A stretch of DNA of 48,274 nucleotides, from NCBI RefSeq assembly GCF_030158565.1, contig NZ_JAOASQ010000042.1:1-48274 (forward strand), read 5' to 3'. Shown here one piece after another: positions 1 through 48,274 of this stretch. The notes under the pieces were generated by a model. It was not told the origin of the DNA, ran no database searches, and saw only the letters and a list, made by a program, of their open reading frames with translations. Each line of letters opens with the position of its first letter. Within the stretch, counting starts at the first letter, position 1. A program made the translations under genes and the position numbers. This DNA comes from Limnohabitans sp. (lineage in GTDB: Bacteria > Pseudomonadota > Gammaproteobacteria > Burkholderiales > Burkholderiaceae_C).

Positions 1-471
1 CCACCATATGCTTTGTGAGAAAAACACTCTCTCACTTTTTGGAAACCCCGCTGAGGCCCAGTCTCTGCGGGGTTTTCGCCATTTTGGCTCGTGGACACGG
101 ACCTTAGTGGCGACCCTAAAAAACACCGTTTTTCAGGAAATTTTGCTCTCTATTCTCCATTTCTCGTGGACAGGAGAATGCCGTGTCCACAAGTCCAGTC
201 CTTATAAATCAAGGACTTACGAGAGTTCTCCAGACACCCTTTCCTTTTGACACACTGCCTACCCAATATTGGCAAAAAACACAAAACCGTACAATAAGTG
301 CTTATGGTTTATGGTGATTGCTTGCTCAAAGGATACGGAATATGCGTACGCAATTAGGATTCTTTTTTTAAAGTCCACGAGGCGCCTTGCTCAATGTGTT
401 GTGTGGGAATTGGGAGTAGGGGGCCGATATTTGGGCTAATGATCACCTTCAGTAGTCTTTAAAAGTGAGCC
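1..471. other. Intergenic stretch without a convincing gene
   Basis: No protein-like reading frame is seen here; an 80-codon frame at 8-250 has no family resemblance and no good ribosome site. The stretch holds a terminator hairpin at 43-76 and a 10-bp inverted repeat (GTGGACACGG at 91-100, CCGTGTCCAC at 181-190) with a third related CGTGGACA at 165-172. From about 250 to 470 the DNA is AT-richer and featureless to the eye. It lies downstream of the truncated EamA gene. Confidence 0.5.
43..76 (+). terminator. Rho-independent terminator for a gene upstream of the window
   Basis: Nine-base arms AAACCCCGC (43-51) and GCGGGGTTT (67-75) enclose a 15-nt loop in which GAG/CTC can pair further, and the right arm runs into TTTT. 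The T run is on the plus strand, so it probably ends a plus-strand gene located before the window. Confidence 0.7.
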
Positions 472-1251
472 TCACCGCCTGTTGCTGAGAGCAATGGCAA
501 CAGCACAAGCTGAACTGGCCATTGCAAACATTTGCACTATGCCAAACGGTTCGTCAAAAAATATCGCGCCTGTGACCATGGCCACGATTGGAATCATGAC
601 CGTCGTTATGCCAGAGACTGTTGCTGGCAAATTACTTGCGATCTGAAACCATGCGATATTGCCTAAGCTCATGGGTATCAAGGTGATGTATCCGATAACA
701 AGTGCAGTAGTCCAGTGGGGAATGAAAAATTCACCTCTGCCGTGAATCAGCGCTATCGCGCTGACAGGAATGCCAGCAATCATGAGTTGCCAGCCGGTGG
801 CGACGATCGATGGTGTTGTGAGCTGGGCGCGGTGTATCACCAATGTCCCAATGGCCCAACCCATGGCGGCGCTAAGGCCGCATAAAAAGCCCAAGGGAGC
901 CGAAGCATACGCCTCCCAAGCGCCTGCAGCCAGAACACCCACACCTAAGGCAGCCAGCGCTACGGCCACAAAGAGCCGGAGGGAAGGCCTTTCGCCAAGG
1001 GCCAACCATGAAAGCAACATCGTCCAAATTGGCATGGTGAACCCCAGCAATGCGGCTTGTCCTGAAGGCAACAGAATTGCCGCATAAGTGCTGGCGATAT
1101 GCCAGACGAACATGTAGCTGAGCGCAGCAACCACAAGCGGCAGTCTTTCGCGGCCAGGAATTTTCAGTGAATACCCCTTCTTTCTGGCAATCAGTAAAAC
1201 GACTGTCGCTGCAGCAATAAAAATGGGCTGCAGTGTGTTGCTGCAGCCCAT
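472..1251 (-). CDS. EamA/DMT-family inner-membrane transporter, apparently 5'-truncated
   Basis: The 259-residue product is almost entirely hydrophobic and shows the two-repeat pattern of EamA drug/metabolite transporters, with the typical LLPSGQAALLGFTMPIW segment near residue 61 and a second repeat from about 125. Full-length members have about 290-300 residues and ten helices; here the first helix and its conserved Trp-Gly start are missing. The only upstream start codon (1249-1251) lies inside the stem of a terminator hairpin, and the first codons are hairpin sequence, so the natural 5' end was probably lost when the terminator-bearing DNA joined it. Substrate is unknown. It is probably a remnant, although translation from an internal start cannot be excluded. 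Confidence 0.75.
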   Translation of the reverse strand: MGCSNTLQPIFIAAATVVLLIARKKGYSLKIPGRERLPLVVAALSYMFVWHIASTYAAILLPSGQAALLGFTMPIWTMLLSWLALGERPSLRLFVAVALAALGVGVLAAGAWEAYASAPLGFLCGLSAAMGWAIGTLVIHRAQLTTPSIVATGWQLMIAGIPVSAIALIHGRGEFFIPHWTTALVIGYITLIPMSLGNIAWFQIASNLPATVSGITTVMIPIVAMVTGAIFFDEPFGIVQMFAMASSACAVAIALSNRR

Positions 1252-1255
1252 TTTT
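1219..1255. terminator. Bidirectional terminator after the aldehyde dehydrogenase gene
   Basis: Perfect 15-bp arms AAAAATGGGCTGCAG (1219-1233) and CTGCAGCCCATTTTT (1241-1255) enclose a 7-nt loop, giving T runs on both strands. On the minus strand it follows the aldehyde dehydrogenase stop by about 85 bp. The right arm contains the apparent start codon of the EamA remnant. Confidence 0.85.
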
Positions 1256-1338
1256 TATGACGTTCAGGCAAGTACTTGAATGTCTAACGAAACAAGGCGA
1301 CCATAGGCCGCCTTGTATTGACCAGAGATTGACGTCAA

Positions 1339-2790
1339 TCAGAATGGGTACTGCTGCTCTTGAGGTTCAATGGTCAGCCACTTGAGTTCGGTGAACTCGT
1401 CAATGACGGCTCGTCCATCGAAACGGCCGTAGCCGCTGTCCTTGGTGCCGCCATAAGGGGCTTGAGCCTCGTTCTGAACGGTAGAGCCATTCACGTGCAC
1501 AGAGCCGTATTCCAATTCCATGGCCACTGCGAGTGCACGGTTCACATCACGGCCGAATACGCCGGAAGAGAGGCCATAAGCGCTGTCGTTTGCGACCGCA
1601 ATCGCCTCTTGCGCGCTCTTGACACGAACCACCACGGTGATCGGGCCGAAGGTTTCTTCGTCGTAAATCTTCATGCTGGAGTTGACATGATCCAGGATAG
1701 TGGCGGGCATCACGGCGCCGTCGGCAACGCCACCACAAACCACCTTGGCTCCTTTGTTCAGTGCATCTTGCAGCATGTCGTTGATGCGGGCGCCGGAGGA
1801 AGGATTGATCATCGGGCCCACGATACATGCAGGATTGACGGCTGGATCACCGGCAACCAATTCTTTGGCACGGGCAGCAAACTTCGCCACGAATTCGTCA
1901 GCGACTTTTTCGTCCACGATCAAGCGTTCGGTCGACATGCAAATTTGACCTTGGTACAGGAACGAGCCGAAAACAGCGGCCTTGACTGCCTCATCGACAT
2001 TCGCATCATCCAACACCACCAAAGGTGACTTTCCGCCCAGTTCAAGCAAGCAACGCTTGAGCTGCTTGGCCGCTTTTTCAGCCACGATACGACCCACGCG
2101 GGTGGAACCCGTGAAGTTGATGCGGCGAATGGCTTTGTGGGCAATCAATGCATCGACCACTTCCGGTGCGGATTGTGGAGAGTTGCTCAGGTAATTGAGC
2201 ACACCCGCAGGGAATCCGGCTTCCACCAGCGCTTCAGAGACCAAAGCGTGCGTGCGCGGGCTGGCTTCAGAGCCACGGAACACCACGCTGTTGCCACATA
2301 CCAAAGGATAGGCGATCGCGCGGGCCGCCAGAACCACCGTGCCGTTCCAGGGCGCGATGCTCAGGATGACGCCAACCGGTTGGCGCAATGTCATCGAAAG
2401 TGCTCCGGGCTTGTCGGTTGGGATGGTCTCGCCTTGAATCTGAGTGGCCAAAGCAGCTGCTTCGCGGAAGACGTTGGCAGCCAGATGAACGTTGAAACCA
2501 GCCCAGAGGGGCGAGGCGCCCACTTCGGCAGCCATGATTTCGATGAACTGCGGGGTTTTCGATTCCAGAATGTCAGCAGCTTTCAGCAGCAAACGACGAC
2601 GCTCGCTGGGGGGCGAATTGCGCCAGGCCTTGAATGCGGCGTGTGCTGACTCGGCGGCTTTTTTGGCATCGGCCACGCTGGCCGAAGAAGCCTCGGTAAC
2701 CAAGGCATTGCTGACGGGATGACGACGCTCAAATTTTGCATCGTTTTCGGCATTGACCCACTGGTTGTCGATGAGCAATTGGGCTTTCAT
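1339..2790 (-). CDS. nahF: Salicylaldehyde dehydrogenase (NahF-type, NAD-dependent)
   Basis: This 483-residue aldehyde dehydrogenase would oxidise salicylaldehyde (or a related aromatic aldehyde) to the acid with NAD. The catalytic Glu250 (LELGGKSP) and Cys284 (GQICMSTERL) fall at the positions known for Pseudomonas NahF, and the C-terminal block ending in QQYPF matches my memory of NahF closely. The start was placed at 2790, where GAGGAG stands about ten bases upstream; a longer frame to 2877 has no such site and would overlap the preceding gene. It lies 83 bp downstream of the GMC oxidoreductase gene on the same strand, so an alcohol-to-aldehyde-to-acid sequence is likely. Vanillin or benzaldehyde dehydrogenase activity is an alternative. 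Confidence 0.85.
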   Translation of the reverse strand: MKAQLLIDNQWVNAENDAKFERRHPVSNALVTEASSASVADAKKAAESAHAAFKAWRNSPPSERRRLLLKAADILESKTPQFIEIMAAEVGASPLWAGFNVHLAANVFREAAALATQIQGETIPTDKPGALSMTLRQPVGVILSIAPWNGTVVLAARAIAYPLVCGNSVVFRGSEASPRTHALVSEALVEAGFPAGVLNYLSNSPQSAPEVVDALIAHKAIRRINFTGSTRVGRIVAEKAAKQLKRCLLELGGKSPLVVLDDANVDEAVKAAVFGSFLYQGQICMSTERLIVDEKVADEFVAKFAARAKELVAGDPAVNPACIVGPMINPSSGARINDMLQDALNKGAKVVCGGVADGAVMPATILDHVNSSMKIYDEETFGPITVVVRVKSAQEAIAVANDSAYGLSSGVFGRDVNRALAVAMELEYGSVHVNGSTVQNEAQAPYGGTKDSGYGRFDGRAVIDEFTELKWLTIEPQEQQYPF

Positions 2791-2873
2791 GAGAGCAGAC
2801 TCCTCAGGTTGGTGGTTGATAAAGAAGCTTTTGATTAAATTCAGCATAGTGTTGAGCCGTATTAACGTCGTTC

Positions 2874-4616
2874 TCAAGCTTTTGCGGTCAAGATGTCGGC
2901 CATCCGCTCACCGATCAGAACGCAAGTGGCCATGGTGGCAACGCCAGCGATGCGGGGCATGATGGAGCTGTCGGCGATGCGCAGACCTTGCACGCCATTG
3001 ACGCGCAGTTTCGAGTCAACAACTGCTTTGCTGTCTTTGCCCATGCGGCATGTGCCGGACTGGTGGAAGTAGGTCGTAGCTCCGTTGCGCACAAAGTCTT
3101 CCATTTCTTTACCCTGCAGTTTCTTGCCGGGTGCGACTTCACGCTTGACGAAGTCTTTCATCGCCGCTGAGTTGGCAATTTCTCGGCTCACCTCGATGCC
3201 ATAAGCCAGTGCTTTCACATCGTCTGGATGGCTGAGGAAGCGAGCATCCACCACCGGGCGGTCTTTGGGATCGGCGGAGCGCAATTTGATCTCGCCACGG
3301 CTCTTGGGTGCCACCAGACCTGCGCACAAAGCCCAGCTCGTGTTGGGTGGGGTGTACTGTTTGGCCACCACATCCGAGGCGTAGGGCAGTTCAATTTGTA
3401 CGATGTTGACATCAGGAGAAGCCAAGGAGGCTTTGCTCTTTAGGAAACCAGCGGCGTTGGCAGCGCTGTTGCGGTGAGGAATGTGCTCTTTGGGTTCAAA
3501 GATGCAGCCACCGTGCAGCAGGTGATCCTGGAAGTTCTTACCGACCTCTGTTGCGTTAACAACGGTCTTGATGCCATGTTGACGAAGTTGAGCGTCATCA
3601 CCGATGCCGCTGAGCATGAGCAGCTTCGGTGTGTTGATGCCACCCGAGCACAGAATCACTTCGGTGTTTGCACCCACCACACTTTGTGTGCCACCGCGAT
3701 TGATTTGCACGCCTGTGACTTTGGTACCAGAGAGCACCAGTCGATCTACATGGGTATTGACGATGACCGTCACATTGGGGCGAGAAAGAACCGGATAGAG
3801 GTAGGAGCGGGCCATGTTCTGGCGGCGGCCTTCCCGGATGATTTGATTCATCAGGGCAAATCCGACATTACCTTCTTCGCGTTTTCCGTTTTGATCCTCG
3901 AATACGGTGTATCCCAGTGATTTGCAGGCTTGGAGCATTGCCGGTGCGAGGGGGTGTGGGTTGTGGGCTGGCTGACACCAAACGGGGCCGCCTTTGCCGC
4001 GATACCTCTCGTCAGCCTTGCCTTGCCAGTTTTCAACCCGGCGAAAAATTGCCAAACCTGATTCGTAGTTCCAGTCCTTGTCACCGCTGACGCTGGCCCA
4101 GTGGTCCAGATCGTCTTTGAAGGGTCGGGCCCAAATGGTGGCGTTGATGCTGCTGCCACCACCCACCACGCGGGCCATGTGCTCTGGAATGGCGCGGTTA
4201 TTGGTGCTGGGGGATGCGATCGCTACGTCACCCCAATCACGTTCTGTTCCCAGATTGGTGAACCAGACACTGGGATCTTGAACGGATGGGGCGGTGTCCC
4301 AGTCGCCTGCCTCGATCATGAGAATGGAAGCGTCTTTGCGTGTTGCAAGCCTGCCCACCAGGGCGCAGGCTGCTGTACCCGTGCCAACCACCACGTAATC
4401 GTAGGATGCTTTGAGGTTGGCACCGCGCTCCTTTTGGTTGGCACGAACCGCATCCAGCTCGTCGGCCAAAACACCTAAGCCAGTTAGGCCAAAGCCGGTC
4501 GCAGCAGCCGCGCGCATGAAGCCACGGCGATCGAGGCGACCAGCAATCAGTGCACGCTCCAATCGTTCAAGCAAGCCGTCGTTGGGTTCGCTGTATGTGT
4601 CGATATGTTGGGTCAT
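2874..4616 (-). CDS. GMC-family FAD alcohol oxidoreductase with Tat signal
   Basis: This 580-residue flavoprotein belongs to the glucose-methanol-choline family, which oxidises alcohols to aldehydes. A twin-arginine signal (Arg30-Arg31, DRRGFMR, then a hydrophobic stretch to about residue 50) suggests export to the periplasm. The FAD site VVVGTGTAA starts near residue 75, and the C-terminal catalytic His block reads YFHQSGTCRMG. The block that usually reads GN(T/P)xxP and supplies the second catalytic His/Asn reads GVATMAT here, which is unusual. The start at 4616 has AGGA nine bases upstream. The neighbouring salicylaldehyde dehydrogenase suggests an aryl alcohol such as salicyl alcohol as substrate (inference); polyethylene-glycol or other primary alcohols are alternatives. 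Confidence 0.75.
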   Translation of the reverse strand: MTQHIDTYSEPNDGLLERLERALIAGRLDRRGFMRAAAATGFGLTGLGVLADELDAVRANQKERGANLKASYDYVVVGTGTAACALVGRLATRKDASILMIEAGDWDTAPSVQDPSVWFTNLGTERDWGDVAIASPSTNNRAIPEHMARVVGGGSSINATIWARPFKDDLDHWASVSGDKDWNYESGLAIFRRVENWQGKADERYRGKGGPVWCQPAHNPHPLAPAMLQACKSLGYTVFEDQNGKREEGNVGFALMNQIIREGRRQNMARSYLYPVLSRPNVTVIVNTHVDRLVLSGTKVTGVQINRGGTQSVVGANTEVILCSGGINTPKLLMLSGIGDDAQLRQHGIKTVVNATEVGKNFQDHLLHGGCIFEPKEHIPHRNSAANAAGFLKSKASLASPDVNIVQIELPYASDVVAKQYTPPNTSWALCAGLVAPKSRGEIKLRSADPKDRPVVDARFLSHPDDVKALAYGIEVSREIANSAAMKDFVKREVAPGKKLQGKEMEDFVRNGATTYFHQSGTCRMGKDSKAVVDSKLRVNGVQGLRIADSSIMPRIAGVATMATCVLIGERMADILTAKA

Positions 4617-4890
4617 TTTGAATTCCTGTTGGTCGATGACGAATATGTCTCCTCTGGAGGAGCGCATCGCTCCAATAGCCACAGGCAGCGACTTTAGGAA
4701 TTCGTTGGAATTCTTCGTATATCGGGATTTCCCCTAGTCCAAATTGTTCCAAGACAGAACAGCCCGGTGGGCTGGCAACAGGATCGAGCTGGGGGTAGAG
4801 AGCTTTGGACGTACTACAGCTTCGTCCCTCGGGTAAAGCGTTATTTCAACCGCTGAATTCGCAGAGGCGGTAGATCAGCGCGAGCAGCGC

Positions 4891-6111
4891 TTACGTTTTG
4901 AAGTCTTTGGGGTCAATGCCAAGTGCTGTCATCCGCCTGTATATCAGTCCACGAGAGACTTTGAGCAATTTCGCCACTTGTGAGACATTGCCTTTGCACT
5001 CCCTGAGAACCTTCTGGATCAAATCGGCATCAGCTTGTTTCAAACTGGCGGCCTTTTCTATCAATGCTTCAGCGTTGATTGAAGGAGATGCAATTGTTTC
5101 AGTCGGGATAGTTTGGCCAAGAGCTATGTCGCCATACTCCGAGTCGCAATGCATTGGACTGGAGATTTCCAGATGTGCGCGGCCATTCAGATAGAAATCA
5201 CAGCGCATGTAAATTTGCAGTCCGCTGCGCAAGCGTAAAGTTTTCAGTCCAGCACCGGCCAATGAAGCCAAATTAGAGAAATTGATATCGAAGATGTCTT
5301 CTACCCATAGCGATGGCCGGTGTTCTTGTGCGTGCTGAATGCCCAAGAGATTGCTGGCGATTGAGTTGACCCACACAAGTTTTCCCGTGTGATCAAGGCC
5401 AAGCATACCGACCATAGGGGTGTCGAGGATCGTGGGTACAAATTGGAAGTAAACAACCAAATGTTCGTTCGACTGAGCTGCCAGCAAGCGATTTTCAATC
5501 GAGGCAGCATAAAGTCCGACAACTGCCGAGGGATCAAATTTGAATGGGCTGCCCTCGCTGGAGATATCGAGGATCCCTGCCAATTGCCCATGAATGTTAC
5601 GAATGGGCGCTGCGGTGCAGTACATCGACTTCACCGAGTCGTAGTAGTGTTCTCCTCCGAGCACACAGGCCTGCTTGCCAGTTCTGGCCACAATGCCTGG
5701 GGCGGTGGTGCCCACATGCTCTTCAGAGAGGTTCACACCCACCCTGTGGGCTATCGAAATGATTTTTTGATCGTGCTGAGATGCCGGTGTTGCACCGATC
5801 AAAACGCCCGACGCATCGGTCAGGATGGCTGAGCAATTGGCAGAGCCCAAGGCGCTCCACAACGATGGAAGTTCACATTGCCATGCCTCGTGCAGTTTCC
5901 AATTTTTCTGCAATGCCAAGTGGCTTCTACTGGCCGATACAGGCTGAAACTCAATTTTTTCCTGTGGTCTTTGATTCGCACGGTGGCAGCGCGTCCATGA
6001 TTGAAAAATGGAGTCGCTCACAATCCCCGTAGGCAGAATTCCCTCTTCAAAATACTTTCTGCGCGCCAACATCACGCGGTCTTCTTGGCTCATGATGAAT
6101 GGCGAATTCAT
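4891..6111 (-). CDS. AcoR-like regulator with GAF and Fis-type HTH, no AAA+ domain
   Basis: The 406-residue protein has the N-terminal half of sigma-54 activators of the AcoR type: a GAF-like sensor at about 40-200 (conserved EEHVGTTAPG and CTAAPI segments) followed by a PAS-like region at 215-330. It goes straight to a C-terminal Fis-type helix-turn-helix (about 355-406). The AAA+ ATPase domain with GAFTGA loop that contacts sigma-54 is absent, so it must act differently from classical enhancer-binding proteins. Starts at 6111 (chosen) and 6093 are both possible. It lies upstream of the GMC and aldehyde dehydrogenase genes on the same strand and may control them in response to an alcohol or aldehyde. 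Confidence 0.75.
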   Translation of the reverse strand: MNSPFIMSQEDRVMLARRKYFEEGILPTGIVSDSIFQSWTRCHRANQRPQEKIEFQPVSASRSHLALQKNWKLHEAWQCELPSLWSALGSANCSAILTDASGVLIGATPASQHDQKIISIAHRVGVNLSEEHVGTTAPGIVARTGKQACVLGGEHYYDSVKSMYCTAAPIRNIHGQLAGILDISSEGSPFKFDPSAVVGLYAASIENRLLAAQSNEHLVVYFQFVPTILDTPMVGMLGLDHTGKLVWVNSIASNLLGIQHAQEHRPSLWVEDIFDINFSNLASLAGAGLKTLRLRSGLQIYMRCDFYLNGRAHLEISSPMHCDSEYGDIALGQTIPTETIASPSINAEALIEKAASLKQADADLIQKVLRECKGNVSQVAKLLKVSRGLIYRRMTALGIDPKDFKT

Positions 6112-6216
6112 GAAGTGGCTCGAATCAAAGGACCTGCGACTGTTACCGAACGTTACGCACCTGAGAATGTGATCGATCAACAATAATTCTCAAGGTGGCG
6201 AGATCGCGGAAGGCTG

Positions 6217-6855
6217 TCATGTCGCGTCTGGCTGTGCGGCGGGTGCCGCCATGCGAAACGCGTCCAGTTCCATGCACGCCTTCTCCACGTTCATGATCAG
6301 TGGCCATTTCGTCAGATCTACATTGAACCTTCGTGCGCTTTCGATTTGCGGAATCAGATAGCAGTCGGCGACGGTGGGCGTGTCACCATGGCTGAAGCGT
6401 TCACGCAGGCTGTCGGCGTTCAATAAAGCTTCATAGGCATCAAAGCCAGCACCGATCCAAGTGCCACACCATTGGTTGATAGCCTCGTCATTCGCACCGA
6501 ATAGTTTTCGCAGGTATTCAAGGATGCGGCGGTTGTTGACCGGGTGGATGTCGCATCCAACGATGGCAGCCAATGCGCGCACTTGAGCGCGCCGCTGTGG
6601 ATCATGCGGCAACAGTGCGGGTGTTGGGAACCTTTCCTCCAGCCACTCGATGATGGCTGGCGACTGGAGGAGTACCTCGCTGCCGGTATCCAAAGCAGGC
6701 ACCAGTTGTTGCGGATTGACCATCTTGAATTCGTCTTTGAGATGCTCTTCCTTGCCAAGATGCACAGCGACGTATTCAACGGACAAGCCTTTGAGGTTGA
6801 GCGCGATGCGCGTGCGGTGAGAAGTTCCGCTGCGCCAAAAGTTGTAGAGCTTCAT
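6217..6855 (-). CDS. nagL: Maleylpyruvate isomerase, glutathione-dependent (zeta GST)
   Basis: This 212-residue zeta-class glutathione transferase converts maleylpyruvate to fumarylpyruvate, the step after gentisate ring opening. The N-terminal thioredoxin-like domain (1-85) has the FWRSGTSHRTRIALNLKG glutathione-site segment and NPQQLVPAL, and the helical C-terminal domain has the GDTPTVADCYL motif. Length and sequence agree with NagL of Ralstonia U2. It is the last gene of the nag-type operon, separated from the hydrolase and dioxygenase by the five ABC-transporter genes. Confidence 0.88.
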   Translation of the reverse strand: MKLYNFWRSGTSHRTRIALNLKGLSVEYVAVHLGKEEHLKDEFKMVNPQQLVPALDTGSEVLLQSPAIIEWLEERFPTPALLPHDPQRRAQVRALAAIVGCDIHPVNNRRILEYLRKLFGANDEAINQWCGTWIGAGFDAYEALLNADSLRERFSHGDTPTVADCYLIPQIESARRFNVDLTKWPLIMNVEKACMELDAFRMAAPAAQPDAT

Positions 6856-6911
6856 TCTGGTCGTCCGTGCAAGACTAAAAGTTTGTCGAAAAAATGGAGA
6901 TCATTCGATCC

Positions 6912-7625
6912 TCAGACGCCCAGGTGTTGTTCCAGCACGCTGGGGTCAGTGTGCAGCGCGTCGGACGTGCCCTCGAACACGACTTCGCCCTTGACCAGAA
7001 TGACGTTGCGGTCGGTGATCTGGGTGACGTGTTTCCAGTTCTTGTCCACGATGATGGAGCTGATGCCGCTGTCCTTGATGACGCTGCAGATGCGCCAGAT
7101 TTCGCGGGCGATCAGCGGGGCCAGGCCTTCGGTGGCCTCGTCCAGGATGAGCACATCGGGGTTGGTCATGAGGGCGCGGCCGATGGTCAGCATCTGCTGC
7201 TCGCCGCCCGAGAGCTGCTGGCCGCCATGGCCCAGACGCTCCTTCAGGCGCGGGAAGGTCTCCAGCACGCGTTCATAGGTCCAGTCGCGCTGGCCGCGGG
7301 TGCCGGCTCGGGCGGCCATTTTCAGGTTCTCGACGACGCTCAGGTTGCCGAAGATGCCCCGGCCCTCGGGCACGTAGGCAATGCCCATCTGCGCCACTTC
7401 GAAGGTGGGGCGGCCGTTCATGGGCTGGCCTTTGATCTCGACGGTGCCCTTGCGCGGCGGCACGATGCCCATGATGGACTTGAGCAGGGTGCTCTTGCCC
7501 ATGCCGTTGCGGCCCATCAGGCCGATGGTTTCGCCACGGCCCACCGTGAAGTCGATGCCGCGCAGGATGTGGCTGGCGCCGTAGTAGGTGTGGATGCCGT
7601 GGGCGTGGATCAGGGTGTCGCTCAC
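6912..7625 (-). CDS. livF: ABC importer ATPase, LivF type
   Basis: This 237-residue ATP-binding subunit of a branched-chain-amino-acid-type (HAAT) importer shows Walker A GRNGMGKST, signature LSGGEQQ and Walker B LILDEATEG. A GTG start at 7625 directly follows the livG stop and gives the usual LivF length; the longer frame to 7658 would overlap livG. Transporters of this type next to aromatic pathways often carry aromatic acids, so the salicylate/gentisate context suggests such a substrate. Confidence 0.85.
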   Translation of the reverse strand: MSDTLIHAHGIHTYYGASHILRGIDFTVGRGETIGLMGRNGMGKSTLLKSIMGIVPPRKGTVEIKGQPMNGRPTFEVAQMGIAYVPEGRGIFGNLSVVENLKMAARAGTRGQRDWTYERVLETFPRLKERLGHGGQQLSGGEQQMLTIGRALMTNPDVLILDEATEGLAPLIAREIWRICSVIKDSGISSIIVDKNWKHVTQITDRNVILVKGEVVFEGTSDALHTDPSVLEQHLGV

Positions 7626-7626
7626 T

Positions 7627-8391
7627 TCAATGCTCTCCCAGATAAGCGGCCTGTACATTGCGGTCGGCGCGCACAGTGGCGGGCGTGTCGCTGGCGATCA
7701 CCTGGCCGTTGACCATCACCGTCAGGTGGTCGGCCAGGGCAAAGATGGCGTCGATGTCGTGTTCGACCAGCATCATCGCGTGGTCCTGTTTCAGGCGCAG
7801 CAGCAGCTCGACCATCCGTTCGGCCTCGGCCACGCCCATGCCGGCCAGCGGTTCATCCAGCAGAAGCACCACCGGTTCGGTGGCCAGCGTCATGGCGATT
7901 TCGAGCTGGCGCTGCTCGCCGTGGCTGGCCGCGCCCGCCATGGTGTGGCGGCGGCTTTGCAGGCCGGCCAGTTCGATGGCGCGCTCGGCGCGGGCGTTCA
8001 CGGCCACCATGCTGTCGGCTTTGCCCAGCCAGCCCAGCGGGTTGAACGGATGGGGCTGCACACGCGATTGCGCCGCCAGACGAACGTTGTCCCAGACGGT
8101 GAAGGTGCGGAAGATGTTGGTCTTCTGGTAGCTGCGGCCCAGGCGATGGCGCGAGATTTTTTCGGGCGTCCAGCCGGTGATGTCGTGGCCGTCTAGCGTG
8201 ATGCTGCCGCTGGTGGGCGGCAGGTCACCCGAGAGCAGGTTGGTCAGCGTGGACTTGCCGGCGCCGTTGGGGCCAATCACCGCGTGCAGCTTGCCGTGAC
8301 ACAGGTCCAGCGACACGTCATTCACGGCAGCCAGGCCGCCAAAGCGCTTGGTCAGGCCCTTGGCCGACATCAGGACTTTGGAATCACTCAT
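7627..8391 (-). CDS. livG: ABC importer ATPase, LivG type
   Basis: This is the second ATP-binding subunit, with 254 residues. It has Walker A GPNGAGKST near residue 39, a signature reading SHGEQRQLEIA and Walker B LLLDEPLAGM, plus the C-terminal extension usual in LivG. The start at 8391 lies inside the end of livM (8-bp overlap), which indicates translational coupling. It pairs with LivF to power the LivHM channel. Confidence 0.87.
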   Translation of the reverse strand: MSDSKVLMSAKGLTKRFGGLAAVNDVSLDLCHGKLHAVIGPNGAGKSTLTNLLSGDLPPTSGSITLDGHDITGWTPEKISRHRLGRSYQKTNIFRTFTVWDNVRLAAQSRVQPHPFNPLGWLGKADSMVAVNARAERAIELAGLQSRRHTMAGAASHGEQRQLEIAMTLATEPVVLLLDEPLAGMGVAEAERMVELLLRLKQDHAMMLVEHDIDAIFALADHLTVMVNGQVIASDTPATVRADRNVQAAYLGEH

Positions 8392-9382
8392 TGTTGGCCT
8401 CCTTTTTCGCGAAGGCGCGGGCCAGCAGACCCAGAATGCCCTTGGGCGCGAAGATGACCAGGGCCACGATGAACAGGCCCATCCACATCTGCCAGTGCTT
8501 GCCGGTGTTGAAGTTGCCGATCGCGGGCAAGTCCTTGAACAGGTGCAGCAGGTACTCGAAGGAGAAGGCCCCGATGATGGCCCCGGCAAAATTGCCCATG
8601 CCGCCCAGGATCACCATCATGATGGCGTGTGCACTCAAGTGGAAACCCATGAGCTCGGGGTTCACGAAGCCGGTCTGCGCGGCCCACAGAAAGCCGGCCA
8701 GCCCAGCCAGGGCGCCAGCCAGGGTGAAAGCCGCCAGCTTGTGGCTGAAGGTGCCAAAGCCCAGGGCCCGCATGCGGTGCTCGTTGACACGGATGCCGGC
8801 CAGCGAGCGGCCAAAGGGGCTCCACAGCACGCGGCGCAGGAACAGGTAGACGGCCACCAGGCAGCCCAGCGTGAAGAAATAGAACACGCGCTTGTTTTCC
8901 AGATCGATCAGCACCGCATCAGGGCGGAAGTTCAGGAAGAGGCCGTCCGAGCCACCGAGAGCCTTGTTGTCGAAAAACACATAGAACACCATCTGTGCAA
9001 AGGCCATGGTGACCATGATGAAGTAGATGCCATGCGTACGCACGACCAGAAAGCCGATGACCAGTGCAGCAAGGGCCGAAGCCCCCACGGCAATCGGCAG
9101 ACTGGCATACAGGCTGATGGGCTCGTTGGCCGGCGTGACAAAGGCCAGCGCGTAGCCGGCAATGCCGAAGTAGGCCGCGTGGCCCAGCGACACCAGGCCG
9201 GTCACGCCCTGCAGAAGATCCAGGCTCATGGCAAAGATGGCCAGGATCATCATGCGGTTGACCATGGACATGTAAAAGTCCGAGCCGACAAAGGGAAAGG
9301 CAGCCAAAGCCAGCAGGCCCAGCACCAGCAACAGCTGGACACTGCGGGGCAGGGTTTCAATGTGAATCTGTGGAGCGCTCAT
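8384..9382 (-). CDS. livM: ABC importer permease, LivM type
   Basis: The 332-residue membrane protein has about nine or ten hydrophobic segments and the LivM signature GVTGLVSLGHAAYFGIAGY near residue 70. The start at 9382 was chosen because the longer frame is a hydrophilic, Cys-rich translation that overlaps livH. It forms the membrane channel together with LivH. Its stop overlaps livG. Confidence 0.86.
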   Translation of the reverse strand: MSAPQIHIETLPRSVQLLLVLGLLALAAFPFVGSDFYMSMVNRMMILAIFAMSLDLLQGVTGLVSLGHAAYFGIAGYALAFVTPANEPISLYASLPIAVGASALAALVIGFLVVRTHGIYFIMVTMAFAQMVFYVFFDNKALGGSDGLFLNFRPDAVLIDLENKRVFYFFTLGCLVAVYLFLRRVLWSPFGRSLAGIRVNEHRMRALGFGTFSHKLAAFTLAGALAGLAGFLWAAQTGFVNPELMGFHLSAHAIMMVILGGMGNFAGAIIGAFSFEYLLHLFKDLPAIGNFNTGKHWQMWMGLFIVALVIFAPKGILGLLARAFAKKEANNE

Positions 9383-9389
9383 GGGGTTC

Positions 9390-10253
9390 TCACTGCTTGA
9401 AGAGGCCTTCGGGCTTGTACAACAGCACCGCGGCCATGAGCACATAGACCAGCATGCCCGAGACTTGCGGCAGCAGCACCTTGCCGAAGGTGTCCACAAG
9501 ACCGACCAGCAGCGCCGAAATCAGGGCGCCGCGCACCGAGCCGATGCCGCCGATCACCACCACGACAAAGCACATGATCAGCACCTGTGAGCCCATATTG
9601 GGGTAGACGCTGGAAATCGGTGCGGCGATCATGCCGGCGATCGAGGCCAGTCCTACGCCCAGAGCAAACACCACCGCGTGGATGAGCTTGATGTTCACCC
9701 CCAGCGCTTCGGTCATCTCGTGGTTGAAAGCGCCCGCACGGATCTTCATACCCAGGCGGGTCTTAGAAATCAGCAGGTATAAGCCCAGAGCCAGCAGCAG
9801 GCAGATGCCCGACATGAAGAGCCGGTAGATCGGGTACGACAGCGTGTCGGTCAGCGCAATCGAGGCCGACAGCGCCTCGGGCACCTGCAGGCCGTGCACA
9901 TCGTCGCCCCAAAGCATGGATCGCAGTTCCTCAAACACATAGATCAGGCCAAAGGTCAGCAGCACCTGGTCAAGGTGATCGCGGTGGTAGAAGTAACGGA
10001 ACAGCACTTTCTCCAGCAGCAGGCCGAAGGCCACCGACAGCGCGGTGCCGACGATGATGGCCAGGGTGAAGCTACCCAGCATGCCAGCCAGTGACCAGGC
10101 CAGGTAAGCCCCCAGCATGTAAAAGCTGCCGTGGGCCAGGTTGACCACGCCCATGATGCCGAAGATCAGGGTGAGGCCAGCGGCCAGCATGAACAGCAAC
10201 AGGCCGTATTGCACGCTGTTGAGGAGCTGGATCAAAAAATTGACGAAGTCCAT
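9390..10253 (-). CDS. livH: ABC importer permease, LivH type
   Basis: This 287-residue hydrophobic protein shows the LivH pattern, including GVVNLAHGSFYMLGAY near residue 34 and IGGIGSVRGAL near 235. It lies seven bases upstream of livM and about 100 bp after the substrate-binding protein gene. It is the partner permease of LivM. Confidence 0.87.
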   Translation of the reverse strand: MDFVNFLIQLLNSVQYGLLLFMLAAGLTLIFGIMGVVNLAHGSFYMLGAYLAWSLAGMLGSFTLAIIVGTALSVAFGLLLEKVLFRYFYHRDHLDQVLLTFGLIYVFEELRSMLWGDDVHGLQVPEALSASIALTDTLSYPIYRLFMSGICLLLALGLYLLISKTRLGMKIRAGAFNHEMTEALGVNIKLIHAVVFALGVGLASIAGMIAAPISSVYPNMGSQVLIMCFVVVVIGGIGSVRGALISALLVGLVDTFGKVLLPQVSGMLVYVLMAAVLLYKPEGLFKQ

Positions 10254-10350
10254 AAATAATCAGAGCAAATGCCCTTTCATATGCCTCAATGCGGGAGGGG
10301 AGAGCTGCACAACAAAACTCCCCCCCCCTTCCTGTGGGTGCGGTCAGGAA

Positions 10351-11541
10351 TTACAAGCGGCAGCCAGCGCCTGAGTCGGCCAAGGCTTTGGCGGCCACGC
10401 CAATCACCTTGTTTTCCTTGCCGACAACCTGGCGCAGGTACATGTCCTGCACCGGGTTGTGGGACTTGCTCATGCTCCACTTGCCGCGTGGGCTGTCGAT
10501 GGTTGCGCCTTCCATCGCTTTGTAGAGCTCGCCCTTCTTACTCAGATCGCCCTTGACGGCATTGGCGCCCTGGATCAGCAGCAGGCCGGTGTCGTAGCCT
10601 TGCACGGCGTACACGTCGGGCTGCATCTTGAAGGTCTTGGCATAGGCCAGGCGGAACTCGTTGTTGCGCTTGGTCTCGATGCCATCACCGTAGTGCAGGG
10701 TGGTCAGTACGCCTTCGGCAGCGGGACCGGCGGCATCGATCACGCCTTCGGTCAGGAAGCCGGAGCCGTACAGCGGGATTTTGTCCTTGAGCCCTGCAGC
10801 CGCGTAGTCTTTCATGAACTTGGCAGCACCACCACCCGCGAAGAAGCAGGCCACGGCGTCGGGTTTGAGGGCGGCGATTTCGGTCAGAAGGGCCTGGAAC
10901 TCGACGTTGGGGAAGGGCAGACCGAGCTCCTTGATGATCGTGCCGCCGGCCTTGGTGTAGCTTTCCTTGAAGCCTTCATAGGCCTCGTCGCCGGCTGCGT
11001 ATTTCCAGGAAATCCATACTGCCTTCTTGTGGCCGCGCTTGACCATGGCTTCACCGAGCGCCATGGTCGGCTGGCTGTTGGTGAAGCTTGTGCGGAAGAC
11101 GTTGGGCGCGCACTGCGCGCGCGTGGCGATGTGTACACCAGCGTTGGGGATCAGGTTGAGCACGCCGCTCTCGCGCGCCACGCGGTGGATGCCCATCTGC
11201 ACGCCCGAATGCACGGTACCGATTAGCACATCCACCTTGTCGCGCTGCACCAGCTTGTTGGCGTTTTCAATGGCCTTGGCCGGTTCGGATTCATCGTCCA
11301 CCTTGAACCATTCGATCTCGCGGCCGCCGAGCTTGCCGCCCTGTTCGTTGATGGCCATGCGCACGCCGTTTTCAATGGCCACGCCCAGCTGTGCGAAGGT
11401 GCCGGTGTAGGGCAGCATGAAGCCGACGCGGATCTTGCCGCTTTGCGCGAGCGCATGCTGCGGAACAAGCAGGCCAGAAGCGGCGGTGCCTATGAGGGCT
11501 GCGCCCTGGCTGAGCATCTGGCGGCGATTGAGTTGTGTCAT
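10351..11541 (-). CDS. Periplasmic substrate-binding protein of the Liv-type importer
   Basis: This 396-residue protein starts with a Tat-like signal (NRRQMLSQGAAL, hydrophobic to about residue 32, AQ-type cleavage). The mature part begins KIRVGFMLPYTGTFAQLG, the usual start of LivJ/K-type binding proteins (Peripla_BP_6). It captures the substrate outside the inner membrane for LivHMGF. Since it stands between fumarylpyruvate hydrolase and the permeases in a salicylate operon, an aromatic acid is a better guess than an amino acid. Confidence 0.85.
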   Translation of the reverse strand: MTQLNRRQMLSQGAALIGTAASGLLVPQHALAQSGKIRVGFMLPYTGTFAQLGVAIENGVRMAINEQGGKLGGREIEWFKVDDESEPAKAIENANKLVQRDKVDVLIGTVHSGVQMGIHRVARESGVLNLIPNAGVHIATRAQCAPNVFRTSFTNSQPTMALGEAMVKRGHKKAVWISWKYAAGDEAYEGFKESYTKAGGTIIKELGLPFPNVEFQALLTEIAALKPDAVACFFAGGGAAKFMKDYAAAGLKDKIPLYGSGFLTEGVIDAAGPAAEGVLTTLHYGDGIETKRNNEFRLAYAKTFKMQPDVYAVQGYDTGLLLIQGANAVKGDLSKKGELYKAMEGATIDSPRGKWSMSKSHNPVQDMYLRQVVGKENKVIGVAAKALADSGAGCRL

Positions 11542-11591
11542 GGTTGTCTCCTGTTAAAAAAATTGAAGATTCACTGCAATTTCACAAAAGT

Positions 11592-12293
11592 TCATTCGGC
11601 AGGGCCGATGGTTAGAGCAATTTCAGCCACGCCTTCTACGCGGCCAGTGATCTTGTCGCCCGGCACCACAGCGCCCACGCCTTCGGGTGTGCCGGTGTAG
11701 ATCAGGTCGCCGGGTTGCAGGTGGTAGTAGGTGGACAGGTCGGCGATGATTTCGCGGATGTTCCAGATCAGCTTGTCCACGTCGGACGACTGCTTGGTGG
11801 CACCGTTGACTTCGAGCGCGATGGCGCCTTTCTCGATCACCACGCCGGGCATGGGCACGATCTCGGTGCAGACGGAACCCTGTTCGATGTCCTTGCCGGT
11901 GTCCCAGGGGCGGCCCTTGTCGCGCGCCACCAGCTGCAGATCACGGCGGGTCATGTCCAGACCGGCGGCGTAGCCGTAGACCAGTTCATGCGCGTTAGCT
12001 TCGCTCACGCGAAAACCCGATTTGCCAATCGCCAGCACCAGTTCCATTTCAAAGTGGTAGTTGTTGGTGCGTGGCGGGTAGGCCACTGTGGAGCCGCTGT
12101 CCACCAGGGTCTGGGGCGACTTGGTGAAGTAGAAGGCCTGCTCGACAGACTTGTCCACCGGACGGCCCATTTCGACGGCGTGTGCATGGTAGTTGCGGCC
12201 TACGCAGAAGATGCGGTTGATCGGGAAGCGTTCGGTTTTGCCGCAGATGGGCAGGGACTGGACGGCAGGGGGATTGAAGAGGTAGGAAGTCAT
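11592..12293 (-). CDS. nagK: Fumarylpyruvate hydrolase
   Basis: This 233-residue member of the fumarylacetoacetate hydrolase family cleaves fumarylpyruvate to fumarate and pyruvate, the last step of the gentisate pathway. Visible family features are [11 protein letters not shown] near residue 29, the metal ligands in [10 protein letters not shown], and [13 protein letters not shown]. It starts six bases after the gentisate dioxygenase stop. Confidence 0.87.
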
Positions 12294-12298
12294 GTGGT

Positions 12299-13336
12299 TT
12301 ATCCGCGGTTCTCGTAAACACCCAGCTTGCGGTGCAGCGGGGATTCATCGGCAATGAAGACAAAGGAGGGTTGATCGGCGCGCAAGTTTCTGAGGGTCAC
12401 GGCTTCGTAACCCGGAGCGCAGCAGGTGTCGGCTTCGACCATGCTGAACGTCTTATCGGCGATGGCCGCTTCGACCTGGCCTTCGATGACGTGGAACACC
12501 TGGGCGGGCGAGCGAGCCGGCAGGCGCAGGCTCTGGCCCGGGCGCAGCATCAGGGCGTAAAAGCCCAGGATGTTCTCGGCGTCGCCACCGGTTTCGGGGT
12601 TGATGTAGGTGACCTGCACGCATTCTTGCCCAGGCTCGTCGGCAGCCAGGGCCAGCAACGCGGCTCGGGTGTCTGCCCACGGGTAACGCAGCATCGGGTA
12701 TGCCTTGCTGGTGCGCTCAAACATGCGGGTGGGTGCTACGCCGGCGCGGACGTTCTGGACATCGCCCCGGCCGGGGACGATCGTCTGGCGGTCACCGTTG
12801 ATGTGGTAGCTCGCCTCCATGTAATAGACCAGGGGCAGATCGAGGACATCGAGCCAGACCACTGGGTCGGTACCGTCGTGGCCGTGCTCGTGCCACAGGC
12901 CGGTGGGGGTCAGGATCAGGTCACCGCGGCTCATGGGGCATTTCTCGCCGTTCACCGTGGTGTAGGCGCCTTCGCCTTCGACGATCATGCGCACCGCATT
13001 CGGTGTGTGGCGGTGGCTGGGCGCCCATTCGTTGGGCAAGAGAAGTTGCATCCCCAGGTACATCGCGGGGCTGGCCTTCATGTTCTCCAGGCCGTGGCCG
13101 GGGTTGGCCAGCACCAGCACGCGGCGCTCTGCTTTCTCAATTGGGGTGAGCTCGCCCGCCTGCAGCAGCAAGGGTTTGAGCGTGCTGTAGGCCCAGTGCG
13201 TGGGTTGGGTCTGGCGCGTGGGAACCTTGGGCGGCAGCACGGCGCGCAGGCTGGGCCACAGGGGCACCAGGTTCAGATCGCGCAGGTCCTGCACGTATTG
13301 CTTGGGCAAGTCTTCAAGTCGTCCAAGATCACTCAT
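12299..13336 (-). CDS. nagI: Gentisate 1,2-dioxygenase
   Basis: This 345-residue bicupin Fe(II) enzyme opens the gentisate ring between C1 and C2 to give maleylpyruvate. The first cupin has the iron-binding block [15 protein letters not shown] with [10 protein letters not shown] behind it; the second cupin is degenerate in His, as in the family. It sits between the ferredoxin reductase gene and fumarylpyruvate hydrolase in the expected nag order. Confidence 0.9.
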
Positions 13337-13383
13337 GTCAATGTCCGTGGTGTGAATTTTTAGGGAAATGTCTCTGTTCTGAC

Positions 13384-14412
13384 TTATTTGTCTGCAGAGG
13401 AGGTGAACGAGTCCGCATAGAACTCTTCCTGCGGCAATCCTGCCTTGGTGGTGTAGTCCCGTTGTGCAGACTCAATCACGACGGGAGCGCCGCATGCATA
13501 AACCTGAAAATTTGATAAATCGGGGTGATCTTCCAAAACAGCCTGATGAACAAATCCTGTGCGGCCTTTCCAGTTGTCGGATGCTTCTGCGTTGGAAATG
13601 ACGGGGACGTATGTCAGGTTTGGCATGGCAGCGCATTGCGCTTCAACCCATTGCGACATGTAGAGATCGTCAGGACGACGTCCTCCCCAGTACAGGGTGG
13701 CCGACCGCTTGATTCCCTGATGCTGCATATGTTCAATCAAGGCCTTGATCGGGGCAAAACCCGTACCTGATGCCAGCAAGACCATGGGTTTATCCGAATC
13801 TTCCCGCAGGTAAAAGCTGCCATAGGGCCCCTCGGCCCTTAGGACATCTTTCTCCTTCATGGTCGAGAAAACCTGATCAGTGAATTTGCCGCCTGGCATG
13901 TGACGGATATGCAACTCAATCTGGGGACTTTGCTCCAGTTTGTGAGGAGCATTGGCCATGCTGTAGCTGCGGCGTGTGCCGTCACGCAGAATGAACTCGA
14001 TGTACTGGCCAGCTCTGAACTTCAAGGGTTCAGTCCCCGGCAACTGCAATCTCATCACCATGACGTCATGGGAGACCTTTTCAAGGCTAACCACACGCAC
14101 GGGCATCTTTTTGACGGGAAGTCCGCCTTCTTTGGAAACCAGTCTGGATTCAAGCACCACATCACTTAGCGCAGTTGCGCAGCATGTCAGCACGAACCCT
14201 TGAGCCTCCTCATCTTCTGACAATGCCTTGTCTTGGTGCGGACCATGGACGACGGTGCCGGAAACCTTTTTGCATTTGCAAGATCCGCATGCGCCATCCT
14301 TGCATCCGTATGGCAAACCAATGCCTTGTCGAATGCCGGCGGCGAGCAAGGTTTCGTTAGCCTCATTGCGGAAGTGGAGCCCACTGGGCTCCACCGAAAT
14401 TTGAAAACTCAT
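13384..14412 (-). CDS. nagAa: Ferredoxin reductase of salicylate 5-hydroxylase
   Basis: This 342-residue electron-transfer protein has an N-terminal plant-type [2Fe-2S] domain (YGCKDGACGSC near 35, fourth Cys near 75), an FAD domain (RRSYSMANAP near 149) and an NAD domain (LASGTGFAPI near 210). It passes electrons from NADH to the ferredoxin that feeds the oxygenase. The gene stands 16 bp after the ferredoxin gene. Confidence 0.85.
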   Translation of the reverse strand: MSFQISVEPSGLHFRNEANETLLAAGIRQGIGLPYGCKDGACGSCKCKKVSGTVVHGPHQDKALSEDEEAQGFVLTCCATALSDVVLESRLVSKEGGLPVKKMPVRVVSLEKVSHDVMVMRLQLPGTEPLKFRAGQYIEFILRDGTRRSYSMANAPHKLEQSPQIELHIRHMPGGKFTDQVFSTMKEKDVLRAEGPYGSFYLREDSDKPMVLLASGTGFAPIKALIEHMQHQGIKRSATLYWGGRRPDDLYMSQWVEAQCAAMPNLTYVPVISNAEASDNWKGRTGFVHQAVLEDHPDLSNFQVYACGAPVVIESAQRDYTTKAGLPQEEFYADSFTSSADK

Positions 14413-14428
14413 GGTGATTGATCGATCT

Positions 14429-14743
14429 TCAAGTCACCAGGTTCAGAAAAACCCGGCCGTTTTCAATCTTGACTGGCCAGGATTTGACTGGTTCAGTGGC
14501 GGGGCCGCAGGTGACGGTGCCATCACGCACATCGAACAAGGCCTGATGAAAGGGGCATTCCACCATGTGGCCCTCAACAAAGCCGTCGCACAGCTTGGCA
14601 TTGCCATGGCTGCACAGGTTGTCAATGGCATAAACGCCGTCTTCCAGCTTGAACACCGCAATGTCATGGCCTTCAGGTGCCACGGCGATGCCAGCGCCTT
14701 CAAACAGGTCGGCTTCAGAGCCGACATCGGTCCAGTTGCTCAT
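14429..14743 (-). CDS. nagAb: Rieske ferredoxin of salicylate 5-hydroxylase
   Basis: The 104-residue protein carries a single Rieske [2Fe-2S] site, CSHGNAKLCDGF then CPFHQALFD, giving the Cys-X-His and Cys-X2-His ligands. It shuttles electrons from the reductase to the oxygenase. The ATG at 14743 follows the nagH stop by two bases and gives the normal NagAb length. Confidence 0.87.
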   Translation of the reverse strand: MSNWTDVGSEADLFEGAGIAVAPEGHDIAVFKLEDGVYAIDNLCSHGNAKLCDGFVEGHMVECPFHQALFDVRDGTVTCGPATEPVKSWPVKIENGRVFLNLVT

Positions 14744-14745
14744 GA

Positions 14746-15219
14746 TCAAATCGGGTAGATGATGGAGTTGGGGATCATTTCGCTGTCATAGACGCAGATG
14801 CGTTCGGCGAATTTGAAGCCCTCGGGGGTTTGAACGATGGTGTCGATGTAGCGGCCCACGTTGAACACCGTGCTTTCCTTGTCGTATTTGGTGCGGAAGA
14901 CGGCGTAGTTGGCCTCGCTGTGGATGCGCCCCTCTTCAACCTTACGCACCATCGGTGCCCCGACCACATGACGCTGGTAGTAAGGGTCGTGGTAGATGGT
15001 TTCGGTGATGCCATAGACGCGGTCCTTGAGCATGCCTTTGCTGGTCAAGAACAATGTGGCCAAGGGAAAGCCGCGCTCATGGTTCTCGCGAGGCTGCACT
15101 TTGTAAACACACTGCTCTGTGAAAAACTCAGGCCACTGGTCCCAGTGGCCACTGTCCACCGCGATCGCGTAATCGGCATAAAGTTGCTGAATACCAAACC
15201 AGGTTTGCAAGTCCACCAT
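14746..15219 (-). CDS. nagH: Salicylate 5-hydroxylase small (beta) subunit
   Basis: This 157-residue protein has the cone-shaped SnoaL/NTF2-like fold sequence of ring-hydroxylating dioxygenase beta subunits (Tyr-rich N-terminal helix, [12 protein letters not shown] near 25). It stabilises the oxygenase hexamer and has no cofactor. The ATG at 15219 lies two bases after the nagG stop, so the two are coupled. Confidence 0.85.
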
Positions 15220-15221
15220 GA

Positions 15222-16487
15222 TCAATCTCCCATCACCTTGCGCCAGTATTCGTACATGCCACGGATCAAGGTCTCCGTGACCATGTGATCGGTCTCGCCC
15301 ACGTCGCGACCACCCAATTCCACCAGTGCGCGATGGTCTTGCTTGGTTTCAAAAGCGTCTTGGGAGAACTCAATCACTTCGCCGTCGTCGGCAGACACAA
15401 AGCCTGCCGGGCCAAACAGGTTGGCCTGACGCAGTCGGCGGGTCGTCATTTCCGGGGTGTCGTCCTCAAACCCGAAATGTGTCCATACAAAGTCAAAGGC
15501 GCCGTGGCCATCGGGCTGGATGTGGCGGGTGGACACGCTGTTGACCTGTTGCTGGAAGATCACGCTGGGAAAAAGCGTCATCATCACGGCGGTGGGCATC
15601 TGATCACCCATGCGCCACCACTCTTCAGGCACGATGTCCAGAAAGCTGGGGTCGTTAAGCTGCATGCTTTCCTTGAAGCTGCTGACCTGTGTCACTTGCG
15701 CCTTGTCGCCACTGGCCTGACCGCCTGTGCCGCGGGTCGATATCATGGCTGCGTGGCGATGGTGTGCGTCCATGCGCAATTCCGACTTGTTGTCTGCACG
15801 CCAGAGACCAAAAGTCACAAACCAGGTGTGCAGCAAGCCCGGGTGATAGGGGTCCTTGATGTTTTCCTGCATGAGCTTCCAGTTGCCGGGAATGCGCTGG
15901 CGGTTGTAGCCCAGGATGGTCAGCTTACGGCCGTTGAAGAGACGGTCAAAGTACTTCAGGATGGTGGGCCCCATGTAGTCTTCGAGCGACTCGACACTCT
16001 GGTCGAAAGAGGCAAAGATCACACCGCCACGCGTTGCGACTTTGAGTTGGGTCAGACCGTGGTCTTTGGGATCAAAGTCTGCCGGCATGCCGCCATTGAC
16101 TTTGCCGTCCTGGCGCACGCCTCGGCGGAAGGGAACACCTTGCAGCTTGCCGTCCAGGGCATAGCTCCACTGGTGGTAGGGGCAAACCAGTTCCTTTTTG
16201 TTGCCATGGCGCTCACGGCAGAAGGCCATGCCACGGTGGGCACACACGTTTTCCACCACATGAATCTGACCATCCTGGCTGCGGGTCAAGATCACCGAAC
16301 GTTCGCCGATGACCGTACGTTTGAAGTCACCAGGATTCGGAATCTCGGCTTCCAGGCCCACATATGACCAGTGGTTTTTATAAAAAAGCCGCTCCAGTTC
16401 CTTTTTGTGGCTGTCCTCATTGGTGTAAACGGCGAAAGGCACACGGCTGGTGTCGTTCCTTTCCCAGTGAATGGCTTGCTCTTGCAT
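15222..16487 (-). CDS. nagG: Salicylate 5-hydroxylase large (alpha) subunit, Rieske oxygenase
   Basis: This 421-residue oxygenase component would hydroxylate salicylate at C5 to gentisate. The Rieske site reads CAHRGMAFC...CPYHQW near residues 83-106, and the mononuclear iron site reads DPYHPGLLH (Asp-X2-His-X4-His) near 210. The start at 16487 has GAGGAG just upstream. The downstream gentisate genes and NahR-like regulator support salicylate; anthranilate or 3-hydroxybenzoate-type substrates are less likely alternatives. Confidence 0.87.
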
Positions 16488-16585
16488 GGCGTCTCCTCTT
16501 GAAAACTTGACGCAGATCATGCTGGCATCACACAATTAAGTAAACTGGATTTTTGGTATAATTAAAATTCATAAATCAAATAATT
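16488..16585. promoter_or_regulatory. Divergent promoter region of the nag operon and its LysR regulator
   Basis: This 98-bp gap separates nagG (minus) from the LysR gene (plus), the classic target of a LysR activator. A perfect TATAAT (16557-16562) stands 24 bp before the regulator start. An AT-rich imperfect inverted repeat (ATAATT ... AATTAT) spans about 16558-16587, and ATGC-TG-GCAT (16518-16527 area) forms another small dyad nearer nagG. Which dyad binds the regulator is not decided by the sequence. Confidence 0.5.
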
Positions 16586-17521
16586 ATGGACATCTCCCGG
16601 CTCGATCTGAACTTGTTGGTGGTGTTTCACCACCTGCTGCTGCTCAAGCGTGTTTCGGCGGTTGCCCAAACTCTGGGGATGAGCCAGCCTGCGGTCAGCA
16701 GCGCCTTGGGGCGTTTGCGGGCCAGTTTGGGCGATGAGCTTTTCCTGAGAACCCAGGGCGGCATGGAACCCACACCCTATGCGCTGCAACTAGCGGAGCC
16801 CGTTGCGATTGCTCTTGACGGCCTGCAACAGGCATTGAACGTTCGCGCAGCCTTCGATCCCGCCAACAGTACCCGCAGCTTCACGATTGCGATGACCGAT
16901 GTTGGGGAGATGTATTTCCTTCCGGTGTTGGTGGATGAGTTGTCATCCATTGCACCCGAGGTAACCCTGAAAGTGGTCAGCGTCACGCACCCTTCGCTCA
17001 AGGAAGACATGTCGACCGGCCGAATCGATTTGGCCATGGGACTGCTGCCCCAGTTGCAGGCGGGCTTCTATCAACAGGCACTGTTTCACCAAAAGTACAT
17101 CTGTTTGATGCGCAAATCGCATCCACTTGAACTCAAGCACAGACTCACCCTCAGTGCTTTCACCGAGGCTGAGCACGTGCGAATCGTGGCAGCTGGCACT
17201 GGCCACGGGCGGGTGGATGTGGCACTAGATAAGGAAGGGTTGCGCCGGAAATTTCGGCTCACCGTTCCACACTATGTCGCCTTAGGGGATGTGTTGAAAC
17301 ATTCGAACCTAATTGCGACGGTGCCCGAGCGATTTGCCGACCGTATTCTCAAACCCTTTGATCTGGTCAAGCGCGATTTGCCCATCGAGGTTGATCAAAG
17401 CGCGATCCACCAGTTCTGGCACGGCCGTTTGCACAGAGATCCTGGCCACCAGTGGCTACGACAATACATCAGCAAGCGTTTCGGGGATGGTAAAACACCA
17501 TACGATGAGCGACCAATCTGA
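16586..17521 (+). CDS. nagR: LysR-family activator, NahR/NagR-like
   Basis: This 311-residue LysR regulator has an N-terminal winged HTH (RLDLNLLVVFHHLL, MSQPAVSSALGRLR) and a substrate-binding domain containing AMTDVGEMYFLP and AAGTGHG, segments that I recall in the same places in NahR, the salicylate-responsive activator. It is divergent from the salicylate 5-hydroxylase operon, so activation by salicylate or a close analogue and autorepression are likely. The start codon lies in the AT-rich dyad. Confidence 0.83.
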   Translation: MDISRLDLNLLVVFHHLLLLKRVSAVAQTLGMSQPAVSSALGRLRASLGDELFLRTQGGMEPTPYALQLAEPVAIALDGLQQALNVRAAFDPANSTRSFTIAMTDVGEMYFLPVLVDELSSIAPEVTLKVVSVTHPSLKEDMSTGRIDLAMGLLPQLQAGFYQQALFHQKYICLMRKSHPLELKHRLTLSAFTEAEHVRIVAAGTGHGRVDVALDKEGLRRKFRLTVPHYVALGDVLKHSNLIATVPERFADRILKPFDLVKRDLPIEVDQSAIHQFWHGRLHRDPGHQWLRQYISKRFGDGKTPYDERPI

Positions 17522-17582
17522 CACCCATCGATTGTGATGAGAATCCTCCATCCCATTTCTCTCAAACCAGAGGAGCCCTTTG

Positions 17583-18028
17583 ATGTCAAACTTCGCTCAG
17601 CAAATTAAAGGTGAGATCAGCCCCATTGCCCGCAAAGAAGTGCGTGCTGAAACTCAGGACCTGAAAAAAGCATCAGCCCAGTACCGCTCTGAGATTGCGG
17701 CACTCAGGCGCCGAATCGTCAGCTTGGAAGCGGCCGTCAAGAAAGCTCCTAGTGGGTATCCTCAGAAACCTGAAGCAGTGGACAAGGGTGGCGATTCCCC
17801 ATCGCTGCGATTCCGAGTTGCCGGCTTTGCTGCGTTGCGCAAAAAGCTGGGCATCAGTGCAGCTGAAATGGGCAAGCTGTTGGGTGTCTCCGCACAAAGC
17901 AAAGCGTGTATCACTGGGAAACAGGAAAGACCAAGCCCCGTGCAAGCCAGCTGGCCGCTATCTCTGCCGTGCGCAAGATGGGCAAGAAGGAAGTGGCTGC
18001 CAAGCTGAGTCAGGCTGATGAAACCTGA
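17583..18028 (+). pseudogene. Coiled-coil/HTH DNA-binding protein gene broken by a 5-bp duplication
   Basis: The gene begins MSNFAQQIKGEIS, with AGGAG seven bases upstream, runs through a charged coiled-coil (about 20-60) and enters an XRE-like HTH (LRKKLGISAAEMGKLLGVSAQS). There AAAGC at 17897-17901 is repeated at 17902-17906, shifting the frame. Removing one copy restores QSVYHWETGKTKPRASQL and a good end at the TGA 18026-18028, giving about 146 residues. As it stands the frame stops at 18008 with an unrelated tail. Intact relatives occur next to HU genes in related bacteria as I remember. A sequencing error is the alternative. Confidence 0.8.
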
Positions 18029-18066
18029 TCTGCCAGAATGCTATCCTCATAACCAAGGAGATCTGA

Positions 18067-18348
18067 GTGAACAAGGCTGAACTGATCGAAGCGATCGTCA
18101 AAGAAACCGAACTGTCCAAGGCCGCTGCTGGCCGCGCCCTGAATGCCGTACTCGAGACCATCGTCAAGACCGTGGCCAAGAAGCAGGATGTGCAACTGAT
18201 CGGTTTCGGTACTTTCAAGGCCGCCAAGCGCGCTGCCCGTACTGGCAAGAACCCCCGCACTGGCGAGAAGCTGAAGATCGCAGCTGCCACCGTCCCCAAG
18301 TTCTCTGCTGGCGCAGGCTTCAAGGCCGCCGTGAACAAGAAGAAATGA
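18067..18348 (+). CDS. hupB: HU family DNA-binding protein
   Basis: This 93-residue histone-like protein bends and packs DNA as a dimer. It shows the HU pattern: N-terminal helices (NKAELIEAIVKETELSKAAAGRAL), the GFGTF turn and the arm GKNPRTGEKLKIAA, then a short Lys-rich end. It starts with GTG, with AAGGAG about eight bases upstream. It is intact and ends in a strong terminator, just before the phage-like element begins. Confidence 0.93.
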   Translation: MNKAELIEAIVKETELSKAAAGRALNAVLETIVKTVAKKQDVQLIGFGTFKAAKRAARTGKNPRTGEKLKIAAATVPKFSAGAGFKAAVNKKK

Positions 18349-18368
18349 GCTGACTCGCTCACACGATG

Positions 18369-18392
18369 CGGCCCTTCGGGGCCGTTTCGTTT
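18369..18392 (+). terminator. Terminator of the HU gene
   Basis: CGGCCC-TTCG-GGGCCG (18369-18384) with a stable UUCG tetraloop is followed by TTTCGTTTT, 21 bp after the HU stop. The phage-like genes begin about 35 bp further, so the left attachment site of the element may lie close by. Confidence 0.85.
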
Positions 18393-18425
18393 TGGCACTC
18401 GGGAAATCTTAGCCAGTCACCTTCA

Positions 18426-18869
18426 CTAGGTAAACGAAGTGACTTTGACATGCGTGTATTGATCAGACCAGGTGCTCGGAAGGTCAATACAAAAGTCATT
18501 GAAGTTGGTCGTGCATTCCATCTCGTCATTGAGGATCAGTTCGACGATTTCGGGATCTAGCAGGTTGAGTTTCATGACGCGGCTCATGTAACTCGGGTCC
18601 ACATTCTCGCCTACCGAGATTTCCCGCAGGGTCTTGTACTTTCCAGTGTCGAGCATCTTTTGCCAACGTCTGGCCCTTACAAGTGCAGCCTGAAGAATGG
18701 TCAATTCCTCTTTCTCTTTGAAATCAGCGTGGTTGATGGTCTTGGGCAGGAGAACCTGGCTGCGTCCACTGTACTTCCTGATCTTCATGGGAATGGAGAT
18801 CGTGATGGAGCCATCCTGCGCTCGGTAGAACATAGGCTCGTCGGTGCGTTCAACAGTGGTCGGTCTCAT
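18426..18869 (-). CDS. HTH protein associated with the serine recombinase
   Basis: The 147-residue protein starts with a polar region and contains a ParB-like helix-turn-helix near residues 82-115 (LREISVGENVDPSYMSRVMKL), as seen in small proteins encoded next to phage serine recombinases. Its ATG at 18869 overlaps the recombinase stop by four bases, so both are co-translated. It may act as a recombination accessory or directionality factor, but the function is not established from sequence. Confidence 0.7.
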   Translation of the reverse strand: MRPTTVERTDEPMFYRAQDGSITISIPMKIRKYSGRSQVLLPKTINHADFKEKEELTILQAALVRARRWQKMLDTGKYKTLREISVGENVDPSYMSRVMKLNLLDPEIVELILNDEMECTTNFNDFCIDLPSTWSDQYTHVKVTSFT

Positions 18870-20239
18870 ACGCAAACCTTCTCGATTGGTTTTTTGGCAA
18901 CCTCGATGACAAGGTTGGCGATGCCTGATGGATGAAAGGTGATGTCCAGCCGAGTGGGGGATACAACCACTTTCTGAACAATCAAATGCATGATGCGGTG
19001 CTGCTCAATGGGGTAGAGCGCATCCCAAACCCGTTCGACCGTGGCCATCAGATTGGATGTCTGGAATTCGTCCAGGTGTGCAGTGACCGGGTTATTCAGA
19101 TTCCTGAGGGCCTTGAGCACATCCAGGGAAATCTCGCTGGTGCGCAAGATCCGTTTGACCTGTTCCATCACAGCGTTCTCAATCTCGTCCGCAGGCAGCA
19201 TGGGAAGCCCTGAGGTCCTTGACTTGACCTTCTGGTCCTGGATGGACTGGTAGTAGCGATATTGTTTCTGCGTGCCTGGTTTGTTCTTGCCATAGGGGGT
19301 CAAGGCATGACCGTCCGGTGTGAAGATCAGGCCCTTGAGCAACGCCGTCTGCGTTCCCTTGCGTTGCCCCTTTCGGCAGCCGCGAGTCGCACCCTTGAGC
19401 TTGGATTGCGCTGCTTCCCACATCTCCTGGGTGATGATGGCGTTGTGCTCACCTTTGTATTCCTGCCCCTTAAAGCGGACTACCCCGCAGTAAATCGGGT
19501 TGTTGAGCATCTTGTAGAGGTTGCTCTTGTCGATCAATTTTCCCGCACGCTCAACGCCATCCTGGGTCTTCCAGCTCTTGGTGCGCACGCCCGCATCCCT
19601 GAGGTGTTGCAGCAGCATCGTCAGGGAGTTGGAACGGGTGTAGTCGCCAAAAAGCCTGCGCACAATGCACGCCTCGTCCTCGTTGATCACCAGCTTGCGG
19701 TCCACCACGTCGTATCCGAGGGGAGGGATGCCACCCATCCACATGCCTTTGGCCTTGCTGGCGGCGATCTTGTCGCGGATGCGCTCGCCTGTGACTTCAC
19801 GTTCAAATTGGGCAAAGGAGAGCAGGACGTTGAGCATCAGCCGCCCCATGGAGGTGGTTGTGTTGAATTGCTGCGTGACTGAGACAAACGACACCTCATG
19901 GGCGTCGAAAACTTCGACCATTTTGGAAAAGTCAGCCAGGCTGCGGGTCAACCGGTCAATCTTGTAGACCACGACCACATCAATGAGCTTGGCGTGAATG
20001 TCCTGCATCAGGCGTTTGAGGGCAGGGCGCTCCATGTTCCCGCCTGAGTAGGCCGGGTCGTCGTAGTCTGTAGCCACAGGAATCCAGCCCTCATGGCGCT
20101 GGCTTGCAATGTAGGCCTGCCCCGCGTCACGCTGGGCATCAATGGAGTTGTAGTCCTGCTCCAGCCCTTCTTCAGTAGATTTGCGGGTGTACACCGCACA
20201 CCGCACCCTTGGGCGAGAGGCTTCTTCAACACGCGCCAT
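18866..20239 (-). CDS. Large serine recombinase (phage integrase type)
   Basis: This 457-residue recombinase has the resolvase catalytic domain (about 12-160) with the nucleophile Ser21 in YTRKST, YKIDRLTRS and the SFAQFEREVTGERIRDKI helix, followed by a recombinase domain (180-290). In the region that usually forms a zinc ribbon (LxGLlrCGxCG), the Cys residues are absent (LLKGLIFTPDGHAL), as in the DUF2924-associated group. It would insert or excise the element at attachment sites. It starts with ATG at 20239 on the stop of the DUF2924 gene. Confidence 0.9.
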   Translation of the reverse strand: MARVEEASRPRVRCAVYTRKSTEEGLEQDYNSIDAQRDAGQAYIASQRHEGWIPVATDYDDPAYSGGNMERPALKRLMQDIHAKLIDVVVVYKIDRLTRSLADFSKMVEVFDAHEVSFVSVTQQFNTTTSMGRLMLNVLLSFAQFEREVTGERIRDKIAASKAKGMWMGGIPPLGYDVVDRKLVINEDEACIVRRLFGDYTRSNSLTMLLQHLRDAGVRTKSWKTQDGVERAGKLIDKSNLYKMLNNPIYCGVVRFKGQEYKGEHNAIITQEMWEAAQSKLKGATRGCRKGQRKGTQTALLKGLIFTPDGHALTPYGKNKPGTQKQYRYYQSIQDQKVKSRTSGLPMLPADEIENAVMEQVKRILRTSEISLDVLKALRNLNNPVTAHLDEFQTSNLMATVERVWDALYPIEQHRIMHLIVQKVVVSPTRLDITFHPSGIANLVIEVAKKPIEKVCV

Positions 20240-20748
20240 CAACGTCGACCTCCAATGACGGCTTCACTCTTGCGGCTGAGACCAAAAAAGGCTGGTCCAG
20301 ACCACTTTTGGCCGGTGATTTCTTGCGAGACAGCGGTGAGGCTGGTGTAAGGGCGTCCCTCGTATTCAAACGTGCCGTCAGACTGCACATTGACTTCGTA
20401 GCTCTTGCCCTGAAAGTCGCGCTTGAGCCGTGTGCCGGGCACCAGCTTGAAGGGCTCTTTCTTTTTCTGGACCTTGGCCAGGGGCTTGAGACTGGCTGTG
20501 AGTTTCTCGATCCGGGCTTCGTTGCTGGCCAGCAGACTCGGGTTGACCTGGGCGTATTCCAGCTCCTGGATCCGATAGGCCAGGCGACCCTCCAGATAGG
20601 GACGACGCTGCACCGTGGGCGCCTTGCCGTAGAGCTTGTACCAAAGCGCATTGAGCTCTTTGATGTTCAGGGAGGGCAGGTTGGCGATCTGCGCCAGCAC
20701 AGATTGGCTCATGCGATTTTTGGGTGATTTTTGCTTTTCAACGGTCAT
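20239..20748 (-). CDS. DUF2924 domain protein
   Basis: This 169-residue basic protein has the DUF2924 pattern: ANLPSLNIKELNALWYKLYG near residue 22, R-rich YLEGRLAYRIQEL, then PGTRLKRDFQGKSYEVNVQSDGTFEYEGRPYTSLTAVSQEITG with a C-terminal SGPAFFGL. This family nearly always sits directly upstream of serine recombinases in phages and islands, as here, but its role is not known. The stop overlaps the recombinase start. Confidence 0.85.
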   Translation of the reverse strand: MTVEKQKSPKNRMSQSVLAQIANLPSLNIKELNALWYKLYGKAPTVQRRPYLEGRLAYRIQELEYAQVNPSLLASNEARIEKLTASLKPLAKVQKKKEPFKLVPGTRLKRDFQGKSYEVNVQSDGTFEYEGRPYTSLTAVSQEITGQKWSGPAFFGLSRKSEAVIGGRR

Positions 20749-20757
20749 TCGGTTTCC

Positions 20758-20973
20758 TTATTTCTCGCCCTTGCGGACTGCGTTTTTGGGAACCGTATGA
20801 ACGCTCTTGTGGCCAGGCATAGCAAGTTGAATCTGCTTTCTCTGCGCAATTTCCTGGGCAGCCTGGGTACACAGGCGAATGACCCCGAAAGCAAGGATCT
20901 GGGCGACCTCTTGCTGGCGCTCGTGCTCTGTCATCTGAGCTGGGTCGATGACGTTGTAGGTGACTTCAATCAT
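20758..20973 (-). CDS. Small hypothetical protein
   Basis: A 71-residue protein of no recognised family stands nine bases before the DUF2924 gene in the same direction. It is acidic in the first half and basic at the end (GHKSVHTVPKNAVRKGEK). The tight spacing and codon use support a real gene that is the first of the leftward integration operon. Confidence 0.55.
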   Translation of the reverse strand: MIEVTYNVIDPAQMTEHERQQEVAQILAFGVIRLCTQAAQEIAQRKQIQLAMPGHKSVHTVPKNAVRKGEK

Positions 20974-21134
20974 GGGGAGATCAGGGGTTGTGGACGGGCA
21001 GAAATTTTTGAATTTCGACCCCTAGGCTGTCCTTCCCGATAGCTGCAAGAGTTCACGGCTGACCCACAACGCGCCGTTGCTGGAGGTGCCGCTTCGAACT
21101 CAGGAAATTCGCCAAAAGCGGGCCAATATGCGCT

Positions 21135-21205
21135 GCAAACCCCCAAAAATGGGGATGTTTGCATGGTGTCGATTTGTTCTCTAAAATGGTGTCGAAATCA
21201 ACACC
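21135..21205 (+). promoter_or_regulatory. Promoter and operators of the LexA-like repressor gene
   Basis: TTGCAT (21159-21164) and TAAAAT (21182-21187) with 17 bp between them form a good sigma-70 promoter 36 bp before the gene. GGTGTCGA occurs at 21165 between the boxes and again at 21188, where it makes the dyad GGTGTCGAAATCAACACC (21188-21205). A hairpin GCAAAC-CCCC ... GGGG-AT-GTTTGC (21135-21162) overlaps the -35 box. This layout suggests autorepression by the LexA-like protein. Confidence 0.6.
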
Positions 21206-21222
21206 AAACCCCGATTTAATCC

Positions 21223-21810
21223 ATGAGAACACCCAACCGAGATGACGAGCACCTGCAGTCGCTGAGGGACTACTACGCCAGCAACAGGCGCATTCCCAGC
21301 CTTCAGCGCATTGCAGCCCTTTTGGGGTTTTCGTCGCGCTCGGCTGCGGTCAAGCTCATGGGGCGGTTGGCAGACGAGGGGTTTGTTGAGCGAACAGTTG
21401 ACGACGATGCCTGGATTCCAGGCAGTCGCTTTTTTGCACGACCCATGATTGACGCATCGGTGCCCGCAGGCGTGCCGGTGTCGGCCATAGATGTGGGTAG
21501 CCAGCCGCTAGTGTTCGACGAGTACCTGGTCAAAAAGCCCAATGAGACGTTTGTCATTCCCATCAAGGGTGACTCCATGATCGAAGCGGGCATTTTTGAC
21601 GGCGACCTCGCCGTAGTTGAGCGATCAAGCAAGGCCAAGGCCGGTGATTTCGTGATTGCCAATGTCGACAACGAGTTCACTTTGAAAGAGCTCGTGCGGG
21701 AGAGGGGGCAATACGCCCTCAAACCCCACAACCAGAAGTACCCCCTGATTCACCCCCAGGGCAGTCTTCAGGTCATAGGAATTCTTGTGGGTTTGGTCAG
21801 GCGTTACTAG
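21223..21810 (+). CDS. LexA-like S24 repressor of the element
   Basis: This 195-residue protein joins a LexA-type winged HTH (IPSLQRIAALLGFSSRSAAVKLMGRL, about 24-50) to an S24 autoprotease domain. The predicted cleavage bond is Ala82-Gly83, with catalytic Ser118 (KGDSMIEAG) and Lys155 (FTLKEL), very near the E. coli LexA values 84/85, 119 and 156. RecA-stimulated self-cleavage on DNA damage is therefore expected. It is divergent from the recombinase genes, as a prophage SOS-sensitive repressor would be, rather than the host lexA. Confidence 0.85.
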   Translation: MRTPNRDDEHLQSLRDYYASNRRIPSLQRIAALLGFSSRSAAVKLMGRLADEGFVERTVDDDAWIPGSRFFARPMIDASVPAGVPVSAIDVGSQPLVFDEYLVKKPNETFVIPIKGDSMIEAGIFDGDLAVVERSSKAKAGDFVIANVDNEFTLKELVRERGQYALKPHNQKYPLIHPQGSLQVIGILVGLVRRY

Positions 21811-21911
21811 ACCTAATACCAGGTCCACCCGAATTCACCATACAGATAAAAAAATCAGCGCGATAGCGCTGAGGGGTTGCTTATTTTCAAAAACACGATG
21901 GAGGACGACAA

Positions 21912-23183
21912 ATGCTAGTTTTCAATGACCGCCACTTCTTGCGTCATATCTCGATGCCCACCCTGCGAGAGTTCACGCAACAACACAAAATCAGCCCCAA
22001 GCTGAACATCGACTGGGAGGCCGCAGCCGACACGCTGCATGCCCTTGTCGGCAAGGAGCTTGATCGGCTCGAAGAGTCTCTGGTGCAAGGTGGCCTTGAG
22101 GTTGAGGCGCGCAAAGACCTGGAGCATGATCTCATGCTCTGGCACGATGATTTGAAGCGTGCCCACTCCATGTCCAACGCGCAAGCGGTGCAGGAGTTCC
22201 GCTGCATCTGCGCCGATGATCCGCTGGCGCTGGCCGCGTTCGACAACCGCACCGAGCGCGAGATCGCTCTGTGGATGCTGGCCTTTCGGGACAAGGCATT
22301 CCGTGACGCCGAGCTGCACCTTGCGTTCCAGGCCAAGACCAATGGCAAGTTCTGGAAGAAGCATCTCATTCCTGCCGGGCTCAAGCTCTCCAGGGACCGA
22401 GCGCAACTTGAATCGTTTTGTGAAGAGGTCACCAAGCTCTACAAGAAAGTGGGCGCTGGCAAAAGCAGCCACGTCGAGGTCAGCGAGCGCGCCAAGGACA
22501 ACAGCGTTCAGGTGACCATCTACGTGGAAGGCCCCGTCACCGCGATTGCCCACTTTGAGCAGAGCAACTTCACCCGCGTGACCACGCGAATTGCACTTGA
22601 AACGGCGCTGGTGTACCACCCCACACAAGGCATCGTGGAGTCCATCGTCAGGGGTGGTGCCAAGAACCACGCAGCGGTGCTTCAGTTGTTCGGGGAGCAT
22701 GTGCTGGGGCAGAAGATCGAGCCCGAGGAGATCGAGAAGAAGTCATTCCGTCTGAATGCGCTGCGCGACGGCATGTTTGAGCCTGTTGTGGACTGGTCTG
22801 CCCTTGGCGTAGAGAAGGTGCGCCTGCGCCGTGCCCGCTTCAAGCCCATTGGCAGGGCAGGTGTGGCCGTTCAGGTCGAGGCCACCCCTGAGATGGACAA
22901 GCCCGATGCCATTCAGGAGGCGTTGGCGCTGCTCAAGGTCAGCAGCTACTTTGAGGCCGAATACGCCATGGCCTCGGCGACCTTGATCGTGTACATGAAG
23001 CCCGACGCCAAGGGCAAGCACGCACACTTCAGCTTTGGGGTGCAATCGTCCGGGTCATCGACCATCAAGAACCTCTCCGAGCGCAATCAGGCGATCGCCC
23101 AGTCAGTGCTCAAAGCGCTGGATGTGATCGAGGTGGAAGACGCGCCGGGCGACTTTGAAGCCTTTGAACAGATGGCGGCTTGA
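21912..23183 (+). CDS. Hypothetical protein (423 residues), first of a coupled pair
   Basis: I do not recognise the family. The product is soluble and highly charged; residues 30-90 look helical and residues 160-260 strand-rich (VQVTIYVEGPVTAIAHFEQSNFTRVTTRIALE). No nuclease, ATPase or membrane motif is visible. The start has GGAGG eight bases upstream. The stop TGATG overlaps the next start, so the two proteins are made together. It stands just downstream of the LexA-like repressor. A role in element maintenance or defence is conceivable but unproven. Confidence 0.75.
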   Translation: MLVFNDRHFLRHISMPTLREFTQQHKISPKLNIDWEAAADTLHALVGKELDRLEESLVQGGLEVEARKDLEHDLMLWHDDLKRAHSMSNAQAVQEFRCICADDPLALAAFDNRTEREIALWMLAFRDKAFRDAELHLAFQAKTNGKFWKKHLIPAGLKLSRDRAQLESFCEEVTKLYKKVGAGKSSHVEVSERAKDNSVQVTIYVEGPVTAIAHFEQSNFTRVTTRIALETALVYHPTQGIVESIVRGGAKNHAAVLQLFGEHVLGQKIEPEEIEKKSFRLNALRDGMFEPVVDWSALGVEKVRLRRARFKPIGRAGVAVQVEATPEMDKPDAIQEALALLKVSSYFEAEYAMASATLIVYMKPDAKGKHAHFSFGVQSSGSSTIKNLSERNQAIAQSVLKALDVIEVEDAPGDFEAFEQMAA

Positions 23184-24136
23184 TGAGCCAGGCGCAAATC
23201 AATTCAACCCAGGTCCTGTGCCGCCTGCTCGAAATGGACAAGCCGCAGATCGACGGACAGACCTTGTTTGGCCAGTCCAGTGATGCGGCCACACACCTGA
23301 TCCGGGAGCGAATGTTGGTGCTCGGCAGTTCCAACCAATGGATCAATTGCCCGGAGTGCGGTGTGGAGCTGGCGCGGGTCGTTCGGGACCTGTCCAGCGA
23401 TCAAATCCTGCTCATGTGTCCCGAGTGTGTGGACGTCACGGCGCCCAGGCACTACTGCACCAACCACAAGGTCTCACTGCCCAAGTTGGTCAACAACCTT
23501 GCCTCGGGCTTGGGGCTAGGCAGTGCTGGTCACAAAGTGATTGATCACGAGCAGATCTGGCGACTGGGCACAACGCAGTCGGGCAGGGCCAAGCCGGTGA
23601 CCTGGTATTTCGCGCGCCAGCTCTACAAACCCGAAGTGGCATACAGGCTTCGTGAGCAGATTCGCCTGGAAAAAACCACCGAGTCCAGCGTCGTGCTCAC
23701 CAGCACCGATTTGCCGCTGCCAGCGGCATCACCCATCGAGGGCTTTGATGTTCGCTTTCTGGGCATGACCGCGCGCATCAGTCAGAGCCGGTTCGAGTTC
23801 TTTGATGAGAGCGCGAGCACGGCCACACAGGTCATGGCAGAGGCAACACCTACGACCACCCTGAAGTACGTTGAATCGCAATCCTGTGTCTGGATGGATG
23901 GCGAGCGCTATGAGCTCGAGCCTCGGCAGCGGCTCATCATCATTGCACTGCTGGAGGACCTGGACCACGAGCTCGACAAGGACGCTTTGCAGCGCAAGTG
24001 TGGATCCCAGTCGCAGAGCTTCTCCCCGAGCAAGGAGTTCGAGCGCAACAAGTCGGTCTACAAACGATTCATTCGCTACCTCCGGGACGATGAGCGTTAC
24101 CAATTGCTGATCCCGCTGGAGGATCAGACCCACTGA
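23183..24136 (+). CDS. Hypothetical zinc-ribbon protein, second of the coupled pair
   Basis: This 317-residue protein has a CPEC ... CPEC zinc ribbon at about 53-85, with additional Cys/His (HYCTNHK) behind it. The C-terminal 90 residues (from MDGERYELEPRQRLIIIALLEDL) resemble a winged-helix or transcription-regulator C-terminal domain. Family and function are unknown. The start ATG overlaps the upstream stop by one base, and a terminator follows 44 bp after its stop, closing a two-gene unit. Confidence 0.75.
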   Translation: MSQAQINSTQVLCRLLEMDKPQIDGQTLFGQSSDAATHLIRERMLVLGSSNQWINCPECGVELARVVRDLSSDQILLMCPECVDVTAPRHYCTNHKVSLPKLVNNLASGLGLGSAGHKVIDHEQIWRLGTTQSGRAKPVTWYFARQLYKPEVAYRLREQIRLEKTTESSVVLTSTDLPLPAASPIEGFDVRFLGMTARISQSRFEFFDESASTATQVMAEATPTTTLKYVESQSCVWMDGERYELEPRQRLIIIALLEDLDHELDKDALQRKCGSQSQSFSPSKEFERNKSVYKRFIRYLRDDERYQLLIPLEDQTH

Positions 24137-24179
24137 TTTCCATTGGTTTGCAGTTGCCAATGTTTCACCAGGTTCAGAC

Positions 24180-24200
24180 ACTCGGCTGGCCGAGTTTTTT
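24180..24200 (+). terminator. Terminator closing the left phage-like operon
   Basis: ACTCGGC (24180-24186), TG loop, GCCGAGT (24189-24195) is followed by TTTTT. It is preceded by GGTTCAGAC, and the block GGTTCAGACxC ... TGGCCGxGTTTTTTGCA recurs almost unchanged at 34464-34495 on the other side of the oxygenase operon. Confidence 0.85.
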
Positions 24201-24460
24201 GCAAGCACAATGGGACCGAATATTGAAGCGAGCGGCAGTTACCGACCCTTTGCAGTCCATCACAAACACCAACTCGAAAGTCCGCTCTGGCTAGATCTAA
24301 TTTCCTCGGACTATGAAGATAGTCTCAATTACCAGGGAAATTCACGCCGCGATTAACGTCATAAATTAATTGAACTTGCCGACATCTTTCTGCAAGTAGC
24401 GTAGCTTGAGGAACAACGATTGAAAATCGGTCAACTCGAACTCAATCCAAGTGCTTTTTG
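24201..24460. other. Gene-free junction between phage-like genes and the oxygenase operon
   Basis: Together with the terminator this makes a 320-bp gap without a gene. It contains a degenerate segment (about 24225-24290, CGGCAGTTACCGACCC) that in reverse complement resembles GAGGGTCGG...TTGGCCG at about 34325-34345, and a small hairpin GACTAT-GAAG-ATAGTC (24309-24324) that might serve the minus-strand operon end. Nothing else is recognisable. Confidence 0.5.
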
Positions 24461-25516
24461 CTATTCCAGCTTCCACACCAATACTGTTACTACCGCGCCG
24501 ATATAAACGGTCTCTGTCAACAACATTACCAAAGGCCGCCATCCAAGTTCTAATAGATCTTTGAATGTGGTTTTGACACCTGCGGCAGCAATAGCCATGA
24601 CCAACAAATTGCGAGATACCTCACTGGCGAATGCAGCGCTGCTTACTGTGAAAATTCCAGTGCTTCCGAGCAATACCAGCACAACAAAACCCAACAAAAA
24701 TCCTGGAACGATGGACACTGGTTTGCTGTCAACACTGACATTTTCATGGCGTCGAAAAATTATGGTCAAAACAATGGCGACCGGCATCAGCAGCATGACT
24801 CGAAACAATTTCACGACAGTGGCCACATCGCGTTGCTCTTCTCCCATAAGAGCACCAGCACCAACAACTTGTGCGACATCATGAATCGTCCCTCCCAAAA
24901 CTGTACCCATTCCCGCAGGACTCAATGCCAACCAAGCGAGCATCCAAGGGTAGAGAACCATGGCACAAGTGGACAAAAGCGTCACACCCACAACGGTCAA
25001 CAATGTGAAACGCTCATTGGCTGGCGATTGAGGTAATACCGAAGATATGGCCATGGCAGCCGATGCACCGCAGATCGCCACGGCACCTCCACTCAGAATG
25101 CCGTGTTGTGCAGGCTGTCCCATCAAGCGCGCCAGCAACCATCCCACCAAAATCGTGGAGACCAACGCAAATACAACGACCAAGGCTGTTTGAAGACCCA
25201 GTCCAGTAATTTGTGAGGCAGTAATGCGCATTCCAAGAAGCGCCACCCCCAAACGCAGCAATGTCTTGCTGCAAAACTCGACGCCCGCGCGCATTCCTGG
25301 TTGCTCCATCACGAAATGGAAAGCCAACCCGATTAATAGGGCAAACAACAACTGTGGCCCACCGTAGTGCTCAGACAGAAATGTGGCCGCCATGGTAATC
25401 ACAGCGCACATCAACACTCCAGGCAATCTTGCATGCCACGGAACTAAAAACGCCAGACGCCCCTTCAACAGAACGGGAGAACGAGTTTCGGGAGTGAAAC
25501 GCTTAGATTCAGACAT
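24461..25516 (-). CDS. yeiH: YeiH-family putative sulfate/sulfite exporter
   Basis: This 351-residue membrane protein has about ten hydrophobic segments and the family hallmarks GVALLGMRITASQI near 95, GGAVAICGASAAMAI near 142 and GGTIHDVAQVVGAG near 205 (PF03601). Members next to sulfonate-degrading genes have been proposed to export sulfite or sulfate. The ATG at 25516 was preferred over an upstream TTG. It is the last gene of the oxygenase operon, suggesting that the pathway frees sulfur oxyanions; this is inference. Confidence 0.8.
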   Translation of the reverse strand: MSESKRFTPETRSPVLLKGRLAFLVPWHARLPGVLMCAVITMAATFLSEHYGGPQLLFALLIGLAFHFVMEQPGMRAGVEFCSKTLLRLGVALLGMRITASQITGLGLQTALVVVFALVSTILVGWLLARLMGQPAQHGILSGGAVAICGASAAMAISSVLPQSPANERFTLLTVVGVTLLSTCAMVLYPWMLAWLALSPAGMGTVLGGTIHDVAQVVGAGALMGEEQRDVATVVKLFRVMLLMPVAIVLTIIFRRHENVSVDSKPVSIVPGFLLGFVVLVLLGSTGIFTVSSAAFASEVSRNLLVMAIAAAGVKTTFKDLLELGWRPLVMLLTETVYIGAVVTVLVWKLE

Positions 25517-25558
25517 CAACTTGTTCGTTTGTTGGAATAATTGCAAGCACTTGGAATG

Positions 25559-26314
25559 TCATTGCCAATGCAGAAGACGCTTCTCAATCAATGTCATGGC
25601 ACGAACAATGCCCACACCCAGTAATGCCAGAATCAGCAGCAATGCCATCACACCATTGATGTCAAAGATCGAGCTCAAATAGGCCAGCGTCTGTCCCAAG
25701 CCCTTCTCGCTCGCAATGATTTCTGCGCCGATTACGCCAAACAGTGCATAGGTCAACCCCAGGCGCAATCCAGAGAAAATCACGGGAACTGCGCCAGGCA
25801 AAGTCACCTGAAAGAAGGTAGCGACAGCACTCGTTCCCAACGTTTTGCACAAGGTCATATGGTCTTGACTCACGCTGCGAATACCCGCAACGGTACTCGA
25901 TAGCACAATGAAGAAGGTCAAGGAAAAACCCACAGCGATCTTGCTGCCCAGCCCAAGTCCAAACCAAAGAATGAAAAGCGGAGCCAGCGCAATGCGAGGC
26001 ATCACATTAATGGCATTCAGGTAAGGCTCCGAAAATTGCTCCAGGCGAGGCCATCGGACAAAGGCCAAGCCCACAGCAAAGGCTGCCACGCTGCCCAAAA
26101 CAAAGGACGCCATGACACCTGTCATGGTCCACATCAAGTCTGTCCAAAGTTTCAGTGTTTGCAGGTTCTCCCACAAAAACAGGGCAACACCGCTTGGGCG
26201 GCCAAAAAAGGTCGGATTAATCCAACCTTGGCGTGAGGCGAGTTCTCCAGCTCCAAAGACGAGCACCATAAATGCCGCGTGCAAAGCAGCCCATTGCATT
26301 GATTTAGCCTTCAT
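25559..26314 (-). CDS. ABC importer permease, SsuC/TauC-like
   Basis: This 251-residue inner-membrane permease has about six helices and the EAA-type loop (LCKTLGTSAVATFFQVTLPGAVP near 165), as in nitrate/sulfonate/taurine importers. The start at 26314 overlaps the ATPase gene by 11 bp; the longer frame is Cys- and Arg-rich and unlikely. It works with the following ATPase and the NMT1-like binding protein. Confidence 0.85.
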   Translation of the reverse strand: MKAKSMQWAALHAAFMVLVFGAGELASRQGWINPTFFGRPSGVALFLWENLQTLKLWTDLMWTMTGVMASFVLGSVAAFAVGLAFVRWPRLEQFSEPYLNAINVMPRIALAPLFILWFGLGLGSKIAVGFSLTFFIVLSSTVAGIRSVSQDHMTLCKTLGTSAVATFFQVTLPGAVPVIFSGLRLGLTYALFGVIGAEIIASEKGLGQTLAYLSSIFDINGVMALLLILALLGVGIVRAMTLIEKRLLHWQ

Positions 26315-27068
26315 GACGTGTCCATCCTGATTCAAGGTGAGACCACAGCTGTGCATACAGCTCGTGGAAACTTGGGTCTTTCTGCAACTCACGAATCGAT
26401 CGCGGGCGTGGCAGCGCGATAGGTACATCCGCAACAATTCGACCTGGACGTGAAGACATCACCACCACTCGATCTGAAACGGCCACCGCCTCACTCAGGT
26501 CATGGGTAACAAACAACACGGTGTGTTTGTGTAAATCACACAATTTCAGCAACAAGTCTTCGAGTTGCAATTTAGTCTGCGCATCAAGTGCCCCAAACGG
26601 TTCATCCATCAACAGAACCGGCGCATCCATAGCAAATGTGCGCGCCAGTGCAGTGCGCTGACGCATGCCATGCGAGAGTGATTTTGGTAATGCATTTTCG
26701 AAGGCTCCCAAGCCCACCTCTGCAAGCATTGCCCGTGCACGGTCTCTTGCCTCTGCAGGCGATGCACCCCGTACCCGCACTCCGAATTCGGCATTTTCTA
26801 GTGCCGTCTTCCAAGGAAACAGGCTGTCGCGAGCCAGCATGTAAGCAATTTGCGGATTGCCTACTCTTGGCGCACCATGGGCAACTTCGATCGTTCCCTT
26901 GCCTGTGTGAGGTACTAACCCCGCGCACAGATTGAGCAACGTGGTCTTGCCGCATCCGCTGGGGCCGACTAATGACACAAACTCGCCGTCTGCGATGTGA
27001 AGAGTCACATCGGACAAAACATCGTTGTGGCCGTCAAAACTCAATTGCACGTTATTGGCTGAAATCAT
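26304..27068 (-). CDS. ABC importer ATPase, SsuB/TauB-like
   Basis: The 254-residue ATPase has Walker A GPSGCGKTT near residue 35, signature LSHGMRQRTALAR near 130 and Walker B VLLMDEPFGALD near 150. It belongs to the nitrate/sulfonate/taurine importer group. It lies 22 bp after the substrate-binding protein gene and overlaps the permease gene. Confidence 0.87.
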   Translation of the reverse strand: MISANNVQLSFDGHNDVLSDVTLHIADGEFVSLVGPSGCGKTTLLNLCAGLVPHTGKGTIEVAHGAPRVGNPQIAYMLARDSLFPWKTALENAEFGVRVRGASPAEARDRARAMLAEVGLGAFENALPKSLSHGMRQRTALARTFAMDAPVLLMDEPFGALDAQTKLQLEDLLLKLCDLHKHTVLFVTHDLSEAVAVSDRVVVMSSRPGRIVADVPIALPRPRSIRELQKDPSFHELYAQLWSHLESGWTRHEG

Positions 27069-27090
27069 GGCTCAGAAGTCCCGCGTCAGT

Positions 27091-28092
27091 TCAACGTGCG
27101 TAGAGCAACTTGGAGGTATCCACCACTTTGTCGATCTGGCCGTTCTTGAAGTTGTACTGAGCCACGTGCTGAAGCGCCTGAGCATCTGCCGCAAAACGAA
27201 GGCCTGGCATGGTGTTTCGCAAGGAGATCTCCAACACCTTGTCCCCACCTTCTGTCGCAATCTTGAAGGTGTCACTGGCAATCTTCAGCATGGCAGAAAA
27301 ATTGGCCGGATTCTGCGCTATGACTTCGGCCTCTCGCATGACTTTGCTAAAAGCCTCTACCGATTCTGCATTCTTGGCCGCGTAGTCACCTCGAATCACC
27401 TGCAGCATGGATGCGCCACGACTTTTGATAATGTCAGCTGGGCCTTGCCCCTTGCGTGGGTCTACCACGACAGTACAGGCCTTTGCAACCTCACAGAATC
27501 CGTCCATTGGTGTGAAAAGGACCAGGGCATCGATTTGCTTGTTTGCAATCGCAGGAAAGGCGGTATTTGGAGCTCCGACAGCGACCATGATTACATCATC
27601 GAGCTTCATGCCAGCATCCAGCAACATGTCCTTGAGCACAAATTCGGCACCAGAACCACGCGCTGTGATGCCGATTTTCTTGCCTTTGAAATCTTGCATC
27701 ACGGCCGGATAACCCTTAGCAGCGTTCGGCATGGACAGGCCTGCTGCGGCCATCATGAAAAACACTGGGTCACGCGAACCACTACCGATGACCTTCAAGT
27801 CTGCGCCCTTGTTGGTCGCCTGAATCAAGGAGTCCGATGAAACAAAGGCAACCTCCAGATCTCCAGCCATCAAAGTTTGCAATCCAAGTGGGCTGCTGAC
27901 CAGAGGACGAAGTTCACATTTGATGCCATTTTTTTCACACAAACCATTGGCATTGGCCACCCGCACCAAGAAGTTGCCCAAACCAGGATAGTCCTGAATG
28001 CGCATAACTTTCTGTGCCTGAGCTGCGGGACTCCAAAGTGTTGAAATGACGGCAAGAGTCGCCAGGGAGCTTTTGAGGAATTTGGTTTTCAT
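27091..28092 (-). CDS. NMT1/THI5-like periplasmic substrate-binding protein
   Basis: This 333-residue protein has a Sec signal (KSSLATLAVISTLWSPAAQAQ, cleavage near 26) and the NMT1-type two-lobe pattern: an early GLGNF segment, LMAGDLEVAFVSSDSLIQA near 75 and GKKIGITARGSGAEFVLKDML near 135. Such proteins bind sulfonates, nitrate, pyrimidines or aromatic acids. Operon membership makes the oxygenase substrate its likely ligand. Confidence 0.83.
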   Translation of the reverse strand: MKTKFLKSSLATLAVISTLWSPAAQAQKVMRIQDYPGLGNFLVRVANANGLCEKNGIKCELRPLVSSPLGLQTLMAGDLEVAFVSSDSLIQATNKGADLKVIGSGSRDPVFFMMAAAGLSMPNAAKGYPAVMQDFKGKKIGITARGSGAEFVLKDMLLDAGMKLDDVIMVAVGAPNTAFPAIANKQIDALVLFTPMDGFCEVAKACTVVVDPRKGQGPADIIKSRGASMLQVIRGDYAAKNAESVEAFSKVMREAEVIAQNPANFSAMLKIASDTFKIATEGGDKVLEISLRNTMPGLRFAADAQALQHVAQYNFKNGQIDKVVDTSKLLYAR

Positions 28093-28140
28093 GATTTGTC
28101 TCCGGTTAAATGATATTTTTTGGTTGCGAAAGGTAAAGAA

Positions 28141-28491
28141 TCAGATCTTTGTGGGGGCATTGCACAGCGCGGCCAAATTGACCATCACCTTGCCGTTTTC
28201 CACACGTGCAGCAGCAACAGGCAAGGGACATTCGGCCAACCCTATTGCGTCGCCTGTTTTCAGGTCCCACTGCCAAGCATGTTTCGTACAGGTAAGAACG
28301 CTGCCGTCCACCATGCCAAACACCAGTGGTTCATCCAGATGAGGGCACAGCGCCGGGCAAGTGATGAATTCCTCACCCACACGCACCAGCAATACCTGCT
28401 GCTCACCCACACTGCATTCCCGCATCTCTTCATCTGAAAAGTCGGCCACTGTGCAGGCTTCTTGCCACATTTCAACGTCACGAGGGTTCAT
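28141..28491 (-). CDS. Rieske-type ferredoxin of the second oxygenase system
   Basis: This 116-residue protein has one Rieske site, CPHLDEPLVFG and CTKHAW, with ligands Cys-X-His and Cys-X2-His. It passes electrons from the following-described reductase to the oxygenase alpha subunit. The ATG at 28491 has GGAG seven bases upstream and was preferred over a TTG at 28503. It lies 18 bp after the reductase gene in operon order. Confidence 0.85.
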   Translation of the reverse strand: MNPRDVEMWQEACTVADFSDEEMRECSVGEQQVLLVRVGEEFITCPALCPHLDEPLVFGMVDGSVLTCTKHAWQWDLKTGDAIGLAECPLPVAAARVENGKVMVNLAALCNAPTKI

Positions 28492-28509
28492 GGTTTTCTC
28501 CAAAAGGGC

Positions 28510-29544
28510 TCAGGAAAAGTTATCAAAGCGGATGGAGGCAGGAAAGATTTGGCCTTGCTTTATCAGGGTGCGCATGCTTGCTTGCACCATGACTTCGGGA
28601 CCGGCCACAAACACGGCTCGCTCCTTCCATTGGTCCAGCTTGTAGCAACGTGCTGCCACTTCGTGTGCCATGCCGCGCTCAATGCGAATGCCATCCGTGA
28701 CTGGTAATTGGGCGTCTGTTTCAGAAACGGCCACAGTCACATTCAATTTCTCTTTCCAGCGCAAGGCTGCGCGGGATAGCGACTCCAACAGTGGACTGGG
28801 TGTTGCAGTGCGCAAGCCACAGACAAGGTCCATACGGTGGTGGAGCAAATGACCACTATGGTTGACCCAATCGAGCAAAGACAAGGCAACGGCACTGCCC
28901 GATCCTCCGGTCAACACAGCCAAGTCGCCATCAACACCCGAACGGACATGGGCATGCCCCATAGGTCCTAGCACCTTCAAGGATTGTCCAACTCGATTCG
29001 GGTCACACAACAACGATGTCATCTGACCTTGGACTGATTTGCGAATCACCAATTGCAGTCGAGTCGCAAAAGGATTGGCTGTTGACGGTGAATAAGCACG
29101 GTAACCCGCTATACCATCCACGCCCAAAAGCACAAATTGACCTGGCAGAAACGGCAGCGGGCGATCCAATTCAATGTCCACACAGTACAGACCGTCTCCC
29201 CACGGCGTGACTCGCGACAGCACACCGTCAAAATATGCCAGCACAGCACCGCTATGACCTGACTTCAGGGCGCGCACATCGATCACGCAATCGGTGTTTG
29301 GCACAGTTTGGCACGCCAGTACATCTGACGAGTGGCGCAAAGCTCGGTTGCCTGGTGCCTCAGGCCATGCGGTATGCACCTGACCTTGCTGCAGTGACAG
29401 CTTGCATCCACCGCAGGTTCCTGTGGCACACCCATACGGTAGATCGACGCCTGCACGCAAAGCGGCAAAAAGCAACTTTTCAGTCTTTTCACAAGAGAAG
29501 ACCCGGATGGCATCCGGCATTCGAAGCTCAATGCGGTGTTCCAT
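28510..29544 (-). CDS. NADH:ferredoxin reductase with N-terminal [2Fe-2S] domain
   Basis: This 344-residue reductase has a plant-type ferredoxin domain (PYGCATGTCGGC near 39, fourth Cys near 77), an FAD domain (GYRAYSPSTA near 157) and an NAD domain (LTGGSGSAVAL near 210). It supplies electrons for the second ring-hydroxylating oxygenase. The start at 29544 was chosen because residues of the longer frame are Trp/Arg-rich shadow sequence over the aldolase gene. Its sequence differs from the nagAa product, so each oxygenase has its own chain. Confidence 0.84.
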   Translation of the reverse strand: MEHRIELRMPDAIRVFSCEKTEKLLFAALRAGVDLPYGCATGTCGGCKLSLQQGQVHTAWPEAPGNRALRHSSDVLACQTVPNTDCVIDVRALKSGHSGAVLAYFDGVLSRVTPWGDGLYCVDIELDRPLPFLPGQFVLLGVDGIAGYRAYSPSTANPFATRLQLVIRKSVQGQMTSLLCDPNRVGQSLKVLGPMGHAHVRSGVDGDLAVLTGGSGSAVALSLLDWVNHSGHLLHHRMDLVCGLRTATPSPLLESLSRAALRWKEKLNVTVAVSETDAQLPVTDGIRIERGMAHEVAARCYKLDQWKERAVFVAGPEVMVQASMRTLIKQGQIFPASIRFDNFS

Positions 29545-29578
29545 TGTGAATTCTCTGTTGTTCAATTGACCATTCGGA

Positions 29579-30589
29579 TCAAACGGGCGAGACGGCAGCA
29601 AGTCGTTGCGCCTCTTCCACCACGATGTCTTCCTGAGCAGCGACCACCTTACGCGCACCCAGGCGCAAGACCAAGGCGCGCGGGTCCACGCCGTACTTCT
29701 TTGCTGCTTCTTGCACCGGGTGCAGATAGCCGCCGTAGACATTGGCATAGCCCATGAGAATGGAATCATTTTCAATAACGGGCATGGGGTAACTGCCAAC
29801 TTGCGCTTTGAAGACAGCAGCCGCATCCATGATCTTGAACAGATCCGTTTTCAGTGTGTGCCCAGCGCGCAGTAACGCCGCCACAGCCACTTCTGTCTGT
29901 GCATTGCCTGCACCACCACCAAAGCCCTTGAGGCTGCCATCCACAAAGCTGGCCCCCTCGCCAATCGCAGCCAAGATATTGCCAATGGCCAATCCCAGAT
30001 TGTTGTGTGGATGAAACCCAATGGGGATGTTCACCGCACGACGCACCGCAGCCACACGAGCGGCTACTTCACTGGGAACCAGGTGTCCTTGCGACTCTGC
30101 CAAGTTGATGTAATCAGCACCATAACTCTCCATCTTGCGAGCTTCTTCAGCCAGCTTTTCAGGCGAAGCCATCCCTGCAGAAACCAAGTAGCCACAGATA
30201 TACAACCCCATGGCCTTGGCACGCCGAATATGTTGCTCTGTGATGTCTGCCTCGGTCGCATGCGTGGCCATACGCACCACCTTCACCCCAACTTCGGCCG
30301 CCATTTCCAGGTCGGAAAAATTGCCCAATCCAGGTGCAAAGAACACCGCAACTTTTGCATTCTTGACGGCACCACAAGCTGCTTCCAATAATTCTCGGTC
30401 TGTAGCAGCCGCACGGCCCACATGCAAGCTGCTGCCGCCAATGCCATCGCCGTGACCCACTTCAATCATGTCAACACCAGCTGCATCCAACGCAGCGGCA
30501 GTGTTTCGAATGATCTCGGGTGTGAATTGGTGACGGTACGTATGATTTCCGTCACGCAGTGTCACATCTACAAAGGTAATGTTTGCCAT
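29579..30589 (-). CDS. 4-hydroxy-2-oxovalerate aldolase (DmpG/BphI type)
   Basis: This 336-residue class II aldolase splits 4-hydroxy-2-oxovalerate into pyruvate and acetaldehyde, the penultimate unit of meta-cleavage pathways. It shows the DRE-TIM start DVTLRDGNHTYRHQ with metal-binding Asp, the HPHNNLG metal His pair near 200 and GSLKGFGGGAGNA. It would channel acetaldehyde to the adjacent dehydrogenase. Confidence 0.92.
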   Translation of the reverse strand: MANITFVDVTLRDGNHTYRHQFTPEIIRNTAAALDAAGVDMIEVGHGDGIGGSSLHVGRAAATDRELLEAACGAVKNAKVAVFFAPGLGNFSDLEMAAEVGVKVVRMATHATEADITEQHIRRAKAMGLYICGYLVSAGMASPEKLAEEARKMESYGADYINLAESQGHLVPSEVAARVAAVRRAVNIPIGFHPHNNLGLAIGNILAAIGEGASFVDGSLKGFGGGAGNAQTEVAVAALLRAGHTLKTDLFKIMDAAAVFKAQVGSYPMPVIENDSILMGYANVYGGYLHPVQEAAKKYGVDPRALVLRLGARKVVAAQEDIVVEEAQRLAAVSPV

Positions 30590-30598
30590 GGTGCGTTC

Positions 30599-31465
30599 TC
30601 AATTCAGGGTTGCGGCATAGCCTTCAGCGACAGCGATCGCTGCCGCGTTGATGATGTCAAGGTTGCCTGCATATTTGGGTAAGTAATCGCCTGCACCTTC
30701 CACTTCAATGCCGACCATGAAATGGTCACCCCGTCGAAACGGCTCCATGGTGAGGCGATAGCCCGGCACATAGCTTTGCACCTGCTTGACCATGGCGTGG
30801 ATAGACGCTTTGATGGCTTCATCATCTGCATCGTCCGCCACCATGGTGTAGACAGTGTTTCGCATGATTTGAGGAGGTTCGGCAGGATTGATGGCAACCA
30901 ACGCCTTGGCCTTGGAGGCACCACCAATTGCGGCTATCGCACTTTGGGTGGTGAAGGCAAACTCCTCCACGTTCTGGCGTGTTCCAGGACCCACGCTATG
31001 GCTTGCCAAGCCAGCAGCAATTTCAGCGTAGCTTACCGGGGTGATTCGCGAGACGGCATGCACCAGCGGAATGGTGGCTTGTGCAGCACACGAGATCAAG
31101 TTCACATTCATGGCCGAAAAATCGGTGCTCATGTTCACTGAGGGCACAATGCTTGGACCCATCTTTGCCGGTGTTAGATCAACAGCAAAGATGCCTGCAT
31201 CCTTATAAAGTGGTGCATTGGCTTTATGCGCATAGGCCGAAGTGGCTTCAAAAACAATGGCCGGACGCGCCTCTAGTACAGCTCGCACACCATCGGCTGA
31301 GGTCGCCACCCCCAGATCGCGTGCACGTGCCAGCCCCTCTGAGGCTGGATCAATTCCTGCCATCAGCACCAACTCGAAATTCGGGTTGCGGGCTATTTTG
31401 TAAATCAAATCGGTTCCGATGTTGCCCGGGCCAAGAATTGCCACAGGAATTTTTTGTTTAGTCAT
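30599..31465 (-). CDS. Acetaldehyde dehydrogenase, acylating (DmpF/BphJ type)
   Basis: This 288-residue enzyme turns acetaldehyde plus CoA and NAD into acetyl-CoA. It has the nucleotide-binding VAILGPGNIGTDL, catalytic Cys in ISCAAQATIPLVHA near 125, and GPGTRQNVEEF. The ATG at 31465 has AAGG close upstream; a TTG at 31477 overlapping the beta-subunit stop is the alternative. It forms a complex with the aldolase in known pathways. Confidence 0.91.
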   Translation of the reverse strand: MTKQKIPVAILGPGNIGTDLIYKIARNPNFELVLMAGIDPASEGLARARDLGVATSADGVRAVLEARPAIVFEATSAYAHKANAPLYKDAGIFAVDLTPAKMGPSIVPSVNMSTDFSAMNVNLISCAAQATIPLVHAVSRITPVSYAEIAAGLASHSVGPGTRQNVEEFAFTTQSAIAAIGGASKAKALVAINPAEPPQIMRNTVYTMVADDADDEAIKASIHAMVKQVQSYVPGYRLTMEPFRRGDHFMVGIEVEGAGDYLPKYAGNLDIINAAAIAVAEGYAATLN

Positions 31466-31473
31466 CTGAGCCT

Positions 31474-31929
31474 TCAAACAGGAATGTGAATGCCAGGACT
31501 CAGATCACGGGTATCCAGACGAACCAGCCGTTTCTTTAGAAGCGGCGTGTCACCTGTCAGGTCAACCAAGTCTTCGTAGTTGCCTGCGGCAAACACTTTG
31601 GAAACGCCGACGCTGTCTGTATGAATCAACAACACGCTGGAAACCACCGAGGCACTCTGCCCATCAGCAGTAGGGTCCACAAAGTAGACACTCACATGGC
31701 GCTTGAAGCACCCTTTGAGTCGAACATGCTGCGGGATCATGGCCAGCATGTCCTGCATGGACTTGCGGTCGTGGTTCAACCAGGTCATATCCATGCCCAG
31801 ATCCGGGCTGTAAGCAACCACGGAGTAATGAAAATCTTCGCTGCACAAGGCCAGAAAGGGTTTGAAATTTTCTGCGTCAAGTGTGATGGCTGTGCTGTAA
31901 ATCAGACGTTGAATAGTTTCAGTTTTCAT
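31474..31929 (-). CDS. Ring-hydroxylating oxygenase beta subunit
   Basis: The 151-residue protein has the NTF2-like pattern of oxygenase beta subunits (LIYSTAITLDAENFKPFLALCSEDFHY, later VYFVDP and FAAGNYEDLV). It has no cofactor and would stabilise the alpha subunit. It stands 19 bp after the alpha gene. Confidence 0.82.
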   Translation of the reverse strand: MKTETIQRLIYSTAITLDAENFKPFLALCSEDFHYSVVAYSPDLGMDMTWLNHDRKSMQDMLAMIPQHVRLKGCFKRHVSVYFVDPTADGQSASVVSSVLLIHTDSVGVSKVFAAGNYEDLVDLTGDTPLLKKRLVRLDTRDLSPGIHIPV

Positions 31930-31948
31930 TTTTTACTCCTTGCCTGCA

Positions 31949-33148
31949 TCAGCTGTTCTGACCATGGGGATCGGATGCTTTCCTTCCCATCATTCGGGCC
32001 CACACGCGGTAATAAGCGCGCATCATTTCGTCGTCCTGACCCTTGCCGCCCTGGCGGCGCGCGAGGATTCCGTACTCAGACGTACCAGCACGATTGGTTG
32101 CTTCCACGGCCTCCACAAACAAAACATCTTCAGAAATGTTTCGCCCCATGGGTCCCCAATATTGGTTATGGTGTTTGACCCGTTCAGCGCGGTCTTCTGG
32201 CGATTCGCCCTTGATGCCCAAACCTCGCTGCTCCAAAATGGTGACACCCGGCGCGACCGGAATGCAGGTATCGATGCGAAGTGTTGTCGCACGCAGGATG
32301 ATTGTGGTGTTGGGAAACAAATCCACTACGCGAAATTCTGATGCCGTCAAACCTGGGAGCGGATTGGCTTCACGCTTGTCCCAACCCTTGTATTTGTCAT
32401 ATTTGATTTCCAACGGCTTGGGGGGCTTGACTGTGGCATGGCCGTTCTCGTTCACAACTGTGAGCATTTCGTTGTAACCATCAGCCACAATGCCGGTCGT
32501 GCGGTTCACCACATGGCCCCACTCGTGATAAGCCTCCATATTGGTTTCATGCCACTGCTTCCAGTTGCACTTCATCACCACACGGTGGATGTGAAACACT
32601 TCCAAAGGCACTGTGCCCATTGGCTCTTCCAAGCAGGCCATGATGTCACCGACGTTCTTCTCAAAATCTTCAGCGTTGTCATCTAGGTTGACGAATACCA
32701 TGCCCAGTTTGACTGCCGTCTTGACCTTTCGGAGCCCACAGTCTTTGGGCGTGAGGCCACATTCCTCATAACCTTTGGGGGCAGTGATCGATACGCACTC
32801 ACCTTGGTTGTTGAATGACCACAGATGGAAAAAACACGTGAAATTCTTAGCGTTGCCACGCGGCTCGTTCACCAGCTTGGCCCCTCGATGCGGACAAGCG
32901 TTAAAGAAAGTCTGAATCGAGCCATTCTGTCCACGCGTGACCAGCAACGGCTTGCCGACATGCTCGACCGTTCGGAAATCACCTGGCAAAGGCAGCTCAC
33001 TTTCATGACACACAAATTTCCAGGTGTGGCCAAAAATCTTCTGGTGTTCTTCTTGAAAGATGTTGGGATCGGTATAGATGGTCGATGACACATAGTGGTC
33101 ATCAGGCAGGCGTGGACGAGCCACCCACTGAACGGCAGTTTTTGCCAT
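31949..33148 (-). CDS. Ring-hydroxylating oxygenase alpha subunit (Rieske/non-heme iron)
   Basis: This 399-residue catalytic subunit has a Rieske site CPHRGAKLV...CFFHLW near residues 83-106. The iron site near 200 reads METNMEAYHEWGH in part, i.e. Glu-X-Tyr-His-X3-His, where the naphthalene-dioxygenase type has Asp and His-X4-His. The start at 33148 has GGAG seven bases upstream. The substrate is not known; the sulfonate-type importer and sulfite/sulfate exporter of the operon suggest an aromatic sulfonate, while the aldolase and dehydrogenase suggest that the product goes to meta cleavage. Confidence 0.87.
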   Translation of the reverse strand: MAKTAVQWVARPRLPDDHYVSSTIYTDPNIFQEEHQKIFGHTWKFVCHESELPLPGDFRTVEHVGKPLLVTRGQNGSIQTFFNACPHRGAKLVNEPRGNAKNFTCFFHLWSFNNQGECVSITAPKGYEECGLTPKDCGLRKVKTAVKLGMVFVNLDDNAEDFEKNVGDIMACLEEPMGTVPLEVFHIHRVVMKCNWKQWHETNMEAYHEWGHVVNRTTGIVADGYNEMLTVVNENGHATVKPPKPLEIKYDKYKGWDKREANPLPGLTASEFRVVDLFPNTTIILRATTLRIDTCIPVAPGVTILEQRGLGIKGESPEDRAERVKHHNQYWGPMGRNISEDVLFVEAVEATNRAGTSEYGILARRQGGKGQDDEMMRAYYRVWARMMGRKASDPHGQNS

Positions 33149-33175
33149 GTCGGTCTCCTTTTTTGTCAAAGAAAA

Positions 33176-33194
33176 GACTGAAGTTTTTTCAGTC
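33176..33194 (-). terminator. Hairpin between the IclR gene and the oxygenase operon
   Basis: GACTGAA (33176-33182) and TTCAGTC (33188-33194) enclose five bases; on the minus strand the stem is followed by TTTTCTTT. It can end or attenuate transcription coming from the IclR gene before the oxygenase genes. Confidence 0.5.
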
Positions 33195-33211
33195 CAGAGT
33201 GCTATTTCCGC

Positions 33212-34108
33212 TTAGCGTCGACCGGCTCCACGTGGAGCCCAGTTCTTAAAGGCTTGCAAAGCCGGTGCGCCAATCACCAAAAAATTGGCCGCATCCCGCA
33301 GTTTCGCGATGGCTTCAGCCTCTTTATCGGGTGTGAGTGCTGCGCTTAACGCCGTATAGGTCAGACAACCAATCGGTTGTCCATCTGCCTGAAACACCAA
33401 GGGCGTACCCACAGACACAATGCCTTGAAAACCATCTTCCCGAGCCACAGCAAAACCTTGCTCGCGCACAGTGTCCATATCTCGCAGCAAAGCAACCGGG
33501 TCTGTCACGGTCTTGGGCGTGTGGGCGGTATAAGGGCCGCTACCAAGCAAATCGCTTCGCTCATCTTCAGACATCCAGGCCAACAACAACTTCCCCGAAG
33601 CAGAGCCAGTCAACGGGCTACGCAGCCACGTGTCGTAATACGGGGTCAATTGGTTATTTGCACGCGAGAACTCCACGATCAGACGCTCGCGCCCCAAGAA
33701 CAGGATCAGCGCAGCGGTCTCGCCGATCTCGTCATGCAGCATTTTGAGCACCGGCATGACCTCATTGCGCAGTTGCAAGAGTGGATGAAACAGCGACAGA
33801 GGTGAGAGCGCGCGCGGGCCCGGCAAATAGCGTTTTTGCGCGTCATCCCGAACAACGTAGCCGGTTTCGGTCAGCACTTGCAAAAGGCGGTGGGTCGTGC
33901 TGGCATCCAGTCCGGCTTCGATCGAGATGTCGGACAGCGCCATGAAGCCCTGCGCTTGGCGCAAGACATCCAAAATCAAAAGGCCGCGTGACAATGAACC
34001 AACGCTGGCGGCACCATCGTCTCGCTCTTGTCCCGCACGCGGGCGTCCACGCTTGCGAAGAGGCGCTTCTTGAGCCGCCTTGTTTACTTCGTTCATCTGA
34101 GTCTCCAT
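33212..34108 (-). CDS. IclR-family transcriptional regulator
   Basis: This 298-residue regulator has a basic N-terminal tail (RKRGRPRAGQ), a winged HTH (about 38-95, ALSDISIEAGLDASTTHRLLQVL) and the IclR effector domain (110-290, GETAALILFLG, SGKLLLAW). IclR proteins next to aromatic operons bind the substrate or an intermediate. It lies directly upstream of the oxygenase operon on the same strand, so it probably controls that operon and itself. ATG at 34108 or 34096 is possible. Confidence 0.87.
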   Translation of the reverse strand: METQMNEVNKAAQEAPLRKRGRPRAGQERDDGAASVGSLSRGLLILDVLRQAQGFMALSDISIEAGLDASTTHRLLQVLTETGYVVRDDAQKRYLPGPRALSPLSLFHPLLQLRNEVMPVLKMLHDEIGETAALILFLGRERLIVEFSRANNQLTPYYDTWLRSPLTGSASGKLLLAWMSEDERSDLLGSGPYTAHTPKTVTDPVALLRDMDTVREQGFAVAREDGFQGIVSVGTPLVFQADGQPIGCLTYTALSAALTPDKEAEAIAKLRDAANFLVIGAPALQAFKNWAPRGAGRR

Positions 34109-34139
34109 CTATCAATGTCTTTATTTTATGTGTTGATTT

Positions 34140-34169
34140 CTTTTAATGAAATAGAAATTTCATTAAAAG
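34140..34169. promoter_or_regulatory. Perfect 13-bp inverted repeat upstream of the IclR gene
   Basis: CTTTTAATGAAAT (34140-34152) and ATTTCATTAAAAG (34157-34169) enclose AGAA. The dyad lies 31 bp before the IclR start codon, in AT-rich DNA, and is a good candidate for the IclR operator. It has no T run and is not a terminator for an adjacent gene. Confidence 0.65.
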
Positions 34170-34459
34170 GCATAGGTGTTTTCACCAGTAAGAATGTCAA
34201 TCTGAAACTGTCCACTCTGTATCTGCCGTTAATCAGACATGACCAGCTCAAAATCAGCAAGTCATTCGCGCAGCCAATCTGAATGACGGCATTCAGCCGA
34301 TACGGGTGCTCTGACAGTCAGTATGAGGGTCGGCTCTTGGCCGATTGCTGCCGATCCCGGACTTTGCTTCGACTTTGTGAATCAACGGAGCATCCAATCA
34401 CCTAGAGCGGTGGCAGCAACCTAGACGGCATCTACGAGCAATAAAGAACATAAATCTTC
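34170..34459. other. Gene-free junction between the IclR gene and phage genes
   Basis: This is part of a 538-bp stretch (34109-34646) without a convincing gene. It holds the degenerate GAGGGTCGG...TTGGCCG segment (about 34325-34345) and a GCCGAT-rich hairpin-forming stretch behind it. A frame of 84 codons at 34028-34282 overlaps the regulator and looks random. A small RNA ending at the terminator at 34460-34493 is possible. Confidence 0.45.
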
Positions 34460-34493
34460 ACCCGGTTCAGACGCCAGTCTGGCCGGGTTTTTT
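34460..34493 (+). terminator. Orphan terminator before the phage early genes
   Basis: ACCCGG (34460-34465), inner CAGAC-GCCA-GTCTG stem and CCGGGT (34483-34488) are followed by TTTTT. No plus-strand gene precedes it, since the IclR gene points the other way. It shares GGTTCAGACxC and TGGCCGxGTTTTTTGCA with the terminator at 24171-24203. Confidence 0.85.
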
Positions 34494-34518
34494 GCATTTT
34501 GGACGCTCGAAACGCATT

Positions 34519-34549
34519 TGAGTAACGACCCTGAGTAGTCTGAGTAACG
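34519..34549. repeat. Triple TGAGTA direct repeat upstream of the AlpA-like gene
   Basis: TGAGTAACG at 34519-34527 and 34541-34549 with TGAGTAGTC between (34532-34540) form a tight cluster about 100 bp before the first early gene. Such repeats often bind a phage regulator; the AlpA-like protein or the repressor are candidates. Confidence 0.5.
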
Positions 34550-34646
34550 CCTGGCACACCCCCCTTCGAGAGGATCACCTCCATCGGTCAGCAATGCACA
34601 GCAAGTGTTGTCAACCGGTGGTTTTTAACTCTCAAAGGAGCTGCAC

Positions 34647-34871
34647 ATGCAGACAGAAGCAAGCAGGTCACGGCACCTGACCCAGCAGGAGCTCGCCATC
34701 CGTTGGAACAAGTCCGTACACACAGTCGAGCGATACCGCTCTGATGGCGTTGGCCCGGTCTATCTCAAGATCGGCGGCAAGGTCATGTACCGACTCGAAG
34801 ACATCGAGGCCTACGAGCACGAATGCTTGTACGCCAACCCCCATTCCCGTCTTGCAAGCGCGGAGGTCTAA
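34647..34871 (+). CDS. AlpA/excisionase-like small HTH protein
   Basis: This 74-residue protein has the MerR-like HTH of excisionase/AlpA proteins (LTQQELAIRWNKSVHTVERYRSDGVGPVYLKIGGKVMYRLEDIEAYE). It has AAAGGAG eight bases upstream. As first gene of the rightward phage operon it may be an early regulator or a directionality factor for the recombinase. Confidence 0.83.
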   Translation: MQTEASRSRHLTQQELAIRWNKSVHTVERYRSDGVGPVYLKIGGKVMYRLEDIEAYEHECLYANPHSRLASAEV

Positions 34872-34874
34872 GCG

Positions 34875-35360
34875 ATGTCAAACCTCATGGTCTATCCCGC
34901 AGAGATTGCGGAAATGTCGGTCAACCAGCTGGCCGCACTGCCTCACGCCAAGTTGCTCGAGGCCACTACCAACCTCGATGAGCTCCTCAAGTGGGCCAAG
35001 GAAAACCGTCAAAAGCTCGACGCTGCCATGGAGCTGCGCTTTGGTGGTCAGGGCCGCAGCGCATTGCTCGATTCAGGGCGTGATTTCGGCTCCACCCACT
35101 TCAACGACGGGCCGCTCTCGGTGAGCTACGACCTGCCCAAGCGCGTGAGCTGGGATCAGGAAAAGCTCAAAGCGATCGCCGAACGCATCGTAGCCGCAGG
35201 CGAGCCCCTGTCCGAGTACATCGACGTGGAGTTCTCGGTGTCGGAAAAGCGTTTCACGGCCTGGCCCACGAACATGAAAGAGCAGTTCATGGATGCCCGC
35301 ACGGTCAAGGGCGGCAAGCCCGCGATCAAGGTCGAGTTCAACGGCGTGGAGGTGCAGTGA
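34875..35360 (+). CDS. Hypothetical phage protein
   Basis: A 161-residue soluble protein of no family that I recognise. Residues 10-60 look helical (LPHAKLLEATTNLDELLKWAKENRQKLDAAMELRFGG); the rest is mixed. It is placed four bases after the AlpA-like gene, and its stop overlaps the ATPase start. It is probably part of the recombination or replication set. Confidence 0.75.
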   Translation: MSNLMVYPAEIAEMSVNQLAALPHAKLLEATTNLDELLKWAKENRQKLDAAMELRFGGQGRSALLDSGRDFGSTHFNDGPLSVSYDLPKRVSWDQEKLKAIAERIVAAGEPLSEYIDVEFSVSEKRFTAWPTNMKEQFMDARTVKGGKPAIKVEFNGVEVQ

Positions 35361-36208
35361 TGTCTTTACCCATCATCTCCGCTGAAGAACGCCTGCGCGA
35401 AAAACACAGCGCCAAGATCTGCCTGGTCGGCATTCCCGGTATCGGCAAAACCAGCCAGCTGCACACGCTGCCCGCCAAGGCCACCTTGTTCGTGGACCTT
35501 GAGGCCGGTGACCTGTCCGTCAAATCCTGGACGGGGGACTCGGTGCGTCCACGCACTTGGCAGGAGTTCCGCGATCTCGTGGTGTTCCTCGCTGGCCCCA
35601 TGCCGACTGCGACCAAGGACCAGACGTTCTCGCAGGCGCATTACGACCACGTGTGCGAGAAGTACGGAGATCCGGCGCAACTGTCCAAGTACGACTACTA
35701 CTTTGTCGACAGCCTCACGGTGCTCTCGCGCCTGTGCCTGGCCTGGTGCAAGACCCAGCCGCAGGCCTTCAGCGAAAAAACCGGCAAGCCCGACAGCCGG
35801 GGTGCTTATGGCCTCTTGGGTCAGGAAATGATCGCCGCGCTCACCCACTTGCAGCACGTTCGCGACAAGCACGTGATCTTCGTAGCCATCCTGGAAGAGA
35901 AGACCGATGACATCGGCCGCCGCACCTTTCAGCTGCAGCTCGAGGGCAGCAAGACCGCTTTGGAATTGCCGGGCGTGCTCGATGAGGTCATCACCCTGTC
36001 TTCCATCAAGGACGAGAACGGCGGCAGCTACCGCGCCTTTGTCACCCGCGCCGACAACCCCTATGGCTTTCCGAGCAAGGACCGCTCGGGGCGCCTTGAC
36101 GCGCTCGAAGCACCTGACTTGGGGCAGCTCATCAACAAGTGCCTGAACGTGACCGCCACGGCAAACGCCCAGGCCTTCGCAGCCCAAATCCAACAAACCA
36201 CAGCTTAA
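35360..36208 (+). CDS. Sak4-like RecA-fold ATPase (phage recombination)
   Basis: This 282-residue P-loop protein has Walker A GIPGIGKTS near residue 25 and Walker B-like YYFVDSLT near 115. Phage proteins of this AAA_24/Sak4 type assist single-strand annealing recombination with an SSB-like partner. The neighbouring DUF669-like protein could be that partner. Its ATG overlaps the previous stop. Confidence 0.78.
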   Translation: MSLPIISAEERLREKHSAKICLVGIPGIGKTSQLHTLPAKATLFVDLEAGDLSVKSWTGDSVRPRTWQEFRDLVVFLAGPMPTATKDQTFSQAHYDHVCEKYGDPAQLSKYDYYFVDSLTVLSRLCLAWCKTQPQAFSEKTGKPDSRGAYGLLGQEMIAALTHLQHVRDKHVIFVAILEEKTDDIGRRTFQLQLEGSKTALELPGVLDEVITLSSIKDENGGSYRAFVTRADNPYGFPSKDRSGRLDALEAPDLGQLINKCLNVTATANAQAFAAQIQQTTA

Positions 36209-36217
36209 GGATTCAAC

Positions 36218-36883
36218 ATGAACACGACCCACACCTCTGGTTCCAGCTGGAACGACTTCAACGACGCACAGGCCCAGCAAGGCGGCTTTGACCTGATCCC
36301 CAAGGGCACCATCGTGCCGGTGCGCATGTCCATCAAGCCCGGTGGCTTTGACGACTACACCCAGGGCTGGACCGATGGCTATGCCACGCAGTCCAACGAG
36401 ACGGGCGCCGTGTACCTGGCGGCCGAGTTCGTGGTCACCGCAGGCCAGTACGCCAAGCGCAAGATGTGGACAAACATCGGTCTGCACTCGGCCAAGGGAC
36501 CAGCTTGGGGGCAGATGGGACGCGGCTTCATCCGCGCCTTGCTCAACAGCGCCCGCAATGTCCACCCGGAGGACAACTCGCCGCAGGCCTCCGCTGCCCG
36601 TCGCATCAACGGATTTGTGGACCTTGATGGCGTCGAATTCCTCGCCCGCGTGGATGTGGAAAAGGACGGCCGGGGGGACGACCGCAACATCGTGCGCCTG
36701 GCCGTGGAGCCCGACCACAAGGACTACGCCGCCTTCATGGGCGTGCCCAGCAAGGCGAGCCCAGGCGGTGGCAACTCCGGTGCACCGGCAGCAGCTACCC
36801 CAGCCTTTGCGGGTAACGCACATGTGCCCCAGGCACGTCCTGCAGCGTCTGCTCCGTCTGGCAAACCGAGCTGGGCTCAGTAA
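36218..36883 (+). CDS. Hypothetical phage protein, possible ssDNA-binding partner
   Basis: The 221-residue product has an ordered part to about 170 and a Pro/Ala/Gly-rich tail ending PSWAQ, like SSB-type architecture but without the acidic tip. Phages often encode such a protein (DUF669 and similar) next to a Sak4-like ATPase. The assignment rests on context, not on a diagnostic motif. Confidence 0.7.
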   Translation: MNTTHTSGSSWNDFNDAQAQQGGFDLIPKGTIVPVRMSIKPGGFDDYTQGWTDGYATQSNETGAVYLAAEFVVTAGQYAKRKMWTNIGLHSAKGPAWGQMGRGFIRALLNSARNVHPEDNSPQASAARRINGFVDLDGVEFLARVDVEKDGRGDDRNIVRLAVEPDHKDYAAFMGVPSKASPGGGNSGAPAAATPAFAGNAHVPQARPAASAPSGKPSWAQ

Positions 36884-36895
36884 CAGGCGAGGGTC

Positions 36896-37399
36896 ATGAA
36901 ATGTTGGGTCTGCTCACGGGAGGCCAGGGGCTTCCTACACACAGACACCCGGCAACGGGTGGGTTCGCCCGCCCGTTACCCCATCGACTGGGTGTTTTGC
37001 TCTGGGCGCTGTCAGCGTGCGTTTCACCGCATGTATGGCAGCTGGGTAAGGGCATTGGACAACGACAAGCCAGCGGAGGCGCTCATGGTTGATGCCACGG
37101 AGCTTGAGCTGGAGTGCATGCGCAAGTGCCTGAAGTTCTTCGGTGAGGCCGCCAGCGAGATTGGCTTTGACAAGCCGCTGGGCAGCTACAGCGAGGCGCA
37201 GGCCTTGAGTGTCATCAACGCCATCGTCACGGGCTACGTCGAGGCCATGACGCAGGCACATGAAAAAACCAAATATCCACCCGTTCGCATGAAGGCCAAG
37301 CCTGTGCACGACCCCATCAAGGATGCGGCGGTGCAGGCGCTCTCAACCAACCCGTTTGCGGACATGGAGGATGACTTACCTTGGGAGGTGAAGCCATGA
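36896..37399 (+). CDS. Hypothetical zinc-finger phage protein
   Basis: This 167-residue protein begins MKCWVCSREARGF with a partner CSGRC near residue 35, a likely four-Cys zinc site, followed by a mostly helical part. I believe related phage proteins are grouped as DUF6511, but this is from memory. It overlaps the start of the nuclease gene by four bases. Confidence 0.72.
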   Translation: MKCWVCSREARGFLHTDTRQRVGSPARYPIDWVFCSGRCQRAFHRMYGSWVRALDNDKPAEALMVDATELELECMRKCLKFFGEAASEIGFDKPLGSYSEAQALSVINAIVTGYVEAMTQAHEKTKYPPVRMKAKPVHDPIKDAAVQALSTNPFADMEDDLPWEVKP

Positions 37400-38130
37400 T
37401 GGACTTCAACTCGAATGCAAGCGTGAGCGGACAGATCGAATGGTTGATCGATCACGCCATGCAAAAGAAAAACGAAGCAAACACGCCCCGCACCTACCTG
37501 GGCGGATCGCGACTGGGGGCGGCCTGTGAGCGCCAGCTCCAGTACGAGTACGTCAAGGCCCCGGTGGACCAGGGCAAGGGCTTCTCGGGCCGCATCCTGC
37601 GCGTGTTTGAGCGCGGGCACCAGACCGAGGACATGGTCATTGGCTGGCTTCGCATGGCGGGCTTTGATCTCAAAACGCACAAGAGCGATGGCCACCAGTT
37701 CGGATTCTCGCTCGCACAGGGTCGCCTTCGCGGGCACATCGACGGCATCCTGCTCGGCGGCCCCGAGGGTTTTGCGTACCCCGCGCTGTGGGAGAACAAG
37801 TGCCTGAGCGCCAAGTCCTGGAAAGACCTGGTCAAGCACAAGTTGGCGGTCTCCAAGCCTGTCTACGCCGCGCAGGTTGCGGTGTACCAGAGCTATCTGG
37901 ACTTGCACGAGCACCCGGCGCTCTTCACAGCCGTGAACGCCGACACCATGGAGATCTACGCCGAGCTGGTGCCATTTGATGCGCAACTGGCGCAGCGCAT
38001 GTCCGATCGGGCCGCACGCATCCTCAAGGCCACCGAGGTGGGCGAGTTGCTGCCGCGCGCCTTCATGGACCAGACGCACTTCGAGTGTCGTTTTTGCTCC
38101 TGGGCGGACCGCTGCTGGGGAGGTGCGTGA
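37396..38130 (+). CDS. Cas4-like PD-(D/E)XK nuclease
   Basis: This 244-residue nuclease has the catalytic pattern GHIDG (Asp) and ENK (Glu-X-Lys) near residues 114-136. A Cys in GAACERQLQYE near 43 plus CRFCSWADRC at the end gives four Cys, as in the iron-sulfur cluster of Cas4 and AddB. It would be an end-resecting exonuclease for phage recombination. GGAGG stands seven bases upstream. Confidence 0.8.
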   Translation: MMDFNSNASVSGQIEWLIDHAMQKKNEANTPRTYLGGSRLGAACERQLQYEYVKAPVDQGKGFSGRILRVFERGHQTEDMVIGWLRMAGFDLKTHKSDGHQFGFSLAQGRLRGHIDGILLGGPEGFAYPALWENKCLSAKSWKDLVKHKLAVSKPVYAAQVAVYQSYLDLHEHPALFTAVNADTMEIYAELVPFDAQLAQRMSDRAARILKATEVGELLPRAFMDQTHFECRFCSWADRCWGGA

Positions 38131-38471
38131 TGGTGATCGATCCCAGAAAGCTGCACAAGCCAGCCCAGCCGCTGGTCAGGATTTCTGCCATCTTTCAGAT
38201 GCTCTCGCGCCAGGCACAACCCCAGTGCCCCGAGGCCAATCTGGTGGTCGGAATGATTTGCCAGGCCATCCACGACTGCCTGTATGCCACGCCTGTGGAG
38301 CAAAGCCGTGCGTGGAATTTCATGCACGACGAGCGCCTGGACATCTGGGCGGGCACCGTCAGCCTTGACGCCAACTTCATCCGTGAGGTGGCGCTCAAGA
38401 CCGGATTCATGAGCCCGCAGGCGCCAACGCGCGCCATCAAGAAGAACAAGAAGGGGGAAAAGAGTGCTTGA
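38130..38471 (+). CDS. Hypothetical phage protein
   Basis: The 113-residue product starts MVIDPRKLHKPAQPL and ends in a Lys-rich tail (AIKKNKKGEKSA). No family is recognised. Its ATG overlaps the nuclease stop by one base, and its end overlaps the primase start by eight bases, so it is translationally embedded in the replication operon. Confidence 0.7.
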   Translation: MVIDPRKLHKPAQPLVRISAIFQMLSRQAQPQCPEANLVVGMICQAIHDCLYATPVEQSRAWNFMHDERLDIWAGTVSLDANFIREVALKTGFMSPQAPTRAIKKNKKGEKSA

Positions 38472-40812
38472 TTTCAATGAACAGGGCGATGCGCCAGAGC
38501 GCAAGGGACCGGGCGATGCAGGGCAGATGCGCGAGCGGGTGAGAGCTGCATTGCTCGACAACGCCGAGAGCGTGCTCACGCACCTGCTGCCCGCAGGCGT
38601 GATCCGGCGCAACTGCTTTTATGTGGGCAACGTCTATGGCGCGGCAGGCGACAGCCTGGAGGTGGTCCTGAGTGGCCCCAAGGCAGGGCTGTGGACCGAC
38701 AGGGCAGAGGGCACCGGTGGCGATCTGTTCCACCTGATTGCCGGTAACCGGCATCTGGACATCAAGACCGAGTTCTCTCGGGTCATCGAAGTCGCCCAGG
38801 AGATTTTGGGCATGCCCAGGCTGGACATCCCCAAGGCAAGGTCCAAAAAAACCGGCCCCGCAGTCGATGAGCTGGGGGTGCCCACGGCCAAGTGGGAGTA
38901 TCAGGACGCCAGCGGCAAGCTGATCGCCGTGGTCTCGCGCTATGAACCTGAGCCCGGCAAGAAGGAGTTTCGGCCCTGGGATGTCAAAAAGCGCCGCATG
39001 GCGCCACCCACCCCCAGGCCGCTGTACAACCAGCCGGGCATGCTCGCTGCCGAGACGGTCATCCTGGTCGAAGGTGAGAAATGCGCGCAGGCGCTGATCG
39101 ATGCCGGGTACTGCGCGACGACTGCCATGCAAGGGGCCAACGCGCCGGTGGACAAGACTGACTGGCGCCCCCTTGAGGGCAAGGCGGTGCTGATCTGGCC
39201 GGACAAGGACGCGCCTGGCTGGAGCTACGCCGAGTCGGCCGCCAAGGCCGCACTGGAGGCGGGCGCACGATCGTGCGACATCCTGATCCCTCCAGATTTC
39301 AAGCCCACAGGCTGGGACGCTGCCGACGCGCTGGCCGAGGGTTCAGGGCAGAGCGAGGCACAAAGCGATGGCGACGTCGCCTTCGATGTAGATGGCTTCA
39401 TCCTCACCGGGCACAGGCTGCCCATTGCCAAGGACCCGGATCCGTCGGAGATGGACACCTCATCGGTCGATCTGGTCGATGGGGTGAACTGGAGCACCGA
39501 GGACGGGCTGGCGATTGCTTTTACCAACCGCTATGGCATTGACCTGCGCTACTGCGCACAGCTGGGCAAGTGGTTCTGGTGGAACGGCAAGCGCTGGATC
39601 GAGGACAAGATGCTCTACGTGCAGCACCTCTCGCGGGGCATCTGCCGCGCAGCCTCGCGCAAGGCCGACACGCCCAAGCTCAAATCCAAGCTGGCCAGCG
39701 CCTCCTCCATTGGGTCGGTGGAGCGGATCATCCGCTCCGACCCCAAGCACGCTGCCAACATCGAAGAGTGGGACCCCGATCCCTGGCTCCTGAACACCCC
39801 CGAGGGCGTCATTGAGCTCAAGACCGGGGTGCTTCGGCCGCACCAGCGCATCGACCGCATGACCAAGATCACGACCGCCAGTCCCCGAGGCGAGTGTCCG
39901 CAGTGGCTGGCGTTTCTGGCGCAAGTCACCGGAGGCGATGCCGAGCTTCTGGCCTATCTGCAACGCATGGCAGGCTACTGCCTCACAGGCCTCACCACAG
40001 AGCACGCACTGCTGTTCCTCTACGGCACGGGCGGCAACGGCAAGTCGGTGTTCGTCAACACCCTGTTCACCATCATGGGGGACTACGCCGCCAATGCGCC
40101 CATGGAAACTTTCATGGAGTCGCGCAACGACCGACACCCCACGGACCTGGCCGGGCTCATGGGCTCACGCCTGGTCACTGCCACGGAAACCGAGCAGGGC
40201 AGGCGCTGGAACGAATCCAAGATCAAGGAGATCACCGGCGGTGACCGGGTCTCGGCGCGCTTCATGCGCCAGGACTTTTTCACCTACGTGCCCGCCTACA
40301 AGATCGTGATCTCGGGCAACCACAAGCCCGCCATTCGCAACATTGATGAAGCAATCAAGCGGCGCATGCACCTGATTCCCTTCACGCTGTCCATCCCGCC
40401 TGAAAAACGCGATCACCAGCTGCAGTCCAAGCTCCTGAAGGAGCGCGACGGCATCCTGGCCTGGGCCGTGCAGGGCTGCCTCATGTGGCAGCGCGAGGGC
40501 TTGAAGCAGCCCACCTCGGTGACGTCTGCCACCAACGAGTACTTCGAGTCCGAGGACGTCATGGGCCGCTGGATCGAGGAGCGCTGTGTGCTGGTGAGCA
40601 ACGCCAAGTCACTGACCTTTGAGCTCTACAACGACTGGAAGCAGTGGGCCGAAACGAACGGGGAATACCAGGGCTCGCAGCGGCGGTTTTCTGACCTGCT
40701 GATCTCCAAAGGCGTGGAGCGATGGCGCAACTCAAGTGGTGTGCGGGGCTTCCAAGGCATCGGTTTGAAGCAGGGCGCACCCGTTCGTTTCACGCCCCAC
40801 GAGGTCGACTGA
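38464..40812 (+). CDS. Phage primase-helicase (TOPRIM plus D5/P4-type helicase)
   Basis: This 782-residue protein begins with GTG. It has a TOPRIM-like segment (VILVEGEKCAQALIDAG ... AVLIWPDKDAPGW, about 195-255) and, after a linker, a superfamily 3 helicase with Walker A LYGTGGNGKS near 520 and the D5_N-type region before it. It would unwind and prime the phage origin. The nested palindrome directly downstream fits with an origin. Alternative names are DUF5906 or P4-family DNA primase. Confidence 0.88.
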   Translation: MLDFNEQGDAPERKGPGDAGQMRERVRAALLDNAESVLTHLLPAGVIRRNCFYVGNVYGAAGDSLEVVLSGPKAGLWTDRAEGTGGDLFHLIAGNRHLDIKTEFSRVIEVAQEILGMPRLDIPKARSKKTGPAVDELGVPTAKWEYQDASGKLIAVVSRYEPEPGKKEFRPWDVKKRRMAPPTPRPLYNQPGMLAAETVILVEGEKCAQALIDAGYCATTAMQGANAPVDKTDWRPLEGKAVLIWPDKDAPGWSYAESAAKAALEAGARSCDILIPPDFKPTGWDAADALAEGSGQSEAQSDGDVAFDVDGFILTGHRLPIAKDPDPSEMDTSSVDLVDGVNWSTEDGLAIAFTNRYGIDLRYCAQLGKWFWWNGKRWIEDKMLYVQHLSRGICRAASRKADTPKLKSKLASASSIGSVERIIRSDPKHAANIEEWDPDPWLLNTPEGVIELKTGVLRPHQRIDRMTKITTASPRGECPQWLAFLAQVTGGDAELLAYLQRMAGYCLTGLTTEHALLFLYGTGGNGKSVFVNTLFTIMGDYAANAPMETFMESRNDRHPTDLAGLMGSRLVTATETEQGRRWNESKIKEITGGDRVSARFMRQDFFTYVPAYKIVISGNHKPAIRNIDEAIKRRMHLIPFTLSIPPEKRDHQLQSKLLKERDGILAWAVQGCLMWQREGLKQPTSVTSATNEYFESEDVMGRWIEERCVLVSNAKSLTFELYNDWKQWAETNGEYQGSQRRFSDLLISKGVERWRNSSGVRGFQGIGLKQGAPVRFTPHEVD

Positions 40813-40865
40813 GACCAAAAGCAAACCGAAAACAAACTCAAAAGAATTCACTTTCAGACACACGA

Positions 40866-40971
40866 CTGACGCATGACACAGCTCGACGCTGTTTTCCTAT
40901 TATCGACGTCTCACGCGTACGCGTAATAGAGGGAATATAGAAAACAACGTCGATATGCGTCGGTGCGTCAG
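40866..40971. repeat. Nested palindrome, candidate replication origin or operator
   Basis: Four pairs of arms are nested around one centre: CTGACGCA/TGCGTCAG (40866-40873, 40964-40971), CGACG/CGTCG (40884-40888, 40948-40952), TGTTTTC/GAAAACA (40890-40896, 40940-40946) and CTATTA/TAATAG (40897-40902, 40924-40929). The middle contains the perfect palindrome ACGCGTACGCGT (40913-40924). It fills the gap between primase-helicase and resolvase genes. Confidence 0.8.
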
Positions 40972-40984
40972 AGCAAGGACCACC

Positions 40985-41458
40985 ATGACACTCAAGACGA
41001 TTTTGGCCCTCGATCTGGGCACGACCACGGGATGGGCGCTGCGCGATCAGGCTGCAGCCATCACACACGGCTTTGCCAGCTTCAAGCCCCAGCGCTTTGA
41101 AGGCGGCGGCATGCGCTTTCTGCGCTTCAAGCGCTGGCTCACCGAAATCAAGGCCACAACCGAGCAAGGCATCGACGCCGTGTGCTTCGAAGAGGTGCGC
41201 CGCCACCTCGGGGTAGACGCTGCGCACGTCTACGGCGGTCTCATGGCCACGCTCACCGCCTGGTGCGAGCACCACCAGATCCCGTATGAGGGCGTGCCAG
41301 TGGGCACCATCAAGCGCCACATCAGCGGCAAGGGCAATGCCTCCAAGGACGAGGTAATCCGGGCTGTCGGTGAGCTCGGGTTCCACGTGAGCGATGACAA
41401 CGAGGCCGATGCCATCGCCTTGCTGCACCTGGCCATCCAAAACCACGAGGAGGTGTGA
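40985..41458 (+). CDS. RuvC-like Holliday junction resolvase of phage type
   Basis: This 157-residue RNase H-fold protein begins ILALDLGTTTGW (first acidic residue Asp10), followed by CFEEVRR (Glu near 69) and DDNEADAIAL with the last acidic pair near 140. Phage RuvC-like enzymes cut branched DNA before packaging. The ATG at 40985 lies just after the palindrome; the upstream frame has no support. Confidence 0.82.
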   Translation: MTLKTILALDLGTTTGWALRDQAAAITHGFASFKPQRFEGGGMRFLRFKRWLTEIKATTEQGIDAVCFEEVRRHLGVDAAHVYGGLMATLTAWCEHHQIPYEGVPVGTIKRHISGKGNASKDEVIRAVGELGFHVSDDNEADAIALLHLAIQNHEEV

Positions 41459-41460
41459 GA

Positions 41461-41675
41461 TGAAGATCCCGGCTCCTCGCTACCCGTCTCCGCTGGGCCG
41501 CGCCCAGCCCATCCCGATGGACATCGAACGCACCAAGAGGGACGGCTGGCAAAACAACCACCTGCTCGTCATCTCCTCGAGTGATGCGCGGCTCGATTTT
41601 CTGGAACAACAACTCATCGAGCGCATCGGCAACCGGCTCTATGGGTCAAAAAGCAAAGGGGGAAAAATTGGATGA
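41461..41675 (+). CDS. Small hypothetical phage protein
   Basis: A 71-residue protein begins three bases after the resolvase stop (GTGTGAGATG). It is Pro-rich at the start and has a helical end (DARLDFLEQQLIERIG). No family is recognised. It overlaps the next gene by 35 bp. Confidence 0.6.
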
Positions 41676-42042
41676 ACACACCATCGAGAGCATCGGCGAG
41701 CGTTTTCGGCAGGCCGCCCGCACGGCCTACCGTCTGCCCGCCGTCCGGGTGCAGGGCTACGTCAGTTACTGGCCCGACATCAAGGCCACAGGCACGGAGC
41801 GCAGCGCGGTCGAAGAGCGCCGCTACATCAAATTCCCGCCAACACCCCAGGAGGTCGACGAGATGCTGGAGGTCATGCGCTGGATCCAGTGCCTGGAGGT
41901 GGAGCAGCGAAAACTGGTGTGGATGCGAGCCAGACGCTACGGGTGGCGTGACATTGGCCAGCGCTTTGGCTGCTGCTCACGCACCGCGCAGCGCCACTGG
42001 CAGTACGCCATGCTGCAGGTGATCCACCAGATCACCACGTGA
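41641..42042 (+). CDS. Phage protein with C-terminal HTH (DUF6362-like)
   Basis: This 133-residue product has a C-terminal sigma-like HTH segment (WRDIGQRFGCCSRTAQRHWQYAM) and a conserved-looking QEVDEMLEVMRWIQCLEVEQRKLVWMRA. I recall this as the DUF6362 type in phages, close to late-transcription or DNA-modification genes. The role may be regulation of late genes. An internal start at about 41670 is possible. Confidence 0.7.
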   Translation: MGQKAKGEKLDEHTIESIGERFRQAARTAYRLPAVRVQGYVSYWPDIKATGTERSAVEERRYIKFPPTPQEVDEMLEVMRWIQCLEVEQRKLVWMRARRYGWRDIGQRFGCCSRTAQRHWQYAMLQVIHQITT

Positions 42043-42223
42043 GGCAGGGATGCTGGAGTATTGCCCGGAGCCGTGATTGGCAATTTTGGGCAATATTTCC
42101 AGTGGGTTCAGACGCTTGCTGTCAGAGTGACGGTGATTGCGTAAATTGGCCGAAAAAAGGGTGTCGCATTTCGGCGAGAAAAAAGATAAATTCTCGATAC
42201 CTTGGGAATCAAAGCAACTTGAT

Positions 42224-42439
42224 TCAGCAAAGCACCACAAGGTCCTGTTTCACGAATTCCTCGAGCTTGTCCACATGGATGAAGCCGGTGAGGTCAGCGG
42301 AAACGGTCACAGCCAGGTACCCGTGCTCAGCGGGGCCTGAAACCTCGTAGGTCCCCACGTTCAAGGGGACAAATCCTTCGTCTTTGAAATCCTTGCCCAA
42401 CTTGCGGGCGAGGACGCCTTTCTTTACTTCAATCTTCAT
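42224..42439 (-). CDS. Small hypothetical protein on the minus strand
   Basis: A 71-residue frame beginning MKIEVKKGVLARKLGKDF with balanced charged/hydrophobic pattern looks protein-like, unlike its surroundings. AGGT stands a few bases upstream. It runs against the phage operon and starts 39 bp from the ParB/HNH gene, so the two are divergent. No family is recognised. Later minus-strand small genes (44.4-45.7 kb) may belong to the same accessory class. Confidence 0.5.
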   Translation of the reverse strand: MKIEVKKGVLARKLGKDFKDEGFVPLNVGTYEVSGPAEHGYLAVTVSADLTGFIHVDKLEEFVKQDLVVLC

Positions 42440-42478
42440 CTGACCTGCTTTCGATTGCAGGTCATTGTAGGAACTCGC

Positions 42479-43159
42479 ATGAGCCAAGCCCAGATTCGCC
42501 CTGAAATTCGAATCACGCCTGTGGATAACCTGATTCCCTACGCCCGCAATGCCCGCACCCACAGCGATGAGCAAGTGGCGCAGATTGCGGCTGATTTGTC
42601 TTCCATCGGAGTGAATGAATTCAGGTTTTGTCTTGAGAACGACTGCTATGCCGTAGACCGCAATGGAGACATGTTTCGGGTGTGCCGTGAGCAATACAGT
42701 AAATCAGGTCGATTGATCAGGCGGTATGAGACTTTGAAACTCAAGGGCTCCCTGGATGTTGACGGATACCGCGTTTATCGAATGAGTGTTGACGGCACAA
42801 AAAAGCATGTCAAAGGACATCGGATGGTTATGAGTGCATGGCATGGTCTTGAAGTAGGCAAGGTCGTTAACCATTGCAATGGAAACAAGTCAGACAACAG
42901 ACTTGAAAACCTAGAGTGGGTAACTGTGGCCCAGAACAACGCTCACGCCATCCGGACAGGACTTCTCAATCCACGATTGGGAGGCCGAAAGAACAGAAAA
43001 TTATTCACGACTGATTTCATGTCAATCTACATCCTGCATGTGCATTGCGGATTCTCAAGAGCGAATCTGGCCCGTTCAAACAGAGTTTGTCGTCAGGTCA
43101 TTGATGACGTCATTCAACGTGTGAAAAATGTGCTGGGAGATGTGCATGCAGCAGCTTGA
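42479..43159 (+). CDS. ParB N-terminal fragment fused to an HNH homing endonuclease
   Basis: The first 44 residues (ITPVDNLIPYARNARTHSDE... DLSSIG) are the beginning of a ParB/sulfiredoxin-like domain. At the point where such domains continue with the GFxxP strand, the frame runs into a NUMOD4/HNH-type endonuclease: CYAVDRNGDMFRV near 55, KGHRMVMSAWHG, VVNHCNGNKSDNRLENLEWVT near 140-160. The whole is 226 residues. The next gene starts again with a complete ParB domain. The endonuclease DNA is visibly less GC-rich than its neighbours, suggesting recent invasion. Confidence 0.8.
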   Translation: MSQAQIRPEIRITPVDNLIPYARNARTHSDEQVAQIAADLSSIGVNEFRFCLENDCYAVDRNGDMFRVCREQYSKSGRLIRRYETLKLKGSLDVDGYRVYRMSVDGTKKHVKGHRMVMSAWHGLEVGKVVNHCNGNKSDNRLENLEWVTVAQNNAHAIRTGLLNPRLGGRKNRKLFTTDFMSIYILHVHCGFSRANLARSNRVCRQVIDDVIQRVKNVLGDVHAAA

Positions 43160-44414
43160 GTATTGGCCGATTCAAAGATTGATTGAATACGCACGAAATC
43201 CTCGCAAAAACGACCATGCTGTTGATGCCGTCTCTGCGGCAATTCGCGAGTTTGGATTCCGTGTTCCGATTGTTGCCAAGAGCGATGGCACTGTCATCGA
43301 CGGACATTTGAGACTCAAAGCGGCTAAGAAGCTTGGTCTGGAAACAGTCCCTGTGCTTTTGGGAGATGACATGACCGAAACGCAGATCAAAGCGTTTCGA
43401 CTCAGTGTCAACAAGCTCGCTGAGCTTGCTGGCTGGGACGAAGAGTTGCTGAAACTTGAGCTGACCGATCTGCAGGACGCCGACTTCGACCTGGGCCTTA
43501 TGGGCTTCAGTGACGACGAACTCGACCGACTGATCAATGGAGACGACGGCGGTGGTTTGACCGATGATGACGCAGTCCCAGAGACACCCAAGGAACCTGT
43601 ATCCAGACCTGGTGACCTGTGGATTCTCGGCAACCACCGCCTCCTTTGCGGCGACTCGACCATGCTGTCCGATGTGGAAAAGCTCATGGGCAGCGAGCTG
43701 GCCGACATGGCCTTCACCGATCCGCCCTACAACGTGGACTATGGCAACAACGCCAAGGACAAGATGCGGGGCAAGGACCGGCGCATCCTCAACGACGCCC
43801 TGGGTGATGGCTTTTACCAATTCCTGTACGACGCCTGCGTGAACCTGTTGATGGTCACCAAGGGCGGCTGTTACGTGGCCATGAGCTCCTCGGAGCTGCA
43901 CACCCTGCAAAAGGCCTGGCTGGATGCCGGTGGCAAGTGGTCCACCTTCATCATCTGGTCCAAGAACACCTTCACCCTGGGCCGGGCTGACTACCAGCGC
44001 CAGTACGAACCGATCCTGTACGGCTGGAAGCAAGGCGCTGACCACTTCTGGTGCGGTGACCGGGACCAGTCGGACATTTGGAACTACAACAAGCCCCGGG
44101 TCAACGACCTGCATCCGACCATGAAACCGGTCGAGCTGGTTGAGCGGGCCATCAAGAATTCGTCCAAGAGCCGGGACATCGTGCTGGACCTCTTCGGTGG
44201 TTCGGGCACCACCCTGATTGCCTGCGAGAAGACCGGGCGTCAGGCACGGCTCATGGAACTCGATCCCAAGTTCGTGGATGTGATCGTCAAGCGCTGGGAG
44301 GAGTACACCGGTCTGCAGGCGGTGCGTCAAGAGGATGGCGTGAAGTTCGCCGAGCTGACCACCAGTGCTGGCGATGCACCGGTGCCAGAGGCCCCTGCGG
44401 CGCAGGGCGCCTGA
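43146..44414 (+). CDS. ParB-domain DNA methyltransferase (beta class, N4C/N6A)
   Basis: This 422-residue protein has a ParB-like N-terminal domain (about 3-100, with GTVIDGHLRLKAAKKLG) and a DNA methyltransferase domain. The catalytic DPPYNVDYG comes before the SAM-binding LDLFGGSGTTLIACE, the motif order of the beta class. Such phage fusions methylate adenine or N4-cytosine, likely for protection from host restriction. The ATG at 43146 overlaps the HNH gene. The first third is AT-richer than the rest, as if exchanged together with the HNH segment. Confidence 0.88.
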   Translation: MQQLEYWPIQRLIEYARNPRKNDHAVDAVSAAIREFGFRVPIVAKSDGTVIDGHLRLKAAKKLGLETVPVLLGDDMTETQIKAFRLSVNKLAELAGWDEELLKLELTDLQDADFDLGLMGFSDDELDRLINGDDGGGLTDDDAVPETPKEPVSRPGDLWILGNHRLLCGDSTMLSDVEKLMGSELADMAFTDPPYNVDYGNNAKDKMRGKDRRILNDALGDGFYQFLYDACVNLLMVTKGGCYVAMSSSELHTLQKAWLDAGGKWSTFIIWSKNTFTLGRADYQRQYEPILYGWKQGADHFWCGDRDQSDIWNYNKPRVNDLHPTMKPVELVERAIKNSSKSRDIVLDLFGGSGTTLIACEKTGRQARLMELDPKFVDVIVKRWEEYTGLQAVRQEDGVKFAELTTSAGDAPVPEAPAAQGA

Positions 44415-44416
44415 GC

Positions 44417-44623
44417 TCAGTTGCCCGGGAAATTCGGGTACAGGTCGCCGCTGGTGATGTCGGCGTTGTAGGTGACCTTGTCAAACTCGCCGCGCTCATC
44501 TGCCAGGTACACGCCGCCCACTGACTGAATGGCCACCCCGTATTTGCGGGTGAGGGCGGTCAGCTCGGTGATGAAGCTGTCGTAGTTGTTTTCGATCTGC
44601 GGTGTGGTGTTGATGGCTGCCAT
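44417..44623 (-). CDS. Small hypothetical protein
   Basis: A 68-residue protein (MAAINTTPQIENNYDSFITEL...) has AGGAGA seven bases upstream, and its stop lies two bases beyond the methyltransferase stop in a tail-to-tail layout. No family is recognised. It is the last gene of a four-gene minus-strand cassette. Confidence 0.6.
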   Translation of the reverse strand: MAAINTTPQIENNYDSFITELTALTRKYGVAIQSVGGVYLADERGEFDKVTYNADITSGDLYPNFPGN

Positions 44624-44648
44624 TTGGATCTCCTGTGTTTTCGACGGT

Positions 44649-45008
44649 TCAGCCCAATCGGGCAACGTACCTGGCGGTATCGCCGCCAGACGGGTCAATG
44701 AAGAGGTAAGGGCGGCCGGGAGCGTGGACCTCCACACACAGTCGGCCATTGCCGATGTAGCCTCCTTTGCCCCTGAGCCAGTCGCGTGACTTGTAGAGGT
44801 TCATCGCAAAGCCGTCGAACTCCTCGGGGGTCATCTCCCGGGTGTCTGAGACATAGACCGTGTAGTCGCCGCAGGCGGCGATTTCCGTGATGTCAGCGGG
44901 CTTGCGGCCGAAGGGCAGCCGGATGCTGAGTTCTTCGACTTCGAGGGCCTTGCCATCAAGTCGGACAGTGATCGGCTTGCGTTCAATGGTGATGGTCATG
45001 GTTTTCAT
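44649..45008 (-). CDS. Hypothetical protein
   Basis: This 119-residue soluble protein begins MKTMTITIERKPITVRLDG, strand-rich at first, with a central YTVYVSDTREMTPEEFDGF. GAGG stands six bases before the start. No family is recognised. It is placed between the DUF3489 protein and the small protein, all in one direction. Confidence 0.62.
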   Translation of the reverse strand: MKTMTITIERKPITVRLDGKALEVEELSIRLPFGRKPADITEIAACGDYTVYVSDTREMTPEEFDGFAMNLYKSRDWLRGKGGYIGNGRLCVEVHAPGRPYLFIDPSGGDTARYVARLG

Positions 45009-45015
45009 GTGTGCC

Positions 45016-45456
45016 TCAGACAATGCGGTACTTGCGATCCTGGCCATCGGTCTTTTCTGAGACGATGTTCAGGCCCAGTTTCTTTTTCAGAGCGCCGGCC
45101 ATTGCACCCCTGACGGTGTGCTGCAACCAGCCAGTGGCCTGAACCATCTCGGCAAGGCTCACCCCATCAGGGCGCTTGAGCAACTCGATCAGGGTGGCCT
45201 GTTTGGTGCCATCGCGTTGCTTGGGTGGTTGCTGCGGTGCCAAACCGATCGCTTCAAGGCCTGCGGTGGAAATCACGAACTGCGTGTTGCCCTCGGGCGT
45301 CTTGTTGTGCGGGGCAATCAGTCCTGCGTTGCCCAGGGCGGTGAGCACCTTGATGAGTGCGCCGCCTTTGAGGTTGGCCGGGAAGTCGGTCAACAGTTTT
45401 TGAGGATGCTTGGCCGCTGCTTCGAGCAGGCTGCGCTGGGTATCCGTGAGTTTCAT
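45016..45456 (-). CDS. DUF3489 domain protein
   Basis: This 146-residue protein has two winged-helix-like halves: an N-terminal LTDTQRSLLEAAAKHPQKLL part and the DUF3489 domain (GTKQATLIELLKRPDGVSLAEMVQATGWLQHTVRGAMAGALKKKLGLNIVSEKTDGQDRKYRI, positions about 85-146). DUF3489 proteins are common in elements that also carry DUF2924 and serine recombinases, which supports a link to the genes at 18.4-21 kb. The function is unknown; DNA binding is likely. Confidence 0.82.
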   Translation of the reverse strand: MKLTDTQRSLLEAAAKHPQKLLTDFPANLKGGALIKVLTALGNAGLIAPHNKTPEGNTQFVISTAGLEAIGLAPQQPPKQRDGTKQATLIELLKRPDGVSLAEMVQATGWLQHTVRGAMAGALKKKLGLNIVSEKTDGQDRKYRIV

Positions 45457-45671
45457 TTCTTTCCTTTCGATGTTGTTGATGTGTTTTGTGCTGCTGCGAT
45501 CCCTGCGGCGTAGGCGGCTTCAAGCGCGCTCTTGACCGCCCAGACCGAGACGTCGTGAAAGTCCAGCCGATCGCGGTGCTGGGTCTCCAGCGTTTCGATG
45601 AACAGGTGGTCGAGCGCGATCTTCTCGATGACTTTGTGTTTGTCGGGTTGTTTCATGGTTGGGGTCCTCAT
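45453..45671 (-). CDS. Small hypothetical protein (DUF6900-like)
   Basis: A 72-residue protein with FIETLETQHRDRLDFHDVSVWAVKSALEAAYAAG, which I recall as the DUF6900 pattern; its stop overlaps the DUF3489 start by four bases. AGGAGA lies before the ATG at 45671. It is the first gene of the minus-strand cassette; its promoter must lie in 45672-45776. Confidence 0.65.
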   Translation of the reverse strand: MRTPTMKQPDKHKVIEKIALDHLFIETLETQHRDRLDFHDVSVWAVKSALEAAYAAGIAAAQNTSTTSKGKK

Positions 45672-45776
45672 GCCAATCTCCTGTGTGCGTTGCGATGTAG
45701 AGCATTGACGCTCTGCTTCGAGAAGAAGCCAAGCTGATTTCGCGACGTGTCGCTTATTCCTTGAAAGTCGATTGAG

Positions 45777-46160
45777 ATGCCAAGAAGTGCGCCTACGCCT
45801 TGCAGATATCCGGGATGTATGGCTGTGCTCTCAACGCCTGGCTACTGCGCAGCCCACCGCTCGCTGGTTCATCGGGATTACGGGCGCGCAAGGCGTAGTT
45901 TTGATACCGAGGTCGGGTTCTATCAATCGGCAAATTGGCGGCGCTTGCGTGCCAGCTTCCTGCGCTTGCATCCCCTTTGCCGGGTGTGTGCTGCCCGGGA
46001 GCTAACAGTTGCCGCAACGGTGGTTGACCACGTTTTGCCAATCAAGGACGGTGGTGCGCGCCTGGATGCGGCCAATCTGCAAGCACTGTGTGTGCCTTGC
46101 CATAACCGCAAGACGGCTGCGGAGACCTGGGGGCGGAGTTGTGGACGGGAGGGGGGTTAA
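45777..46160 (+). CDS. Phage HNH endonuclease next to terminase
   Basis: This 127-residue HNH nuclease has two Cys pairs (CRYPGC, CRVCAAREL and CVPCHNRKT) and the HNH core VVDHVLPIKDGGARLDAANLQALCVPCHN. HNH proteins directly upstream of terminase genes help cos-site cleavage in HK97-type phages. It starts the rightward packaging module. Confidence 0.85.
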   Translation: MPRSAPTPCRYPGCMAVLSTPGYCAAHRSLVHRDYGRARRSFDTEVGFYQSANWRRLRASFLRLHPLCRVCAARELTVAATVVDHVLPIKDGGARLDAANLQALCVPCHNRKTAAETWGRSCGREGG

Positions 46161-46260
46161 ATCTCTGTGATTGGTACCCAAAGATGCGTGCGCTTGCCCA
46201 AATTTTTGTGACCGCGAAATTCACGACCCCCTATCGTCCAGGTGTTGGGCCTTAAAAACC

Positions 46261-46605
46261 ATGAACGCCAATAACCCACGGCATTCCAGCAATGCAGAGC
46301 TTGATCTGGCGCGCAATGCTGTCACGGATGAAAACTGGAGGGCGGTGCGAGTGAGCGACGAGGAGTTGTCACGCATGGCGCCATCCGTTGAAGACGTCCT
46401 GGGCATGACAGATGCCGACTGGATCCGGCTGCGCTTGCCTCAGAGTGTCCTCATCCGGTTGAGAGTCGATTTGACTCGACGCTTGGGGGTGAAGGCGCAG
46501 GATTTGATGTGGTTATGCCGCGCAATAGAAAGAAATCAGTATGGCCACACGGGGACGAAAACCGACGCCAATCGAACTCAAGCTGCTCCAAGGCAATCCA
46601 GGTAA
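46261..46605 (+). CDS. Hypothetical protein before terminase small subunit
   Basis: This 114-residue protein has a polar start and a helical middle (LPQSVLIRLRVDLTRRLGVKAQDLMWLCRAI). No family is recognised. The end overlaps the terminase small-subunit gene by 65 bp, so either start or end may be misjudged, but the frame is consistent and the codons look normal. Confidence 0.5.
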   Translation: MNANNPRHSSNAELDLARNAVTDENWRAVRVSDEELSRMAPSVEDVLGMTDADWIRLRLPQSVLIRLRVDLTRRLGVKAQDLMWLCRAIERNQYGHTGTKTDANRTQAAPRQSR

Positions 46606-47044
46606 GCGGGCAATCAATCCCAGAGCACAGGTGTTGCAGCAACAAGAGGCACTGCCGGGCGATGCAACGCCGGATATGTTGCTCGAGGAGGCCAAGCCCT
46701 ATTGGGATCACGCGATCGCCCATGCCCCACGCGGGCTACTGCGCAAGCTCGATATGTACCTGTTGGCTGCGTGGTGTAACGCGGCATATCGCTATGAGTT
46801 CAACATGCGGCTGGCTGCCAAATCAGATGTCATCCCAGTGCGTGGTGCCAAGCTCGCGGGTCTTGATCCCAAAGATCGCCCCGTGATGCACAACCCGTTT
46901 TCAACGGCGGCACGGGCGTATCTCAAGGACATGACCATGTTGGCAGCAGAGTTGGGATTTACACCGAGTTCCCGCGCTCGCCTGGGTGCGGCAGAGATCG
47001 CTGCGCCGGGTGTTGACGACCCCTGGGAACAAATTGCTGGGTGA
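46541..47044 (+). CDS. terS: Phage terminase small subunit, P27 family
   Basis: This 167-residue protein begins MATRGRKPTPIELKLLQGNPGKR, the hallmark start of P27-family small terminases, followed by a helical body and a C-terminal GFTPSSRARLG. It recognises the packaging site and loads the large subunit. The VapC stop is immediately next to its own stop. Confidence 0.9.
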   Translation: MATRGRKPTPIELKLLQGNPGKRAINPRAQVLQQQEALPGDATPDMLLEEAKPYWDHAIAHAPRGLLRKLDMYLLAAWCNAAYRYEFNMRLAAKSDVIPVRGAKLAGLDPKDRPVMHNPFSTAARAYLKDMTMLAAELGFTPSSRARLGAAEIAAPGVDDPWEQIAG

Positions 47045-47455
47045 TCAGTGGTTGTTGACCCAGTTCTCGACGACCAGTCCGGTATGGGCACGGAAGTCGG
47101 CCTCGTTGTTGGTCACCAGTGTCACGCCCAAGGACATCGCATGTGCGGCAATGAGTTTGTCCAGTGCGTCCTTGTTGCGCTCGCGGCTGGCAGCGCGCAG
47201 CGGTCCGTATGCCCGCGCAGCCCGGGCTTCGAAGGGTGCAACAACGATGTCTTCAAGCAGGCTGTCCAGGAGCACCTGATTGTGAGCCTGGGTTTCTCCT
47301 GAACGGGCGACCCCGAACTCCAACTCGGCCAGGGTGATGGCGGAGATGACCACGTCGCCCACAAAGCATTCTGCAAAGCGTGCCCGCACCTGAGGGGGCT
47401 GGTGCTTCATCAGGTAAATGCAGATGTTGGTGTCCAGCATGTATTTGGGCTTCAT
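47045..47455 (-). CDS. vapC: VapC-type PIN-domain ribonuclease toxin
   Basis: This 136-residue PIN toxin shows the four acidic residues Asp8 (MLDTN), Glu44 (LAELEFG), Asp99 (LDKLIAAHA) and Asp120 (TNNEADF). VapC enzymes cleave tRNA or other RNA until bound by VapB. It overlaps vapB by four bases. It stands in opposite direction between the two terminase genes, an unusual location. Confidence 0.9.
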   Translation of the reverse strand: MKPKYMLDTNICIYLMKHQPPQVRARFAECFVGDVVISAITLAELEFGVARSGETQAHNQVLLDSLLEDIVVAPFEARAARAYGPLRAASRERNKDALDKLIAAHAMSLGVTLVTNNEADFRAHTGLVVENWVNNH

Positions 47456-47688
47456 AGGGCCTCGCGCTCGCCTTCGATGTTGAGGCCTCGGCCTTCGCTC
47501 ATGAAATCAGGGGAGAACTGGGCCAGCTTGCCCAGTACATCACCCATGCGGCGGCGTGCGGGACGGATCCGCAACTCATCGCCCTGGCGTTCGATCACCA
47601 GTTCGATATCCCAGCTGCTGTAGGCCAGTTCGGCCGGAATGCGCACGGCCTGGGAATTGCCGTTTTTGAAAAGTTTGGTGCTGGTCAT
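47452..47688 (-). CDS. vapB: VapB-type antitoxin (AbrB/SpoVT fold)
   Basis: This 78-residue antitoxin begins MTSTKLFKNGNSQAVRIPAELA, the typical swapped-hairpin AbrB domain, followed by a C-terminal toxin-binding part. The ATG at 47688 gives the normal start; a longer frame to 47727 reads through the operator. It neutralises VapC and should repress the operon together with it. Confidence 0.88.
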   Translation of the reverse strand: MTSTKLFKNGNSQAVRIPAELAYSSWDIELVIERQGDELRIRPARRRMGDVLGKLAQFSPDFMSEGRGLNIEGEREAL

Positions 47689-47709
47689 GCCGTACCTCAC
47701 AGGAACAAT

Positions 47710-47769
47710 ATGGATGTACGTGTACATCTTAGTCTATGGCATGGGATTTGTAAATACATGGATGTACGT
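47710..47769. promoter_or_regulatory. Probable VapBC operator overlapping the terminase large-subunit start
   Basis: ATGTAC-GT-GTACAT (47714-47727) is an inverted repeat 26 bp before the vapB start. The 12-mer ATGGATGTACGT occurs at 47710-47721 and again at 47758-47769, and the second copy contains the start codon of the large terminase. Binding of VapBC to both could couple toxin-antitoxin control with terminase expression. Confidence 0.65.
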
Positions 47770-48274
47770 CAAGGATCGTATGCAACCGTGGCCAAGCGTT
47801 ATGCCGAGCAAGTGGTGGCCGGAAGAATTCTGACTTGCAAGTGGGTGAAGGCCGCTTGCCAGCGCCAGCTCGATGATCTGAAGCGCTTCAAGGGCAAAAA
47901 CAGCCCCTACCGCTTCAACCCCAAGCTGGCGGACCGGTATGGACGGGTTTTCCGCCCGGCGGACAACCTGTGTGCGCTGATTGAACAGCTGCCGCACGTC
48001 AAAGGTCCTCTGGCCGGGGAACCCATCACGCTGGAGCCATGGCAGGTTTTCATCCTCACCACGGTGTTCGGCTGGGTCAAGCCAGATGGGAAACGGCGAT
48101 TTCGGCGCTCCTACATTGAGGTGCCGCGCGGCAATGCCAAATCCACCTTGTCATCGGCTGTGGCTCTCTACATGCTGGCCGCTGACCGGGAGGGCGGCGC
48201 CGAGGTGTATTCACTGGCCACCACCCGTGACCAGGCCCGCATCGTGTTCGGGGACGCGCAGACCATGGCGCGCC
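47758..48274 (+). CDS. terL: Phage terminase large subunit (5' part, runs off the window)
   Basis: The visible 172 residues begin MDVRQGSYATVAKRYAEQVV, followed by GRILTCKWVKAACQRQLDDL and the ATPase part with Walker A-like VPRGNAKST near residue 120 and YSLATTRDQARIVFGDA. This is the motor ATPase and nuclease that packages DNA. An in-frame ATG at 47710 would give 16 more residues (also MDVR); the shorter form was chosen because the upstream part is operator sequence. The gene continues beyond the window. Confidence 0.87.
   Translation, partial: MDVRQGSYATVAKRYAEQVVAGRILTCKWVKAACQRQLDDLKRFKGKNSPYRFNPKLADRYGRVFRPADNLCALIEQLPHVKGPLAGEPITLEPWQVFILTTVFGWVKPDGKRRFRRSYIEVPRGNAKSTLSSAVALYMLAADREGGAEVYSLATTRDQARIVFGDAQTMAR

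Follow-up and report, generated by a model that had tools for sequence, protein, structure and literature searches.

A prophage of Limnohabitans with an inserted Rieske oxygenase operon that may serve the use of small organosulfonates

The window analysed here is the whole of a 48,274-nt contig (C42) from a metagenome-assembled Limnohabitans genome of 75 contigs, and its left part (1–17521) is assigned to the host chromosome by matches to genomes of the genus, with positions 1–6 kb scarcely compared at that level; position 1 resembles the 3' end of ssrA (tmRNA) with its terminator when compared with relative L011. The DNA of 14400–20300 was matched in all 60 genus genomes sampled, with the long core matches stopping at 17455–17523, and the LysR gene at 16586–17521 is the last gene common to the window and the genus genomes, further genes to its left being present in L071–L078. 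The host core is thus over by 17523 and phage genes begin at 18426, so that the left prophage end, attL, is expected within 17522–18425, a stretch that also contains an HU-like gene (18067–18348, Pfam) whose host or phage side is uncertain. Exact attL and attR sites were not located: a search of the window for the ssrA end gave no match, no tmRNA scored above the cut-off in this genome, and the right att site is unreadable because the window is a whole contig of a metagenome-assembled genome. In the relatives L150 and L011, tmRNA lies near the prophages.

The gene content that the earlier note had read from the window, with a recombinase, a DUF2924 protein and a LexA-like repressor on the left, eleven minus-strand ORFs, and genes from an AlpA-like gene to terminase on the right, was found in place. 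On the left, the minus strand encodes a recombinase small-subunit-like protein (phrog_14161, 18426–18875) in the same position as gp2 of Acidithiobacillus phage AcaML1, annotated as "site specific recombinase small subunit", a large serine recombinase (18866–20242; phage integrase, phrog_95, by Pfam and PHROGs) and the DUF2924 protein (20239–20748, Pfam). The plus strand encodes the LexA-like S24 repressor (21223–21810, Pfam and PHROGs), a phage protein without assigned function (phrog_37634, 21912–23183) and a further phage gene without assigned function (23180–24136). On the right, the plus-strand AlpA-like HTH_17 gene (34647–34871, Pfam) is the first early gene and is followed by an early/replication module (34875–44414, plus strand, Pfam and PHROGs) that includes phrog_2480, AAA_24, phrog_2300, DUF6511, PD-(D/E)XK, a D5_N primase-helicase, DUF6362, HNH and a methylase. 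Three minus-strand ORFs (44417–45456), among them DUF3489 at 45016–45456 (Pfam), precede a plus-strand group (45777–48274) of HNH, small terminase (46541–47044) and a large terminase (47710–48274) cut by the contig end. None of the right-hand ORFs that were scanned is an integrase, and the prophage beyond the large terminase is not in the assembly; in relative L157, structural genes come after the large terminase.

Between the two modules, the eleven minus-strand ORFs (24461–34108) are all uninterrupted and begin with an IclR-family regulator (33212–34108, Pfam). It is followed by the Rieske oxygenase alpha subunit (31949–33169; MsmA-like, CxH-X17-CxxH, by Pfam and homolog alignment) and beta subunit (31474–31929; Pfam 27.5 bits, cut-off 27), a DmpF-type acylating acetaldehyde dehydrogenase (30599–31477; TIGR03215 393 bits, cut-off 282; aligned to 4lrs) and a DmpG-type 4-hydroxy-2-oxovalerate aldolase (29579–30589; TIGR03217 380 bits, cut-off 286). 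In the alignments to 1nvm (DmpG) and 4lrs (DmpF), both proteins keep the residues that we take to be catalytic. Next come a 2Fe-2S/FAD reductase (28510–29529; BenC-like, below cut-off; its start is uncertain, the frame being open to 29826) and a Rieske ferredoxin (28141–28503, Pfam), which complete the four component types of alpha, beta, ferredoxin and reductase. The operon closes with a transporter set: an NMT1/SsuA-type substrate-binding protein (27091–28092; TIGR01728 92.1 bits, below the cut-off of 163.5), an ABC ATPase (26304–27068) whose best models, each short of its cut-off, are the SaoA, taurine, nitrate and aliphatic-sulfonate ATPases, an ABC permease of predicted SsuC/TauC type (25559–26437, Pfam), and a YeiH-type transporter (24461–25546; PF03601 219 bits; TIGR00698 130.6 bits, below the cut-off of 232.6) that is a predicted sulfite/sulfate exporter, the PF03601 YeiH-type protein being presumably linked to TauZ-type exporters.

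The insert is bracketed by two plus-strand terminator-like repeats of 40 nt, at 24164–24203 and 34457–34496, the right copy being 85% alike to the left; the hairpins are conserved in relatives, and the five empty relatives examined have a single copy between the genes. The eleven cargo genes have a GC3 of 0.51–0.61, against 0.66–0.77 in the six left phage genes and above 0.7 in 14 of the 19 right genes, and codon-usage distances likewise set them apart from the neighbouring phage genes, with some host genes equally low in GC3 (0.56–0.57). Upstream of IclR is a perfect palindrome with 13-nt arms (34140–34169), a predicted operator, and Polaromonas L131 has a 38-nt stretch of 84% likeness ahead of its IclR gene; as an exact operator shared across clusters the palindrome was rejected, since 7 of 9 other clusters have no arms of at least 8 and the palindromes of L096 and L102 are unrelated. 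Promoter-like sites over the region (5, against 6.3 in shuffled sequence) and terminator-like sites (16 against 12.3) are both near shuffle levels, and there were no Rfam matches at the gathering score.

Related elements give the order of the phage genes without the operon. Homologs of the two flanking genes, at 23180–24136 and the AlpA-like gene, lie 227–896 bp apart in 10 of the 11 related elements that have both, the ten belonging to about five lineages, compared with 10,511 bp in the window, and none of the 11 related stretches compared contains the operon genes. The eleventh element, L156, has just a 27% match to the left gene, located beyond the recombinase, which speaks against a universal order and not for the insert. 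In the related prophage L014/L019, the recombinase, DUF2924, early module and DUF3489 stand on one contig without the operon, and the prophage ORFs of the window align to it in full or for the greater part of their length; its recombinase is split in two frames and that of the window is intact. The halves of the window carry complementary genes, and the window by itself would be compatible with two prophages and host DNA between them, but we regard this as exceedingly improbable, being rejected on the adjacency of the flanking genes in the ten elements and opposed by the occurrence of the oxygenase in none of the other 89 genus genomes. The earlier note's proposal of a single prophage with the operon between these two genes is thus borne out by the empty-site relatives, including the adjacency that it had suggested looking for, and there is no sign of the attR before 24.4 kb that would have belonged to a separate left element, the relatives having a single left recombinase for the whole element.

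The cargo insert of about 10.1 kb is delimited to 24204–34337, its left edge by comparison with L011–L014 and its right edge by comparison with L004 and L007; its location between the modules agrees with the earlier note, but the nearest phage relatives place the right edge at about 34337/34338 and not at 34.5 kb. The segment 34338–34456 also occurs in further contigs of this phage lineage, among them L007 and L004 (IS-interrupted in L004), and to its left L004 and L007 carry a sequence that differs from the window. The idea that a repeat dispersed in host DNA forms the right cargo edge was rejected, the 345 bases considered having no long second copy in this genome or in the other 39 relatives. 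Transposition was also rejected: there are no transposases among the eleven cargo ORFs, and the IS5-like transposase of L004 lies within the edge sequence and is flanked by CTAG at either end.

We consider it very likely that the 10.1-kb operon is cargo inserted in one prophage, a confidence trimmed for want of an independent contig across either junction: 24-nt patterns across the left and right operon–phage joins occur in no other contig. The lack of a second contig with either join, together with the origin in a 75-contig metagenome-assembled genome, the composition of the cargo and the divergence of L004 and L007 at 34338, would fit an assembly or binning artefact that joined operon and phage DNA of different organisms, but this is improbable given that both joins fall in a single intergenic spot between two conserved phage genes that are both left whole, and that the gene set of the operon is complete and conserved. 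Moreover, the longest exact run common to the two hairpin copies is 10 nt, and a repeat-driven assembly error there is therefore unlikely.

It is a separate consideration whether the prophage is dead or domesticated, in which case the operon, having landed in a resident prophage, would move with the chromosome alone and never in particles. Scans of viral contigs with the oxygenase, as single protein and as alignment, found no operon-bearing relative phage, the right end lies beyond the contig, and about 10 kb of added DNA would burden packaging and could exceed the capsid, though AcaML1 reaches 59.4 kb. We hold this to be rather unlikely, with the whole recombinase, the alignment of the ORFs to L014/L019 in full or in greater part and the recurrence of 34338–34456 in same-lineage contigs all speaking against it. 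The prophage AAA_24 gene is present in 8 of 90 genus and 21 of 299 family genomes, and the oxygenase in 1 of 90 (this one) and 10 of 299, this genome counted in each case.

The alpha subunit has the residues of a Rieske non-haem iron oxygenase: C92, H94, C112 and H115, which we take to be the Rieske ligands, are invariant in 23 aligned rows, and H215, H219 and D348, presumably the 2-His-1-carboxylate iron site, are kept in 62 of 62. Position 212 is Glu in 36 of 58 rows with X17 or X19 spacers (Asp in 22) and in 4 of 4 X26 rows. JGI names 22 of the 120 listed oxygenase relatives methanesulfonate monooxygenase, and NCBI names are of the generic ring-hydroxylating type. Both the window protein and all of the 120 listed homologs have a Rieske spacer of 17 residues, while PMC4433239 gives a 26-residue spacer in the MsmA CxH-Xn-CxxH of proven methanesulfonate degraders, and on this difference the oxygenase is not methanesulfonate monooxygenase itself. 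An X26 MsmA-signature gene lies beside the X17 cluster in L097, L099, L101 and L135, with 41–42% identity to the window oxygenase, and such neighbours occur in 4 of 14 loci with an oxygenase identity of at least 55% and in 0 of 34 others. DmpF and DmpG together are present in 11 of these 14 loci versus 0 of 34. Exporter genes are weakly enriched near the close relatives (3 of 14 versus 4 of 34 loci), with a PF03601 gene beside L099 and TauE (PF01925) beside L135, and the transporters of related clusters are of ABC or TRAP type.

The aromatic trait proposed in the earlier note does not follow, because none of the eleven ORFs encodes ring cleavage; the oxygenase relatives, MsmA-signature neighbours, sulfonate-type transporter and sulfite-exporter families point instead to sulfonates. 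The most likely pathway, for which we would give about even odds, is organosulfonate oxygenolysis with conversion of the aldehyde to acyl-CoA. In this scheme the SsuABC-like transporter would import a small organosulfonate, and the alpha–beta oxygenase, served by the reductase and the Rieske ferredoxin, would hydroxylate the carbon adjoining the sulfonate, so that sulfite would leave together with a short aldehyde. The YeiH-type protein would export sulfite or sulfate, DmpF would convert the aldehyde, which for an ethanesulfonate-like substrate would be acetaldehyde, to acyl-CoA, DmpG would partner DmpF and possibly cleave a longer intermediate, and IclR would sense substrate or product and act at the palindrome. 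The operon runs opposite to the early genes between plus-strand terminator-like hairpins, and we propose that it can therefore be expressed from a quiet prophage without touching lysogeny control.

Simple desulfonation does not account for the retention of DmpG. Among the 11 loci with DmpG, no other operon protein is conserved as well as this one (68–78%), and its alignment with 1nvm extends from end to end. This would suit a prophage-borne cargo whose oxygenase takes a small molecule other than a sulfonate, such as a short carboxylate, betaine or lactone, to give a 4-hydroxy-2-oxoacid that DmpG and DmpF would turn into pyruvate and acyl-CoA, as would the spacer of 17, an ordinary Rieske length, and the variable transporter type. 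We find such a substrate rather unlikely in light of the tandem X26 genes in four loci, the YeiH/TauE-type exporters in several clusters and the SsuABC-like transporter in the window operon. Taken jointly, an AcaML1-kind prophage with an inserted operon for small-organosulfonate import, oxidation and acyl-CoA formation is our main reading, with a probability of roughly 0.6.

A further proposal, which is tentative, is that infection by a temperate phage brings the cell a complete pathway, with its own regulation, for C2-sulfonates of the ethanesulfonate type, in which a short-spacer MsmA-like branch would free sulfite, acetaldehyde would pass to DmpF–DmpG and the infected cell would become a sulfonate eater; the pathway would also travel on conjugative plasmids and chromosomes, and the prophage would be its third vehicle. 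If phage particles carry the operon, the feeding trait would be virus-borne. With a whole regulated uptake, oxidation and disposal operon at a defined prophage site, lysogenic conversion to a new nutrient becomes directly testable. The locus also points to an uncharacterised MsmA-like oxygenase branch coupled to acyl-CoA formation, with members on chromosomes, on a conjugative plasmid and in a prophage. In the literature library used, searches for ethanesulfonate and for Rieske or cargo genes encoded by phages gave no papers.

The metabolic genes that phages carry usually come singly or in small numbers and support the metabolism of the host, and compared with such morons and auxiliary metabolic genes the window has an 11-gene regulated uptake-and-catabolism operon. 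The cassette is absent from the same site in related phages, as expected of a moron, described as an accessory cassette at one site marked off by terminators and composition (PMC5567305). The closest phage comparator is the temperate AcaML1 (JX507079, 59.4 kb), which shares the order of recombinase small and large subunits, DUF2924-like gp4, AlpA-like gp9, phrog_2480, AAA_24, D5 primase (62.6%) and DUF3489 homolog, but which is free of metabolic operons in the 22 kb examined, has other genes between DUF2924 and AlpA, and infects an acidophile. PMC3826726 names srrA as the attB of AcaML1; in the window, an ssrA end was not found near the recombinase.

The msmABCD/msmEFGH operons likewise combine alpha, beta, ferredoxin and reductase with an adjoining ABC-type transporter, and relatives are JGI-named MsmA; the window differs in its spacer of 17 rather than 26 and in the extra DmpF–DmpG. 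In the case of the conjugative plasmid pPBL-H3_B2-1 of Hydrogenophaga sp. PBL-H3 (NZ_CP044976), the cluster shares the exporter (one gene is annotated "putative sulfate exporter"), IclR, oxygenase alpha and beta, acetaldehyde dehydrogenase and DmpG, but has a TRAP rather than an ABC transporter, an oxygenase of 61% identity, and a plasmid rather than a prophage location. The Acinetobacter "phage MD-2021a" records with antA/benA (8 of 11 records matched) place Rieske oxygenases in phage-deposited records, but these genes are 23–30% identical and the records, of up to 207 kb, may be bacterial contigs. Finally, an msmA-like gene in a phage is represented by gp61 of Puniceispirillum phage HMO-2011, "methanesulfonate monooxygenase" in PMC4433239 and PMC4928673, which differs in being a lone gene in the 7 kb examined, with 33.8% identity, and which PMC4433239 describes as having no Rieske motif.

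The window comprises contig C42 from end to end (48,274 bases) of a metagenome-assembled genome of 3.05 Mb in 75 contigs that is 92% complete. Pfam and PHROGs assign a serine recombinase, a DUF2924 protein, and a LexA-like repressor to a left module at 18.4-21.8 kb, and replication, methylase, DUF3489, and terminase genes to a right module at 34.6-48.3 kb. When genes from the left half and from the right half were used to scan IMG/VR, both led to the same viral contigs. In the relative G385, portal, protease, major head, head-tail, tape-measure, and minor tail genes lie 3' of the large terminase, and the single match to this terminase in the own genome is the fragment at the window's contig end. 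The operon (minus strand, 24461-34108) was read by the earlier note as cargo within one prophage, and this is well supported: the 23180-24136 gene, the last phage gene left of the cargo, and the AlpA-like gene at 34647-34871 are directly adjacent in related prophages, 227-896 bp apart in 10 of the 11 distinct elements in which both were detected, and operon genes occur in none of the 11 within the stretches compared, some of which are short (2.2 kb for L147, 5-6 kb for L011-L013). The ten adjacent elements represent about five lineages, since L011-L013 are 96-99% alike and L147, L151, and L153 96-98% alike; L011 and L012, which are 99.3% alike, both have 231 of the 318 residues of the left flanking gene. 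The exception, L156, matches the left flanking gene at 27%, and the match is located elsewhere.

Homology to the window skips from about 24202 to 34457 in the DNA of L011, L012, L013, and L014. L014, L019, and L057 are one record, in which the protein order of L019 runs from recombinase (split over two frames) through DUF2924, LexA, phrog_37634, the 23180 gene, the AlpA-like gene, phrog_2480, and AAA_24 to methylase, L014 goes on to DUF3489 and HNH, and protein comparison finds no operon genes in either. The same operon-free layout is present in the family and genus genomes G229, G015, G348, G359, and G324, and in one of two G374 elements. Among other AAA_24 elements compared over longer stretches, L079, L080, L082-L086, L152, and L154 showed neither the 23180 gene nor operon genes; L155 stops short of the place of the 23180 gene, and further AAA_24 matches were covered as 3.8-kb loci. 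In the related prophage, DUF2924 is separated from the LexA-like gene by an AbiEi/AbiEii-like pair (L019:6344-7892), a second cargo site, and there are genes provisionally labeled SRAP-like, S24, excinuclease-like, and UmuC-like left of its recombinase (L019:1-3315), on the host or phage side.

A terminator-like 40-nt hairpin with a T run occurs twice at the cargo edges, at 24164-24203 and 34457-34496 (85% alike, with a longest exact run in common of at most 10 nt), and once at the corresponding place in the five empty relatives examined; the left copy lines up with the 23180 gene and the right copy with the AlpA side. The phage DNA of L007 and L004 is 95% identical to the window, with 34338-34456 common to both and the sequence further left differing, so that the operon proper would join at about 34337/34338. 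This lineage apparently already carried something at this spot, L007 and L004 stopping before the occupant is visible. An IS5-like (provisional label) transposase gene at L004:190-1370 lies inside the cargo-edge sequence, with CTAG on both flanks. No independent contig was found for the predicted joins: patterns spanning the right and left operon-phage joins matched no viral contig. Upstream of the AlpA-like gene, 34519-34546 contains the motif TGAGTA three times; relatives keep it or have TGAGGA instead, and it might, as a guess, be an early operator.

GC3 is 0.51-0.61 in the 11 cargo genes, 0.66-0.77 in six left phage genes, and 0.56-0.84 in host genes; in the right part it exceeds 0.7 in 14 of 19 genes and is 0.51-0.62 in the other five. 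The codon-usage distance of the operon is 7.8 and 8.2 to the two phage parts, themselves 2.8 apart, and 6.7 to the host. The oxygenase is found in 1 of 90 genus genomes (56 of them high quality), namely this one, and in 10 of 299 family genomes, this genome counted. Within the right module, the region of an HNH homing-endonuclease-like gene with low GC3 (0.51) at 42455-43159 is likely another insertion, 42592-43426 being unaligned to L004, L009, and L014, and a PIN toxin/MazE-type antitoxin pair (47045-47727) sits between the small and large terminase genes.

The window start looks like the 3' end of ssrA and its terminator, 18 kb from the recombinase, as positions 1-219 open with CCACCA and a hairpin resembling the tmRNA gene end of L011, in which a tmRNA gene lies ahead of DNA resembling this stretch. 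At L011:1049-2740 the tmRNA gene and the 1-219-like sequence are followed by a homolog of the 23180-24136 gene that lacks its 5' part, and L011 is a left-truncated relative of the window's phage. In the same-genus genome G324 (L150), the prophage has a tmRNA gene some 3 kb away on its recombinase side. The contig seems to break where ssrA ends on its 3' side, which is a reported site of phage integration; AcaML1 is reported in PMC3826726 to be integrated in srrA. No tmRNA above the cut-off was found in the own genome, and a search of the window for the ssrA end found none, which would place the phage at another site or imply that the region is rearranged. Beside the presumed attL is an HU-like gene (18067-18348) with close relatives in many genus genomes, in C2 of the own genome, and in phage contig L010. 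The host cluster directly left of the prophage (6217-16535) contains a second Rieske oxygenase (15222-16535) with cupin, fumarylacetoacetate-hydrolase-family, GST, reductase, and branched-chain-type ABC transporter genes; parts of it are widespread in the genus, and it looks like a native aromatic pathway, provisionally labeled gentisate-type.

The operon encodes, in minus-strand order, IclR, oxygenase alpha and beta, DmpF, DmpG, reductase, Rieske ferredoxin, substrate-binding protein, ATPase, permease, and a YeiH-type transporter, and DmpG and DmpF are alignable along their length to solved enzymes. Ring-cleavage families are absent from these eleven genes, leaving the aromatic pathway of the earlier note unsupported. 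Protein search found 250 oxygenase relatives, and among the 120 listed, 22 bear the JGI name methanesulfonate monooxygenase; where an NCBI name is given, it is the generic Rieske oxygenase or ring-hydroxylating oxygenase. PMC4433239 gives a Rieske spacer of 26 residues for proven methanesulfonate degraders, with short-spacer proteins bearing the name without such proof. The spacer is 17 in the window protein and all 120 listed relatives of the 250, so the window oxygenase is not classed as a methanesulfonate monooxygenase.

Scanning of genome contigs gave 48 oxygenase loci, and DmpF and DmpG are both present in 11 of the 14 whose oxygenase is at least 55% identical (near-copies L093 and L100, and L099 and L101, included) and in none of the remaining 34, some of which are on short contigs. 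In L097, L099, L101 (Roseovarius), and L135 (Rhodoferax), TRAP genes and a 17-spacer oxygenase-DmpF-DmpG set are preceded upstream by a 26-spacer set that bears the MsmA signature and has a beta subunit, reductase, and ferredoxin of its own; in L135 the whole tandem spans 3165-14659. No second reductase was seen in these four, though L097 and L101 stop soon after. In a 62-row maximum-likelihood tree, which carries a long-branch warning that includes the 26-spacer rows, the window pairs with P0003 (100/100), within a nine-row group (95/87) that also takes in the four loci's 17-spacer rows. A PF03601 sulfite-exporter family gene adjoins L099, a TauE exporter gene adjoins L135 (14726-15451), and a sulfite-exporter family gene adjoins the cluster carried by a conjugative plasmid of Hydrogenophaga, though exporter enrichment near close relatives is weak by tblastn (3/14 versus 4/34). 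The best guess for the substrate, and a likely one, is a short organosulfonate, of which ethanesulfonate would be the simplest, because acetaldehyde would result from the predicted chemistry.

The oxygenase matches 11 of 50,697 phage records, none at 60% or more; eight of these are "phage" records from Acinetobacter, whose antA/benA-type genes match at 23-30%. DmpG matches seven phage records (best 42.8%, a Salmonella record), none at 60% or more. Some oxygenase relative is held by 935 of 72,556 plasmid records, at 60-80% in only two, both representing a single Hydrogenophaga plasmid. These searches of phage and plasmid records found no prophage with a whole regulated operon of this kind. The module order of the window is the same as that of the named phage AcaML1, and phage-borne MsmA-like genes are already known, the best phage match, HMO-2011, carrying an msmA-like gene with 33.8% identity to the window oxygenase.
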